Below are positions 1 through 64,000 of a stretch of DNA of 64,000 bases, piece by piece. Location of the stretch: assembly GCF_018729255.1 (NCBI RefSeq), contig NZ_CP076061.1, forward strand, positions 1,984,001 to 2,048,000, written 5' to 3'. The notes below the pieces were generated by a model, which worked only from the letters and a program-made list of their open reading frames with translations, made no database searches and was not told the origin of the DNA. Position 1 is the stretch's first letter. Each line of letters starts with the position of its first letter. Source of the stretch: Cupriavidus sp. EM10. Its GTDB lineage: Bacteria > Pseudomonadota > Gammaproteobacteria > Burkholderiales > Burkholderiaceae. The position numbers and the translations under genes are program-made.

Positions 1-31
1 CTCGGTCCGGGTTTCGGTGCGGGCGTCGTTG

Positions 32-1500
32 TCAGTCCAGCTGACCCTGGCACAGATACTTGGTATGCATGTAATCGTCAAGCCCGTGGCGCGATCCCTC
101 GCGGCCGTAGCCCGATTCCTTGACCCCGCCGAACGGCGCGGCCTCGGACGCCAGCGCGCCCTCGTTGATGCCGACGATGCCGGTTTCCAGCGCCTGCGCC
201 ACGCGCCAGATGCGGCGCACGTCGTTGGAATAGAAATACGCGGCCAGGCCAAAGGGGTGTCGTTGGCGTCGCGGATCACCTCGTCCTCGTGCGTGAAGCG
301 GAACACGGGCGCCACCGGACCGAAGGTTTCCTCGTGCGCCAGCGCCATGAGCGGCGTGGCACCCACCAGCACGGTCGGCGCGTAGTAGTGCGGGCCGTCG
401 CCGGTGCGCACGCGTTCGCCGCCCACCACCACGCGGGCGCCCTGGTCCACGGCATCGCAGACATGGCGGTGGATCTTGTCGACGGCGCGGGCGTTGATCA
501 TCGGGCCGATCTGGGCGGCCGGCTCGGTGGCCGGGCCTACGTGCAGCGCACCCACGCGGGCGGCCAGCTTGTCGACAAACGCGTCGTGCACGCCGGCCTG
601 CACGTAGACGCGGTTCGGGCAGACGCAGGTCTGGCCGCCGTTGCGGAACTTGGCGGCCATCAGGCCATCGACGGCGGCATCCAGATCGGCATCGTCGAAC
701 ACGATGAACGGCGCATTGCCGCCCAGTTCCAGCGACAGCTTCTTGAGCGTGCCGGCCGATTCGCGGGCCAGGTGCTTGCCCACCGGCGTGGAGCCGGTGA
801 ACGTGATCTTTCGCACGCGGGCGTCGGCCAGCCAGGCGCCGACCACGGCCGGCGTATTGGCGCGCGATGCCGTGACGATATTCAGCACGCCCTGCGGCAG
901 GCCGGCCAGTTCCGCCAGGCGGACCAGCGCCAGCGCGGTCAGCGGCGTGTCTTCGGCGGGCTTGGCCACCACGGTGCATCCGGCCGCCAGCGCCGGGGCG
1001 ATCTTGCGGGCGATCATCGCCAGCGGGAAGTTCCACGGCGTGATGGCGGCCACCACGCCCACGGGTTCCTTCAGCACGAGCATCTTGCGGCCCGGCACGG
1101 ATTCGGCCACCACGTCGCCGCAGATGCGCGTGGCTTCCTCGGCAAACCACTCCACGTACGATGCGCCGTAGCGCACTTCGCCCAGGCTCTCGTGCATCGG
1201 CTTGCCCTGCTCGGCGGAGACGATGCGTGCCAGGTTCTGTTCGCTGGCCAGGATCAGCGCATGCCAGCGCTTGAGGATCTGGGCACGGTCGCGTGCGGTG
1301 CGGCGGCTCCAGGCCGGGAAGGCGGCTGCGGCGGCATCGGCGGCGCGGCGGGCGTCGTCGGCATTGCTATCGGGCACGTCGGCGATGACATCGCCGGTGG
1401 CGGGGTCGGTGACTTCCAGGCGGGCGCGGCTGTCGCACCACTGCTGGTCGATGAAGTTCTGGGTGCGCAGCAGGTCGGGATGGGTGAGGGTGGTCAGCAT
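32..1500 (-). CDS. NAD(P)-dependent semialdehyde/aldehyde dehydrogenase (one apparent frameshift)
   Basis: Oxidises an aldehyde, probably succinate or 2-oxoglutarate semialdehyde, to the acid. About 489 residues once repaired, the usual length for the GabD-like family. The ATG start gives an N-terminus with LLRTQNFI. The family Glu is seen in LELGGNAPF and the catalytic Cys in GGQTCVC; the C-terminus has [14 protein letters not shown]. The frame breaks at the A3/G4 run at 251-257: upstream it reads [16 protein letters not shown] and the following FGLAAYFYS lies in another frame, restored by one added base. It follows the UxaA-type dehydratase, which fits a sugar-acid route ending in 2-oxoglutarate semialdehyde, but the exact substrate cannot be read. 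Family confidence is high; the break is probably a sequencing artefact. Confidence 0.85.
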
Positions 1501-1532
1501 GGGGTCGTCTGGTCGGATTCTGGAAGGCTTTT

Positions 1533-1642
1533 CCCTCACCCCCGGCCCCTCTCCCGGAGGGAGAGGGGAGCAAGCAGGCGCTTCGATAAACCTGTGGTTT
1601 GCTCCCCTCTCCCGCGTCGCGGGAGAGGGGCCGGGGTGAGGG
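1533..1642. repeat. Dispersed inverted repeat (REP-like), copy 1
   Basis: The left arm begins CCCTCACCCCCGGCCCCTCT and the right arm ends in its complement (GAGAGGGGCCGGGGTGAGGG), each arm containing a smaller CTCTCCC/GGGAGAG hairpin. It lies between the UxaA-family gene and the aldehyde dehydrogenase. Nearly the same structure occurs at two other intergenic sites in the window. Confidence 0.85.
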
Positions 1643-1667
1643 CCGGGCGCGTGAAGAAACGAAGTCG

Positions 1668-3188
1668 CTAGCTCACGATCCCCACATGCCAGGGTACGAA
1701 TTCATGATCGCCAAGCCCCAGCAACTCGCTCTTGGTCGGCTCGCCCGAGGCCGCGCGCAGGATGTGCGCGAAGATCCGTTCGCCCATCTGGGCCACGCTC
1801 AATTCGCCATCGAGCACCAGCCCGCAGTTGAGGTCCATGTCCTCTTCGAGCCGGCGGTACATCGGCGAATTCGATGCCAGCTTGATCGTCGGCGCCGGCT
1901 TCGAGCCGAACATCGAGCCGCGCCCCGTGGTGAAGCAGATCAGGTTGGCGCCGCTGGCGATCTGGCCCGTGGCGGCCACCGGGTCGTAGCCGGGGAGTCC
2001 ATGAAGACGAAGCCGGCGCGATCGATCGGCTCGGCGTACTCGTACACGGCCTGCAGCGGCGTGGTGCCGCCCTTCATGGCCGAGCCCAGCGACTTCTCGA
2101 AGATGTTGGCCAGGCCGCCCTGCTGGTTGCCGTGGCCGACCACGCCGTTGAACTGCGCGTTGTGCCCGGCCGTGTAGCGCTCCCACCAGGCCAGGCGGTC
2201 CAGCAGCTTCTGGCCGACCTCGGGCGTGACCGCGCGGCGCGTGAGCATGTACTCCACACCGTGGATCTCCGGGGTTTCCGACAGGATCGCGGTGCCGCCG
2301 TGGCGCACCAGGATATCCATCGCCGCGCCCAGCGCGGGGTTGGCCGTGATGCCCGAGAAGCCGTCGGAGCCGCCGCATTCCAGGCCCACCTTGATATGGC
2401 TGGCGCTGACGGGCTGGCGCCGGAACGCATTGGCGGCCGGCAGCATGGCCTCGATGGCGCGGATGCCGGCCTCGATGGTGGCGCGCGTGCCGCCCGTGTC
2501 CTGCATCACCAGTGTATGCAGGTTCTCGCCGGGCACCAGCCCCTGCGATTCCACCAGCGACGCCACCTGGTTGCGCTCGCAGCCCAGGCCGACGATCAGC
2601 ACGCCGGCCAGGTTCGGGTGCCGGGCGTATCCGGCGATGGTGCGGCGCAGCAGGTCGAAATGCTCGCTGGGCGACGACATGCCGCAGCCGCTGCTCTGCG
2701 CGAACGCCACCACGCCATCGACATTGGGATAGGCCGCCAGCCGCTCGTTCGTGAAATACGCGGCGATATGCTTGATCACCGTGGCCGAGCAGTTCACCGA
2801 CGACAGGATGCCAACGAAGTTGCGTGTGCCCACGCGGCCGTCGGGCCGCACGTAGCCCATGAACGTGGCCCGCTCGCTTTCCGGCACGTAGGCCACGGGC
2901 GGACATCGGCGCCGAACGCGGGGTCGCGATAGAAATCCACGAGCCGGAGGTTGTGGCTGTGCACGTGCTCGCCGGCGGCGATGTCGCGGTCGGCCACGCC
3001 GATCACGGTGTCGTACTTCCTGACCTGCTCGCCGCGCGCAATCGCACGGGCGGCAATCTTGTGGCCGGCAGGCACCTGGGCGCGCACGCGCACGCCCAGG
3101 TCTCCAGGTGCTGGCCCAGCGTCAGGTCGCCCCGGGCGATCAGGACGTTGTCGTTGGCGTGCAGGCGAATGACGGGATTCAAAGTCAC
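1668..3188 (-). CDS. UxaA/GarD-family sugar-acid dehydratase (three apparent frameshifts)
   Basis: Altronate/galactarate dehydratase family, which dehydrates hexuronate-derived acids to 2-keto-3-deoxy acids. The N-terminal part is SAF-like (VIRLHANDNVLIARGDL, then GHKIAARAIARGEQVRKYDT). The catalytic part shows GYVRPDGRVGTRNF, SSGCGMSSPSEHF, GLGCERNQV and LECGGSDGFSG. The C-terminus reads DLNCGLVLDGELS. About 507 residues after adding one base at each of three short runs: near 3095-3101, G3 at 2897-2899 and G4 at 1992-1995. I chose the GTG start, 21 nt after the Bug receptor stop, so the two are probably cotranscribed. Substrate (altronate, galactarate or similar) is not resolved. Three breaks in one gene could mean decay, but all are missing-base errors like those elsewhere in the window. 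Confidence 0.8.
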
Positions 3189-3209
3189 GATGGTCGGATA
3201 CGGGGCGGG

Positions 3210-4235
3210 TTAGCTCTGCGAGAGCATTTCCTTGAGTTTCAGGCGCTGGATCAGCTGCGTTTCCTGGCCGTAGACCTCGGCGACGTACTTCTTGTAGTCG
3301 GGGCCGTCCAGGTACATGATCGGCGCGTCGATGCGGGCGGCCACGGTCTTGAACTCCGGGCTGGCCACGGCGGCGCGGAAGGCATCGCGCAGTTTCTTCT
3401 CGATATCGGGCGGCAGGCCCTTGGGCGCGCCGATGCCGTTGGGGGCTTCCACCACGACGTTGTAGCCCAGCTCCTTGAGCGTGGGCGTGTCCTTGAAGCG
3501 CGGAGTGCGCTGCTCGCCCCAGGTGGCCAGCAGGCGCAGCTTGCCGGCTTCCACATGCGGCGCCCACGAGCTGGAATCGGCCAGCAGGTCCACCTGGCTG
3601 GCCAGCACGTCCTGCAGCGCCTGCGAGCCACCCTTGTAGGCCACGGCGTTGAACTTCACGCCCGCGGCCAGCGCGAACTGCTCCATGCCGACGTGCGTGG
3701 CGCCGCCAATGCCGGCGTGCGCGTAGGTGATGCGGCCCGGGTGCGCCTTGGCCTCGGCCACCACGTCGGCCAGCGTCTTGAAGCGCGAGTTGGCCGGCAC
3801 GGCGATGCCGAAGGTCTGGCCCGAGGTGCGCGCCAGGTAGGTGAGTTCGGTGCGCGGGTCCAGCTGCAGCATGCCCAGCTGCGAGAAGCGCGTGACCGAG
3901 ATCGGAATCTGGCCGATGGTGTAGCCATCGGGGTTGGCGCGTGCCAGTGCCTTGGTGCCGATCATGCCCGACGCCCCGGCGCGGTTTTCCACCACGATCG
4001 ACTGCTTGAGCATCCCCGACGCCACCTGGCACAGCGCCCGCATCGACTGGTCGGCCGTGCCGCCCACCGGCCACGGGCAGATGAAGGTGATGGGACGGTC
4101 GGGAAATTCGCCGGCGGCGCGTGCCATGCGCGGCACAAGCAGGCTGGCCGTGCCGGTAGCGGCAATGGCGGCGGTGGCGGCACTGCCCAGCAGAAGCCGG
4201 CGGCGCGAAAAGCTGGCGGGAAGGCCATGCGTCAT
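3210..4235 (-). CDS. Bug-family periplasmic solute receptor (TctC-like)
   Basis: Extracytoplasmic binding protein of the tripartite tricarboxylate transporter type, 341 residues. It has a twin-arginine leader (SRRRLLLGS, followed by a hydrophobic Ala-rich stretch to about residue 40), so Tat export is likely. Bug hallmarks are PDRPITFICPWPVGGTAD, VENRAGASGM, the PDGYT loop and AVAYKGGSQAL. No TctA/TctB membrane subunits lie in the window, as is common for the expanded Bug family in Burkholderiales. It is the first gene of a unit with the UxaA-type dehydratase and aldehyde dehydrogenase, suggesting a sugar acid or organic acid ligand, and is divergent from a LysR regulator. Confidence 0.9.
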   Translation of the reverse strand: MTHGLPASFSRRRLLLGSAATAAIAATGTASLLVPRMARAAGEFPDRPITFICPWPVGGTADQSMRALCQVASGMLKQSIVVENRAGASGMIGTKALARANPDGYTIGQIPISVTRFSQLGMLQLDPRTELTYLARTSGQTFGIAVPANSRFKTLADVVAEAKAHPGRITYAHAGIGGATHVGMEQFALAAGVKFNAVAYKGGSQALQDVLASQVDLLADSSSWAPHVEAGKLRLLATWGEQRTPRFKDTPTLKELGYNVVVEAPNGIGAPKGLPPDIEKKLRDAFRAAVASPEFKTVAARIDAPIMYLDGPDYKKYVAEVYGQETQLIQRLKLKEMLSQS

Positions 4236-4325
4236 GGGGATGTCTCCGATCTTGTTTTAGGTCGCGGACCGGCTTCCAGGCCAACCCGCTATGGCAGAGA
4301 TTGTGGGCACGCCGAACATAACCAT

Positions 4326-4364
4326 CCAATAGAAAATTGGCATTGCTTCATAACCTTCCGGTTA
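4326..4364. promoter_or_regulatory. Candidate LysR operator region in a divergent promoter
   Basis: Two small inverted repeats lie close together in the AT-richer intergenic DNA between the divergent Bug and LysR genes: CCAAT-AGAAA-ATTGG and TAACC-TTCC-GGTTA. LysR-type regulators commonly bind such sites beside their own gene. The second repeat ends 15 nt before the LysR start codon. No footprint or homologous site was available. Confidence 0.4.
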
Positions 4365-4379
4365 GGTAGACTCGCTGCC

Positions 4380-5386
4380 ATGGCGCATATCGACCGGGCC
4401 TTCCGCTCCAATATCAAGCTTCGCCACCTGCAACTGCTGGTGGCGCTGGACGAATTCCGCCATCTGGGCCGCACAGCCGAATTCCTGTCGGTCAGCCAGC
4501 CGGCGGTGTCCAAGGTGCTGGCCGAGGTGGAAAAGATGCTCGGCCTGACCCTGTTCACGCGCTCCACGCGCGGCACCGAGCCCACGCCGGCCGGCGAATC
4601 GCTGGTGCGCTTTGCGCGCGCCGTGCTGGCCCAGTACGACGTGACGCGAGACGAGATCGAGGCCGTGGCCAGCGGCGCGGCCGGCCGCGTGCGGGTGGGG
4701 TCGATGGGCGCCACGCTGCCCGTGCTGCTGGCCCAGGCCGTGGCCCGGCTCAAGGACCGCTCGCCGCGCGCGACGGTGCTGGTCGAGGAGGGCGATCTCA
4801 CGCACCTGCTGCCGCGCCTGCGGCTGTCGGAGCTCGATGTCATCGTCGGACGCCTGGAGCCGGCCTATGCCGCACCGGACCTGGTCACCGAAGTGCTCTA
4901 CGAAGACCCGATGGTGGCCATCGTGGCCGCCGGCCATCCGCTGGCGCGGCAGGCCCACGCCGACTGGGCTGACCTGGCGCGGCATCCGCTGGTGCTGCCG
5001 CCGCCGTGGGCGTCGCTGCGGGTCAAGATCGAGCAGGCGTTCTTCGGCCATGGCCAGCAGCCGCCAGCCGACGTGATCGAGTCGTCGGCCTACCTGGCCG
5101 TCACCACGTTCGTCGCGCAACGGCAGGCCGTGGGCTTTGTCGCCGGCTCGGTGGGCCGCCAGTTGCAGGCCGAAGGGCGTTTCCATGTGCTGCCCATGGC
5201 CGTGGAAGTGGAACTGCCGCCCGTGGGCATCATCACGCTGCGCGACCGCCGCTTGCCGCCAAGCGTGGCCGAACTGGCCGATTGCCTGCGCGAGACGGCC
5301 CGGCAGATCGACATGGCGGGCAGCCCCGCCAGCACCGGGCTTCGCCCACGCAAGACCGCAAAAAACCTGCAGGCAAGACCTCATGA
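4380..5386 (+). CDS. LysR-family transcriptional regulator (3' frameshift)
   Basis: Starts at the ATG of MAHIDRAFRSNIKLRHLQLL. The N-terminal winged helix-turn-helix shows LGRTAEFLSVSQPAVSKVLAEVE, and the ligand-binding domain runs from about residue 95 (GRVRVGSMGATLPVLLAQAV). As given, the frame has no stop and runs into the next gene. Adding one A to the A6 run at 5360-5365 gives about 335 residues and a TGA overlapping the next ATG in an ATGA arrangement, which I take as the real end. It probably controls the divergent Bug/dehydratase unit and the downstream oxidoreductase. Confidence 0.85.
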
Positions 5387-6657
5387 CAGAAGCTTCCAGA
5401 ATCTCCCGCCAGGCCGAAGTGATCGTGCTGGGCGCCGGCATCGTCGGCGTGTCCACGGCGCTGGCGCTGCAGCAGCGCGGCCATGCCGTGTGCCTGATCG
5501 ACCGGAACGCGCCGGGCCGCGAGACCTCGTACGGCAACGCCGGCATCATCCAGCGCGAAGCGGTGCAGCCTTACGCGTTTCCGCGCGCCTGGCAGGCCAT
5601 CCTGCGCGTGGCCGCCCGGCGCGGCAACGACGTGCACTACCACCTGCGCGCGCTGCCGTCGCTGGTGCCATCGCTGGCGCGCTACTGGCACGCCTCGGCG
5701 CCCGAACGCTATACGGCGACCGTAAGCGCCTACGCGGCGCTGATCCGCCACTGCATCGACGAGCACGCGCCGCTGATCGAGCGCGCCGGTGCGCAGGACC
5801 TGATCCGCAAATCGGGATGGCTGGAGGCGTACCGAAGCCCGGCCGCATTCGACGCAGCCGCGAAAGAGGCCGGCACCGTGGCCGCCGCGCACCAGTTGCG
5901 CCACGCCATCCTGGACAGCGCCGCGCTGGCCGTCGCCGAACCGGTACTGCAGCGGCCGATGGCCGGCGCGGTGCACTGGCAGGACCCGTGGACGGTCAGC
6001 GATCCCGGCGAACTGGTGTCGCGCTACGCGGCCCTGTTCGAGCGCGAGGGCGGGCTGTTCCTGCAGGGCGATGCCGATACGCTGCGCCAGCAGGGCAGCG
6101 GCTGGACCGTGCGCACGCGCGATGGCGACGTGGAAGCCGAGCACGCCGTGATCGCGCTGGGGCCCTGGGCGGCCGGACTGACGCGCCGGCTCGAATACCG
6201 GCTGCCGCTGTTCGTGAAGCGCGGCTACCACCGCCACTACCAGGTCGACGCCATGCCGGACCGGCCGCTGCTCGACGCCGAAAACGGCATCCTGCTGGCG
6301 CCGATGCGCCAGGGCCTGCGGCTGACCACGGGCGCCGAGTTTGCGCATCACGAATCGCCGCCCACGCCGGTGCAGTCGGTCCGCGCCGAACAGCTGGCTG
6401 GCGACCTGGTGCGGCTGGGCCAGCCGGTGGAAGCGCAACCGTGGATGGGCGCGCGGCCGTGCATCGCCGACATGCGCCCGGTGGTGGGACGGGCGCCGCG
6501 TCACGCCAACCTGTGGTTCCACTTCGGCCACGGCCACCAGGGACTGACGTTGGGGCCGGCCACGGCGCGGCTGCTGGCCGAGCTGTTCGACCGCGACACC
6601 CCTACGTGGACCCCGCGCCGTACGATCCGCGCCGCTTTGGCCGCTGAGCGCAGGTGA
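5383..6657 (+). CDS. FAD-dependent oxidoreductase, DadA/DAO type
   Basis: 424 residues, the usual length for D-amino-acid dehydrogenase (DadA) relatives. The N-terminal dinucleotide fold is clear (VIVLGAGIVGVSTALALQQRGH followed by LIDRNAPGRETSYGNAG), and the family C-terminal FAD contact is present (GHGHQGLTLGPATARLLAEL). Expected to oxidise an amine or amino acid and pass electrons to quinone or oxygen. Its ATG overlaps the repaired stop of the LysR gene, so the two are translationally coupled. Substrate not predictable; it may belong to the pathway of the divergent Bug/dehydratase genes. Confidence 0.85.
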   Translation: MTEASRISRQAEVIVLGAGIVGVSTALALQQRGHAVCLIDRNAPGRETSYGNAGIIQREAVQPYAFPRAWQAILRVAARRGNDVHYHLRALPSLVPSLARYWHASAPERYTATVSAYAALIRHCIDEHAPLIERAGAQDLIRKSGWLEAYRSPAAFDAAAKEAGTVAAAHQLRHAILDSAALAVAEPVLQRPMAGAVHWQDPWTVSDPGELVSRYAALFEREGGLFLQGDADTLRQQGSGWTVRTRDGDVEAEHAVIALGPWAAGLTRRLEYRLPLFVKRGYHRHYQVDAMPDRPLLDAENGILLAPMRQGLRLTTGAEFAHHESPPTPVQSVRAEQLAGDLVRLGQPVEAQPWMGARPCIADMRPVVGRAPRHANLWFHFGHGHQGLTLGPATARLLAELFDRDTPTWTPRRTIRAALAAERR

Positions 6658-6796
6658 ATCGATGGGAACGTCCAGCCGCTGGCGCCCCTCATCGGCGACC
6701 GGCGACGGATTCCTGTCGATCCGCGCAATCCCGATGTTCGGGATGCCAGCCCGGTGGTAATCTCGCGGCAACTCCACGCCCGTCCGGGAATCTACC

Positions 6797-7729
6797 TTGC
6801 GTTCCGTCGATCCAGACCTCTGGCGTACCTCGGCCGACCAGCGCGCCTACGAGGACGCGCGCCGCCGCGTGCGCGCGCTGCGCTTCTTCTACATGCACGC
6901 GATGATCTACGTGGGCGTCAACGCGCTGCTGATCGTCATCAACCTTGTGACTTCGCTCGAGCGGCCGTGGGCGCGCGCGCCGCTGATGGGCTGGGGCATC
7001 GGCCTGGCGGTGCACGGCATCATGACCTGGAGCCGGGTCGGGCTGCTGGGCCGGGGCTGGGAAGAGCGCAAGATCGCCGAATTCATGGCGCGCGACCAGG
7101 TGCGCACGCTGTCCACCGAGAAGCAGCTGGTGGAAGCCCAGATGCGGCTGCTGCAGGCCCAGATCGAACCGCACTTCCTGTTCAACACGCTGGCCAACGT
7201 GGTCAGCCTGATCGAGCCGGCGCCGCAGAAGGCCACGCTGATGCTCGAACACTTCATCGCGTACCTGCGCGCATCGCTGGCGGCCAGCCGGGCTACGCAG
7301 GGCACCGTGGCGCAGGAAGCCACGCTGCTGCGCGACTACCTGGCCCTGATCAAGATCCGCATGGGGGACCGCCTGCAGTACACGGTGGACGTGGACCCAT
7401 CGCTGGACGCCGTGCCGCTGGCACCGATGCTGCTGCAGCCCGTGGTGGAAAACGCCGTCAAGCACGGGCTGGAGCCGAAGGTGGAAGGCGGCCGGCTGCT
7501 GGTGCGCCTGGAGCGGCGCGGCCCGCGCATGCTGGCCACGATCGAGGACGATGGCATGGGTTTCCGGCCGGGCGGCAATGCCGGCGTCGGGCTGACCAAC
7601 CTGCGCGAACGGCTGACCGTGCTGTACGACGGCGACGCCCACGTGCGCATCGAAGACCGCTCGCCCGGCACCGCCGTGCAGGTCGAAATCCCGCTGCCCC
7701 GCGCTTTCCGCAACGGAGCCACCGCATGA
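6797..7729 (+). CDS. LytS-like membrane sensor histidine kinase
   Basis: 310 residues from a TTG start. The N-terminus has a two-helix membrane unit of the 2TM type (helices about residues 30-50 and 62-80), ending in GRGWEERKIAEFM. A short coiled linker leads to the His_kinase domain with the phospho-acceptor in QIEPHFLFNTL (about residue 125). The C-terminal ATPase part shows LQPVVENAVKHG and DDGMGF with GVGLTNLRERL. Its stop overlaps the start of the LytTR regulator (ATGA), a coupled two-component pair. The membrane part closely resembles the small 2TM protein encoded convergently downstream. Signal unknown. Confidence 0.9.
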   Translation: MRSVDPDLWRTSADQRAYEDARRRVRALRFFYMHAMIYVGVNALLIVINLVTSLERPWARAPLMGWGIGLAVHGIMTWSRVGLLGRGWEERKIAEFMARDQVRTLSTEKQLVEAQMRLLQAQIEPHFLFNTLANVVSLIEPAPQKATLMLEHFIAYLRASLAASRATQGTVAQEATLLRDYLALIKIRMGDRLQYTVDVDPSLDAVPLAPMLLQPVVENAVKHGLEPKVEGGRLLVRLERRGPRMLATIEDDGMGFRPGGNAGVGLTNLRERLTVLYDGDAHVRIEDRSPGTAVQVEIPLPRAFRNGATA

Positions 7730-8486
7730 AACCCACCGCATTGATCGCCGACGACGAGGAACACCTGCGCGCGCACCTGCGCGGCAAGCTGGCCCGGCTG
7801 TGGCCCGAACTGGAGATCGTGGCGGAAGCCGCCAACGGGCTGGAAGCGGCCGAGGCCATCGCCCGGCTGGCGCCGGCCGTGGCCTTTCTCGATATCAAGA
7901 TGCCGGGCCTGTCGGGCTGGAGGTGGCGCAGGGCATCGAAACCGACACCCGCCTGGTGTTCGTCACCGCCTACGACGAGTTCGCGCTGGACGCGTTCGAG
8001 CGCGCGGCCGTGGACTACCTGGTCAAGCCCGTCACCGACGAACGGCTGGGCCGCACCATCGAACGGCTGCGCCGCGCATTGCAGGACTCGGCGCCCTTGC
8101 CGGAGCTGGCGCAACTGCTGGGGCAACTGACGCGCGGGCAGTCACGCGCCGAAGGCGCCGGCCCGCTGCGCTGGGTGCGTGCCAGCCGGGGCAACACCAC
8201 CAGCCACGTGCCGATCCAGGATGTGCTGTATTTCCAGAGCGACGACAAATACGTGGTGGTCCACACGCAGGAGGGCGAGCACCTGATCCGCACGCCGCTG
8301 CAGGAGCTGATCGACGGGCTGGACGCCGAGGTCTTCTGGCAGGTGCACCGGTCGACCATCGTCAACATGGAACACGTGGCGGGCACGCGCCGCGACGATT
8401 CGGGGCGCCTGTTCGTGCGGATGCGCGGCAGCGACACCGAGCTGCCGGTGTCGCGCGCCTACGTGCACAGGTTCAGGCAGATGTAG
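7726..8486 (+). CDS. LytTR-family response regulator (one apparent frameshift)
   Basis: The N-terminal receiver has the acidic pair in IADDEE, the phospho-acceptor Asp in VAFLDIKMPG, and the Lys in YLVKPV. The C-terminal LytTR DNA-binding domain shows DVLYFQSDDKYVVVHT and FWQVHRSTIVNM. The frame breaks at 7914-7919 (G3/C), where SGLEV needs one more base; the repaired protein is about 253 residues, typical for AlgR/LytR relatives. It is cotranscribed with the upstream kinase and presumably acts as its partner. Confidence 0.88.
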
Positions 8487-8508
8487 CTCCGCGCCTTGGG
8501 ACGCGGAG
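8487..8508. terminator. Hairpin between convergent genes
   Basis: A 7-bp stem (CTCCGCG/CGCGGAG) with an 8-nt loop directly after the LytTR stop and just before the stop of the convergent 2TM gene. There is no clear T-run, so the terminator role is inferred from position. Confidence 0.4.
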
Positions 8509-8516
8509 GCACAGGG

Positions 8517-8866
8517 TCACTGCTGCCGGTTCATGAATTCCTGGATCTTGCGGGTTTCCCAGTCGCGGCCCCAGCGCGACAGCCGCGTCCAGACCAGGAT
8601 GCCGTGCACGCCCAGCCCCAGCCCCCACGCCAGCGTGGTCGTCAGCGGCCACGGCCAGCCCGTGGTGGCGTAGTGCGACCACGACGGCGACGGGAAATAG
8701 AAGAAGCGCAGCCAGAGCCAGCTGTTCACCACCACGTACACCAGCAGGTGGACATACCAGCCACGCAGCGCCCGCATCATGCGGCGCGCGCGCCAGTAGG
8801 CCCAGGCCTGCTGCTCGTCGGCGCTGCCGCCCGGGAACGGGGGAAAGGGGGATGCACATGTCGCAT
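8517..8866 (-). CDS. Small 2TM-domain membrane protein (one apparent frameshift)
   Basis: About 116 residues when repaired. I chose the ATG preceded by GAGGA: one extra base in the G5 run at 8847-8851 joins MRHVHPPF to PPFPGGSADEQQAW. The body has two hydrophobic segments (YVHLLVYVVVNSWLW and TTTLAWGLGLGVHGILVW) and ends GRDWETRKIQEFMNRQQ. This is the 2TM domain, closely matching the membrane part of the neighbouring LytS-like kinase. As a stand-alone copy it could dimerise with or titrate the sensor; that is inference. The start depends on the repair. Confidence 0.7.
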
Positions 8867-9060
8867 GGCTCGGTCCTCGTCGTGATTGTCGTTGCGATGT
8901 GACAGGTATAAGCCACGGCGAAGCCACTTGCCAGGGCAGGGGCCGAATCGACGGGTTTGCGGCGCCAGCTACGGGGCGAGGGCGTGAATGACGGAGGCGA
9001 ACTGACTTGCCATTCACCCAGACGCGCTATGATTGGCACGGATCGCTCAACAGGTGGCAT

Positions 9061-9398
9061 ATGAATCGCCTAGACCCCAATACGGAAATCGCCGTCCGCC
9101 AGTTCCTGGCCGTACTCGCGCCGCGTTTCGACGTGGCGGGGCCATTGTGTTCGGCAGCCGGGCACGTGGCACGCACCGGCCGGATAGCGACGCCGACGTC
9201 GCCATCCTGTTGAAAGGCGAGCATGGGCGTGCCTTGCCCACAACCCTGGCCATGGCCGACGTCGCCTACGACGTCCTTCTCGACACGGGCATCAACATTT
9301 CTCCGCTGCCGATCTGGCTCGACCAGTGGGACCATCCGGAGCGCTTTGCAAATCCGGCCCTGCTCCGGAACATTGCCCAGGAAGGGGTGCGGTTGTGA
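9061..9398 (+). CDS. MNT-type nucleotidyltransferase, probable antitoxin (one apparent frameshift)
   Basis: About 112 residues when repaired, a minimal nucleotidyltransferase. After one base is added to the G4 run at 9138-9141, the motif reads VFGSRARGTHRPDSDADVAI, the GSxARG...DSDxD signature with both metal-binding Asp residues. MNT proteins usually pair with HEPN toxins and can inactivate them by AMPylation (known for related systems). The next gene encodes a HEPN protein and its GTG overlaps this stop, so the pair is coupled. Confidence 0.8.
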
Positions 9399-9773
9399 GG
9401 GCGACGGATCTGATGGGCAAGGCGGACCAAGCACTGGCCTCCTGCTCGACGCGGGTGATCCCGATGGCGCGTGCAATCGCGGCTACTACGCCATGTTCGA
9501 CGCGGCCCGCGCCGCGCTGATTTCGGCCGGCGCCGAGATCGGCAAGACCCACAAGGGCGTCCTGAACGCATTCAGCGATCTGCTAATCAAGAATGGCCCG
9601 ATTCCACGCGAGATGGGGCGCCTGCTCAAGCAGGCCGAAACACGCCGCTATGTCGCCGACTATGAAGGCGAGCCCGTCGAGCCGGACGATGCACGCCAGA
9701 TGATCGAACAGGCCGACATGTTCGTGGCCGCTATCCACGCATACCTTGCGCAACGGCCCCGGCGGGCCATTAG
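9395..9773 (+). CDS. HEPN-domain protein, probable toxin of an MNT/HEPN pair (two apparent frameshifts)
   Basis: Starts at a GTG overlapping the MNT stop (VRATDLMGKADQAL). The body shows DPDGACNRGYYAMFDAARAAL and GKTHKGVLNAFSDL, typical of COG1895 HEPN proteins, with the YAMFDAARA helix and an RRYVADYEG segment. One base is missing near C2 at 9438-9439 and one in C4 at 9757-9760; with both restored the gene ends at a TAG giving about 126 residues, a normal HEPN size. As given, the frame runs on antisense to the next gene, which I do not believe. The classical R-x4-6-H RNase motif is not obvious, so nuclease activity is uncertain. Confidence 0.72.
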
Positions 9774-9779
9774 CCACAC

Positions 9780-12025
9780 TTACCCCTCCCGCGACACCTC
9801 CACCAGGCAGCTCATCGCGTTCGGCCCCTGGGTCAGGTCCGATGTGCCGATGTCCAGTGTCAGCGTGTTGGCGGCGCCGGCGCGGTCCAGGCCGTTGGCG
9901 TCGGGGTCGTACCAGGCGCCAGTGGCCATCATCGCCACGCCCGGGGCCACCCGTCGCTAACCGCCAGCCCGGCGGCAATCGCGCCCCGGGCGTTGTGCAC
10001 GCGTACCCGCATGCCGGGGTGCAGGCCGCGCGCCGCCGCGTCGGCGGGGTGCAGCGTGATGCGCTCGGCGCCAGCCACCTTGCCCGACTGGGCCAGCGTG
10101 GCAGGGTCCAGCTGGCTGTGCAGGCGGTCGGCTGGCTGCACCGATACGAGGTGCAGCGGATGGCGGCGCGCTTCGGCCGCGCCCAGCCATTCGACGGGCG
10201 GCTGCCAGTTCGGATGGGTGCCGCAGTCTTCGGACAAGGCGCCCAGCGTCGGGCTGGACAGCTCGATGCGCCCGCTCGGCGTGCGCAGCGGGTGGGCCAG
10301 CGGGTCTTGCCGGAAGTCGTCGAACAGCACGAAGTCTTCGGTCGGTGCGGGCAGGGCGACGTGGCCGCTGCGCCAGAACTGGTCGAACGGGGGCAGGTCG
10401 ATGCCCGCGCTGGCCTGGGCGTCGCGGCAGCGGGCGTAGATCGACGCGATCCAGCCGCGCTCGTCGCGGCCTTCGGTGAAGGCGTCCCGATAGCCGAGCC
10501 GGTCGGCCAGGTCCGAAAAGATGTCGAGATCGCTGCGGGCCTGGTGCAGGGGCGCGATGGCCTGGTGCATCGCCAGCACATAGCGGTCGCGCGACGAGCC
10601 GCCGATATCGTTGCGTTCCAGCGCCGTGGTCACCGGCAGCACGATGTCGGCATGCCGCGCGGTCGCCGTCCAGCAGATGTCCTGCACGATCACCGTCTGC
10701 GGGCGCGCCCATGCCTGGCGCAGCCGCGCCAGCTGCTGGTGGTGATGGAATGGATTGCCGCCGGCCCAGTGCACCAGCTTCACATCGGGATAGTGCCGCG
10801 TCTCGCCCTTGAACCGGTAGGCGGTGCCCGGATTCAGCAGCATGTCCGACAGCCGCGCGCATGGGATGTCCAGACCCGCCGGGTTGCGGCCGACCGGCAT
10901 CTCCGGGCCCGGCGTCGCCACGCGCGGATTGCCCACGCCGTTCATCGACCCATGCCCGAAGCCGAAGCCGCCGCCCGGCAGGCCGATCTGGCCCAGCATG
11001 GCGGCCAGCGCGATGGCCATCCAGTACGGCTGTTCGCCACGATGCTGGCGCTGCACCGCGAAGCTGCAGGTGATATAGCTGCGCTTGCCAGCCAACTGCG
11101 CGGCCAGTTGGGCGATGCGCGCGGCCGGTATCCCGGTGATGGCGGCGGCCCACGCAGGTGTCTTCGGCACGCCATCGGCACTGCCCAGCAGGTAGCCTTC
11201 CAGCTCGGCCCAGCCGCTGCAGTGCGAGCCCAGGAACGCGGCGTCATGCGCGCCGGTGCGGCGCAGTTCGTAGGCCAGCGCCAGCATCAGCGCCACGTCG
11301 GTATTGGGCCGGATCGGAATCCATTCGGCACCGAGGAAATCGGGGCAATCGTCGCGCGTGGGGCTGATGTTGATGACCGTGGCGCCGCTGGCCGCCAGCT
11401 TGCGCAGCCACTGCTCCTGCGTATGCTCGGCGGCGCCGCCCGACGACACCTGGCCGTTCTTGAGCGCCAGCCCGCCGAACGCCACGAAGACCTCGGTGTG
11501 GGCGATCAGGCTGGGCCAGGCCGTGACGCGGCCCGTGAGCGGGCGGTCGGTGCCAATCACGTGCGGCAGCAGGAATTGCGCGGTGCCCCAGCTGTAGTTG
11601 CCCACCTGGTCGACGCAGCCGCCGCCCGTGAAGTGAAAGCGGCGGATCAGCGAGCGGGCGTGATGGAGCCGACCGGCCGACGACCAGCCATAGGAGCCGC
11701 CAAACACGCCGGAAGGCCCGTGGGCGTCACGCACGCGCGCGATCTCGCTGGCCACCAGGTCGAGCGCGACGTCCCACGAGATCTCGACAAAATCGTCGCG
11801 GCCGCGTGCATGGCCGTCGCTGGCCTCGCGCTGCGCCAGCCACCCGCGCCGCACCATCGGCGAGCGGATACGCGTGGGCGAGTAGACCATCGGCACGATC
11901 GATTCGAGCAGCGGCGACGGGTTGGGGTCGGCCGCGAACGGCTCGCAGCGGACCAGCCGGCCATCCTCGACGACGGCGGTGAAGGCGCCCCAGTGCGCAA
12001 GTTGCGGATAACGGCGGACGGCCAC
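9780..12025 (-). CDS. BisC/TorZ-like molybdopterin S- or N-oxide reductase (3' frameshift)
   Basis: About 748 residues after one base is added to the C3 run at 9950-9952; otherwise the last ~55 residues are lost. There is no Tat leader and no N-terminal Cys cluster, as in cytoplasmic biotin-sulfoxide reductase BisC. The family signature GGSYGWSSAGRLHHA supplies the Ser that coordinates molybdenum in this subfamily, followed by GNYSWGTAQ. The C-terminal cofactor-binding domain shows ADRLHSQLDPA and GMRVRVHNARG. The GTG start lies 4 nt after the Bug receptor stop, so they form one unit. Likely reduces a sulfoxide or N-oxide; the sulfur-related neighbours favour a sulfoxide. Confidence 0.85.
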
Positions 12026-12029
12026 GGTG

Positions 12030-12989
12030 TCAGTCGCCCTGGATGCCGGCGCGGCGGATCAGGTCGCCCCACCGCGTGCGCTCGCTGTCGAGCAGTTTGG
12101 CGAACTGCTGCGGCGTGTCGGACGTTGCATCCATGCCCGATATGGCCAGCCGGTGGCGGATCTCGGGATCGGCCATGACCTTGACCAGCGCCCTGTTCAG
12201 TTGCGCGATGACTTCGGGCGGGGTACCGGCAGGGGCCACCAGGCCGTACCAGTTGGTGACGTCGTAGCCGGGCACGCCGGCCTCGGCCACGGTCGGCACG
12301 CCGGGGAACTGCGGCGAGCGCTTGGCGGTAGTCACGGCCAGCACGCGCAGCTTGCCCGAGGCGATCAGCGGCTTGGCCGACGGATCGGAGAACGTGATCG
12401 GCACCACGCCGCCCATCACGTCCGTCAGCGCCGGGGTGGTGCCCTTGTATGGCACGTGCTGCATCTGCACGCCGGCCAGCATCTTGAACTGCTCGGCGGC
12501 AATCTGGCCGATCGTGCCGTTGCCGCCGGATGCGTACGAGAACTTGCCGTTGGCGGTCTTCACGGCCGCCAGCAGGCCCTGTACGTCCTTGTACGGCGTG
12601 TCGGCCCCGGTCACCAGCACGTTGGGCATCGTCACCAGCACGCTGACCGGTGCAAAGTCCTTCTGCGGGTCATAGGCCAGCTTGCGCAGGTTCGGCCAGA
12701 TCGTGAACGATCCGGGCGTGGCGATATAGAGCGTATAGCCATCGGGCGCGGCCTTGGCCACCATATCGGTGGCGATCAGGCCGCCCGCGCCGGGCCGGTT
12801 ATCGATGATGACATTGGCCTTGAGCTGGTCCGACAGCGCCGGCGCAATCGCACGCGCCAGCGCGTCGGCGCCGCCGCCGGGCGGAAAGCCGACGACCACG
12901 CGGATCGGCTTGGATGAATCGGGCCACGCGGCGTGGGCCAGCGGGGCGAGCAGGGCAAGGCTGAGTAGCAGGAGACGGCGGGCGGACAT
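12030..12989 (-). CDS. Bug-family periplasmic solute receptor
   Basis: 319 residues with a Sec signal peptide (MSARRLLLLSLALLAPLAHA, predicted cut after AHA). Bug landmarks are KPIRVVVGFPPGGGAD, DNRPGAGGLI, PDGYTLY and VPYKGTTPALTD. It is followed 4 nt later by the BisC-like reductase, so the ligand may be that enzyme's substrate or a precursor. No membrane permease subunits are nearby. Confidence 0.9.
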   Translation of the reverse strand: MSARRLLLLSLALLAPLAHAAWPDSSKPIRVVVGFPPGGGADALARAIAPALSDQLKANVIIDNRPGAGGLIATDMVAKAAPDGYTLYIATPGSFTIWPNLRKLAYDPQKDFAPVSVLVTMPNVLVTGADTPYKDVQGLLAAVKTANGKFSYASGGNGTIGQIAAEQFKMLAGVQMQHVPYKGTTPALTDVMGGVVPITFSDPSAKPLIASGKLRVLAVTTAKRSPQFPGVPTVAEAGVPGYDVTNWYGLVAPAGTPPEVIAQLNRALVKVMADPEIRHRLAISGMDATSDTPQQFAKLLDSERTRWGDLIRRAGIQGD

Positions 12990-13040
12990 GGTGAGACTCC
13001 GGTGGTGCGGGGGATGCGTGATAGGACGTTGAGGCGCTGG

Positions 13041-13151
13041 CCCTCACCCCCGGCCCCTCTCCCGGAGGGAGAGGGGAGCGAACAAGGGGCGTTTTGAAGG
13101 CTTCGGGTTTTCTCCCCTCTCCCGCTAGCGGGAGAGGGGCGGGGGTGAGGG
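13041..13151. repeat. Dispersed inverted repeat (REP-like), copy 2
   Basis: The same arms as the copy near 1.6 kb: CCCTCACCCCCGGCCCCTCT at one end and GAGAGGGGCGGGGGTGAGGG at the other, with a CCCGCTAGCGGG core in the second half. It fills most of the gap between the Bug receptor and the upstream deacylase gene. Confidence 0.85.
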
Positions 13152-13182
13152 CAGGCCGTTGTCATGCGAAAAGGCGAGGAAT

Positions 13183-14205
13183 TCAGACCGCCACGGTGTC
13201 CCATTCCCACGCCACGAACGCCAGGCGTTCGCCGGTGTGGACCACGGGGTCGCTGCGCAGGCCGATCAGCACGCCGTCACGCGTGAGCGGCTTCACAGGC
13301 GTGAGCGATGCGTCGAGCTTGAGCGTGTCGCCGATCGACGCACCTTCGCCGACCTGGTCGCCGGCACGCGCGCCGGGAATGAACAGGCCGCCTTCATCGG
13401 CGGTGATCCAGCCGCGACGGGTCACGCGCCGCAGCGTCGTCGCGGCAGGCTTGGCCGGCGGGCCGTCCAGGATGCCCATCTGCACGGCCAGCCCGTGGAA
13501 GCCGGTCTCGGCCACGGCGATGTTGTCCGCCTCGAAGCGGCTGCCGCTGCCCAGTTCGAGCATGAACGCGCAGACCCCGGCGGCCAGGCACTGGTAGTCC
13601 AGCGCGCCGGCGATATTGCCCGGCAACTCGCCCTTGCCGCCCACGTCCTGCTGGCAGGCGACATGCGGGTGAAACGGCGCCATCGCCGCCAGCACCTCGG
13701 CCTCGGTCACGCTGCTGCCCGGATGCACCTTGTAGACGGTGTAGGGCCGTGCATCGAACAGCGGATTCATCGTATGCAGGTTGATGAGCACGTCGGCCAC
13801 GCCGCGCACCTCGTTCATCAGCGCGTGCGCCAGCCGCTCGGACACCAGGCCGCCGGCATTGCCGGGGTAGGTCTGGTCCAGGTCCAGCTCGTCATACGGA
13901 TTGCGCTTGCGCCGCGCGTCCAGCGCCTGCGGGTTGCCGGTGGGCGTGACCACCACGTTGCCGCGCATCGTGGCCGGGTCCAGGCCGCGCGCGAAACGCA
14001 GCGCCGCCACCATGCCGTTGATCTCGTCGCCATGCACCTGGCCGTGCAGCCAGAGCGTGCGGCCGGGCTGCGCGCCACGTACGGCCACATAGGGCAGCGT
14101 GACGGACATGCCCGACGCCATCGAGCCAACGGGCAACTGGCCGCTGGTGCGGGCAGGGCCGGATTGCTGGCGCAGCCAGTCACCGATGATTGGCATGGGA
14201 AACAT
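13183..14205 (-). CDS. Succinylglutamate desuccinylase/aspartoacylase-family zinc deacylase
   Basis: 340 residues. The zinc motif HGQVHGDEINGM supplies the His and Glu of H-x-x-E, and a later NLHTMNP supplies the third ligand His. GNPQALDARRKRNPYDELDLDQTYPG matches the substrate-binding stretch of the AstE/aspartoacylase family. Members release an acyl group from an N-acyl amino acid or similar compound in the cytoplasm. It overlaps the 3' end of the upstream C-S lyase gene by 26 nt, so the two are coupled; together they suggest deacylation of an acylated sulfur amino acid before or after cleavage. Substrate not known. Confidence 0.82.
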   Translation of the reverse strand: MFPMPIIGDWLRQQSGPARTSGQLPVGSMASGMSVTLPYVAVRGAQPGRTLWLHGQVHGDEINGMVAALRFARGLDPATMRGNVVVTPTGNPQALDARRKRNPYDELDLDQTYPGNAGGLVSERLAHALMNEVRGVADVLINLHTMNPLFDARPYTVYKVHPGSSVTEAEVLAAMAPFHPHVACQQDVGGKGELPGNIAGALDYQCLAAGVCAFMLELGSGSRFEADNIAVAETGFHGLAVQMGILDGPPAKPAATTLRRVTRRGWITADEGGLFIPGARAGDQVGEGASIGDTLKLDASLTPVKPLTRDGVLIGLRSDPVVHTGERLAFVAWEWDTVAV

Positions 14206-15418
14206 CCTTTTCAGTCGAGTCGAGATGGGTAATGGCGGCGAACGCCTGGTCCAGGTCCGCCAGCAGGTCGGGTACCGCTTCCAGGCCGATATGCAGGCGG
14301 ATCACGGTGCCGTGGGGCGACCAGTCCGTGACGCTGCGCGCCCGGCGCATGTCGGCCAGCACGGCCAGGCTTTCGAAGCCGCCCCACGAGGCGCCGATGC
14401 CGAACAGCCGCAGGCTGTCGACAAAGCGCTCCGGCGCCACCGGCGCCTGCGAACGCAGCGTGAACGACAGCAGCCCGTTGGTGCCATGGCAGTCGCGCTG
14501 CCACAGCGCGTGGTTTGGATCATGCGGCAGGGCGGGGCAGAAGACATCGGCCACCTCGGGGCGGTTGAGCAGCCATTGCGCCACGGCCAGCGCGCCGGCC
14601 TGGTGCTGGGCCAGGCGCGCGCCCAGCGACCGGATGCCGCGCTGCACCAGGTAGGCATCGTCGGGGCTCACGGTCATGCCGAAGGCATCGGCCATCGTGG
14701 CCAGCGGCTGCCACGCGGCCTCGGTGGTGCAAACCGTGCCCATCATCACGTCGGAATGGCCGCCCAGGTACTTGGTGGCGGCCATCAGCGAGATATCGGC
14801 GCCGAGCGTCAGCGGGCGGTACAGCATGCCGGAGCCCCACGTGTTGTCGGCCGCCACCAGCGCGCCGTGCGCATGGGCGCGGGCCGCCAGCGCGGGCAGG
14901 TCGCACATTTCATAGACCAGCGATCCCGGCGCCTCCACGTAGACCAGGCGCGTCTCGGGGCGCAGCTTTGCGTCCAGGTCCGAGCCGTCGGCCGCATAGA
15001 AGTCGGCGGCGATGCCGTGCTGGCGCAGGAAGCCGTTGGCCAGGTTGCGCACCGGCTCGTAGACGCAGTCGGGCAGCAGCACATGCTGGCCGGGCCGCAC
15101 GTAGGCCAGGATCGTCATCGCGGCGGCGGCCAGCCCGGACGGGAACAGCCGCGTGCGGTAGCCGTCCTCGAGCGTGGTCACCATGTCCTCGAGCGCGAAG
15201 TTGGTGGGATTGCCGCGAGCGCCGTAGGTGAACAGCCGTTCGGTGTCGCGCCGGGCGCGCATCTCGCGCTGCTGGGCGACCGATTCGAACAGCACGGTGC
15301 TGGCACGCACCACGGGCGGGTTGACCGGCTGCCCGCCGGGCACGGCGGCGGTGCGTCCGGCATGGGCAAGGCGGGTGGAGAGCGCTTTCGTCATTGGCTG
15401 GCCTGTGGGTTGGCGCAT
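14180..15418 (-). CDS. metC: Cystathionine beta-lyase-like PLP enzyme (MetC family)
   Basis: 412 residues from the outer ATG; an inner ATG at 15394 (MTKALSTRLAHAG) is an equally likely start and neither has a good ribosome site. Cys/Met-metabolism PLP fold: TYGARGNPTNFALED, FPSGLAAAAMTILAYVRPG, ADNTWGSGMLYRPL and the PLP Lys in AATKYLGGHSDVMMG. The set of residues resembles beta-lyases (MetC) more than gamma-synthases. It would cleave the C-S bond of cystathionine or another S-substituted cysteine to give a thiol, pyruvate and ammonia. Set among sulfur genes with dedicated receptors, a catabolic role seems likelier than methionine synthesis. Confidence 0.82.
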   Translation of the reverse strand: MRQPTGQPMTKALSTRLAHAGRTAAVPGGQPVNPPVVRASTVLFESVAQQREMRARRDTERLFTYGARGNPTNFALEDMVTTLEDGYRTRLFPSGLAAAAMTILAYVRPGQHVLLPDCVYEPVRNLANGFLRQHGIAADFYAADGSDLDAKLRPETRLVYVEAPGSLVYEMCDLPALAARAHAHGALVAADNTWGSGMLYRPLTLGADISLMAATKYLGGHSDVMMGTVCTTEAAWQPLATMADAFGMTVSPDDAYLVQRGIRSLGARLAQHQAGALAVAQWLLNRPEVADVFCPALPHDPNHALWQRDCHGTNGLLSFTLRSQAPVAPERFVDSLRLFGIGASWGGFESLAVLADMRRARSVTDWSPHGTVIRLHIGLEAVPDLLADLDQAFAAITHLDSTEKDVSHANHR

Positions 15419-15469
15419 GGTGTATGAGGGTGTCGCAAGGGGCGTGCCGGGTGCGTCACACGTCTCGCG

Positions 15470-16486
15470 TCAGTCCACGTGCGCGCCGGACAGCTTCACG
15501 ATCTGCGACCAGCGGGCGATGTCCTGCTTCATCTGCGCGGCAAATGCCTCGGAACTGTTGGCGACGACGTCGCTGCCGCCCTCGTTGATGGTCTTCACCA
15601 CTTCGGGCATCTGCAGCACCTGCACGATGGCGCGGTTCAGCAGCGCCACGCGTTCCGGCGACGTGCCGGCCGGCACGAAGAAGCCGTACCAGTCCTCGAA
15701 GCGTGCATTGCGATAGCCCAGCTCTTCAAGTGTCGGCACCTTGGTGAATACCCCGAGCCGGCGCGGGCTGGTGACGGCCAGCGCACGCATGCGGCCGGTC
15801 TGGATGAAACCGGCCACCGACGACGTGGAGGTGATCAGCACGTCCACCTGGCCACCAAGCAGGTCGTTGATGGCCGGCCCCGCGCCCTTGTAGGGCACGT
15901 GCTGCAGTGCCACGTTGCTGTCCTTGTCCAGCACCACGCCCACCAGGTGCGACAGCGTGCCGTTGCCGGGGGTGGCGAACGTGATCTTGTTCGGCTGCGC
16001 CTTGGCCTGCGTGGCCAGTTCCTCGAAGGTCTTCCACGGCGCGTTGGCCGATACCACGATGGCCAGCGGCGCCGCGTTGATCTGCGTGACCGGGATGAAC
16101 TGCTTGACCGGATCGAAGCCCGGCGCGCGGTACAGCGTCGGGTTGACGGCCATGATCGATACCTGCGAGGTCAGCACCGTATAGCCGTCTGGCTTGGCCT
16201 CGGCCACGTAGCGCGTGCCGATGTTGCCGCCCGCGCCACCCTTGTTGTCGGTCACCGCGCTCTGGCCCAGCACCTGCGACAGCCGCGTGGCCACCACGCG
16301 GGTCACAGCGTCATTGCCGCCGCCGGCCGGGAACGGCGAGACAATCCGCAGCGGCTGCGACGGAAATCCGTTGACGGGCGCCACGGGCTGCTGCGCCACG
16401 GCGGCGCTGCAGAGCGTGACGGCGCACGTGGCAACCAGGTACTGCGACAGGCGCGACGACAGGCGGGATGACATCGGACGGAACAT
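15470..16486 (-). CDS. Bug-family periplasmic solute receptor
   Basis: 338 residues. The signal peptide ends near CSAAVAQQ. Family features are QPLRIVSPFPAGGGNDAVTR, DNKGGAGGNIGTRYVAEAKPDGYT and VPYKGAGPAINDLLGGQVD. It is the second receptor of the sulfur cluster, placed between the rhodanese and C-S lyase genes with short gaps (about 50 nt each side), so probably in the same unit. Confidence 0.9.
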   Translation of the reverse strand: MFRPMSSRLSSRLSQYLVATCAVTLCSAAVAQQPVAPVNGFPSQPLRIVSPFPAGGGNDAVTRVVATRLSQVLGQSAVTDNKGGAGGNIGTRYVAEAKPDGYTVLTSQVSIMAVNPTLYRAPGFDPVKQFIPVTQINAAPLAIVVSANAPWKTFEELATQAKAQPNKITFATPGNGTLSHLVGVVLDKDSNVALQHVPYKGAGPAINDLLGGQVDVLITSTSSVAGFIQTGRMRALAVTSPRRLGVFTKVPTLEELGYRNARFEDWYGFFVPAGTSPERVALLNRAIVQVLQMPEVVKTINEGGSDVVANSSEAFAAQMKQDIARWSQIVKLSGAHVD

Positions 16487-16541
16487 GGGGGCGACCTCGT
16501 TCTTCTATGGCAGGGTTGTTGTGGATGGGCTCTTGGGGTAA

Positions 16542-18155
16542 TCAGGCGACGGACGGAAAGCGGAACGTCGCCAGCTCCTGGGCGTCGAGCTGGGCGATCA
16601 GGCCCGTCTCCCAGGCCAGGTACTGGCGCGCCGCCGCCTTGTTGCCGTCGTGGCGGTCGTGCACGAAAAACAGGTAGTCGATGCAGCGCGCGTCGGGCAG
16701 CGTGTCGGCGCCCTGGCCCACGGCATGCCCGGCGTCGCGCCAGGCCGGGAAGCCGCCCTGCAGCCGGCGCAGGTCGCGGTAGCCCAGCGCGCGCAGGTCG
16801 GCCACGGCCAGCTCGGCGGGATCGTCGCCATCGGCGTCACCGATCAGCACCAGCGTGGTGTCGTGCGGCACGCCGCGCAGGTCCTGCGCCAGCCGTGCCC
16901 GGATGGACCATCGGCTGCCGGCGACGTGCCCGGCGCGGTAGGCCATGCTGCCGCGCAGGTCCAGCGCCAGCATCGATTGATCGGCAAGTCCGGCTGCCAG
17001 TTGCGCGGCGGAAGCGGCAGGCAGCGCGGTGACTTCATGGACCGGTCCCCGGGCCGCGCGCACGCCGGCATCCAGGCCAGCCTGCAGGCCGCCTTCGAGC
17101 ACCACAGCGTCATGGCCCATCTGGCGCAACCAGCTGGCGACGACGGTGGCGCGCACGCCTTCGGCATCGAACAGCACCAGCCGGGCGCGGCGCACGCCGA
17201 CATACTGGTCGGTGGCCTGCATCAGCTGGCCGCCGGGCGTGTGCTGCGCGCCGGGCAGCGTTTGGGCGGCGAATTCCTCGGCCGTGCGCACATCGCACAG
17301 GAAGGTGGTGCGCGTGGTGTCGGACAGCCATGCGCTGGCCTGCGTGGTGTCGATATGCGGCACGTCGAAGCGCTGCGTCAGCGCCCGCGCCGCGGTGCGC
17401 GCGGCGTCGAGGCCCTGCGGCTCGCCGTTGTCGGGGTAGCGGGCCGTGCCGCCATGTTCGAGCGTGAAATCATTGAGGTACCAGCCCTGCGTGCCGTTTT
17501 CGAGCGCATAGACCGGGTTGGGCACGCCGAAGTTGATCAGCGACTGGGCGCCGATGATGCTGCGCGTGCGGCCGGCGCAGTTGATGACGATCGGGGTGGT
17601 GCTGTCGGGCACCAGGTCGCGGATGCGGTAGGCCAGTTCGCCGTTGGGGCAGCAGATCGCGCCCGGGATGTTCATCTTGCGGAATTCGCTGGTGGGACGG
17701 CCGTCGAGCACCACCGGCGCCTGCGGGCCGGCCTGCATGGCGGCCAGCTCCTGGGCGGTGACGCGCGGCGTGTGGTAGTGATGTTCGGCCAGCTCGCCGA
17801 AAGTCTTGGATGGCAGGTTCACGCCCGCGAACAGCGTGTAGCCGGCGGCGCGCCAGGCCGGCATGCCGCCATCGAGCACGAATACCGACGAGTAGCCCAG
17901 CGATGCCAGCGCGGCGGCTGCGGCCTGTGCCACGCCATCGCCGTCGTCGGCCAGCACGATGCGGGCGTCGGTACGCGGCGCCAGGCGGCCGACGTCGAGT
18001 TCCAGCCGGCTGTAGGGCAGCGGCACGGCGTAGAACGGATGGCCCTCGCCGTACTGGCCGTGCTCGCGCACGTCGAACAGCGCGATTTCGTCGGCATCGT
18101 GCAGCCAGCCCTTCAGGGTGACGGCGTCGACGGCGGTGTAGGTGGGCTGGGTCAT
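16542..18155 (-). CDS. Four-domain rhodanese-like sulfurtransferase
   Basis: 537 residues made of four rhodanese domains, about 1-110, 125-240, 265-380 and 385-500. Each has a recognisable core (FDVREHGQYGEGH; VVLDGRPTSEFRKMNIPGA; FLCDVRTAEEFAAQTLPGA; LALDLRGSMAYRAGHVAGS) and a closing GYxxxxxLxGGxxAW-like strand. Only domain 2 keeps the catalytic Cys (VINCAGRTRS). The matching positions in domains 1, 3 and 4 (VLADDGDG, VLFDAEGVR, VLIGDADGDD) lack Cys. So one active site and three probably structural or regulatory domains. It would move sulfane sulfur released by neighbouring C-S cleavage or thiol oxidation. No signal peptide, so cytoplasmic. Confidence 0.85.
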   Translation of the reverse strand: MTQPTYTAVDAVTLKGWLHDADEIALFDVREHGQYGEGHPFYAVPLPYSRLELDVGRLAPRTDARIVLADDGDGVAQAAAAALASLGYSSVFVLDGGMPAWRAAGYTLFAGVNLPSKTFGELAEHHYHTPRVTAQELAAMQAGPQAPVVLDGRPTSEFRKMNIPGAICCPNGELAYRIRDLVPDSTTPIVINCAGRTRSIIGAQSLINFGVPNPVYALENGTQGWYLNDFTLEHGGTARYPDNGEPQGLDAARTAARALTQRFDVPHIDTTQASAWLSDTTRTTFLCDVRTAEEFAAQTLPGAQHTPGGQLMQATDQYVGVRRARLVLFDAEGVRATVVASWLRQMGHDAVVLEGGLQAGLDAGVRAARGPVHEVTALPAASAAQLAAGLADQSMLALDLRGSMAYRAGHVAGSRWSIRARLAQDLRGVPHDTTLVLIGDADGDDPAELAVADLRALGYRDLRRLQGGFPAWRDAGHAVGQGADTLPDARCIDYLFFVHDRHDGNKAAARQYLAWETGLIAQLDAQELATFRFPSVA

Positions 18156-18263
18156 GAAATTTGGGCAAAAGGGGGCCGCCCTGGCTGGAACAGCAAGGAA
18201 ATCGGCCTGGATCTCGGGAGTCGGGGCGCGGCGGCCCCGGGTCAGGCTGGTTTCAGCTGACGA

Positions 18264-18851
18264 TTAGCGGCGGGTCTGTACGCCCACGTTCATGATCTGG
18301 CAGCGTCCGGTCTCGAGGTCGAAACTCAGCCGCTCGGTCAGCGTTTCCAGCGCGCGGCCGTACATGTGCAGATGACGGATGACGTCATCGCCACGGATTT
18401 CCACGGAATGGATGTCGTCGGGCAGCAGCGCGATGCCGTGGCGCGGGCCCACTTCCACGGTGTGCGAATGCTCGAGCGTGCCCACGCCCGGCTGGCTGCC
18501 GTCGTCGGTGCGCACGTAGACGTCGTTGACCTCCACGCCGCTCACGCCGGCCACGCAGGCCCAGGTGGTGTGGTTATGCGGCGGGATGCGCTTGCCGGGC
18601 CGCATCACGTTCAGGTACAGCGCGTAGGTCTGGTTCGGATCCTCGGCGATCAGGTAGCGCGCCTGGCGCTCGTTGGCCTCGGGCGGCGGATAGTCGGCTT
18701 CGTTCCACAATTCGGTCCGGGCAGCAAGTTCTTCCACCAGGGGTAGCACTTCGGCCAGACTGGTACGGGTAACCCCGCCCTTGTCTACAATGTTTCTAAT
18801 GGATTCGATGGTGTCGCCAACGGCGGACTGGCGCTGTGCTGCGAGGGACAT
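18264..18851 (-). CDS. Cysteine dioxygenase-type thiol dioxygenase (cupin)
   Basis: 195 residues from the ATG of MSLAAQRQ, chosen because AAGGA lies upstream; an in-frame start at 18923 would add 24 residues. The cupin metal site is [13 protein letters not shown]: HxH plus a Cys five residues on, matching the spacing of the cross-linked Cys in cysteine dioxygenase. The third His lies in LPDDIHSVE. Converts a thiol such as cysteine, 3-mercaptopropionate or similar to its sulfinate with iron and O2. First gene of the sulfur cluster, next to the rhodanese and divergent from a LysR regulator. Confidence 0.82.
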
Positions 18852-18976
18852 GGTGCGATCAATCCTTGCAATCTCTGTTTTTGGGGGGTAGAACGGTGCT
18901 TCGTGTTTCACTGTAATGAACACCTGTCCTGAAAACCACTTAATGCGCGACGAAAATCCATTAGCGCTGCTAATGA

Positions 18977-19843
18977 ATGCGAAACCTTGATCTCGACCTG
19001 CTGCGCACGCTGGTGGCCATTGCCGATCACGATACGTTCGGCGCTGCCGCCGAGGCCGTGCAGCGCACCCAATCGGCGGTGACCCAGCAGATGCAGCGGC
19101 TGGAAGAGCAGCTGGACCTGCCGCTGTTCGAACGGCAGGGGCGCGGCAAGCAGTTCACCCGGCACGGCAAGAAGCTGCTCGAATATGCGCGGCAGCTGCT
19201 CAGTACCAACGACGAGGCGCTGCGCGTGCTGCGCGAAGGCGACCTGACCGGATCGCTGCGGATTGGCGCGCCGCACGACGTGGCCGACACCATCCTGCCG
19301 GTGCTGCTGTCGCATATCGCGCGGTCGTCGCCGGCGCTGCGGCTGGAGATTCATGTGGGCCGCAGCCCGTTCCTGATGGAGTCTCTGCGGCGCGGCGAGA
19401 TCGACCTGACCGTGTCCACGCGCGAAGACAGCGCGCTCGACGGCATCGTGCTGCGCACCACGCCCACCATCTGGGTCTGCGCCGCGGATTTCGTCTACGA
19501 ACGCGGCTCGCCGGTGCCGCTGATCCTGGCCGACGAACCGAGCCTGTTCCGCAAGCTGTCGCTGGAAGCGCTGACGCATGCCGGTGTGCCGTGGCGCATC
19601 GCCTACCTGGCGCCGAGCCTGATTGGCATCAAGGCAGCGCTGCGCGGCGGGCTGGGCATCACGGCGCGCAGCATCGACCTGCTGCAGGCCGACATGCGCA
19701 TCCTGGGCGAAAGCGATGGCCTGCCACGGCTGCCCGATGTCACGTACTACCTGTGGGCGCGTCCGAATGCGGTCAATCCTGTGGCACGACATGTCTTCTC
19801 GATGCTCAAAACGGCCTTGCAGCGCGGGCTGGCCAGCGCCTGA
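18977..19843 (+). CDS. LysR-family transcriptional regulator
   Basis: 288 residues. Helix-turn-helix at the N-terminus ([26 protein letters not shown]) and a periplasmic-binding-like effector domain from about residue 90 ([20 protein letters not shown]). Divergent from the thiol dioxygenase gene, the usual arrangement for the regulator of the adjacent cluster. The divergent gap is AT-richer (TTAATGCGCGACG and ATTAGCGCTGCTAAT). ATTAGC-GCTAAT forms an inverted repeat close to the start and is a plausible operator. Confidence 0.9.
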
Positions 19844-20153
19844 AGCCGGCCGTCGCGAACTTCCCGAAACGGGTGAAGACAGGATCGTAGGGCGCGGCAG
19901 GCACGCCGCAAACGAAGAAGATCGCGTATGGATATGCGGGTGAAGCGCCCGGTGATCGACGCGGCGCGGTGAAAGTCAACTGAAAGCCGGTGGAAAGCTG
20001 CCGGAAAGAAATGCGATCCATGGACATCCCGCCCGATGTTCCGTTCGGCGGAATGGCTGGAATTCACTGTTGCGAGAAACGCGTATTGCGGCGCGTCAAT
20101 AATCCCCTATCTTTGCACCACTGTCGTTCAGATTTTGACCAGGAGGTGCTGAG
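19844..20153. other. Intergenic region without a gene
   Basis: I see no convincing coding frame. Its downstream end carries AGGAGG-type ribosome-binding sequence before the next start codon and a possible sigma-70 promoter (TTGCGG at 20086, 16-nt spacer, TATCTT), which is weak. Nothing else stands out. Confidence 0.5.
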
Positions 20154-20561
20154 ATGAACAACACGACCCTCGACGCAGGACTTCAGTCCTTCCGCACGCA
20201 GGCTACCGACAACGCCGTCACGGCCATTCACCATCAGGACATCGTCGCCGCCTTCACGGCGCAGCCGGCCGCATCGCCGGTGGCCGTGCTCCACATGCTC
20301 TATCCCCGTACAGACGCCCGCACGCATCGCAGCCTCGATCACCTGGTCGGCGCGCTGCATAACCACGGGCTGCACGAAGTGGCCGACCTGGTGGCCCGGG
20401 AGGCGCACTACCTGGTGTTCAAGGACCCGGTCCAGGCATGGCGCGCATTGCATGAGATCCGTCACGATTCGCTGGCCATCGGCGTCCATCTGTACTATCG
20501 CGGCGCGACTGGCGACGCGGCCGAACGGGCGCTCGACACCGACGCGCACCGGCTGCACTGA
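20154..20561 (+). CDS. Small protein of unknown function
   Basis: 135 residues, not recognised. It has a very good ribosome site (AGGAGGTGCTGAG before the ATG) and a composition like its neighbours, so expression is likely. Soluble, rich in His, Ala and Asp, with no signal peptide or membrane segment. Stretches such as DARTHRSLDHLVGALHNHGLHEVADLVAREAHYLVFKDP look helical. It precedes surE by about 110 nt on the same strand. No function is proposed. Confidence 0.7.
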   Translation: MNNTTLDAGLQSFRTQATDNAVTAIHHQDIVAAFTAQPAASPVAVLHMLYPRTDARTHRSLDHLVGALHNHGLHEVADLVAREAHYLVFKDPVQAWRALHEIRHDSLAIGVHLYYRGATGDAAERALDTDAHRLH

Positions 20562-20673
20562 GCCGGCGGCACCGGGCGACACACACGGGCAGCACACGCG
20601 GGCAGCCCCTGCCGGGGCCGCCGGGCTTGGGATACAGTAGGGACCGTTCAATCGCCCCTCCGAGACCCTTCCC

Positions 20674-21453
20674 ATGACCGATTTCGTAGTCGACCGCGTG
20701 CTGCTGACCAATGACGATGGCATCGAGGCGCCCGGCCTGGCCGTGCTGGAGCAGGTGGCGGCCACGCTGGCCCGCGAGGTGTGGATCGTCGCGCCGAATC
20801 ATGACCAGAGCGGCACGTCGCACTCGATCAGCCTGCACGCGCCGCTACGCGTGGCCGAGCACGGGCCGCGCCGCTTCGGCATCAGCGGCACCCCCGGCGA
20901 CTGCGTGGTGATGGCCGCGCGCCACATCATGCGCGATGCGCCGCCCGACCTGGTGCTGTCGGGCATCAACCGGGGCGGCAACCTGGGGCTGGAAACAGTG
21001 TTCTCCGGCACGGTCGGCGCGGCCATGACCGGCATGCTGCTCGGCATCCGGTCGATTGCGCTGAGCCAGGTGTTCACCGACCGCGATGCGGTGAAATGGC
21101 AGACCTCGCGCGCGCTGGCGCCCGACGTGATCCGCCGCCTGCTGGCAACGGGCTGGAGCGACGGCGCCTGCCTGAACGTGAATTTTCCCGACATCGAGCC
21201 GGAGAAGGCCGGCCCGCTGGTGGTGTCCCGCCAGGGCATGGGGCTGGTCAAGGAAATCGATGTGCGCGCGCACGTGGACCCGCGCGGCATTCCGTATCAC
21301 TGGCTGCAGTTTGCGCGCGGCCCGCGACCCGATGTGGACGACGCCGAGGCGATGGTCGTCGGGCGTGGCGCGGTGTCGGTCACGCCGCTGCGCTTCGAGC
21401 GCACCGACGACGAGGCCGCCGGGCAACTGGCCGCCACGCTGGGCCGCAGCTAG
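20674..21453 (+). CDS. surE: SurE 5'-nucleotidase (survival protein)
   Basis: 259 residues, the normal SurE length. Diagnostic motifs: LLTNDDGIEAPG at the N-terminus (metal-binding DD), VAPNHDQSGTSHS, and LSGINRGGNLG with the metal-binding Asn. SurE dephosphorylates nucleoside 5'- and 3'-monophosphates and is linked to stationary-phase and stress survival. It ends 3 nt before the stop of the convergent treY gene. It may be a second copy, since the main surE of these bacteria usually sits by pcm/rpoS, not seen here. Confidence 0.92.
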   Translation: MTDFVVDRVLLTNDDGIEAPGLAVLEQVAATLAREVWIVAPNHDQSGTSHSISLHAPLRVAEHGPRRFGISGTPGDCVVMAARHIMRDAPPDLVLSGINRGGNLGLETVFSGTVGAAMTGMLLGIRSIALSQVFTDRDAVKWQTSRALAPDVIRRLLATGWSDGACLNVNFPDIEPEKAGPLVVSRQGMGLVKEIDVRAHVDPRGIPYHWLQFARGPRPDVDDAEAMVVGRGAVSVTPLRFERTDDEAAGQLAATLGRS

Positions 21454-21456
21454 ACC

Positions 21457-24075
21457 TTACCGCCGCACCAGCAGCGCCACGGGCAACGTCGCAAACACGT
21501 CCTGGGCGCGCAGCCATCCCGCATGGGAGGTGACGGTGTGGCCGGTCAGCGCGTCGGTCCATTCGCCATCGCCGGTGCGCAGCCCCGTGTCATGCCAGCA
21601 AGGCGGCGGGATGCGTGGCTCGGCCGGATCGACGTGCGCCGCCGCCAGCCGCGTCACGGCCACCACAGCTTCGGCATTGCCGCATTGCCGGGCAAAGGCC
21701 AGCACCGAACCGGCCAGCTCGCCACTAGTGGATAGCGGCCGATAACTGCCCTGCGCGAACAGCGCCGGATTGTCGCGCCGGAACGCCAGCACACTACGGA
21801 TCAGTTGCTGCTTGATGCGGCCATCGCGCCAGTTTGCGAGCCAGTGGGCCCATCCCGCACGGCACTCCAGTTGCGCCTGCAGCCGCGCGTAGTCGGGCGC
21901 GCGCCGGTTGTCGGGATCGACCAGGCTGAAGTCCCACGTTTCATTGCCCTGGTACCGGTCCGGCACGCCGGGCGCGGTCAGCTGCAACAGGGTCTGCGCC
22001 AGGCTGTTCAGCGCGGCGGCAGTGCCGATGCGCGCGGCGAAGGCGCCGATGCTTTCCAGCACGCTGTCGTCGCCGCCAAGGGCCATGGCCGGCACGAAGG
22101 CTTCGCAGGCGTTCTCGTATTCGGTGTCGGGATGGGTCCAGCTGCCGTGGCGCTTGGCTTCGCGGATGGCCTTGCGCTGCCAGGCCAGGATCCGGTCGAC
22201 AAAGGCCCGCTGGCCGTGCTCCGACTCCATCGCACGCGGGTCTGCGGGCCACGCGCCAACCAGCGTCTGGTACAGCATCATCCGGTCGATGCCATCGGGG
22301 CCCCGGGGCGAGGCCGCCAGCAGCGGCGCCAGATGCGTTTCCCAGCCCGCCACCGCCTCGGCCCATGCCTCGGGCAACTCGCTCAGTACCGCCAGCCGCA
22401 TGCGCGCATCCTCGCCGCGCTTGTGGTCGTGGGTAGCCACCGCCAGCATGGCATGGGGCCACGCCTCGGCGCGCGCCTGCATCCGCTCGTGAAAGCGCTC
22501 GGCCGCGATGGCCAGCGTGCCGGGGTCGCTACCCACCTCGTTGCGCGACAGCAGCCGCCCATAGCGGTAGAAGGCGGTGTCCTCGGTGGACTTGGCCGCC
22601 AGCGCGGGCATCAGTTGCTGGAGTTTGGTGCGAAGCTTTCCGGCCGGGCTGTCGAGCGGCGCGCCGGTGCGCAAGGCGCCGACGATGAAGTCGAGCGCGG
22701 CCGATTCGTCCGGCGCCAGGTGACGGCGGGCGGCGTTGGCTGCGGCCGACACCATGTCGTCGTCGAACGTGCGGTCGCGGCCATCGTCATTGCCCTCGGC
22801 CGTGTAGTAGCTGCGGTACACGGGGATGGCCGTCATGAAGGCCGTCAAAGCGTGGCGCAGCGCATGCGGCGTCAGGTCGCGCGTGGTCAGGTCGGCGCGC
22901 GTCTGCGCATGCAGCCGCGCACACAGCGTGTCGACCTCGGCGACCAGATGCCGCGCCAGCACGCGATGGCGCCCGGCATGCACGTGTTCGGCGAAGGTGC
23001 GGTCGTCGCCGCTGATCTGCAGCCAGAGCATGTTCAGCCGGGACGCGCCATGCAGGTCGTGCAGCCCCGCGCCCACTTCGTCCATGAAGTCGTAACCGGT
23101 GGTGCCGTCGACCTGCCAGTCGCGCGGCATCGGCTCTTGTTCGCCCAGGATCTTCTCGATGACCAGCCACGGGTGCATCAGCGCCAGTTCGGCGGGGCGG
23201 CCCGGGCGCAGCGCGTCCAGACGTTCGCGTACGCGCCGGCAGTAGCCGGCCGGATCGGCCAGGCCGTCCACATGGTCGATGCGCAGCCCGTCGATCCAGC
23301 CTTCGCGGTAGAGGCGGAACGGCAGCGCGTGCGTGGCTTCGAATACATCCTCGCATTCCTGGCGCACGCCCACCAGCTCCGTGATCTCGAAGAAGCGGCG
23401 CCAGTTCAGCATGGCGGCGCCGGTGCGCCACCACGCCAGCCGGTAGGACTGGCGTTCCAGCAGGTCGTGCTGCGCGTTGGCACCGGCGGGTGTGGCCGTG
23501 TCGTCCGGTTCGGCCAGTGGCAGGTCGTGGTCGCCGTACCGCAGCGCCAGCCGGCCATCGCCGCCGCGCTGCACGGTCAACGCGCCCGATTCCAGCGTCT
23601 GCCAGTAGGGGTCACCCAGTATCGGCAGCAGGACCTTGCCGCGCAGGTCGGGGTTGGGCGATTGCCAGTCGATATCGAAATAGTGGGCGTAGGCGCTGCG
23701 TTCGCCGTGCGTCAGCACGTCGCGCCACCACGCGTTGTGGGCGGCATCGGCCGCCATATGGTTGGGCACGATATCCAGCACGATGCCCAGCCCGGCGTGG
23801 CGTGCCGCGCGGGCCAGCGTCAGGAAACCTTCCTCGCCGCCCAGCTCCGGGCTGATCCGCGTGCAGTCGGTAACGTCGTAGCCGTGCGTGGACCCTGGAC
23901 GTGCGGCGGTGATCGGCGACAGGTACAGGTGGCTGATGCCCAGGCCGGCGTAGTACGGCACCAGCGCGGCGGCGTCGGCAAAGGTGAAGCCGGCATGCAG
24001 CTGCAGCCGCGCCGTGGCGCGCGGCACGCCGGCGTGATCGAGGTCGGCGTGGTTCACGTCGGCAGGTGTGGTCAT
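21457..24075 (-). CDS. treY: Maltooligosyltrehalose synthase (TreY)
   Basis: 872 residues. GH13 enzyme that turns the reducing-end maltose of a maltodextrin into a trehalosyl end. The N-terminus has RLQLHAGFTFADAAALVPYYAGLGISH; YLSPITAARPGSTHGYDV and VLDIVPNHMA are the first barrel motifs. Catalytic region: GLRIDHVDGLADP (nucleophile Asp), WLVIEKILGE (acid Glu) and VATHDHKRGEDAR. It starts 7 nt after the treZ stop, the standard coupled TreZ-TreY pair that makes trehalose from glycogen-like glucan. Confidence 0.95.
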   Translation of the reverse strand: MTTPADVNHADLDHAGVPRATARLQLHAGFTFADAAALVPYYAGLGISHLYLSPITAARPGSTHGYDVTDCTRISPELGGEEGFLTLARAARHAGLGIVLDIVPNHMAADAAHNAWWRDVLTHGERSAYAHYFDIDWQSPNPDLRGKVLLPILGDPYWQTLESGALTVQRGGDGRLALRYGDHDLPLAEPDDTATPAGANAQHDLLERQSYRLAWWRTGAAMLNWRRFFEITELVGVRQECEDVFEATHALPFRLYREGWIDGLRIDHVDGLADPAGYCRRVRERLDALRPGRPAELALMHPWLVIEKILGEQEPMPRDWQVDGTTGYDFMDEVGAGLHDLHGASRLNMLWLQISGDDRTFAEHVHAGRHRVLARHLVAEVDTLCARLHAQTRADLTTRDLTPHALRHALTAFMTAIPVYRSYYTAEGNDDGRDRTFDDDMVSAAANAARRHLAPDESAALDFIVGALRTGAPLDSPAGKLRTKLQQLMPALAAKSTEDTAFYRYGRLLSRNEVGSDPGTLAIAAERFHERMQARAEAWPHAMLAVATHDHKRGEDARMRLAVLSELPEAWAEAVAGWETHLAPLLAASPRGPDGIDRMMLYQTLVGAWPADPRAMESEHGQRAFVDRILAWQRKAIREAKRHGSWTHPDTEYENACEAFVPAMALGGDDSVLESIGAFAARIGTAAALNSLAQTLLQLTAPGVPDRYQGNETWDFSLVDPDNRRAPDYARLQAQLECRAGWAHWLANWRDGRIKQQLIRSVLAFRRDNPALFAQGSYRPLSTSGELAGSVLAFARQCGNAEAVVAVTRLAAAHVDPAEPRIPPPCWHDTGLRTGDGEWTDALTGHTVTSHAGWLRAQDVFATLPVALLVRR

Positions 24076-24082
24076 GAGGATG

Positions 24083-26035
24083 TCAGGCAGGATGCAGGCA
24101 GGCCACGCAGCAGTGTTCGGTCAGGATGCCGGCCATCAGCGATGCAATGGCGCCGGACTGGCTGGCATGCAGCATCTGGCCGCCGGCGCAGTCGGCGTCC
24201 ACGGGCGCGTCGCCCAGGTTGAGCCAGATCGACAACTGGCTGCCGTCGCCCAGCCGCCAGCGCGCCACCAGGGCCCGTTCGGCCAGCAGCGTGACGCCAT
24301 CGGGCCGGCAATCGCGCAGCCGGGGCATGATCTCGTTGCGGCGGATCGACAGCAATTCGCCGTAGTAGTGGTTCCATGCGCGGCAATCGCCGTCGGTGTC
24401 GTCGCAGACCGGACGCGAGGCGTCGAATGTCTCCGGCGCGTTCGGATCGGCGATGCGCGCGGCGTGGCTGTCGTCGCTGAAGGCCGACGACGCGGCGAAT
24501 TCGCGCCGCCTGCCGTCGCGCACGGCCTGCGCCAGTTCGGGCGGATGATCGGTGAAGTAGAGGAAAGGCGTGCGTGCGCCATGTTCCTCGCCCATGAACA
24601 CCAGCGGAATCTGCGGGCAGAGCAGTTGCAGCGCCACCGCCGCGCGCAGCGCGTCGGGGTTGGCCAGCGTGGCCAGGCGCTCGCCGAAGGCGCGGTTGCC
24701 GGTCTGGTCGTGGTTCTGCAGGAACATCACGAACGACGTGGGCGACAGCGCCGCGCTGGGCTGCCCGCGCCGCACCTCGCGGCCCTGCAGCGGGCCGTTC
24801 TCGTCGCCGCTGCGGTGTGGCGATACCTCGCCCTGCCACGCAAAGCCCTCGGACAGCACGCGCGCCAGGTGATGCAGCGCCGGTGTGCCGATGGCTTCGG
24901 CCTTCGTCGTCCCGGGCACCTCGGCCTGGTATTCGCTGTAGTACCCGTCGTGCTCGCCGGTCAGCAGCACGTGCAGCGCGTGATGGGCGTCGTCGTTCCA
25001 CTGGGCGTCGTAGCCGGCCTGGAGCAGCGCCACGTCGTTGTGGTCGTTTTCCAGCACCAGATGCACATGCCGGTCGGGCAGGCAGGTGCGCAGTTCGTGG
25101 GCCAGCTGCGGCAGCCACCCTTCATCCTCGATGGCATGCACGGCGTCGAACCGCAAGCCGTCGAAGCGGAACGATTCCAGCCAGTAGCGGGCGTTCTCGC
25201 CAAAGAAGCGGCGCACCTCGGCGCGGCGGAAGTCGATGGCCGGGCCCCAGGGGGTCTGCCGGTCGGTGCGGAAGAAGGGGCTGGCGTACTGGTGCAGGTA
25301 GTTGCCCTCGGGCCCGAAGTGGTTGTAGACCACGTCGAGCAGCACCATCATGCCCAGGCCATGGGCGGCGTCGACCAGCGCGCGCAACTCGTCGGGCGAA
25401 CCGTAGCTGCGCTCGGGCGCGAACGGCAGCACGCCGTCGTAGCCCCAGTTTCGCGCCCCGGGAAACTCGGCCAGCGGCATCAGTTCGATGGCGGTGAAGC
25501 CCATCGCCGCCAGCCGGTGCAGTTCGGCCATCACCCCTGCGTAGCCGCCGAACAGGCCCACGTGGAGTTCGTAGATCACGGCTTCATGCCAGGGCCGGCC
25601 GCGCCACTCCGTATGCTGCCAGGCGTAGGCGGCGCCATTTTCCGGCAGGCACAGCACGCTGGCGCCATGCACGTCGTCGGCCTGCAGCCGCGATGCCGGG
25701 TCGGGCACGATCGTGCCGTCGTCGAGCCGGAACCAGTAGCGCACTCCGTGGCAGCATGGCACCACGGCCTCGAACCAGCCGCGCTTGCCTTCCACCATGA
25801 TCACCGGCGCCATGCCCGCCACTTCGAGCCGTACCGCATGGCCCTGCGCGGCGGCGTCGGGCGCCCAGAAGCGGAAGCGCACGCGGCCATCCGCCAGGCG
25901 GACCGGGCCGAACCAGTAGCCCGCGTCCGTGTCGTCGCCGCACGGCAGCAGCCGGGCATCGGCACCCAGGGTTTGCCAGTTCGGGCGGACTGGCATGCCG
26001 TCACGGGGCGGCAGGGATGGCGTAGCGGTCATCAT
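24083..26035 (-). CDS. treZ: Maltooligosyltrehalose trehalohydrolase (TreZ)
   Basis: 650 residues. Cuts trehalose from the end made by TreY. An N-terminal CBM48-like part (FRFWAPDAAAQGHAVRLEV) precedes the GH13 barrel: YELHVGLFGGYAGVMAELHRL, DVVYNHFGPEGNY, FRFDGLRFDAVHAI (nucleophile), LVLENDHND (acid) and FLQNHDQTGNRA. The start MMTATPSL allows two adjacent ATGs. It lies between glgA and treY, 67 nt after glgA. Confidence 0.95.
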   Translation of the reverse strand: MMTATPSLPPRDGMPVRPNWQTLGADARLLPCGDDTDAGYWFGPVRLADGRVRFRFWAPDAAAQGHAVRLEVAGMAPVIMVEGKRGWFEAVVPCCHGVRYWFRLDDGTIVPDPASRLQADDVHGASVLCLPENGAAYAWQHTEWRGRPWHEAVIYELHVGLFGGYAGVMAELHRLAAMGFTAIELMPLAEFPGARNWGYDGVLPFAPERSYGSPDELRALVDAAHGLGMMVLLDVVYNHFGPEGNYLHQYASPFFRTDRQTPWGPAIDFRRAEVRRFFGENARYWLESFRFDGLRFDAVHAIEDEGWLPQLAHELRTCLPDRHVHLVLENDHNDVALLQAGYDAQWNDDAHHALHVLLTGEHDGYYSEYQAEVPGTTKAEAIGTPALHHLARVLSEGFAWQGEVSPHRSGDENGPLQGREVRRGQPSAALSPTSFVMFLQNHDQTGNRAFGERLATLANPDALRAAVALQLLCPQIPLVFMGEEHGARTPFLYFTDHPPELAQAVRDGRRREFAASSAFSDDSHAARIADPNAPETFDASRPVCDDTDGDCRAWNHYYGELLSIRRNEIMPRLRDCRPDGVTLLAERALVARWRLGDGSQLSIWLNLGDAPVDADCAGGQMLHASQSGAIASLMAGILTEHCCVACLHPA

Positions 26036-26102
26036 CGTGAGCTACCTTCGGGGCAATCGCATATTTCAGTCAGGCAACGGGCGCGGGCCGGCGTTTGTGG
26101 GT

Positions 26103-27734
26103 TCACGCAGGCGTGGCGGCCGCATCGGCCGGCGACAGCGTCGGGGCCTCGGGCACCGCCACCGGACGGCGGCCACCGCGTGCGGGCCGTGCTGCCGGCG
26201 CCGCTGCAACGGGCTCGATGACCGGCGCGATGACAGGCGCGGCAACGGGCACCGGCACGCGGGCAAGATCGGGCGCCAGCGCGCCGTACATGGCCATGTA
26301 CTGGCGTGCCGGGCCTTCCCAGCCGAAGTCGGTCTGCATGCCGGTGCGCTGCAGGCTGCGCCAGTGGCGCTGGCGGCCATACCATCCTAGTCCACGCGTC
26401 ATGGCGGCGCACATCGCCTCGGCGGTTTCGCCGTCGAAGACGATGCCGTTGGCGCGCGCGGCCGGCGCGGCATCATCGCCAACATCGCGCACGGTGTCGG
26501 CCAGGCCACCCACGCGCGAGACGATCGGCACGGTGCCATAGCGCATCGCATAGACCGGCGTCAGGCCGAACGGCTCGAAGCGGCTGCCATGCAGCAGCAT
26601 GTCGGCGCCCGCGTGCAGCAGGTGGGCGTCTTCCTCGCGATAGCCGATGGCCACGCCCACGCGGTCGGGATGCTGCTGCGCCAGCGCGCTGTAGGCGGCT
26701 TCCAGCTTGGGATCGCCGCAGCCCAGCACCACGAACTGCGCATCGGCGTGCGTGGCAAGGGCCATGGCGATGGCGTCGAGTGCCACGTCGGCCATCTTCT
26801 GGTGGGTCAGGCGGCTGCCCATGGCGATCAGCGGGCGGGTGGCGTCCACCGGCAGCCCGTGGCGCGCCTGCAGCGCGGCCTTGCAGGCGCGCTTGCCGGT
26901 CATGTTGCGCACGTCGTAGCGCTGCGGCAGCAGGCGGTCGGTGCGCGGCGACCAGGCGTCGGTATCGACACCGTTAGGAATCGCGCCCAGCACGGACGCG
27001 CGATGCGTCAGCAGGCCGTCCAGCCCATGGCCGAAGTGCGGCGTCAGGATTTCGCGCGCGTAGGTGTGGCTGACCGTGGTGACGCGGTCGGCATAGCGGA
27101 TGCCGGCCTTCAGGAAATTGATCTTGCCCCAGAACTCGATGCCGTCCGGCGTCAGCGACTGCGGGGGCAGGCCCAGCGGCTCCGCCGCCGTCATCGGAAA
27201 GACGCCCTGGAACGCGAGGTTGTGGATCGTGCAGACGGTGGGGATGCGCAGGCCGCGCGCGTGCATCAGCAGCGGCGTCAGCCCGGCGTGCCAGTCGTGC
27301 GCGTGCACCAGGCTGGGCACCGGCAGCGGCGTCTCGCCGGCCGCAATCGCCGCCGCGGCGTGCGCCAGCGCGGCAAAGCGCTGGGCGTTGTCGCAGAAGT
27401 CGCGGCCCGTGGCATCCACGTACAGCGACCCCGGGCGGTCATACAGCGACGGGCAGTCGAGAAAGATCACGCGCACGCCGCTGTCGGGCATCAGGCCTTG
27501 CAGCAGCCGCGCCGGGCTGTGTCCGGGCGGCAGGGCCATGGGCAGGTGGATCGCACCAAGGCTGCGCACGTCGCGCGCCGCGGCCACGGCACGCGGATAG
27601 CCCGGCATCAGGATCGAGACATCGGCGCCGCGCTGCAGCAGCGCCTGTGCCAGTCCGCCCACTACATCGGCCAGGCCGCCCGTCTTGGCCAGGGGCTGGG
27701 CTTCCGCCGCCACAAACAAGGTGTTCGCGTTCAA
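26103..27734 (-). CDS. glgA: Glycogen/starch synthase, GT5 family (GlgA)
   Basis: About 543 residues from a TTG preceded by GGGAG; the frame stays open upstream but has no better start. GT5 landmarks: FVAAEAQPLAKTGGLADVVGGL, HAHDWHAGL, TIHNLAFQG, NGVDTDAWSP and RFEPFGLTPVYAMRYG. It adds glucose from ADP- or UDP-glucose to alpha-1,4-glucan. The last ~50 residues form a Pro/Ala/Val-rich tail beyond the usual ~490-residue enzyme. No glgC lies in the window. It leads treZ-treY and has a sigma-54 promoter match upstream. Confidence 0.92.
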   Translation of the reverse strand: MNANTLFVAAEAQPLAKTGGLADVVGGLAQALLQRGADVSILMPGYPRAVAAARDVRSLGAIHLPMALPPGHSPARLLQGLMPDSGVRVIFLDCPSLYDRPGSLYVDATGRDFCDNAQRFAALAHAAAAIAAGETPLPVPSLVHAHDWHAGLTPLLMHARGLRIPTVCTIHNLAFQGVFPMTAAEPLGLPPQSLTPDGIEFWGKINFLKAGIRYADRVTTVSHTYAREILTPHFGHGLDGLLTHRASVLGAIPNGVDTDAWSPRTDRLLPQRYDVRNMTGKRACKAALQARHGLPVDATRPLIAMGSRLTHQKMADVALDAIAMALATHADAQFVVLGCGDPKLEAAYSALAQQHPDRVGVAIGYREEDAHLLHAGADMLLHGSRFEPFGLTPVYAMRYGTVPIVSRVGGLADTVRDVGDDAAPAARANGIVFDGETAEAMCAAMTRGLGWYGRQRHWRSLQRTGMQTDFGWEGPARQYMAMYGALAPDLARVPVPVAAPVIAPVIEPVAAAPAARPARGGRRPVAVPEAPTLSPADAAATPA

Positions 27735-27834
27735 GGAGAGACTCCCGCTGATTTGCAGTTCTTCTGGGATAAACCGGAATGTCGGTGCGTCGGCGCCCAT
27801 AGCAGGGGCCTGGAATGACGCAGCGCAACTGCAA

Positions 27835-27850
27835 TGCGAACTTTGTGCCA
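27835..27850 (-). promoter_or_regulatory. Candidate sigma-54 promoter upstream of glgA-treZ-treY
   Basis: On the minus strand the bases read TGGCACA-AAGT-TCGCA: GG and GC exactly 10 nt apart and a perfect TGGCAC -24 element. The predicted start of transcription is about 90 nt before the glgA TTG. The -12 element has TCGC in place of TTGC. Confidence 0.5.
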
Positions 27851-28026
27851 GCTTGGCCGCAACCGGCCCGGCCGCGTGACGCCTGAGGCGGCCGGCCGGT
27901 GCGGACAGCGTCATGGCAACGCCGATGTATAAGGTGCCGTCGCCGTTGTAGAAACTGCCGCGCGCGAGTCGGGCATCCACGAATCTTCAATCGTGATGCC
28001 GCCTCGGTTCAAAAGTGGCGATGGCG

Positions 28027-30663
<2,637 letters not shown>

Positions 30664-30750
30664 TTGACTCCTGGACAGATCAACGTGGATAAATACGTTC
30701 TGCTGGTTTCAGGCTAGAACAGGCGGGTAAAGAAATCAGCCGGCATCCGC

Positions 30751-30766
30751 CGCAGCCCTGATGCCG
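30751..30766 (-). promoter_or_regulatory. Weaker candidate sigma-54 promoter upstream of glgP
   Basis: The minus strand reads CGGCATC-AGGG-CTGCG, with exact GG-N10-GC spacing and a CTGC -12 element as in the glgE promoter candidate. The predicted start site is about 77 nt before the glgP ATG. Confidence 0.35.
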
Positions 30767-31161
30767 GCGCTGGTATGAAACCTGCAGCAGACGAGAGCCT
30801 TCCCATCCTGCAAATCTCCGCGAGACGCGCCATGGCCACCCACATCCCGCATGACCCTGTCCGCCGGCCGGACCGCCGCCCCGACCAAAGCCCTGATCAC
30901 AACAAGGAAAAAGGGGACCAGCCTGCCCGCAACCTGCCGGACAAGCATCCGCCCCCGCCTTCGGTGAGCCGGGCCGCGCGCGAACACGCCTGCTGACGCG
31001 CGGGTGAATCCGCTCGTCGGCGCAACGAATCCTTACGATACTTTCGATAAGCTGTTGTAGTTTTTGCATGCCACGCAGGCATTGCCGCAAGTACGGATTT
31101 GCGGGCATGCTTGCAGGCATGCGTCGGGCGTTGCGCGACAGGCCTCGCCCTGGATCGGACC

Positions 31162-31177
31162 GGCACCCCGGGGTGCC
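31162..31177. promoter_or_regulatory. Perfect 16-bp palindrome upstream of the hybrid kinase
   Basis: GGCACCCCGGGGTGCC is a perfect palindrome without a loop, 51 nt before the kinase start codon. It could be an operator for a dimeric regulator. Palindromes of this length do arise by chance in G+C-rich DNA, but rarely. Confidence 0.4.
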
Positions 31178-31228
31178 TGGACTGCCTCCAAGAAAGGCAG
31201 CACCAACAAGACCGTAAGGAGCGTGGCC

Positions 31229-33115
<1,887 letters not shown>

Positions 33116-33119
33116 CACC

Positions 33120-35386
33120 TCACGCCTCGTCATCCCTGCCGTCTTCAACCTGTTCACCATTTTCGCCATCACGCACGGCCGCCACGCGCCGGGTGACGTC
33201 GGGGCGCGTGAACAGGTGGCGTGGATCGGCTTCCAGCCGGCGTTGCCAGTTCGGATGGCCTGACACCGTGCCGGGCAGGTTTGGCTGTTCGCGCAGCGCC
33301 AGCATGTCTTCCACGGGCACCAGCCGCAACGGGGCAGATGCACGGTGCAGCCAGCGCAGGATGGCCTCGACGGGCGCGGTGTCGGCAGGCGGTTCGGCGC
33401 CGCGCGCCACGCCGCCGTCGCACATGGCCTGCCACAGCGCGGTGCGCTCGGCGGCGCGCGACGCCATCAGTCCATCCTCGGTCTCACTCGCTCCCAATTG
33501 ATCCAGCCGCGCGCGCCACGCGATGTCGCGGTCCGACCACCAGCCGGCAATCGTCGGCAGGTCGTGCGTGGTCGTGGTGGCAACGGCCTGCGCGGGCCAG
33601 CTTTCGGGCGGCAGGAACGCGGGGCTGGCGGGCTCGGCCGGGGGCACGGCAGCGGCACCATCGCGCGACTCATCGTTCTCTTCCGTATCCTCTTCCGCTT
33701 CCTCTTCCTCCCGCACGAACCAGAGCACGTCGATGCCCAGCACGCCGCGCGCCTCCAGCGCGGTATTCAGCGTCTCCGGCACGGTGCCCAGGTTCTCGCC
33801 GACGATGATCGCGCGGTGCCGCCACGATTCGATGGCCACCAGCCGCAGCAGGTCGTCGAGCGGGTAGGTCAGATAGGCGCCCGCGCTGGCCGGCGACCCT
33901 TCAGGCACCAGCCACATGCGCGCGAGCCCCAGTACATGATCGATGCGCAGGCCGCCGGCATGGGCCAGGTTGGCGCGCAGCATCTCGATAAACGCGGCGT
34001 AGCCGTTGCGGCGCAGGCCACGCGGCGAGAACACCGCCACGCCCCAGTCCTGCCCCAGCGGGTTGTACAGGTCGGGCGGGGCGCCCGCATGGAAACCATT
34101 CAGCACTTCGGCCTGCCGCGTCCATGCGTGGCTGCCGCCGGGATCGGTGCCCACGGCCAGGTCGGCGATCACGCCCACCGCCATGCCGGCCGCGCGGGCG
34201 CGCTGCTGGGCATCGTCCAGTCCATCGGCGGCCAGCCACTGCAGGAAGGCGTGATAGCCGATGGCATCGGCCGCGGTGGTGGCCATGGCCATGGCCGCCG
34301 CACCGTCGGGGCTGCGCAGCGTGGCCGGCCAGCGGCGCCAGTCGGCGGCATCGCGCCGGGTCTCGTCGTCGGTGGCGGCGCGTAGCTGTTCGGCCTGGAT
34401 CGCCTCGAACGTCGCGTGGGCCAGCAGCGCCTTGCCGCCGCGCGCGCGGAATGCGGCAAACGCCTGCTTCTGCGCGGCGGGCAGCAACGTGTCGTGCCGA
34501 TCCCAGAGCCAGCGCAGCAGCTGCAGCCGCACGCGGGCGAGTGCCGGCCAATCGATCTCGGTACGGCGCTCGGCGTCGGCCAGTGCCGCGCCAATGCCCA
34601 GTTCGGCCACCGCCTGGTCCACGGCGGCCTGGCCGAACACGCGCGCCGGGTCTGCATAAAGCGGGTTGAAGAAGATGCGGCTCGACGGCGAATACGGGCT
34701 GAAGCGCTCCGGCAGCGCCGGAAAACCGGCGTGCAGCGGATTGATCGCGATGGCATCGGCACCGGCACGCGCCGCCGCTTCCGCCGTCAGTGCCAGCGTG
34801 GTCAGGTCGCCCAGGCCGGTGTCGGCGCCGCGCCGCAGGCCGTACAGCTGCACCGACAGGCCCCACGGCTTGCTTGCCAGCACCGGGCGCGGCGATGCCG
34901 CCAGCGCGTCGGCCATGCCGTAGCAGCGCGGCGGCGCCACCGCGACGGTGGTCTCCACATCGCCCAGCAGCAGATGGTGATAGCCCCATTGGGAGATTGG
35001 CGCGATTGCCATCGTGCCGTCGCCGGTGCGCTGCGCGACGCCCTCGATGATCGTGCCATCCTCGCACTCGAGCCGATAGGGCCGCTGCGGCACGGTGTGC
35101 GCCCAGGGCACGACCACCGGCTTGCCCTGGTCGGCGGTGATCAGCGGCGGCAGCGCATGGGCGCCATCGTCCGCCGCCAGCCGGGCGCGCGATGCCTCGC
35201 ACTCGCCCGGCGTGGCGCAGGGAAGGTCCATCGCGGTCAGCACCGTGCGCAGGGCGTCCGACGAAAGCGTCTGCGGCTGGTTCCACGCGTCGCGCCAGTG
35301 CACCTGCAGCCCGGCGCGCTCGGCCAGCAGGCGCAGCGGGTCGCCGTCGCCCGGGGTGCTGGTCGTGCCGGTCGTGCCAGTCGTGT

Positions 35387-35390
<4 letters not shown>
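33120..35390 (-). CDS. malQ: 4-alpha-glucanotransferase (MalQ, GH77)
   Basis: 756 residues; the ATG overlaps the glgX stop by ATGA, so the genes are translationally coupled. The N-terminal MalQ domain (LRLLAERAGLQVHWRDAW) precedes the GH77 barrel: SSRIFFNPLYAD, GGLRIDHVLGLARMW (nucleophile), AIIVGENLGTVP (acid Glu) and TTTHDLPTIAGWW. It transfers maltodextrin segments between chains. Odd feature: an acidic insert (EEEEAEEDTEENDES, then Pro/Ala-rich) between the Glu and Asp motifs. Confidence 0.94.
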
Positions 35391-37534
<2,144 letters not shown>

Positions 37535-37613
37535 GCGTGAAGCTCCTCTTTCTTCTGGTGTTATGGATATCTGTGATGGCTCGGGGCAGGGGGCAGGGCC
37601 CCGTCATCGGCTG

Positions 37614-39886
37614 TCAGGCGCCCGGTTCCGGTGCGTACCGCAGGATCAGCGTGGCAAGCGGCGGCAGCGTCAGCGAAAACGACGCGGGCTGGCCATGCGA
37701 TGGCGTATCGTCGGCCTGCACGCGCCCGCCGTTGCCAAGATTGCTGCCGCCGTAGATCTCGGCATCGGTGTTCAGGCACTCCTCCCAGGTGCCGGCGAAC
37801 GGCACGCCCAGGCGATAGCCGTGGCGGGGCACCGGCGTCATGTTGACGACGGCCAGCACCACGTCCTTGCTGTCGGGGCCGGCGCGGCGCAGGTAGGCGA
37901 AGACGCTGTTCTGGTGGTCGTCGCCGACGATCCACTGGAAGCCCTCTGGCCGGTGATCCATCGCGTGCAGCGCCGGCAGGGCGCGGTACAGGCGGTTCAG
38001 GTCGCGCACCAGCGAATGCACGCCGCGATGCGCGGGCTGGTCCAGCAGCGCCCAGTCCAGTTCGTCGTCGTGGTTCCATTCGCGCCATTGGGCAAACTCG
38101 CCGCCCATGAACAGCAGCTTCTTGCCCGGATGCGTCCACATGAAGCCGTAGTAGGCGCGCAGGTTGGCAAAGCGCTGCCAGTCGTCGCCGGGCGCCTTGC
38201 CGATCATCGATCCCTTGCCGTGCACCACCTCGTCGTGCGACAGCGGCAGCACGAACGCCTCCGACCACGCGTAGACCATGCCGAACGTCATGTCGCCGTG
38301 ATGCCATGGCCGGTGGATCGACTCGTGGCCCAGGTAGCGCAGCGTGTCGTGCATCCAGCCCATGTTCCACTTGAAGTGAAAGCCCAGCCCGCCCGATTCC
38401 ACGCTGGCGGTAACGCCGGGCCAGGCCGTGGATTCCTCGGCAATGGTCAGGGCGCCAGGGCAGCGCTCGCGCACCACGGTGTTCATCTCGCGCAGGAACG
38501 CCACCGACTCCAGGTTCTCGCGGCCGCCAAAACGGTTCGGCACCCACTGGCCGGGTTCGCGGCTGTAGTCGCGATAGAGCATCGATGCCACGGCGTCCAC
38601 GCGCAGCCCGTCGGCGTGGAAGTGTTCAAGCCAGTGCACGGCGTTGGCCAGCAGGAAGCCGCGCACCTCGTTGCGGCCCAGGTTATAGATCAGCGTGTTC
38701 CAGTCCTGGTGATAGCCTTCGCGCGGGTCCGCGTGCTCGTACAGCGCGGTGCCGTCGAACATCGCCAGCCCGTGCGGGTCGGTCGGAAAGTGCGCGGGCA
38801 CCCAGTCCAGGATCACGCCGATCCCGGCCTGGTGGCAGCGGTCCACGAACGACGCGAACTGCTCGGGCGAGCCCAGGCGCGCCGTGGGGGCGAACAGCGA
38901 CAGCGGCTGGTAGCCCCACGATCCCCCGAACGGGTGTTCCGTGATGGGCAGCAGCTCGATATGCGTGAAGCCGAGGTCGCGGATATAGGGAACCAGCCGC
39001 TCGGCCAGGATGTCCCACCCCGGCCGCTGTCGTTGGCCGCGCGCTGCCACGACAGCACGTGCAGCTCGTAGACCGACATCGGCGCGGCGTAGGGATCGGT
39101 GCTGGCGCGCTGCGCCATCCAGGCCGCATCGTTCCAGCGGAACGGTGGCGCGGCATGTCCCGCGCAGGCCACCACCGACGCCGTGGCCGGCGGCAGCTCG
39201 GTGGCCTGGGCCACCGGATCGGCCTTGTCGGGCAGGGCTTCGCCATGGGGGCCGGTCATGTCGTACTTGTAGCGGCTGCCGGGCGTCACGCCCAGCCCCT
39301 GCGGCACGAACAGTTCCCACACGCCCGAACCGTGCCGCAGCCGCATCGGATGGCGCGCCGGATTCCAGCCGTTGAAGTCGCCAATCACGGACACGCGCCG
39401 CGCATTCGGCGCCCACACGGCGAAACGTACGCCGGGTTCGCCGTCGATGGTCAGGCATTGCGCGCCCAGGCACTTGCCCAGTTCAAGGTGGCGGCCTTCG
39501 TTGAACAGGTGCAGGTCGAGGTCGCCAAGCAGCAGCCCGAAGGCGTACGGGTCCGCGCCGATCTGCTCGCTGCCGTCGGGCCAGCGGATGCGCAGCCGGT
39601 AGTCGGGTGCGGCCGGTTGCCGGTCGTCGAAGCCGGGCAGGCGGCCGGCAAACACGCCGTCGACGTGCAGCTGCACCATGTCGGCCAGAAATTCGCCGTC
39701 GGCACGGATCAGCTGGATCGCTGCCGCGCCGGGCACGATGGCGCGGACCACCGCGCCGTGTTCGTCGCGATGCGGGCCGAGTACACCGAACGGGTCTGCC
39801 AGACGCGCTTCGCGCAGCGCGTCGATGACGGGACCGGGCAGCGTCGGCGCCGGCATGTCCAGCGTGGCGCCATCATTCCTGGCCAT
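37614..39886 (-). CDS. glgB: 1,4-alpha-glucan branching enzyme (GlgB; one apparent frameshift)
   Basis: About 757 residues when one base is added to the C4 run at 39018-39021. The N-terminal part holds two beta domains ([14 protein letters not shown] and [20 protein letters not shown]) and the C-terminal part holds the catalytic GH13 domain: [46 protein letters not shown] (nucleophile), [11 protein letters not shown] and [12 protein letters not shown]. Both halves are fully conserved, so the break looks like a sequencing artefact. The ATG overlaps the treS stop by 14 nt. It makes alpha-1,6 branches in the GlgE-built glucan. Confidence 0.92.
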
Positions 39887-42800
39887 TGTTGTCTCCCACG
39901 AGTTTGCGGACCAGTCGCGCCAGGCCACTGGCCGGCAGGTCGATCCATGCCACGCGGTTGGCCGCTTCGTAGCCCACTTCGTAGGCCGCACGTTCCAGCA
40001 GGAACAGGTCCAGCAGCGGCTGCAGCTGGCCGGTGGAGGCCCACGGCTGTGGCGCGGCCGCCATGGTTTGCTGATAGCAGTGCAGGAACGCGTCGCCGGC
40101 CGTGATGCGGAAGCGGTCGAGCAGCGCGGCACGGCGGTCGGCCTGTGCGGGCGGCAGCGCGGCGTGCGTGCGCTCCTGCCGGTCGGTGCCCACGGTGGCG
40201 GCGGCGTAGTCGATCGATCGCAGCAACCCGGCCACGTCGCGCAGCGGCGACGTCTTGCGCCGGCGGAAGGCCAGCGGCTGGCGCGGCTCGCCTTCGAAAT
40301 CCACCAGGTAGGTGTCGTTCTGTGCAATCAGCACCTGGCCCAGGTGGAAGTCGCCGTGAATGCGCGTCTGCAGGCTGTCGGGCGCGGCGGCGGCCAGGCG
40401 CTTGACCAGACCCGGCAGCTTGTCGCGCGCGGCCAGCAGCGTGTCGATGTCGCGGGCAAAGCTGCCCGAGGCGTTGGCCCGGCGCGCTTCCAGCAGGCCG
40501 ACCGCTTCTTCCAGCGACCGCAACGCTTCCTCGGCCCATTCGGTGGCCTGCGCGTCGGTGGCGGCCACCGGCGCGAAGGCGTCTTCGTCGGTGGGCCGGG
40601 CCAGTACCGCGTGCAGTTCGGCCAGACGCCGGCCCAGCGTGCCGACCATCGTGGCGTACCCGCTCATGGCTTCGCCAAACTCGTCCTCGCTGTCGGTTTC
40701 GGTGGCGGGCAGGGCGTCGTCGATCGACCGCCCCAGGTAGTCGAGCGTCCAGTCCCAGCCGTCGCCCTGGTTGAGGATGTAGCCCTGCAGCAGCATCAGC
40801 GTGTGCGGTGTGCCGTTGGCGCCAGTGCGCACCACTTCGCCCAGCAGCGGCGCCGAATGGGTATAGCCATGGCTGGTCAGGTAGCGCGTCATCTCGGCTT
40901 CGGGGTGGATGCCGCCGGCCACGCGGCGCACCAGCTTGAGCACGCCCGTGTTGCCGAATGCCAGCGAACTGTTCGACTGCTCGGCCGACATCCACTGCAC
41001 CGGTTCGCTTTCGAGCGGCGCCTCGGCCAGGCCGGGCTCGGCCAGGTAGCGGATGGTGCCGTGCGGGGTTTCGGCGCTGACGTTGTCGCGCAGCGACTGC
41101 ACCACGGCGCGGGCGTAGGATTCCACCACGAAGCCGTCGGTGGCCACGCCCACGCGGGCGCCGCGCCGGATGCGGGCCATCGACAGCCCGGTCACCAGTT
41201 GCGGCATGCCTTCGGTGCTTTCGCGGTCCCACAGCAGCGCCACCGGCAACTGGTAGCACTCCGTGCGGCCCGGCAGCGTGACTTCGACCTCGCAGTGCCA
41301 GACCTCCTCGCTGGTGCCCACCCGCGCCACCGGCCAGGCATAGGCGACGTTCACGCGTTCGATGCGTTCGCCCTTCGACGCAAACCAGCGGCGCCGCGCC
41401 AGATAGTTGGGCAGCACCTCCGTGGTCAGCGTGCGGCGCGCCGACTCGGTCAGTTCGGAGCGCCCCCCGATGTTCTGCAATACCAGCGTGACCTGATCCA
41501 CCATCTGCTCCGGGGCGTTGACGTGCCACGACGGCGGCTGCGCGTCCTCGCTGAGCACAAACCAGTAGAAACCATACGGCGGCAGCGTCAGCAGGTAGGT
41601 GAGCTGGCCGATGGCAGGAAAGGGCGTGGCGCCGAGCATCTCGACGGGCACGCGGCCATTGAACTGCGACAGGTCGAGTTCGACGGCCTGCGGCGCGCGC
41701 GACAGGTTGGCCACGCACAGGATGTGCTCGCCGTCGTATTCGCGCAGGTACGCCAGAATCTTGCGGTTGCCCGGAAACAGGAAGCGCAGCGTGCCCCGGC
41801 CGAAGGCGCGGTGCTGCCGGCGCAGCGCCAGCATGCGGCGCATCCAGTTCAGCAGCGAATGCGGGTCGCGCGTCTGGGCTTCGACGTTGACGGCCTCGAA
41901 GCCGTACAGCGGCCCCTGCAACGGCGGCAGCACCAGCCGTTCGGGATCGGCGTGGGAAAAGCCGCCGTTACGGTCGGGCGACCACTGCATCGGCGTGCGC
42001 ACGCCGTCGCGGTCGCCCAGGTGGATGTTGTCGCCCATGCCGATCTCGTCGCCGTAATAGATCACGGGCGTGCCAGGCATCGAGAACAGCAGGCTGTTCA
42101 TCAGTTCGATGCGGCGGCGGTCGCGCTCCATCAGCGGGGCCAGCCGGCGGCGGATGCCCAGGTTGATGCGCGCGCGCCGGTCGGAGGCGTAGACCTCCCA
42201 CAGGTAGTCGCGCTCGCTGCTGGTCACCATTTCCAGCGTCAGTTCGTCGTGGTTGCGCAGGAAGATCGCCCACTGGCAGTTGGGCGGCACTTCCGGCGTC
42301 TGCCGCATGATGTCGGTGATCGGGAAGCGGTCTTCGCGCGCGATGGCCATGTACATGCGCGGCATCAGCGGGAAGTGGAACGACATATGGCATTCGTCGC
42401 CCTCGATGCCGCCGTCGGGGCTGGCCGCGCCGGTGGTGTCGGCCGTGCCGCCGCCGCTGGCGCCGCCAAAGTACTGCTGCGCGTCCTCGGGCCACATATT
42501 GGCCTCGGCCAGCAGCATCCGGCCCGGATACCGTTCGTCCAGGTGGCGGCGGATCTTGCGGATCACCTCGTGCGTCTCGGGCAGGTTCTCGTTGGTCGTG
42601 CCCTCGCGCTCCACCAGGTACGGCACCGCATCCAGCCGCAGGCCGTCGATGCCGATGTCGAGCCAGAAGCGCATGACCGACAGCACTTCGTTGAGCACCT
42701 GCGGATTGTCGAAGTTCAGGTCCGGCTGGTGCGAATAGAAGCGGTGCCAGAAATAGGCGCCCGCCTCGGCGTCCCAGCTCCAATTGGACTTCTCGGTGTC

Positions 42801-43274
42801 GCAGAAGATGATGCGCGTGCCGGTGTACTTCTGGTCGTTGTCGGACCACACGTAGTAGTTGCGCGCGGCCGATCCGGGCTTGGCGCGGCGGGCGCGCTGG
42901 AACCACGGGTGCTGGTCGGACGTATGGTTGATGACCAGTTCCGTGATCACGCGCAGGCCGCGGGCGTGCGCCGCCGTCACGAAGCGCTTGGCCTCGGCCA
43001 GCGTGCCGTAGTCGGGATGGACGTTGCGGTAGTCGGCAATGTCGTAGCCGTCGTCGCGGCGCGGCGACGGATAGAACGGCAGCAGCCAGATCGTGTCGAC
43101 ACCCAGGCTGACCAGGTAGTCCAGCTTGGCATGCAGGCCGGCGAAATCGCCCACGCCGTCGCCATTGGCGTCATAGAACGACTTGATGTGCAACTGGTAG
43201 ATCACCGCGTCCTTGTACCAGAGCGGGTCGGCGTTGAGCAGTGCGGCGTTGGCGCGCTCCGAGAGTCGCTTCAT
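39873..43274 (-). CDS. treS: Trehalose synthase-maltokinase fusion (TreS-Pep2)
   Basis: 1133 residues without a frameshift. Residues ~1-560 are GH13 trehalose synthase: [32 protein letters not shown] (nucleophile), [11 protein letters not shown] (acid) and [13 protein letters not shown]. Residues ~580-1133 are maltokinase: RRRWFASKG at its start, then the kinase core [11 protein letters not shown] (about 970) and [12 protein letters not shown]. The fused enzyme interconverts trehalose and maltose and phosphorylates maltose to maltose-1-phosphate, the GlgE donor. The ATG overlaps the glgE stop (ATGA). Confidence 0.96.
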
Positions 43275-46200
43275 GCCGTATCTCCAGGTTGTTGTTGTGG
43301 CCTGACATGCCAGAGCGAGAACGGCAGTTCGTGCGGATTCAGGCGGATGCGCTGCCGCTTGCCGTGCCAGGTAAAGCGCGTGCCGAACATCTGGTCCTCG
43401 GCCTCCAGTGCGGCGTTATCCGGCAGGCCCCATTCCCAGAGCGGCAGTTCGATGTCGGTCTCGCGCGGGGTGCGCGGGTCCAGGCTGATGGCGGCCAGCA
43501 GCACGTCGTCGCCGAACGCGCCGGCGTGCTCGGCCCCGGTGGGCACGAAGCGGGCGAAGTAGAGCACCGAGTCGTCGCTGGCGTGATAGAAGCGCACGCC
43601 CAGGTGGTTCTGCAGCGCCGGATGGTTGGCGCGAATCTGGTTCAGCCGCGAGATCTCGGCCACGATGTTGCCCGGCGCGCGCCAGTCGCGCACGCGCAGT
43701 TCGTACTTTTCGGAGTCCAGGTATTCCTCGCGCTCCACGCCGTTGAGCACCAGCGGGGCGCTCTCGCAGACCTCGAAGCCGTTGTACATGCCCCAGAGGC
43801 CCGACAGCAGCGTGGCCAGCGCGGCACGGATCAGGAACGCCGGGCGCCCGCCTTCGTGCAGGAAGAACGGGTTGATGTCCGGCGTGTTGACGAAGAAGTG
43901 CGGGCGGTAGAACTCGCGCAGCGGGCTTTGCGTCAGCTCGGTCATGTACTCGATCAGCTCGGCCTTGGTGTTGCGCCACGTGAAGTACGTGTACGACTGC
44001 GAAAAGCCCAGCTTGGCCAGCCGCGCCATCATCTTGGGCCGCGTGAAGGCTTCGGCCAGGAACAGGGTGTCCGGGTGCCTGGCGCGCACGTCCGCGATCA
44101 TCCATTCCCAGAACGGCAGCGGCTTGGTGTGCGGATTGTCCACGCGGAAGATGCGCACGCCCTGGTCGGCCCAGAACATCACCACGTCGCGCAGCGCCTG
44201 CCACAACTGCTGGCCGCCCGGGGGGCCGCATAGAAGTCGACGTTGACGATGTCCTCGTACTTCTTGGGCGGATTCTCGGCATAGCGCAGCGTGCCGTCCG
44301 GCCGGTGCGAGAACCATTCGGGGTGCTCGCGCAGCCAGGGATGGTCTGGCGAACACTGGATGGCGAAGTCGAGCGCCAGTTCGATACCCATCTCCGCCGC
44401 CGCGCGGCGCAGGCGCTGGAAGTCTTCCAGCGTGCCCAGCTGCGGATGGATGGCATCGTGGCCGCCCTCGGGGCTGCCAATGGCGTAGGGGCTGCCCACG
44501 TCGCCGGGCTCGGCCTTCAGGCTGTTGTTCTTGCCCTTGCGGTGTGCCTGGCCGATCGGGTGGATCGGCGGGAAGTACAGCACGTCGAAGCCCATCGCGC
44601 GAATCGCCGGCAGACGGCGGATCACGTCGTCGAACGTGCCGTGGCGGTTCACGTCGCCGCTCTCGGAGCGCGGAAACAGCTCGTACCAGCTGGCAAAGCG
44701 GCCGGCAAGGCGGTCTGCCTCCACGGGCATCGTGGTCGGGTAGCGGCTGGCGAACGGGCGGCCTGCCGGGGTTTCCATGGCCGCGCGCATGGCGGTTTCG
44801 GTGCGTGGCGACAGCAGGATCTCCAGGCGCAGCGCATCGTCTGCCGCGGCAGACAGGTCTGCCAGGATCGCGCCGGCATCGGCAATCTGGGCGGCCTCCG
44901 GCGTGCCCAGCGTGGCTGCCACCAGTTGCGCGCCTTCCTCGATCTCCAGCTTGATGTCGACGCCGGCCTTGCGCTTCTTGCCGATTTCGTCGAGCCAGCT
45001 GGCGAAGGTATCGCGCCACGCCTCGACGGTGAATTCGTGCCGGCCCATGGCCACCATCGGGAAGCTGCCGCGCCAGCGGTCGTTGACGATATGGACCATC
45101 GGCGAGGCGTGCCAGGCTTGCTCGCCGGGAGCGCGCCACAGCACCACGGCGGCCAGCTTGTCGTGCCCGTCCATCCAGATATCGGCGCTGACTTCGACGC
45201 GCTCGCCCACGGTGCGGCGCACGGCAAAGCGGCCATTGTCGATGGTGGGCGACAGGTTTTCGATGGCCACGCGCGGGGCTTCCATGGCGGCAGCCAGCGC
45301 GCGTTCGGCGGCTTTGTCGGCGGATTTGCGCGAGTCCTTGCGTCCGCCGTTGACCACGGCGGGCGACGGCACCGCTTCAAACAGGCGGATATCGGCCGGC
45401 GGCAGCGTGATCGTGCTGCATGGGCTCAGGTTGTCGAGACCGTCGTCGAGCGTGCCGCCGGGGCCGCCGTCCACCGGTGTCAGCCTGGCTGACGGCTGCG
45501 GCAGGCCGCTCAGCACGCGGTCGACGCCAAACGACGCCGGGTGCACGGGACACGGATTCAGCACCACGGTCAGCGCGGGTTCGCCGGCGGCGCCGTTGGC
45601 CAGGTGGCGCGGCACGCGCGCCAGCACGGTCAGCGGGGCGTCCGGACCGCTGACCTGGCGCACCGCCACGGCGGGTTCGTCGTCGCGGGCGGCCAGCCAG
45701 GCATTGGCCTGCATGACTTCGTGGGTCAGGTCGTAGGGCGCATCGACGATATCGTCGGGATGGCCGTCGGCTTGCGCAACGGGGGATGCATCGAGTGTGG
45801 CACTGTGGGCGGCAGCGGCGCCCGTCTCGTAGCCCGCCGGCACCATCCAGCCATCGCCGATGGCGGCGGCCGTCCATAGCGCCCGCCGTGCGGCCAGCAC
45901 ATCGACGCCATCGGGCGCCAGCGCTGGCGCGGCCAGAACGCGACCGAAACGGCGCAGCCGCGCGATTTCCTCGGTCAGCCACGCGCTGCGATAGTCCCAC
46001 CATGGCAGCGACGAAAACGCGCCGTCGAAGGGCGCGCTGGCCAGGTCGTCCAGTTGCTGCGGGTTGGTGCCGGGCGTCCAGGCCAGGAACAGCGGCTTGC
46101 TGCCGTCGCCATTTGCACCTTTTCCGCCATTGCGCCGTAGCGTCTCGATCAGCTCGGCCCAGTGCCGCCCGGGCACACGCGATGGCGCCCTGCAGCAAAA

Positions 46201-46590
46201 GCCCGCCACGCCGGCAGCCAGGGCATCGCCCAGCTGGGCGCTCCACCAGGCCAGCAACTGGCCTGCCGTGGCGTCGTCGAACCAGCGCACGCGCACCCCG
46301 GGCAGGTGATTGTCCGTCGCATCGGGGCTGCCGGCGGGTCGTGCGTGATCGACCCAGCCGTCATGCATGGCTGCGGTGTCCTTGGGCAGCCGGTCGAGGG
46401 CCAGGTCCAGCAGCGGCGCCAGGCCATGCGCGCGGCAGGCCTCGATCGCCGCTTGCAGCGCGTCGGGGCGGGAGTGGGAAGCCGACCAGCCGGCCAGCAG
46501 GATATGGTCGAATCCGAGCTTGGCGGCGCGCACCAGCGCGTCGTTATCCAGAGCCCGCGATTCCGTCAGGTTGAGTTGGCAAATGCGCAC
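43271..46590 (-). CDS. glgE: Alpha-1,4-glucan:maltose-1-phosphate maltosyltransferase (GlgE) with long N-terminal extension
   Basis: About 1106 residues after one base is added near the G6 run at 44220-44225. From about residue 440 it is a standard Glg[54 protein letters not shown], then [16 protein letters not shown] (nucleophile Asp) and [12 protein letters not shown] (acid Glu). It adds maltosyl units from maltose-1-phosphate to glucan. The first ~440 residues are extra compared with the ~660-700-residue streptomycete and mycobacterial enzymes. They look like a degenerate alpha-amylase-type barrel ([42 protein letters not shown]) without clear catalytic residues. First gene of the synthesis unit; GTG start. 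Confidence 0.92.
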
Positions 46591-46661
46591 GTCACACGTC
46601 CTCTGGCCGTGGGGCGCCCGTGGAGCAGGCGGGCGCGCGTCATGTCAATTCAGGACGGGTA

Positions 46662-46677
46662 TGCAGGCGGCATGCCA
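46662..46677 (-). promoter_or_regulatory. Candidate sigma-54 promoter upstream of glgE operon
   Basis: The minus strand reads TGGCATG-CCGC-CTGCA, with a perfect -24 TGGCATG, exact GG-N10-GC spacing and a CTGCA -12. The predicted transcript start is about 60 nt before the glgE GTG. The next gene upstream on this strand encodes a sigma-54 activator. Confidence 0.55.
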
Positions 46678-46781
46678 GCTTCGGCCCTGCACGGGCGCCT
46701 TCACGCAAAGTGCGGTGCAGCAAGGGATGGCGCGGGACGAAGAGATATATGGCGACGCGTTGCGCGCCGTCGGCCCTGTAA

Positions 46782-46815
46782 TTCCTACATGGACAGGACG
46801 GGTATGGCGTAGGAA
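46782..46815. promoter_or_regulatory. Candidate activator-binding inverted repeat upstream of glgE
   Basis: TTCCTAC and GTAGGAA form 7-bp arms separated by 20 nt, about 105-140 bp upstream of the -24 element. This is where enhancer sites for sigma-54 activators usually lie. The rest of this 358-nt gap (46591-46948) holds no gene I can support. Confidence 0.4.
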
Positions 46816-46948
46816 CGTCGATGTCGGGCCAGCTGCCCGGAATGGAGGCATTTGGGACACCGGCCGATGCGAAAAAGAGACAGCTGGAAGGGGGGCAGAG
46901 CGGTGAGACGGGGGACTGCGCGGGGGCGGGAGCGGGCGGGCCGGTGGC

Positions 46949-48004
46949 TCAGCTGGCCCGATAGAGGTCGAGGCGGTTGTACAGCGTCTTCAGGCTGATG
47001 CCCAGCGCGCGGGCGGCCTGGCGCTTGTCGCCATCGTACTTGGCCAGCGTGGCCAGGATGATCTCGCGCTGCGTGTCCGCAAGCGTGGTGCCAACGCGCA
47101 CGCTCACCACGCCATCGACGGTCGTCGGGCGCGGCGGCTGGCTGGCCAGCCCCGGATTGCCGATCTCCACCTGGCGGTCGGCCAGGATATAGGCGCGATA
47201 GATCGAGTTCTTCAGTTCGCGCACGTTGCCGGGCCAGTCGTAGCGCACCAGCCGTTCCAGAGAGCCGGGCGAAAATGTCTTCTCCGTCTGCTCCATCGCG
47301 TTGAACTCGTCCAGGAAATGGCGCGCCAGCGGAATGATGTCTTCGGTGCGCTCGCGCAGCGGCGGGATATGCAGCGGGAAGACAGCCAGGCGGTACAGCA
47401 GGTCTTCGCGCAACTGGCCGCCGCGCACGGCATCCATGGGGTCGCGATTGGTGGCGGCCAGGATACGTACGTCGCTGACCATCGGCGCGTCGCCGCCCAC
47501 GCGATGGAATGACCGCGCTTCCAGCACGCGCAGCAGCTTGATCTGCATCTCCAGCGGCATTTCGGTGACTTCGTCCAGGAACAGCGTGCCGCCCTGGGCC
47601 TGCTCGAAATAGCCGGCCTTCTGCTCCAGTGCGCCCGTGAAGCCGCCTTTCTCGTGGCCGAACAGTTCGGACTCGATCAGCGTGGGCGCGATGGCGCCGC
47701 AGTTGACGGCCACGAACGGCCCGCTCCGGCGACTGCTGCGCTCATGCACCGCACGCGCCACCACTTCCTTGCCGCTGCCGCTTTCGCCCACCGCCAGCAT
47801 GGTCACATCGGTAGCTGCCACGCGATTCAACTGACCAATCAGTCGTTGCATGGCGGGCGATGTGCTTTCCCAGAGCAGCGAGACCTGCGCGGGTGCGGCG
47901 CGGCGCCCTGCAGGACGGGGCGCGGCGGCGGGGCGGCCGGAAGGGAGCGTGGCAGTGGTTGACACAGGTTGTCGGTTAGGGTCTGCGGTCCGGCACGTCG
48001 GCAT
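46949..48004 (-). CDS. Sigma-54-dependent transcriptional activator lacking a receiver domain
   Basis: 351 residues. After a Pro/Ala-rich lead of ~40 residues comes the AAA+ domain: Walker A GESGSGKE, the sigma-54 contact loop EKGGFTGAL (GGFTGA in place of the usual GAFTGA), Walker B GTLFLDEV, and [12 protein letters not shown]. The C-terminus is a Fis-type helix-turn-helix ([19 protein letters not shown]). With no N-terminal sensory domain it resembles PspF-type activators that are controlled by a partner protein or by expression level. It lies upstream of the glgE unit on the same strand and divergent from a second activator. A GTG at 47962 is an alternative start. Confidence 0.9.
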
Positions 48005-48280
48005 TCAATCGGGCGGCCGGGGCGCGCAGGCGCGTCGCAATGGTGGAAGATGTCTATCATGCTATCTGTTCAGGCGGCGGGTGGCTACAGCCTGAAACGC
48101 TGTCGCGGCAAGGTCCCACAGGCGTGTCAGACGGACACCGGCATAACGGCCAGGGGACTGTCGTTACACTTCAGCCTATCCTCAGGCGTGTGCCGTCCGC
48201 ATGCGCCCTGGCAAACCAGCCGCCACCTGCGGGCCCATGACAACCAGACGCCGGTCTTACGACGCCATCCCGACTCTCCT

Positions 48281-49684
48281 ATGCCACATATCCTGATCGT
48301 TGACGACGACGAAAACGCCTGCGCGGCGCTGGCGGAAATCGTTGCGATCGAAGGCTTTTCCTCGGCCAGCGCCAACAGCCTTCGCGAGGCGCGCCTGCAG
48401 ATCGGCTGGCGCATGCCCGATGCCATCCTTGCCGACTTGCGGCTGCCCGACGGCAACGGCATGGAGCTGTTCGACGAGGTCGGCTCCGCCGGCGTCGAGG
48501 TGATCCTGACCACCGGTTACGCCAGCGTGGAATCGGCCGTCGAGGCCCTGCGCCTGGGTGCCACCGACTACCTGGTCAAGCCGATCAACGTCACGCGGCT
48601 GCAGACCGTCCTGAAACGAATTGCCACCACCAGCGAGCTGCGTGCCGAAGTGCATTCGCTGCGCGGCGAACTGCGCCGCTATGGCCGCTTTGGCCGCCTG
48701 CTGGGCAGTTCCGAGGCCATGCAGACCGTTTACGACCAGCTCAGCAAGGTCGGCCCGACAGAGGCGACCGTGCTGCTGATCGGCGAAAGCGGTACCGGCA
48801 AGGAACTGGCCGCCCAGACCGTGCATGAACTGTCGGCACGCCGGCGCCAGCCGTTCCTGGCCGTCAACTGCGGCGCGATCTCGCCCACGCTGATCGAAAC
48901 CGAGATGTTCGGTCACGAACGCGGCAGCTTCACGGGCGCCGACCGCCAGCACAAGGGCTATTTCGAACGCGCCGACGGCGGCACGCTGTTCCTCGACGAA
49001 ATCACCGAGATGCCGCTGGAGCTGCAGGTCAAGCTGCTGCGCGTGCTGGAAACCGGTTCGTTCATGCGTGTGGGCACCAACCGCGAGACCCACGCCGACG
49101 TGCGCGTGCTGGCTGCCACCAACCGCAACCCCGAGGAAGCGGTGGCCGACGGCAAGCTGCGCGCCGACCTGTACCACCGCCTGAACGTGTTCCCGATCGA
49201 ATTGCCCCCTCTGCGCGCGCGGGGCGACGACGTGGTGCAGATCGGCAATACGATGCTGGAGCAGCTCAACGCCGAGCAGGGCACGCAGCGCCGGTTCTCG
49301 GCCGCCGTGCTCGAAAGCCTGCGCATGCATTCGTGGCCGGGCAACGTGCGTGAACTGCGCAATTTCGTGCAGCGCGCGTACATCATGGCCGACCAGGACG
49401 TCATCACCGAGGTCCAGATCCCGCTGCAGGTAGCCGCCGCGCCCAGCACCGGCACGGCCGTGGTGTCGGTGCCGGTGGGGATGTCGCTGGCCGAGGCCGA
49501 CCGCCAGCTGATTTTTGCCACGCTGGAACAATGTGCCGGCGTGAAGAAGCACGCAGCGGAAATTCTGGGCATCAGTTTGAAGACTTTGTACAACCGGCTG
49601 GAGGACTATGCGGCCAAGGGCGAACTGCCGGAATGGCTGCGGGCGTCACGTGGCGGCGACGCCAGCCCGCCTGCTGCCTCGTGA
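48281..49684 (+). CDS. NtrC-family sigma-54-dependent response regulator
   Basis: 467 residues. The N-terminal receiver has LIVDDDENA, the Asp in [10 protein letters not shown] (about 53), and the Lys in YLVKPIN. The AAA+ domain has Walker [19 protein letters not shown] (GSFTGA loop) and Walker B GTLFLDEI. The Fis-type HTH is [19 protein letters not shown]. It is closely related to the divergent activator: both HTHs end [11 protein letters not shown], so they may bind similar sites. A kinase-like gene follows by 131 nt on the same strand. Likely to act at the sigma-54 promoters of this region. Confidence 0.93.
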
Positions 49685-49815
49685 CGGGGTGGCGCGACCG
49701 GGCCGCAGGGGCATGCTGCGTGGCGTGCAGGACGGCTGGCGATGCCAGCGCATGGTTCTTGCGTAATGGAAATCAATGAGGGTTTCGGAACTGATTGCCG
49801 ATCCGATGGTTGAAC

Positions 49816-50640
49816 ATGACTGACGCTCCGCGCATTCCTTCCTCTCCCGTGCCGCATTCGGCAGGCGGGGGTGCCCCCGAGGACGCTTCCGCTGCCGTGC
49901 GCGGCATTGGCGAGGTGTCCGCGCTGATCGAGCAGGCGGCCCATGACCTGCGGTCGTCGCTCAATGCCATCCAGAGCTGGAGCTACGTGCTGGACCGCTC
50001 CATCGACTCGCTGGCCGCCCCGGCGCAGCGCGCGCTGGACGGTATGCGTTCCGGGATGCAGCAGCAACTGGCGCTGATCGAGGAAATGGAAGAGGGCGTC
50101 CGGTTGCTGGCCGACGAGCGGGCTGCCACGTGGGAAGAAACCGACCTTCGGGTGCTGGCTGGCCTGGCCATCGAGGACAAACGGGCCGCCGCCGAGGCGC
50201 GCGGGGTCATCCTGGCCGCGCTGGATACGCAGGACGGCGGCGCCGGCTTCGTGGTGCCGGGCGATGCGCTGCGCATCGGCCCGTTGCTCAGGCACCTGCT
50301 GGTGCACTGCATCTGGCGGGCCGCCGCCGGTGGGTCGGTGCGGGTCTATCTGAGCGCCGAACCGGACTACGTCAAATTCCGCATCACCGAAAGCCCGCCT
50401 GTGGAGCGCACGCGCGGCGAAAGCCGACTGGCGGCGCTGAGCGACTTCTTCGGCCGTCGTGCCCCGCCCAACGGCGGGCATTCGCCCCGGCAAAGCACGG
50501 CGCTGCTGCTGACGCGGCGCATGGTGGAGCTGCAGGGCGCCGAACTGACTGCCGAAAACGAGAACTGCGGCGACAGCGAGAATGTCACCGTCTGCATCGC
50601 CGTGCGTTTCCTGCGCGCGGGCTCCGCACGTTCCGTCTGA
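49816..50640 (+). CDS. Degenerate histidine-kinase-like protein
   Basis: 274 residues. The N-terminal part has a HisKA-like helix with a His in the right place (IEQAAHDLRSSLNAIQSWSYVL). The C-terminal part has an ATPase-like layout (LRIGPLLRHLLVHCIWRAAAGG, and TALLLTRRMVELQGAELTAENE at the end). However, the N-box Asn residues and the DxGxG motif are missing (FRITESPPVERTR stands at the G1 position). It may be a phosphotransfer or anti-kinase partner rather than an active kinase. It follows the NtrC-type regulator and may be its partner. Confidence 0.7.
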   Translation: MTDAPRIPSSPVPHSAGGGAPEDASAAVRGIGEVSALIEQAAHDLRSSLNAIQSWSYVLDRSIDSLAAPAQRALDGMRSGMQQQLALIEEMEEGVRLLADERAATWEETDLRVLAGLAIEDKRAAAEARGVILAALDTQDGGAGFVVPGDALRIGPLLRHLLVHCIWRAAAGGSVRVYLSAEPDYVKFRITESPPVERTRGESRLAALSDFFGRRAPPNGGHSPRQSTALLLTRRMVELQGAELTAENENCGDSENVTVCIAVRFLRAGSARSV

Positions 50641-51203
<563 letters not shown>

Positions 51204-51264
51204 GAGTCGGGTGTGATCGCCTCCCCACCATTGCACTGCAACATGCCTTGAACGGAGCCTCAGG

Positions 51265-51834
51265 ATGTCTACGATCATCGCAGGACGATTCGAAACGTTT
51301 GCCCGGGCCGAGACTGCTGCATCACGTTTGATGGCCAAGGGCGTCAGGCAGGACGATCTGACCATGTTCTATGTGAACCCGCCGGGCCAGCACGCCGCGT
51401 ATCCGATCGGCGGCGACGAGGCGGTGGACCCCGCCGCGCGCAAGGCCGGTCCCGGTGCCGGCCGGGGCATCCTGATCGGCGCCGTGATCGGGTTTGGCGT
51501 GGGCATCTGCCTGGTGGCGGCCGCGCGCGCCTGGTTCGCGGCGGCCACGCTGCAGCCCTGGGTGCTGGTGCTGGTCATGGCGTTTGCCACCGGTATCGGC
51601 GCCTACGCCGGATCGCTGATGGGCGCGTTGGCCGGCACCGACCGCGACACCGGCCCGGTGCGGCACGCCGGCGTGCTGCTGGCGGCCCATGTCGACGACG
51701 CCAATACGGCGCTGGTGGCCACCGAACTGCGCCGTGGTGGCGCCCGTGACGTGGAACGCGCCGAAGGCCAGTGGCGCGATGGCCGCTGGGAGGACTTCGA
51801 TCCGCTGGCGCCGCCGGTGCCCGCAGGCCGATAA
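51265..51834 (+). CDS. Glycine-rich membrane protein, general-stress type
   Basis: 189 residues. An N-terminal soluble part (STIIAGRFETFARAETAASRL) resembles the fold at the start of general-stress proteins. Two hydrophobic segments follow (ILIGAVIGFGVGICLVAAARAW and VLVLVMAFATGIGAYAGSLMGAL) with glycine-zipper spacing. The C-terminal part reads HAGVLLAAHVDD and AEGQWRDGRWEDFDPLAPP. Its ends match the protein encoded at 59.5 kb, which lacks the membrane part. Probably an inner-membrane stress protein. Confidence 0.8.
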   Translation: MSTIIAGRFETFARAETAASRLMAKGVRQDDLTMFYVNPPGQHAAYPIGGDEAVDPAARKAGPGAGRGILIGAVIGFGVGICLVAAARAWFAAATLQPWVLVLVMAFATGIGAYAGSLMGALAGTDRDTGPVRHAGVLLAAHVDDANTALVATELRRGGARDVERAEGQWRDGRWEDFDPLAPPVPAGR

Positions 51835-51893
51835 CGCATCGATGCACTACCTTTGATCTTGCAGTTCAACTTTTCACGCTGGAGGAATCGCTC

Positions 51894-52357
51894 ATGAAGC
51901 CCATGGACCCGCAGACCCCGCCCCCGGTACGCCGCCGCGCGGTGCGTCAATCATTGGCGACGTCGACCAGACCACGGCCGGTTGCGGGCCGTTCGTGATG
52001 GCGTCCGATACGCTGGAAGGCAACAAGGTGGTCGACCCGTCCGGCGAGGAAATCGGCACCATCGACCACATCATGCTCGACGTGCTGGGCGGCCGTATCG
52101 CCTATGTGGTCATGGCGATGGGCGGCTTCCTGGGGATTGGCGAAAAGCTCCACGCACTGCCGTGGTCGGCCCTGACGCTGGACACGCGCCGCAAGTGCTT
52201 TGTGCTGGGCGTCGAAAAGGAGCGCATCAAGGCTGCACCCGGTTTCGACAAGGAGCACTGGCCCACCATGGCGAATTCGCAATGGGCCACGAGCATCCAC
52301 GAGTACTACGGCATCTCGCCGTATTGGGAGAAGGACCGGTACGACCCGTGGGGCTGA
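51894..52357 (+). CDS. PRC-barrel domain protein (one apparent frameshift)
   Basis: About 154 residues. The ATG has a strong GGAGGA site; adding one C to the C5 run at 51921-51925 joins MKPMDPQTPPP to GTPPRGASIIGDVDQTTAG. The PRC-barrel follows: SDTLEGNKVVDPSGEEIGTI, MLDVLGGRIAYVVMAMGGFL and HALPWSALTLD. The rest is a Trp/Tyr-rich tail (HEYYGISPYWEKDRYDPWG). Last gene of the presumed operon, ahead of a hairpin terminator. Such proteins are common in stress regions; ligand or partner unknown. Confidence 0.82.
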
Positions 52358-52379
52358 CCTGACTGCTTTGATGGTTGCC

Positions 52380-52420
52380 GCGGCTCCGCGCCTTGCGAGG
52401 TGCGGAGCCGCATTTGCTTT
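52380..52420 (+). terminator. Strong hairpin after the PRC-barrel gene
   Basis: A perfect 10-bp stem, GCGGCTCCGC/GCGGAGCCGC, with a 12-nt loop, followed by ATTTGCTTT. It lies between the PRC-barrel stop and the convergent BON gene and probably ends both transcripts. Confidence 0.7.
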
Positions 52421-52443
52421 CGGCGCTTTCGGCGCTTTCGGCG
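52417..52443. repeat. Three 9-bp tandem repeats (CTTTCGGCG)
   Basis: Three exact consecutive copies between the terminator hairpin and the BON stop codon. Not coding. Likely a slippage product. Confidence 0.7.
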
Positions 52444-52447
52444 CGGG

Positions 52448-52801
52448 CTAGACCTTGTGGTTGACCTGCCCGGCAGGCTTTTCGGCGGGATCGGCGTTCA
52501 TGCCGGTGGCCTGCAGCGGCTGGCCCGGCGCCTCGCGCGGCGGCGGCACGCGGGTGGTCAGCTGGTTGGAGACGCCCAGAATGCCCGGCGGCGTCGACGC
52601 GGCCTTTTCGATGCGCTGCGCAATATCGATGTCCTCGACCTGGCCGGTGATCGTCACCCGGCGCTCCACCACATGCACGGCCACGCCGTCGGGCATGTCG
52701 CCGCCGCAGAATTCGGCGATGCAGGTGCCCACGCGCTCGCGCAGCAGTTCATCTTCCTCGTCGGGGCTGTTACGGCGGGGCGCTTGGCTTTCCGTTTGCA
52801 T
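52448..52801 (-). CDS. BON-domain protein
   Basis: 117 residues from MQTESQAPRRNSP. The BON domain (about 22-80) shows LLRERVGTCIAEF, VHVVERRVTITGQVED, AQRIEKAAS and GVSNQLTTR. BON domains bind membranes or small ligands and occur in osmotic and envelope stress proteins (OsmY). No signal peptide is visible. The tail is Pro-rich. A sigma-54 promoter match lies about 65 nt upstream. Confidence 0.85.
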   Translation of the reverse strand: MQTESQAPRRNSPDEEDELLRERVGTCIAEFCGGDMPDGVAVHVVERRVTITGQVEDIDIAQRIEKAASTPPGILGVSNQLTTRVPPPREAPGQPLQATGMNADPAEKPAGQVNHKV

Positions 52802-52865
52802 GGCGGTCCTTGTCTGGTAGGTGATGGCACGCGGCGGCAAAGCCGCGCCCGGAATGCCGGTGAGA

Positions 52866-52881
52866 CGCAATCGTCATGCCC
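52866..52881 (-). promoter_or_regulatory. Candidate sigma-54 promoter upstream of the BON gene
   Basis: The minus strand reads GGGCATG-ACGA-TTGCG: GGCATG at -24, TTGC at -12, exact spacing. The predicted start is about 55 nt before the ATG. Upstream, TTGTAGGA (52948-52955) and the palindrome CTACAATGTAG (52988-52998) lie at enhancer distance. Confidence 0.5.
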
Positions 52882-53027
52882 ACCGTGGCGCCCCGGTTCC
52901 GGATCGTTGCTTGTAAAAACGACATGTCACGGTGCCGGATGACATCCTTGTAGGACGCCACCGACTGAAACTGCAAAAGGGCGCTCCCTACAATGTAGAC
53001 AGTCCTGCATGGGCACGGGAGCGATAC

Positions 53028-53537
53028 ATGCAACACCAACCTACACAACGCCGGCTGTTCCAGATGTTCGACCACTTCGCAGGCGCCGCGACACGGCAGG
53101 CCGGTTCCCCGGTGGCGTTCGCGCTGGCCTTTTTCGTCGTGGTGGCCTGGGCCGTCACGGGGCCGATCTTCGGCTACTCCGAAACCTGGCAGCTCGTGAT
53201 CAACACAGGTACGACCATCGTCACGTTCTTAATGGTGTTCCTGATCCAGCAGAGCCAGAACAAGGATGCGCTGGCTGTCCATCTGAAGCTGAACGAACTG
53301 CTGGCGTCCCACCGCGAAGCCAGCAACCACCTGGTGGCCATCGAGGAACTCGACGAGGAGGAATTGCGCCAACTGGTGAAGTTCTACCGGCATCTGGCGG
53401 ATCTGGCCGACGAGGAGGGCGACGTGAAGTGCAGCCATTCCATCGACGAAGCCAACGAAAACCACGCGGAGAAGAAACGGGTGCATGGCGCGCGGCGTAC
53501 GCCCCGGCAGGACCGCGACCAGCACGCCGCCGCGTAG
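53028..53537 (+). CDS. Low-affinity iron permease family protein
   Basis: 169 residues. MFDHFAGAATRQAGSPVAFALAF begins the family domain, with two membrane helices (AFALAFFVVVAWAVTG and LVINTGTTIVTFLMVFLIQ) followed by QQSQNKDALAVHLKLNELL. This is the small bacterial low-affinity iron permease family, named from yeast Fet4 similarity; transport is not proven for the bacterial proteins. The C-terminal tail is charged. DUF3182 and hydrolase genes follow closely on the same strand. Confidence 0.85.
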   Translation: MQHQPTQRRLFQMFDHFAGAATRQAGSPVAFALAFFVVVAWAVTGPIFGYSETWQLVINTGTTIVTFLMVFLIQQSQNKDALAVHLKLNELLASHREASNHLVAIEELDEEELRQLVKFYRHLADLADEEGDVKCSHSIDEANENHAEKKRVHGARRTPRQDRDQHAAA

Positions 53538-53613
53538 TCGCCGGGATGGAGCCCTGGATGACCCCGGAAACCGGATCTGAAACGAACGCGGCCTGGCCGC
53601 AGAGGAGCCCGAC

Positions 53614-54807
53614 TTGGCAACCCCAGTGACTCCCGATGCTGCAGCAACCGCGGTGGCGGCCGACGCCACCCCGGCACCCGATCCGCAACGACGCGACGTG
53701 CGCGTGGTGGTCTACGGCCGCGCCGACTGCGACGACCCGGACAGCCACCAGGGCACCACGCTCAAGGGCATCGCGCAACGCGTGGCGCGGCTGGCCGGCT
53801 ACACCTACGCCGGCAGCTACGACGCGGCCTCGCACCGGCCGGAGGACGGCCGGCTTTATTTCGTGCCTGCCGACACGCTGACCGGTGTCGACAGCGCGCG
53901 CCAGCTCGGCATTTCCGGGCTGGACGACCTGCTGGGCGGCGTGGTGCCCCATGCATTCATCGCCACCAAGGCGATCTCGCATGGGCTGGTGGCGCCCGAT
54001 GCCGCCGCGCCGCCGGGCTGGAACCACGGTTTCGCTGCACGCCTCGGCGCGCACGTGCTGCCCGGCTTCACGGCGTTCTCTCTCGACGACGCCAGCCGCG
54101 CCGGACGCGCGATGCTGCGCGACGGCAAGGTCCGGGTCAAGGAGCCGTGCGGGATTGGCGGCCTGGGCCAGCAGGTGGTGGCGAACGAGGCGGAACTGGA
54201 TCGCGCGCTGCAGTCGCTGGACGCCGACCGCGTGGCGCGCGAGGGGGTGGTGCTGGAGCGCAATCTCGATGACGTGATTACGTTCAGCGTTGGCCAGATC
54301 CAGATCGGCGACCTGTGTGCAAGCTACTGCGGCACCCAGGACGTCACGCCCGACAACACCGGCCGCAAGGTCTATGGCGGGTCCACGCTGCGCGTGGTGC
54401 GCGGCACGCTGGAAGACCTGCTGGCCCATCCGCTGGAGACGCACCTGCACGACGCGGTGACCGCGGCGCTGGCCTATCACGCGGCTGCCATCGAGTGTTT
54501 TCCGGGTTCGCTGATGTCGCGCTGCAACTACGACGTGGCATTCGGCAGTGATAACGGCCAGCCCCGGCTGGGCGTGCTGGAGCAGTCATGGCGCGTGGGC
54601 GGCGCCACGGGGGCGGAACTGGCGGCGCTGGCCGCGTTCCGCGACGATCCTCAATGCGTGCGCGCCACTGCGAGCACCCGCGAGATCTACGGCGAGGATC
54701 CGTCCGTGCCGGAAGACGCGGATATCTATTTCCAGGGAGAAGACCGCAGTGTCGGCGCACTGACCAAATACGCAAGACTGGAGTCCGTTTCCGATGGCCA
54801 CTCATGA
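53614..54807 (+). CDS. DUF3182 family protein (ATP-grasp-like)
   Basis: 397 residues from a TTG start. The N-terminal ~20 residues are Ala/Pro-rich, then RRDVRVVVYGRADCDDPDSHQ. The middle resembles ATP-grasp enzymes (GKVRVKEPCGIGGLGQQVVAN, EGVVLERNLDDVITFSVGQI), and the C-terminus has PGSLMSRCNYDVAFGSD and QSWRVGGATGAEL. I recognise it as DUF3182, function unknown. It overlaps the downstream alpha/beta hydrolase by 14 nt, so the two are probably linked in function. Confidence 0.8.
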   Translation: MATPVTPDAAATAVAADATPAPDPQRRDVRVVVYGRADCDDPDSHQGTTLKGIAQRVARLAGYTYAGSYDAASHRPEDGRLYFVPADTLTGVDSARQLGISGLDDLLGGVVPHAFIATKAISHGLVAPDAAAPPGWNHGFAARLGAHVLPGFTAFSLDDASRAGRAMLRDGKVRVKEPCGIGGLGQQVVANEAELDRALQSLDADRVAREGVVLERNLDDVITFSVGQIQIGDLCASYCGTQDVTPDNTGRKVYGGSTLRVVRGTLEDLLAHPLETHLHDAVTAALAYHAAAIECFPGSLMSRCNYDVAFGSDNGQPRLGVLEQSWRVGGATGAELAALAAFRDDPQCVRATASTREIYGEDPSVPEDADIYFQGEDRSVGALTKYARLESVSDGHS

Positions 54808-55732
54808 AGAATCGATACAGATCCATACCGAAGGCGGGATGATCGCGGGCACCGTGATCTCGCCTGCCACCAAGCTGCCCGGCGTGCTGTTCGTGCACGG
54901 CTGGGGCGGCAGCCAGCAGCAGTACCTGGCGCGGGCCCGCGAAGTGGCCGGCCTGGGCGCGGTCTGCATGACCTTCGACCTGACCGGCCACGCCGGTACG
55001 TCGGCGCAGTACGAGACGGTCAGCCGCATGCGCAACCTGGCCGACGTGCTGGCCGCGTACGACATGCTGGTGCGGCATCCCGAGGTGGACCGCAATGCCG
55101 TGGCGGTGGTGGGCAGCAGCTACGGCGGCTATCTGGCCGCCGTGCTGTGCGAGCTCCGGCCCGTGCGCTGGCTGGCGTTTCGCGCCCCGGCGCTGTATAT
55201 GGACGAAGGCTGGGAATCGCCGAAGCGGCAACTGCATCGCGACCAGGACCTGGTGGCCTATCGCCGCAAGGTCGTGGCGGCCGACACCAATCGCGCATTG
55301 CGCGCCTGCACCAACTTCAAGGGCGATGTGCTGGTGGTGGCATCGCAGCACGACAACATCGTGCCGCACACGGCGGTGCTCAGCTACGTCGACGCCTGCA
55401 TCCAGGCCAGCTCCATTACGTATCGCGTGCTCAAGGGCGCCGATCACGGGCTGACCAGCGAGGACAGCCAGCGCGCCTACTCCAGGCTGCTGCTGGGCTG
55501 GCTGAGCGAGATGGTGACCGAGGCGCGTACCGGGCCTGCGGTGGCGGCCCGGCCATCCAAGGCATCGACCGCGCAGAAGACCCCGCATCACGACGATGGG
55601 CTCGAACCGGAGCGCACGGGCAACGGTGGCGAGGACAAGGCGCGCGAGGCGGTGCTGGCGGGCGGGGACGACGACGAGAACGACCCACAGGTCATCGCCG
55701 CGCAGCCACGTGCCGAGCGCGGCGCGGAGTAG
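54794..55732 (+). CDS. Alpha/beta hydrolase
   Basis: 312 residues. Hydrolase fold with LPGVLFVHGWGGSQQQYLAR (oxyanion loop), the nucleophile elbow VGSSYGGYLAAVL, a likely acid Asp in VASQHDNIVP and His in GADHGLTS. A charged, low-complexity tail of ~55 residues follows the catalytic domain. No signal peptide. It is coupled to DUF3182; substrate unknown. Confidence 0.85.
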   Translation: MATHEESIQIHTEGGMIAGTVISPATKLPGVLFVHGWGGSQQQYLARAREVAGLGAVCMTFDLTGHAGTSAQYETVSRMRNLADVLAAYDMLVRHPEVDRNAVAVVGSSYGGYLAAVLCELRPVRWLAFRAPALYMDEGWESPKRQLHRDQDLVAYRRKVVAADTNRALRACTNFKGDVLVVASQHDNIVPHTAVLSYVDACIQASSITYRVLKGADHGLTSEDSQRAYSRLLLGWLSEMVTEARTGPAVAARPSKASTAQKTPHHDDGLEPERTGNGGEDKAREAVLAGGDDDENDPQVIAAQPRAERGAE

Positions 55733-55881
55733 CCGGGCGCGTCGGTTCGCCCGCCATTGCGCGGCGGTCGCATTTCTGATGGCCGGCGGAATGTGCAATC
55801 GACGCCGGCCCGCGCCAATTTCGATCGGTAAAAACTGCAAGCGCGCCTGGTCGCGCGCCGTGCCGGCCAGCGTCGGGCCGG

Positions 55882-56985
55882 ATGGCACGGCTCATGCGTA
55901 CGCGCATGCACATGACACGCACCACCATCGCCGATTCCGACAGCCCCGCCCTGGACGCCGCGCTACGCAAGGCGGGGCTGCACCATGTCGACGACAGCGA
56001 GCCCGGTATCGTCCGCCGGCGCGCCGGCAAGGGCTTCACCTATCTCGGCCCCGACGGCAAGCGCGTGGATGCCGCAACACAGGCGCGCATCGACGCGCTG
56101 GCGATTCCGCCCGCCTACGAATCGGTCTGGATCTGCGCCGATCCCAACGGACATCTGCAGGCCACCGGCCGCGATGCGCGCGGGCGCAAGCAGTACCTCT
56201 ACCACGCGGAATGGGCCGCCCTTCGTGATGCCGACAAGTACGCGCGGCTGATGGCGTTCGGGCACGCGCTGCCGCGCCTGCGGGGTCGCGTCAAGCGCGA
56301 CCTCGCGCGCAACGGCATGCCGCGCGAAAAGGTGCTGGCCGCCGTGGTGACGCTGCTTGATGCCACGCTCGTGCGCGTTGGCACGCCGCGCTACGCGGAA
56401 CAGAACCGTACGTATGGGCTCACCACGCTGAAGCGCAAGCACGTTGCCGTGAAAGGCAGCCGGCTGCGCTTCCAGTTCACCGGTAAGAGCGGCGTCACGC
56501 ATGACGTCTCGGTGAACGACGCGCGGCTGGCGCGGGTGGTGCGCAATTGCGCCGACCTGCCGGGCCAGCGACTTTTCAAGTACAAGGACAGCGACGGCGA
56601 AGTGCGCGAGATCGGCTCGTCCGACGTCAATGCCTACCTGCAGGAAGTGACCGGCGGCGATTTCACCGCCAAGGACTTCCGCACCTGGGCAGGCAGCGTG
56701 CATGCGCTGGCGCTGCTGCGCAAGACGCCCGCCGAAACCGAGGCGGCGCGCAAGAAGGCGATGGTCGACGTAATCCGCAGCGTGGCGCAGCGGCTGCGCA
56801 ACACAATGGCCGTCTGCCGCAAGTGCTATGTGCATCCCGACGTGCTGGCGGCGTTCATGGCAGACGCGTTGCAGGCTTTACCGGCACCGCGTGCAGGCAT
56901 GCGCCTGCGTACCGACGAGGCACGGTTGCTGGCCCTCCTGGAAAGCACCACCACGCTGGCGCGACCCGCGCGGCAGGCGGCCTGA
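55882..56985 (+). CDS. Type IB DNA topoisomerase
   Basis: 367 residues at most; starts at 55894 or 55912 (MTRTTIADSD) are also possible. The poxvirus/bacterial TopIB fold: FTYLGPDGKRVDAATQARIDAL, IPPAYESVWI, YRTYGLTTLKRKHV-like core (here RTYGLTTLKRKHVAVKG), FKYKDSDGEVREIGSSDVNAYL and FTAKDFRTWAGSVHAL. The active-site Tyr lies in CRKCYVHPDVL. It relaxes supercoils through a 3'-phosphotyrosine. Found in a minority of bacteria, often in accessory stress regions. Confidence 0.93.
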   Translation: MARLMRTRMHMTRTTIADSDSPALDAALRKAGLHHVDDSEPGIVRRRAGKGFTYLGPDGKRVDAATQARIDALAIPPAYESVWICADPNGHLQATGRDARGRKQYLYHAEWAALRDADKYARLMAFGHALPRLRGRVKRDLARNGMPREKVLAAVVTLLDATLVRVGTPRYAEQNRTYGLTTLKRKHVAVKGSRLRFQFTGKSGVTHDVSVNDARLARVVRNCADLPGQRLFKYKDSDGEVREIGSSDVNAYLQEVTGGDFTAKDFRTWAGSVHALALLRKTPAETEAARKKAMVDVIRSVAQRLRNTMAVCRKCYVHPDVLAAFMADALQALPAPRAGMRLRTDEARLLALLESTTTLARPARQAA

Positions 56986-57012
56986 AACGCAGCGCACCGG
57001 AACGGCTCCGAC

Positions 57013-57028
57013 CGGCACGGCTATTGCA
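57013..57028 (+). promoter_or_regulatory. Candidate sigma-54 promoter upstream of the 189-residue unknown
   Basis: CGGCACG-GCTA-TTGCA matches the consensus TGGCACG-N4-TTGCA at all but the first base. The predicted start lies about 42 nt before the GTG of the next gene. Confidence 0.55.
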
Positions 57029-57080
57029 TCAATGCCTGTACCAATAACAAGCAGAACACGCATAGCAATCGAGGCCCAAG

Positions 57081-57650
57081 GTGGAACACGCAGTCATCGC
57101 TTGCCTTCAGGCTGACAGCAGCAGCCCGGCAACTTTCCTTACGGAAGCACGTCAGTCGCTTCCCTCTGCTGGCCCTTCCTCAACTTCGGATTACGCGGAC
57201 GATGGCAGCGATGGCGCCGCGGCAGGCGCACGCGTCGCGCGGCACATCTCGCCGGCGCGTCTGGCCGCCAAGGCGCAGCATGGCAAGGGCGCCGCAGCGC
57301 GCCCCCCGCGAGGCAACGACCTGCGTCAGGCGCGCGTGCTGATGCAGGCGCTGTGCGAAATGCGGCTGGCACTCAGCAAGCCGGACGAGGCGCTGACGCC
57401 GGCCGCGCTCGACAGCCGGCATACAGCCACCATGGCGCTGTGGCAGAACCGCACGCGGTCGCTGTACACGCAGCCCGATGTGGAACGCGGCATCGAGGAA
57501 CGGCTGGACGCCGGCTTTCGCCACGCGCGCAGCGGCAGCCCGCGCGAGGCGGCCAGCGAGTTCAAGCGTGCCTATCTGCTGCTGTGCTGCGTGCTGACGC
57601 TGGCCCGCGACAACGCGCGGCAGCGTGCACGGCGCCGGCCAACTGCCTGA
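57081..57650 (+). CDS. Protein of unknown function
   Basis: 189 residues from a GTG. Not recognised. The first ~75 residues are Ser, Ala and Gly-rich and probably disordered. The rest is helical (ARVLMQALCEMRLALSKPDEAL, ERLDAGFRHARSGSPREAASEFKRAYLLLCCVLTLARDNARQRARRR), with a mildly hydrophobic Leu/Cys stretch near the end. Preceded by a near-consensus sigma-54 promoter. It converges on the ParB-like gene. Confidence 0.65.
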   Translation: MEHAVIACLQADSSSPATFLTEARQSLPSAGPSSTSDYADDGSDGAAAGARVARHISPARLAAKAQHGKGAAARPPRGNDLRQARVLMQALCEMRLALSKPDEALTPAALDSRHTATMALWQNRTRSLYTQPDVERGIEERLDAGFRHARSGSPREAASEFKRAYLLLCCVLTLARDNARQRARRRPTA

Positions 57651-57677
57651 TCCTGCTGAAACTGGCCACCGGCCCTG

Positions 57678-58331
57678 TCACTTGTCCGCGCGCGTCTTCT
57701 TCTTGCACGGGCCCAGGTAGCCGGGCAGGTCGCGCGCCTTGGGGCTCATCGCCAGTTGCAGCCCCTTGGCCAGCGCCGCCGCGAACGTGTGGTGCGTGTC
57801 GAGTGGCCCCTTGATGTGCTTGCGGAAGAAGTCGGCCCAGCGGAAGTCCGAATAGGCTGTCTTGACCTTGCGATATCCGCCGGCCAGCTGCACGAAGGCC
57901 TCAAGGCTGCGGTAGGGGTCGTCGCGCATGCTGTGCACGTCAGCCGGCAACTCCTTGATCGGGCGGCGGCGACCATGCTCGTCGAAGGGGTGGACCATAT
58001 GGTCCTTGGCCATGCGTTTCCAGAAATCACGGACCGACAGATGGCTGAAGTCGTTGCGCACCAGTGCCGGCACCATCTCGATGCCCATGTCCTGCCAAGC
58101 CCGTACCCAGTGGTGGTGATCGACGATATAGAGCGACTGCTCCGGCCCGATCACCACGTGGACGCGGTGCTGGTCCAGAAACGCGGGGATGTCGGCATGG
58201 TCCAGGCGCCGCGTGACGTGCATCTTCTGGGCGACGTGATACGCGCCGACCGTGATCTGCGTCGGATGCAGGTGATCGATGGGCACCATGATGGCCGCCT
58301 CTTTGCCAAGTCGTCGCGCACGCTTCGCCAT
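57678..58331 (-). CDS. ParB-like nuclease-family protein (ParBc_2), copy A
   Basis: 217 residues from MAKRARRLGKE. The ParBc_2 core shows LHPTQITVGAYHVAQKM, the motif YIVDHHHWVRAW, VRDFWKRM, MRDDPYRSLEAF and FRWADFFRKHI. The family is named for similarity to the ParB nuclease domain, and no role in chromosome partitioning is implied here because no ParA or HTH is present. A paralogue lies about 1.6 kb away on the other strand. Its sigma-54 promoter match is divergent from that of the SDR gene. Confidence 0.85.
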   Translation of the reverse strand: MAKRARRLGKEAAIMVPIDHLHPTQITVGAYHVAQKMHVTRRLDHADIPAFLDQHRVHVVIGPEQSLYIVDHHHWVRAWQDMGIEMVPALVRNDFSHLSVRDFWKRMAKDHMVHPFDEHGRRRPIKELPADVHSMRDDPYRSLEAFVQLAGGYRKVKTAYSDFRWADFFRKHIKGPLDTHHTFAAALAKGLQLAMSPKARDLPGYLGPCKKKTRADK

Positions 58332-58368
58332 GGGTGTCCGGTCTCCGGGATGGGAACGGTCGTGAAGC

Positions 58369-58384
58369 AGCAAGGTTTGTGCCG
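58369..58384 (-). promoter_or_regulatory. Candidate sigma-54 promoter upstream of ParB-like copy A
   Basis: The minus strand reads CGGCACA-AACC-TTGCT: GGCAC at -24, TTGCT at -12, exact spacing. The predicted start is about 27 nt before the ATG. The palindrome GTAACCGTTAC (58436-58446) lies between this promoter and the divergent one of the SDR gene. Confidence 0.5.
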
Positions 58385-58523
58385 TGTTGCGGCCGTGTTG
58401 GCCGGCGGCGGCAGCGGCAATCGTTGCCACGCCTTGTAACCGTTACGCATCACAGCGGCGTGCTTGCGCCTGCCCGCGGGCCCGATGCAAGCCAGGTGCA
58501 AGGTTAAGGGGGCGGATGGCGCG

Positions 58524-58539
58524 CGGCACGGAATTTGCG
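58524..58539 (+). promoter_or_regulatory. Candidate sigma-54 promoter upstream of the SDR operon
   Basis: CGGCACG-GAAT-TTGCG: GGCACG at -24, TTGC at -12, exact spacing. The predicted start is about 26 nt before the SDR ATG. Confidence 0.55.
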
Positions 58540-58575
58540 CCCGTGCATGGCATTCAACATCGCACCGGAGCGCAT

Positions 58576-59432
58576 ATGTCCACGCCCAGCAAAGTCCCGC
58601 CACAGCATCAGGACCGCCAGCCCGGCATAGAAAGCGAAATGGAGCCGAAGCCCGACAGCGGCGCCGACGACTATGTCGGCACCGGCCGTCTGAAGGGCAA
58701 GGTGGCGCTGGTGACGGGCGGCGACAGCGGCATCGGCCGCGCCATTGCGGTGGCGTTTGCCCGCGAGGGCGCCGACGTGGCGTTCGCCTACCTCGACGAG
58801 CACGAGGACGCCCGGGAAACCGAACGGCTGATTTCCGGGGCCGGCCAGAAGGCGTTGGCCATTGCTGGCGACATTGGCGACGTCGACCACGCGGACAAGG
58901 TGGTGGCCGACACGATGAAGGCGTTCGGTCGCCTCGACGTGCTGGTCAACAATGCGGCGGAGCAGCATCCCCAGGAATCCCTGGAGGACGTCAGCGCCGC
59001 GCAGCTGGAGAACACGTTCCGGACCAACGTCTTCGCCATGTTCCACGTGACGCGCGCGGCCTTGCCGCATCTGGGGCAGGGCGGCGTGATCCTGAACACG
59101 ACGTCGGTGACCGCGTATCGCGGCAGCGCCCATCTGCTGGACTACTCTGCTACCAAGGGGCCATTGTCGCGTTCACGCGGTCGCTGGCGCTGCAGGTGGT
59201 GGACCGGGGCATCCGCGTCAATGGCGTGGCGCCGGGTCCGATCTGGACACCGCTGATTCCGTCGACCTTCACGGCCGAGGAAGTGGCCGAGTTTGGCAAG
59301 AAGACGCCGATGGGCCGGCCCGGGCAGCCCTTCGAAGTCGCGGCCGGGTACGTGTTTCTGGCGTCCGGGGCCGCCAGCTATATCACCGGACAAATCCTCC
59401 ATATCAACGGGGGCGAGGTGGTCAACGCCTGA
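58576..59432 (+). CDS. Short-chain dehydrogenase/reductase, YghA-like (one apparent frameshift)
   Basis: About 285 residues when one G is added to the G4 run at 59157-59160. The N-terminal extension (QHQDRQPGIESEMEPKPD) is typical of the YghA/general-stress SDR group. Cofactor site TGGDSGIGRAIA, then NNAAEQHP, and the active-site region DYSATKGAIVAFTRSLAL with Tyr and Lys. The C-terminus is YITGQILHINGGE. An NAD(P)-dependent oxidoreductase. First of three close genes with the stress-like protein and ParB-like copy B. Confidence 0.88.
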
Positions 59433-59449
59433 ACACAGGGAGAAAGATC

Positions 59450-59952
59450 ATGTCTTCGATAGTTGCCGGGCGCTTCGCGTCCATCCCCGAAGCCGAGCAA
59501 GCGGCGCAGAAGCTGTATGCGCGCGGGTTTTCCGTGTGGGACGTCTCGATCATGTCGGTGGACCCGGGCGGCGCGCGCCCGCCGGGCGTACTGCTTGCCG
59601 CCCGCGCGAAGGGCGAGCGCCGTGACGAGGTGCTGGAGGTGCTGCGCGAGGGCGGTGCCTGCGATTGCGAACAGGCCAAGGGCAAGTGGGAAGGCGGTCA
59701 GTGGACCGATTTCGACCCCGCGCGCGCGCCGGCGCTGGTGGACGCTGCCGAGGGGAATGCTGGCCCATCCCGGGACAGGGCGCCGAGCACGGTGCAGGGC
59801 AGGGCGCAGGCCAGGGTGCCGACAGCCATGGGCGGCCGGCCCACGCCGCACCGGTGGCCCAGGAAGCGGTGGCAGAGGACAGTACCGGCAACGAGGACCC
59901 TGGCAGCGAGCTCGAGCATTACGTCGACCGCCAGGTCGCCAGCCACAACTGA
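59450..59952 (+). CDS. Small soluble stress-type protein with Gly/Gln repeats (one apparent frameshift)
   Basis: About 167 residues after one C is added to the C3 run at 59764-59766. The N-terminal domain (SSIVAGRFASIPEAEQAAQKLYARGF) and the motif KGKWEGGQWTDFDPARAP match the ends of the glycine-rich membrane protein at 51.3 kb, but the two membrane helices are absent. The repaired tail has GAGQGAGQGA repeats and ends SELEHYVDRQVASHN. It starts 17 nt after the SDR stop and ends 3 nt before the next gene, so it is in the same operon. Confidence 0.72.
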
Positions 59953-59955
59953 CCT

Positions 59956-60579
59956 ATGGTGACCAACGCCACGGCCGAGCTGGCCACGCTCCGGCCCACC
60001 CAGATCACGCTGGGTATGTATCAGGTGCACGAGAAAATGGACGTTTCGGCCCGGCCGCGCTCCGCCGCGGCGCTGCGGCGGCTCCTGGAAGACCACCGGA
60101 TCCAGACCATCGCAGGTCCCGGCGGCGCGCTCTATATCGCCGATCATCACCACTGGGCCCGGGCCTGGCTCGAACTGGGCTGGGAAGAGGCGCCGGTGGC
60201 CATCCTCGACGACCTGAGCCACCTGGCTCCCGGCAAGTTCTGGAAGCGCATGCGCGCGCTGGGCCATGTCCATCCCTATGACGAACACGGCGAGCATCTT
60301 TCCGAGAAGGATCTGCCCGCCACGGTCATGGGCATGCGCGACGATCCTTACCGCAGCCTGGCCGCGTTCACGCGCAACGCGGGCGCGTATCGCAAGCCGG
60401 GCAACGCGTACGGCGATTTCCGCTGGGCCGCCTTCTTCCGCCGGTACGTCGCGGAGGACATGGAGAGCATTGCCGGCTTCGCGCGTGCCATGACCCAGGC
60501 CATCCCGCTGGCGCGCAGCAGCAAGGCGCGGCGCCTGCCGGGTTTCGTGGGGAAATGCGAGAACGGGCTGGCGAAGTAA
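59956..60579 (+). CDS. ParB-like nuclease-family protein (ParBc_2), copy B
   Basis: 207 residues. It shares with copy A the motifs LRPTQITLGMYQVHEKM, YIADHHHWARAW, KFWKRM, MRDDPYRSLAAF and FRWAAFFRRYV. Last gene of the SDR operon, followed at once by a strong hairpin. Cytoplasmic; function not established. Confidence 0.85.
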   Translation: MVTNATAELATLRPTQITLGMYQVHEKMDVSARPRSAAALRRLLEDHRIQTIAGPGGALYIADHHHWARAWLELGWEEAPVAILDDLSHLAPGKFWKRMRALGHVHPYDEHGEHLSEKDLPATVMGMRDDPYRSLAAFTRNAGAYRKPGNAYGDFRWAAFFRRYVAEDMESIAGFARAMTQAIPLARSSKARRLPGFVGKCENGLAK

Positions 60580-60625
60580 AACGCCGCCGGGAGCAGGTTC
60601 CGAGGACCCCACTCCCGGCGGCGTT
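60580..60625. terminator. Strong hairpin between convergent genes
   Basis: A perfect 14-bp stem, AACGCCGCCGGGAG/CTCCCGGCGGCGTT, with an 18-nt loop, starting at the ParB-like stop and lying before the DUF3008 stop. The flanking A and T bases make it suitable in both directions. Confidence 0.75.
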
Positions 60626-60639
60626 GCATCGAAAGCAGG

Positions 60640-60828
60640 CTAGCTCTTCGACTTGTGCTCGGGCTTGCCCTTCTGCCTGGTGCTGGCCATCTTCTTGAGC
60701 TCGCTTTCGCTCATCGACTTGGCCATCGACTTCGAGGCGCCCTTGAGCGAGCCGGACTTGCGCTCGCCGCGCTTTGCTGACAAGGCGGCTCCGGCCGCCA
60801 TCTGCTGTGCCTTGGATTTGGCTGGCAT
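60640..60828 (-). CDS. DUF3008 family small basic protein
   Basis: 62 residues, Lys- and Ser-rich (MPAKSKAQQMAAGAALSAKRG, then SMSESELKKMASTRQKGKPEH). This is the DUF3008 pattern. AAGGAG lies at a good distance before the ATG. Probably a small nucleic-acid-associated or stress protein, but nothing is proven. A weak sigma-54-like match (TGGGACG-GATC-TAGCC, about 60878-60893) overlaps the end of the DUF3309 gene upstream. Confidence 0.85.
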   Translation of the reverse strand: MPAKSKAQQMAAGAALSAKRGERKSGSLKGASKSMAKSMSESELKKMASTRQKGKPEHKSKS

Positions 60829-60879
60829 GTCGATCTCCTTCGGTTCCCGGTGTCATGCGCGGATCAGCGCGCAGGTCGG

Positions 60880-61038
60880 CTAGATCCGTCCCAATACCAC
60901 CAGGAGCACGACGATGATGACGATCAGCCCCAGGCCGCCGCTGGGCCCATAGCCCCAACCGGAACTGTACGGCCACGTTGGCAGTGCGCCAACCAGAAGA
61001 AGGATGAGGACGATCAGAAGAATTGTGCCGATACCCAT
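60880..61038 (-). CDS. DUF3309 family small membrane protein
   Basis: 52 residues with two hydrophobic segments, IGTILLIVLILLLVGALP and GGLGLIVIIVVLLVVLG, joined by WPYSSGWGYGPSG. This is the DUF3309 layout. AGGAG precedes the ATG. It is upstream of DUF3008 on the same strand and possibly cotranscribed. Confidence 0.85.
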   Translation of the reverse strand: MGIGTILLIVLILLLVGALPTWPYSSGWGYGPSGGLGLIVIIVVLLVVLGRI

Positions 61039-61270
61039 GGTGCGCTCCTTTGTTGTGGTGCTGGCTGCGCGGCGTTTCAAGGGCGACGCGCGGCTGTCCC
61101 TGTTACTGCAGGTTAGGACAACACCACTCCCGCCAGAGGCGGGCTGGGGCTGATATGGGTGTAGGAATTGGACGACGGGAAGGAAAGGGCCACGGCCACG
61201 ATGCCCCCAAAGCGCCGGGCCGGACCACGCGCCGAAGGGCGTCGTCCGGCCGCCTGGTGCCGGGTGAGGC

Positions 61271-62428
61271 TCAGAATGCCGCGCTGTAGATCGCGAACGC
61301 GTCGGCTTCGGTGACTTCGCGCGGATTGTTGACCAGCAGGCGCGTCTGCAGCATCGCGTCGCTGGCCATCCGGCTCAGGTCGGCCTGCTTGACCCCCACT
61401 TCGCGCAGCGTGCGCGGAATGCCGGTGGCTTCGATCAGGCCCTCAATATGCGCGATCAGCGCCGCCGTCTTGGTCTCGTCGCTGCCGGTGGTGCCGGGCA
61501 GCACCACATCGCACAGTTCCGCGTAGCGCTTGCAGGCCGCTGGCGCGTTGAACTTCATCACGTGCGGCAGGACCAGTGCGTTGGACAGGCCGTGCGCCAC
61601 GTGGAAGATGCCGCCGATCGGATAGGCCAGCGCATGCACCGCGGCCACGGGCGAGTTGGCGAACGACTGGCCCGCGAACATCGCACCCAGCAGCATGGCC
61701 TCGCGTGCGGCCAGATCGTGGCCGTTGTCGCAGGCGCGCATCAGGTTCTGCGACAACAGTTGCAGCGCCCGCACGGCCAGCATGTCGGACACCGGATTCT
61801 TCAGGTGCGCGCTGGTGTAGGCCTCGATGGCGTGGACCATCGCGTCGATGCCGGTGGCCGCCGTGGCGCCGCGCGGCAGGCCCAGCGTCAGTTCCGCATC
61901 GAGGATGGCCAGGTCGGCGAACAGCTGCGGCGCCACCACGCCCATCTTGGTGGTCTCGCCCGTGGTCACGATCGATACGGCCGTGACTTCGGAGCCGGTG
62001 CCGGCCGTGGTGGGCATCTGCACCAATGGCAGGCGCGTGCCCGTGACCTTCTTCACGCCGTACATGTCCTGGATGGACTGCGTGGCCGGCAGCAGCACGG
62101 CGATCAGCTTGGCCACGTCCATCGACGAACCGCCGCCCAGGCCCAGCACGACTTCGGCGTTGGCCTGGCGGGCGCGTTCGGTGGCTTCCAGCACGATGTG
62201 CTCCGGCGGATCGGCCACGACGTCGTCGATCACGGTCACCTGCCAGCCATGCTTGCCCAGGTCGTCCAGCGCCGGCGCCAGCAGGCCGCTCTTCGCCAGG
62301 AAGCCATCGGTGACGACGCACAGACGCAGGGCCTGCGGGTAAGCCTCGCGCAGCAACGCGCCCAGCCGGCGCGCCGCGCCAGATTCGACGATGACCGTCG
62401 GCACGGTCTGGAAGCGGAACGAATTCAT
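61271..62428 (-). CDS. Iron-containing alcohol dehydrogenase
   Basis: 385 residues, group III alcohol dehydrogenase. NAD site LGLGGGSSMDVAKLIAVL, then MPTTAGTGSEVTAVSIV. Metal ligands appear in DAMVHAIEAY and in the HALAYPIGGIFHVAHGLSNAL segment. It reduces an aldehyde or oxidises an alcohol with NAD. The aldehyde dehydrogenase gene upstream on the same strand suggests an alcohol-to-aldehyde-to-acid route, for example 4-hydroxybutyrate to succinate; that assignment is inference. Confidence 0.9.
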   Translation of the reverse strand: MNSFRFQTVPTVIVESGAARRLGALLREAYPQALRLCVVTDGFLAKSGLLAPALDDLGKHGWQVTVIDDVVADPPEHIVLEATERARQANAEVVLGLGGGSSMDVAKLIAVLLPATQSIQDMYGVKKVTGTRLPLVQMPTTAGTGSEVTAVSIVTTGETTKMGVVAPQLFADLAILDAELTLGLPRGATAATGIDAMVHAIEAYTSAHLKNPVSDMLAVRALQLLSQNLMRACDNGHDLAAREAMLLGAMFAGQSFANSPVAAVHALAYPIGGIFHVAHGLSNALVLPHVMKFNAPAACKRYAELCDVVLPGTTGSDETKTAALIAHIEGLIEATGIPRTLREVGVKQADLSRMASDAMLQTRLLVNNPREVTEADAFAIYSAAF

Positions 62429-62460
62429 GGTGTCTCCGAAATGTGTGTGTTCTGGTGGTT

Positions 62461-62590
62461 TTCTCCCCTCTCCCGCACGGCGGGAGAGGGGCCGGGGTGA
62501 GGGCCGGCAGTCCAAATTGCGACACACCGGCAAGCAGAGCCACCAATGCCCTCACCCCCGGCCCCTCTGCCACGGCGTGGGAGAGGGGAG
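62461..62590. repeat. Dispersed inverted repeat (REP-like), copy 3 with arms in the other order
   Basis: The unit CTCCCCTCTCCCGC...GCCGGGGTGAGGG comes first, and CCCTCACCCCCGGCCCCTCT...GAGAGGGGAG second: the two halves of copies 1 and 2 swapped. It fills the gap between the alcohol dehydrogenase and the aldehyde dehydrogenase. Confidence 0.8.
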
Positions 62591-62613
62591 TCAAAACAAA
62601 AACAAACAGCCGC

Positions 62614-64000
62614 TTACATCTGCAGGCAAAGATACTTGATTTCGAGGTATTCCTCGATGCCGTGGCGCGATCCCTCGCGGCCGACGCCGGACTGCTTGAT
62701 GCCGCCGAACGGTGCCACCTCGTTCGAGATCAGGCCGGTGTTGAGGCCCACCATGCCGTATTCCAGCGCTTCGCCGGTGCGCCACGCGCGGGCGATGTCG
62801 CGCGTGTAGAGATAGGCGGCCAGGCCGAATTCGGTGTCGTTGGCGGCGGTCACGGCCTCTTCGTCGGTCTTGAAGCGGAACAGCGGTGCCACCGGCCCGA
62901 AGATTTCCTCGCGGGCCACGCGCATCTCGGCGGTGGCGCCGGTGATGACGGTGGGCGTGTAGAACGTGCCGCCCAGCTTGTGCTTGCCGCCGCCGGTCAG
63001 CACCCGGGCGCCCTTGGACGTGGCGTCGTCCATCAGCGACGCTACCTTCTCGACGGCCGCGTCCTCGATCAGCGGGCCGATCACCACGCCGTCCTCCAGC
63101 CCGTTGCCCACGCGCAGCTGGCTGGTGCGCTCGGCGAACTTGGCGGCGAAGGCGTCGTAGATGCCGTCCTGGATATAGAAGCGGTTGGCGCAGACGCAGG
63201 TCTGGCCGCCATTGCGGTACTTGGCGGCGATGGCGCCTTCCACGGCGGCGTCCACATCGGCGTCGTCGAAGACGATGAACGGCGCGTTGCCGCCCAGTTC
63301 CAGCGACAGGCGCTTCACCGTGGGCGCCGACTGCGCCATCAGGATGCGGCCCACTTCGGTCGACCCGGTGAACGACAGCTTGCGCACGATGGGGCTACCC
63401 GTCAGCACGGCGCCGATGGTCTTGGCGTCGCCGCTCACCACCTGCAGCACCCCGGCCGGCACGCCGGCGCGATGGGCCAGCTCGGCCAATGCAAACGCGG
63501 ACAGCGGCGTCAGCTCAGCGGGTTTGATGACGATGGCGCAGCCTGCCGCCAGCGCCGGCGCCGCCTTGCGGGTGATCATCGCGGCCGGGAAATTCCACGG
63601 CGTGATGGCCGCGCAGACGCCCACGGGCTGGCGCAGCGTGACCAGGCGCTTGTCGGCGGCGGGAGTGGCCAGCACTTCCCCGTCCACGCGCTTGGCTTCC
63701 TCGGCGAACCATTCGATAAAGCTGGCGGCGTAGGCGATTTCGCCCTTGGCCTCGGCCAGCGGCTTGCCCTGCTCGCGGGTCATCAGGTAGGCCAGGTCGT
63801 CGGTATTGGCCATCATCAGGTCGAACCAGCGGCGCAGGATGACGGCGCGCGCCTTGCCGGTCAGCGCGGCCCAGCCTTTCTGCGCCACCTCGGCGGCGGC
63901 TACCGCACGCTCGGTCTCGGCCGCGCCCAGGTCGGCGACCCTGGCGATGACCTCGCCCGTGGCCGGGTCCGTCACGTCGAATGTGGCGCCCGAATCGGCG
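62614..64000 (-). CDS. gabD: NAD(P)-dependent succinate-semialdehyde dehydrogenase (5' end beyond window)
   Basis: At least 462 residues visible; the N-terminus lies past the window edge (ADSGATFDVTDPATGEVIA is the first readable part). The active-site Glu is in [16 protein letters not shown] and the Cys in GGQTCVCANR. The C-terminus is [18 protein letters not shown] GabD-type enzyme, clearly paralogous to the one at the start of the window. It is followed by an iron alcohol dehydrogenase on the same strand. No frameshift seen. Confidence 0.9.
   Translation of the reverse strand, partial: ADSGATFDVTDPATGEVIARVADLGAAETERAVAAAEVAQKGWAALTGKARAVILRRWFDLMMANTDDLAYLMTREQGKPLAEAKGEIAYAASFIEWFAEEAKRVDGEVLATPAADKRLVTLRQPVGVCAAITPWNFPAAMITRKAAPALAAGCAIVIKPAELTPLSAFALAELAHRAGVPAGVLQVVSGDAKTIGAVLTGSPIVRKLSFTGSTEVGRILMAQSAPTVKRLSLELGGNAPFIVFDDADVDAAVEGAIAAKYRNGGQTCVCANRFYIQDGIYDAFAAKFAERTSQLRVGNGLEDGVVIGPLIEDAAVEKVASLMDDATSKGARVLTGGGKHKLGGTFYTPTVITGATAEMRVAREEIFGPVAPLFRFKTDEEAVTAANDTEFGLAAYLYTRDIARAWRTGEALEYGMVGLNTGLISNEVAPFGGIKQSGVGREGSRHGIEEYLEIKYLCLQM

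Follow-up and report, generated by a model that had tools for sequence, protein, structure and literature searches.

A predicted sigma-54 regulon linking trehalose and glucan genes to a stress block in Cupriavidus sp. EM10

We asked whether the glucan and trehalose genes of a Cupriavidus locus and the stress genes beside them are controlled as one RpoN (sigma-54) regulon. The locus lies in a 64,000-nt stretch of Cupriavidus sp. EM10 DNA (GCF_018729255.1, NZ_CP076061.1, positions 1,984,001 to 2,048,000 of the forward strand), referred to here as the window. Trehalose and the reserve polymers of Cupriavidus are of biotechnological interest. In the classical sigma-54 scheme, a −24/−12 promoter is served by an AAA+ activator with a GAFTGA-type loop, which binds a palindromic enhancer about 100 nt upstream. 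A preliminary description of the sequence had proposed such a regulon here, and the gene names TFPASDP and DUF3008 are labels taken from it. The genes are as follows.

26103..27734, minus strand: glgA (Pfam Glyco_transf_5 on 26103-27980)
30832-30996: small ORF behind a plus-strand sigma-54 site
33120..43274, minus strand: treS-maltokinase fusion, glgB-like, glgX-like and malQ-like genes, 3' of glgE (Pfam)
43271..46590, minus strand: glgE, first gene of the glgE cluster (Pfam GlgE_dom_N_S on 44179-46590)
46949..48004, minus strand: sigma-54 activator without receiver, AAA+ domain with GGFTGA loop, Fis-type HTH (Pfam Sigma54_activat, 2.9e-66, and HTH_8)
48281..49684, plus strand: NtrC-type response regulator and sigma-54 activator with receiver, AAA+ domain with GSFTGA, Fis-type HTH (Pfam on 47969-49684; start from the gene caller)
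49816..50640, plus strand: HisKA-like protein without recognizable ATPase domain (Pfam HisKA on 49795-50640)
50838..61040: stress block with the TFPASDP gene, PRC barrel, BON, DUF3182, topoisomerase IB (TopoIB), ParB-like A and B, and SDR genes (Pfam)

The gene order suggests that the treS-maltokinase, glgB-like, glgX-like and malQ-like genes form one operon with glgE. The glgE reading frame is broken near 44180 in the EM10 assembly, leaving an open frame of 821 amino acids versus mostly 1,086 to 1,424 in relatives.

To score promoters, we used our own weight matrix with guessed weights; the sigma-54 consensus is quoted from Barrios 1999 in PMC4371752. Sequences of the form GG-N10-GC with −24/−12 consensus elements lie upstream of the block genes, and all eight sites named earlier were recovered at the places and in the direction claimed for them. 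The lowest score among the eight (7.8) belongs to the glgP site at 30751. The other seven are listed here with a conserved plus-strand site before the small ORF that had been overlooked earlier.

46662..46678, minus strand: predicted site before glgE, CTGGCATGCCGCCTGCA, score 16.8
27835..27851, minus strand: predicted site before glgA, CTGGCACAAAGTTCGCA, score 13.9
50760..50776, plus strand: predicted site before the TFPASDP gene, CTGGCCCGACGTTTGCA, score 15.0
52866..52882, minus strand: predicted site before the BON-domain gene, TGGGCATGACGATTGCG, score 11.9
57012..57028, plus strand: predicted site before a 189-residue unknown (unk189), CCGGCACGGCTATTGCA, score 15.8
58369..58385, minus strand: predicted site before ParB-like A, ACGGCACAAACCTTGCT, score 14.2
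58523..58539, plus strand: predicted site before the SDR gene, GCGGCACGGAATTTGCG, score 10.4
30770..30786, plus strand: predicted site before the small ORF, CTGGTATGAAACCTGCA, in the matrix score list

A further weak site suggested in front of the DUF3008 gene (about 60878) is absent from the matrix list at scores of at least 8.

The simplest alternative is that these are chance matches in G+C-rich upstream DNA, whose conservation merely reflects short divergence. Such a reading gains from the loose pattern with two mismatches, which shows a small and uninformative excess over the whole window (145 seen versus 120 expected), and from several strong matches that fall inside genes. Upstream regions give another picture, which speaks against chance: sites scoring at least 10 precede 8/22 block genes versus 12/253 other EM10 genes (Fisher 3e-5), and sites scoring at least 14 precede 5/22 versus 2/253 (4e-5). 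The 253 comparison genes come from 20 stretches of 20 kb of the EM10 genome, and several starts and genes among the 22 were set by hand, including the small ORF, which was added for its site. Leaving out the small ORF gives 7/21 (p 1.6e-4). Automatic gene calls alone yield 5/20 block genes at scores of at least 10 (p 0.004), weaker than the hand-set models and a point in favor of chance, and 2/20 at scores of at least 14 (p 0.03). The claimed site density above background thus holds upstream of genes with hand-set and automatic models alike. Among the window genes outside the block, 1/18 has an upstream site of at least 10. In 1,080 upstream regions from 80 related loci, sites of at least 14 occur in sense orientation in 97 and in antisense orientation in 11, a bias that chance would not explain. 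The exact pattern YGGCAYRN4TTGCW has 20 matches in the whole genome versus 9 in a backward control; 2/20 fall within the block, one of them the unk189 site, and among the rest are sites before a type IV pilin-like gene and a dicarboxylate symporter of the SDF family, both expected sigma-54 targets.

Conservation across relatives holds for seven of the eight named sites. In close relatives, the TFPASDP and unk189 sites are each kept in 12/12, the SDR site in 11/12, the ParB-like A site in 10/12 (score of at least 13.7) and the BON site in 9/12; since the genomes are related, these counts overstate the independent evidence. A separate TFPASDP cluster (n = 6) counts the window twice through a hand-added gene. 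The TFPASDP-type sequence CTGGCCCGN4TTGCA is found in 13/14 genus genomes of a family sample, with positions partly checked, and the small-ORF site is conserved with small changes. In an unanchored alignment, 13/25 invariant columns fall in the two promoter elements and none in the spacer, which again counts against chance; an identity comparison anchored on the sites has a built-in bias and was left out of the evidence. Two candidates dropped out. The glgP site, besides its low score, has no counterpart in the nearest relatives (L303 and L305-L308), L304 having a different weak site, and the weak TopoIB site at 55883, which overlaps the start region, is present in 1/11 orthologs; we excluded the latter even though a sequence 55 nt upstream scores high as an enhancer.

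Among four genomes at greater distance, three (L315-L317) carry another site, AAGGTACGYCTCTTGCA, with a score of 13.4 at the inferred glgP start, which speaks against dismissing sigma-54 control of glgP outright.

Beyond the promoters themselves, a palindrome, TGTA-N5-TACA, first noticed in the window and in loci L002-L007, lies mostly 99 to 113 nt upstream of the sigma-54 site. Its copies in the window, and sites resembling it, are the following (distances from start to start for glgE).

46777..46789, minus strand: enhancer-like palindrome of glgE, TGTAGGAATTACA, 111 nt upstream of its sigma-54 site
27947..27959, minus strand: enhancer-like site of glgA, GGCAGTTTCTACA, 108 nt upstream of its sigma-54 site
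50640..50652, plus strand: enhancer-like site of the TFPASDP gene, AGCACTTTTTACC, 120 nt upstream of its sigma-54 site (empirical p 0.012 as a held-out match)
52912..52924, minus strand: enhancer-like site of the BON gene, TGTCGTTTTTACA, 42 nt upstream of its sigma-54 site (empirical p 0.003 as a held-out match)
58435..58447, no strand assigned: palindrome TGTAACCGTTACG between the divergent ParB-like A and SDR sites, 62 and 88 nt from them
31056..31068, no strand assigned: TGTAGTTTTTGCA, a strong enhancer-like site with the small ORF on one side and a hybrid kinase on the other

The pairing of site and palindrome is present before 48/54 Cupriavidus glgE genes, EM10 included, and missing in 6/54, versus 4/315 genes in a control restricted to the EM10 genome, which is slightly lenient because any site was accepted instead of the best one. 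It is kept even where a long distance separates glgE from the activators, and these glgE genes are mostly 53 to 64% identical, which is difficult to reconcile with short divergence; taken together with the upstream enrichment, this makes the chance explanation very improbable in our judgment. The same pair was found in 20/24 glgA loci, EM10 included. An enhancer matrix built from the glgE and glgA enhancers of other genomes, with the window sites held out, recovered the sites at the TFPASDP and BON genes; at BON, nine relatives have an enhancer-like copy 42 to 53 nt upstream of the site. The nonconserved TopoIB site also scores high on this matrix (p 0.003). For TGTAACCGTTACG the glg-derived matrix is not significant (p 0.2), and in most relatives its arms are constant and its centre variable; by its position it is possibly a shared enhancer of ParB-like A and SDR. 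TGTAGTTTTTGCA has an invariant core, AAAAACTACAA, in the alignment of relatives, and for unk189 and the small ORF the glg-derived matrix gave nothing convincing in the range of 80 to 150 nt upstream, where an enhancer would be expected.

Genome-wide scans for the palindrome alone gave no regulon list, with fewer matches than the backward control: 9 versus 38 for TGTA-N5-TACA, which is not overrepresented, 15 versus 25 for its core GTAA-N3-TTAC, and 77 forward and 51 reverse versus 130 and 134 when two mismatches are allowed. Among the 15 EM10 GTAA-N3-TTAC sites, 4 lie no more than 260 nt from a sigma-54-like site of at least 10; only at the block palindrome do such sites point away on both sides. 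An unbiased dyad search in 158 promoters from relatives and the window ranked GTAA-N3-TTAC fifth, behind dyads that may be family-specific repeats. On cluster representatives, the motif at a score of at least 16 occurs in 8/42 versus 20/1,015 (p 5e-6), an enrichment that is partly circular because it was in Cupriavidus that the motif first came to notice.

Which protein would bind this palindrome? Both activators described earlier within the block are supported by Pfam matches; they have intact catalytic motifs, with AAA+ Walker motifs, a GAFTGA-type loop and an HTH, and they end in the same helix motif, LG(I/V)SLKTLYNRL. Among the best 25 NCBIfam models listed for each, neither reaches a cut-off, including pspF for 46949-48004 (263.5 versus 443.55 bits) and ntrC (NR-I) for 48281-49684 (369.5 versus 558.6 bits). 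The latter shortfall bears on a second alternative, that of ordinary nitrogen control, with the block as one small part of the classical RpoN/NtrC regulon. This would employ the same sigma factor, and storage genes can answer nitrogen limitation. The palindrome is, however, unlike the NtrC box, and it is absent at the dicarboxylate symporter and other strong sites of the genome, so that with the low NtrC score of the local activator we give this explanation hardly any weight.

A third alternative would accept sigma-54-dependent promoters and assign the palindrome to another activator, a TyrR/PhhR-like protein or a repressor, leaving the adjacent activators to serve other genes. The TyrR/PhhR box has the half site TGTA/TACA in common with the palindrome; each genus genome has at least 26 or 27 activator-type matches, so other activators exist; and co-occurrence has exceptions, such as a genome (G195) that lacks an activator ortholog and yet keeps site and enhancer. 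On the whole, glgE and the activator nevertheless go together: response-regulator orthologs (E<1e-150) are found in 53/60 genus genomes, and glgE in 51/53 genomes with the ortholog versus 3/7 without it (p 0.001). None of the 18 exact sigma-54 matches elsewhere in the genome has the motif (best empirical p 0.034 on the enhancer matrix), and at Ralstonia loci L010-L012 the NtrC-type gene itself is preceded by a sigma-54 site, with TGTAAAARTTACC a further 66 to 79 nt upstream. We therefore consider binding by some other regulator unlikely, if clearly more credible than nitrogen control or chance.

The best reading is thus a shared RpoN regulon of glucan and trehalose genes and the stress block, as proposed in the preliminary description, minus the glgP and TopoIB sites: it is favored by the enrichment and conservation of sites, the palindrome at several promoters, the presence of rpoN and the two adjacent activators. 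From sequence evidence, we regard it as probable that the adjacent activators govern a so far undescribed sigma-54 regulon that serves trehalose and glucan metabolism and stress proteins. In the scheme that we infer for signal, activator binding, transcription and operon extents, a stress signal, which we guess to be osmotic, desiccation or starvation, would trigger the network. One or both activators (46949-48004 and 48281-49684) would bind TGTA-N5-TACA, whose core is GTAA-N3-TTAC in front of some genes, in most cases some 100 to 120 nt upstream of the −24/−12 promoter, and would drive open-complex formation by RpoN-polymerase at the candidate targets glgE, glgA, the TFPASDP gene, BON, unk189, ParB-like A, SDR and the small ORF. 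By position, the treS-maltokinase, glgB, glgX and malQ genes behind glgE would be coexpressed, coupling trehalose and glucan turnover to protective proteins. The HisKA-like protein, described earlier as a degenerate kinase, has no recognizable ATPase domain, and its HisKA match lies below the cut-off (21.9 versus 26.9 bits); by position alone, it is a candidate phosphorelay or phosphatase partner. The EM10 network would run on a single RpoN: the genome has one rpoN, its only Sigma54_DBD gene, on contig 1 and thus on another contig than the block. No second rpoN was found near the activator in EM10, and no rpoN match in loci L002-L007.

In other genera, the 80 response-regulator loci include otsA at 38 and an rpoN homolog at 37, both mostly behind strong sigma-54 sites. 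Where checked, the locus rpoN was one of two rpoN genes (15/15 genomes). At the Ralstonia loci L010-L012, an rpoN homolog preceded by a strong site lies near the activator pair, and the genomes of L010 and L012 carry two rpoN genes. Enhancer-promoter pairing occurs twice in a Methylococcaceae locus (L069) and may therefore reach beyond Burkholderiales. At Paraburkholderia otsA promoters, no obvious copy of the palindrome is seen at about 100 nt upstream. The network seems to extend beyond Cupriavidus, and in other genera otsA and a second rpoN are linked candidate targets. More tentatively, and with somewhat less than even confidence, one may read these loci as a sigma-54 general stress response of Burkholderiales that takes the role of sigma-S and accounts for the unexplained role of RpoN2. 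Paired activators with the same recognition helix, often with a dedicated RpoN2 that is itself under sigma-54 control in many genera, would act on trehalose/glucan and protective genes: otsA or glgE/treS, glucan genes, CsbD, DUF883, BON, hemerythrin, PRC-barrel and others.

If the regulon is real, two widespread, unnamed activators gain a regulon and a binding site, the prediction being stated at base-pair level, and an ATP-requiring switch ties trehalose and glucan storage to the stress block. RpoN2, called enigmatic in the R. solanacearum mutant study (PMC4371752), would gain a concrete role. We found no description of such a stress network.

In R. solanacearum, rpoN2 (RSp1671) has a sigma-54 site in front and is expressed in minimal medium in dependence on rpoN1, and according to the same source R. 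eutropha, C. taiwanensis and C. necator have no rpoN2; its available part has no occurrence of "trehalose" or "stress" (PMC4371752). The likeness to our loci lies in the rpoN homolog behind a strong site at L010-L012, whose orthology to RSp1671 is putative; EM10, in contrast to R. solanacearum, has only one rpoN. In Burkholderia insecticola, trehalose synthesis genes are up under osmotic stress and otsA is required for osmotic resistance; the available part of this paper, which cites RpoS control of E. coli otsA, mentions no sigma-54 control ("rpoN" does not occur in it) (PMC10100943). Regulons of the NtrC, PspF and PehR types resemble the block in their −24/−12 promoters, AAA+ activators and palindromic enhancer, whereas the EM10 activators stay below the cut-offs of their best 25 listed NCBIfam models and the candidate targets in EM10 are trehalose/glucan and stress genes. 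Sigma-S general stress regulons contain similar kinds of genes (otsA, CsbD, BON/OsmY-like), but the block promoters are of the −24/−12 type and would depend on an activator and ATP.

We consider it likely that the glucan/trehalose and stress genes of this block form a shared sigma-54 regulon, with activator binding, transcription and the signal predicted from the arrangement of sites and genes, and we would rate this marginally higher had the enrichment of sites not been weaker with automatic gene models. The 6.66-Mb genome, whose contig 2 holds the window, has a single rpoN, on contig 1. All eight GG-N10-GC sites named in the preliminary description were found as described; on a weight matrix of the -24/-12 consensus, its weights being guesses, the scores are 10.4 to 16.8 for seven of them and 7.8 for the glgP site. 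When we considered genes whose upstream sequence spans at least 45 nt and sites in the gene's own direction, sites scoring at least 10 preceded 8/22 block genes versus 12/253 genes sampled in 20 stretches of this genome and 1/18 in the rest of the window (at least 14: 5/22, 2/253 and 0/18, respectively). Hand-set models were used for several block genes, one of them a small open reading frame (ORF) picked for its site; leaving this ORF out gives 7/21 at the lower threshold (p = 1.6e-4). The upstream enrichment is real, but its strength varies with the gene models (automatic calls alone give 5/20 at 10 or more, p = 0.004, and 2/20 at 14 or more, p = 0.03), so we put more weight on conservation. 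Exact matches to YGGCAYRN4TTGCW number 20 in the whole genome, and the backward control gives 9; the block holds two of the 20. The remainder include sites in front of an SDF-family dicarboxylate symporter gene and a pilin-like gene; the sigma-54 candidates of R. solanacearum include a dicarboxylate transporter and pilA, according to the available part of PMC4371752.

The following genes are each split over two frames in the assembly:
37614-39886, glgB-like gene
43271-46590, glgE
50838-51204, TFPASDP gene
58576-59432, SDR gene
Real gene decay is a possible source of these breaks. Several indels within 30 kb suggest sequencing error instead, and glgE is a single open frame in most relatives.

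When seven Cupriavidus TFPASDP promoters were aligned without anchoring, 13 of the 25 invariant columns fell in CTGGCCCG and TTGCA, and the four spacer bases varied. Conservation in relatives, proposed earlier as a check, bore out five sites across 12 further stretches, one of which (L295) is probably the same genome as the C. agavae locus L002: those of TFPASDP (12/12), the 189-residue unknown (12/12), SDR (11/12), ParB-like A (10/12, score at least 13.7) and BON (9/12). Two of the ten strong or weak sites originally listed were rejected on the same grounds, the topoisomerase IB site being present in 1/11 orthologs and the glgP site having no equivalent in the nearest relatives; the weak DUF3008 site also found no support. 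Sigma-54 control of glgP may nevertheless exist in other genomes, a reading we retain because three of four more distant Cupriavidus genomes (L315-L317) have a strong site (AAGGTACGYCTCTTGCA, score 13.4) at the inferred glgP start, where the window differs. A conserved site at 30770-30786 (plus strand), before the small conserved ORF, had been overlooked. The pattern CTGGCCCGN4TTGCA occurs in 13/14 genus genomes versus 39/136 other family genomes, many of these others being small and the places not all checked. Some Cupriavidus genomes (G123, G131 and G138) have 3-4 copies, perhaps several copies of the same promoter class. Separately, DUF3182 has upstream sigma-54-like sites in 5/11 relatives (L295, L298 and L300-L302) and none in the window.

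A conserved enhancer-like palindrome, TGTA-N5-TACA, became visible when the promoters of glgE and SDR were aligned. Requiring a site of at least 8 and, upstream of it, a palindrome with at least 11 of 14 points, we found the pair before glgE in 48 of the 54 genus genomes with the gene (60 searched), at start-to-start spacings of 91-133 nt (99-113 nt in 38/48); it was missing in G153, G166, G178, G186, G193 and G194. A near-identical procedure applied to 315 genes of the own genome gave 4. Identity to the window's glgE is 53-64% for many of these genes, and several of them lie on another contig than the activator gene or hundreds of kilobases off. For glgA, 20/24 loci (at least 51% identity) carry the pair. 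A matrix derived from the glg enhancers of other genomes, with the window held out, picked up a copy ahead of the TFPASDP site (p = 0.012) and another ahead of the BON site (p = 0.003), but also one ahead of the rejected topoisomerase IB site (p = 0.003); it gave nothing significant for the 189-residue unknown, ParB-like A, SDR, glgP or the small ORF, and its best p was 0.034 among the 18 exact sigma-54 matches outside the block. The ParB-like A and SDR promoters have in common a TGTAA-N3-TTACA lying between them, whose arms are kept and centre varies in most relatives. Genome-wide, the palindrome has fewer matches than its backward control, so it marks these promoters and alone defines no regulon.

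Further copies were seen elsewhere. A strong conserved one at 31056-31068, between the small ORF and a hybrid kinase gene, lies downstream of the sole good sigma-54 site nearby. On the own contig 2, TGTAAGACCTACA stands 67 nt before a 16.6 site at 428032 (L107), and the CxxCH protein gene behind it is a possible further member; a manganese catalase gene at 1583537 (L140) follows an 18.2 site with the palindrome absent. An exact TGTA-N5-TACA follows the NtrC-type gene by about 50-660 nt in many Paraburkholderia, Caballeronia and Trinickia loci (L016-L063), with no sigma-54 site about 100 nt downstream.

The two activators noted earlier within the block are both present and have AAA+ motifs:
46949-48004, minus strand, activator without receiver, GGFTGA
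48281-49684, plus strand, NtrC-type response regulator, GSFTGA
Neither protein reaches the cut-off of any of its 25 top-ranked NCBIfam models. Both may read the same DNA, given that LG(I/V)SLKTLYNRL is common to all nine aligned proteins of both groups. The product of the gene after the response regulator is HisKA-like and has no recognisable ATPase domain. A response regulator ortholog (E < 1e-150) occurs in 53/60 genus genomes; glgE is found in 51 of these versus 3 of the 7 others, one of which is only 54% complete (p = 0.001), and its site and palindrome occur in 47/51 versus 1/3 (p = 0.03). The exception, G195, counts against strict dependence.

For the wider distribution, we used the best 80 of 579 loci from named genomes, the nearest being C. 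agavae. The receiver-less activator has a separate opposite-strand match in 64/80, and in the other 16 its top match is the response regulator itself. Of the 1,080 upstream regions of these loci, 97 have a sense site of at least 14 and 11 an antisense one, counts that are not independent since the loci are related; 224 background regions of the own genome gave 3 and 1. Together with the window, these loci yielded 158 promoters scoring at least 12.5, among which an unbiased search ranked GTAA-N3-TTAC as fifth dyad. The genes behind them include an rpoN homolog (35), otsA (28), CsbD (10), DUF883-like (9), hemerythrin-like (5), BON-like (3) and SDR (2), where Pfam/NCBIfam confirmed one example each of rpoN, otsA, CsbD and hemerythrin and the remaining labels were assigned by eye. 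The locus contains an rpoN homolog in 37/80 and otsA in 38/80. Eighteen genomes, 15 with the linked copy and 3 without, have exactly two rpoN genes each, so that in the 15 the linked copy is a second rpoN. In the Ralstonia loci L010-L012 a sigma-54 site precedes the NtrC-type gene itself, with TGTAAAARTTACC 66-79 nt upstream of that site. Two enhancer-site pairs, spaced at 118 and 109 nt, occur in L069, a Methylococcaceae locus. The originally proposed reading as an RpoN regulon is supported, and extended by the conserved enhancer-like site and by linkage elsewhere to otsA and a second rpoN. Two related proteins starting MSxIxAGRF (51265-51834 and 59450-59962), of no Pfam family, each have tblastn matches in about 30 of these 80 loci.

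In the open-access literature, where subscription journals are mostly absent, we recognised no description of such a regulon among the papers listed, and the available parts of PMC5979394, PMC3162934 and PMC12117332 contain no link of this kind. A transcript-start study of C. metallidurans states, in its available part, that its own algorithm identified no RpoN motifs (PMC9045368). The accessible portion of PMC4371752 reports rpoN2 as missing from three Cupriavidus species, and describes that of R. solanacearum as expressed in minimal medium, rpoN1-dependent and enigmatic. In B. insecticola, as far as the available text of PMC10100943 goes, otsA protects against osmotic stress, which raises the expression of trehalose synthesis genes.
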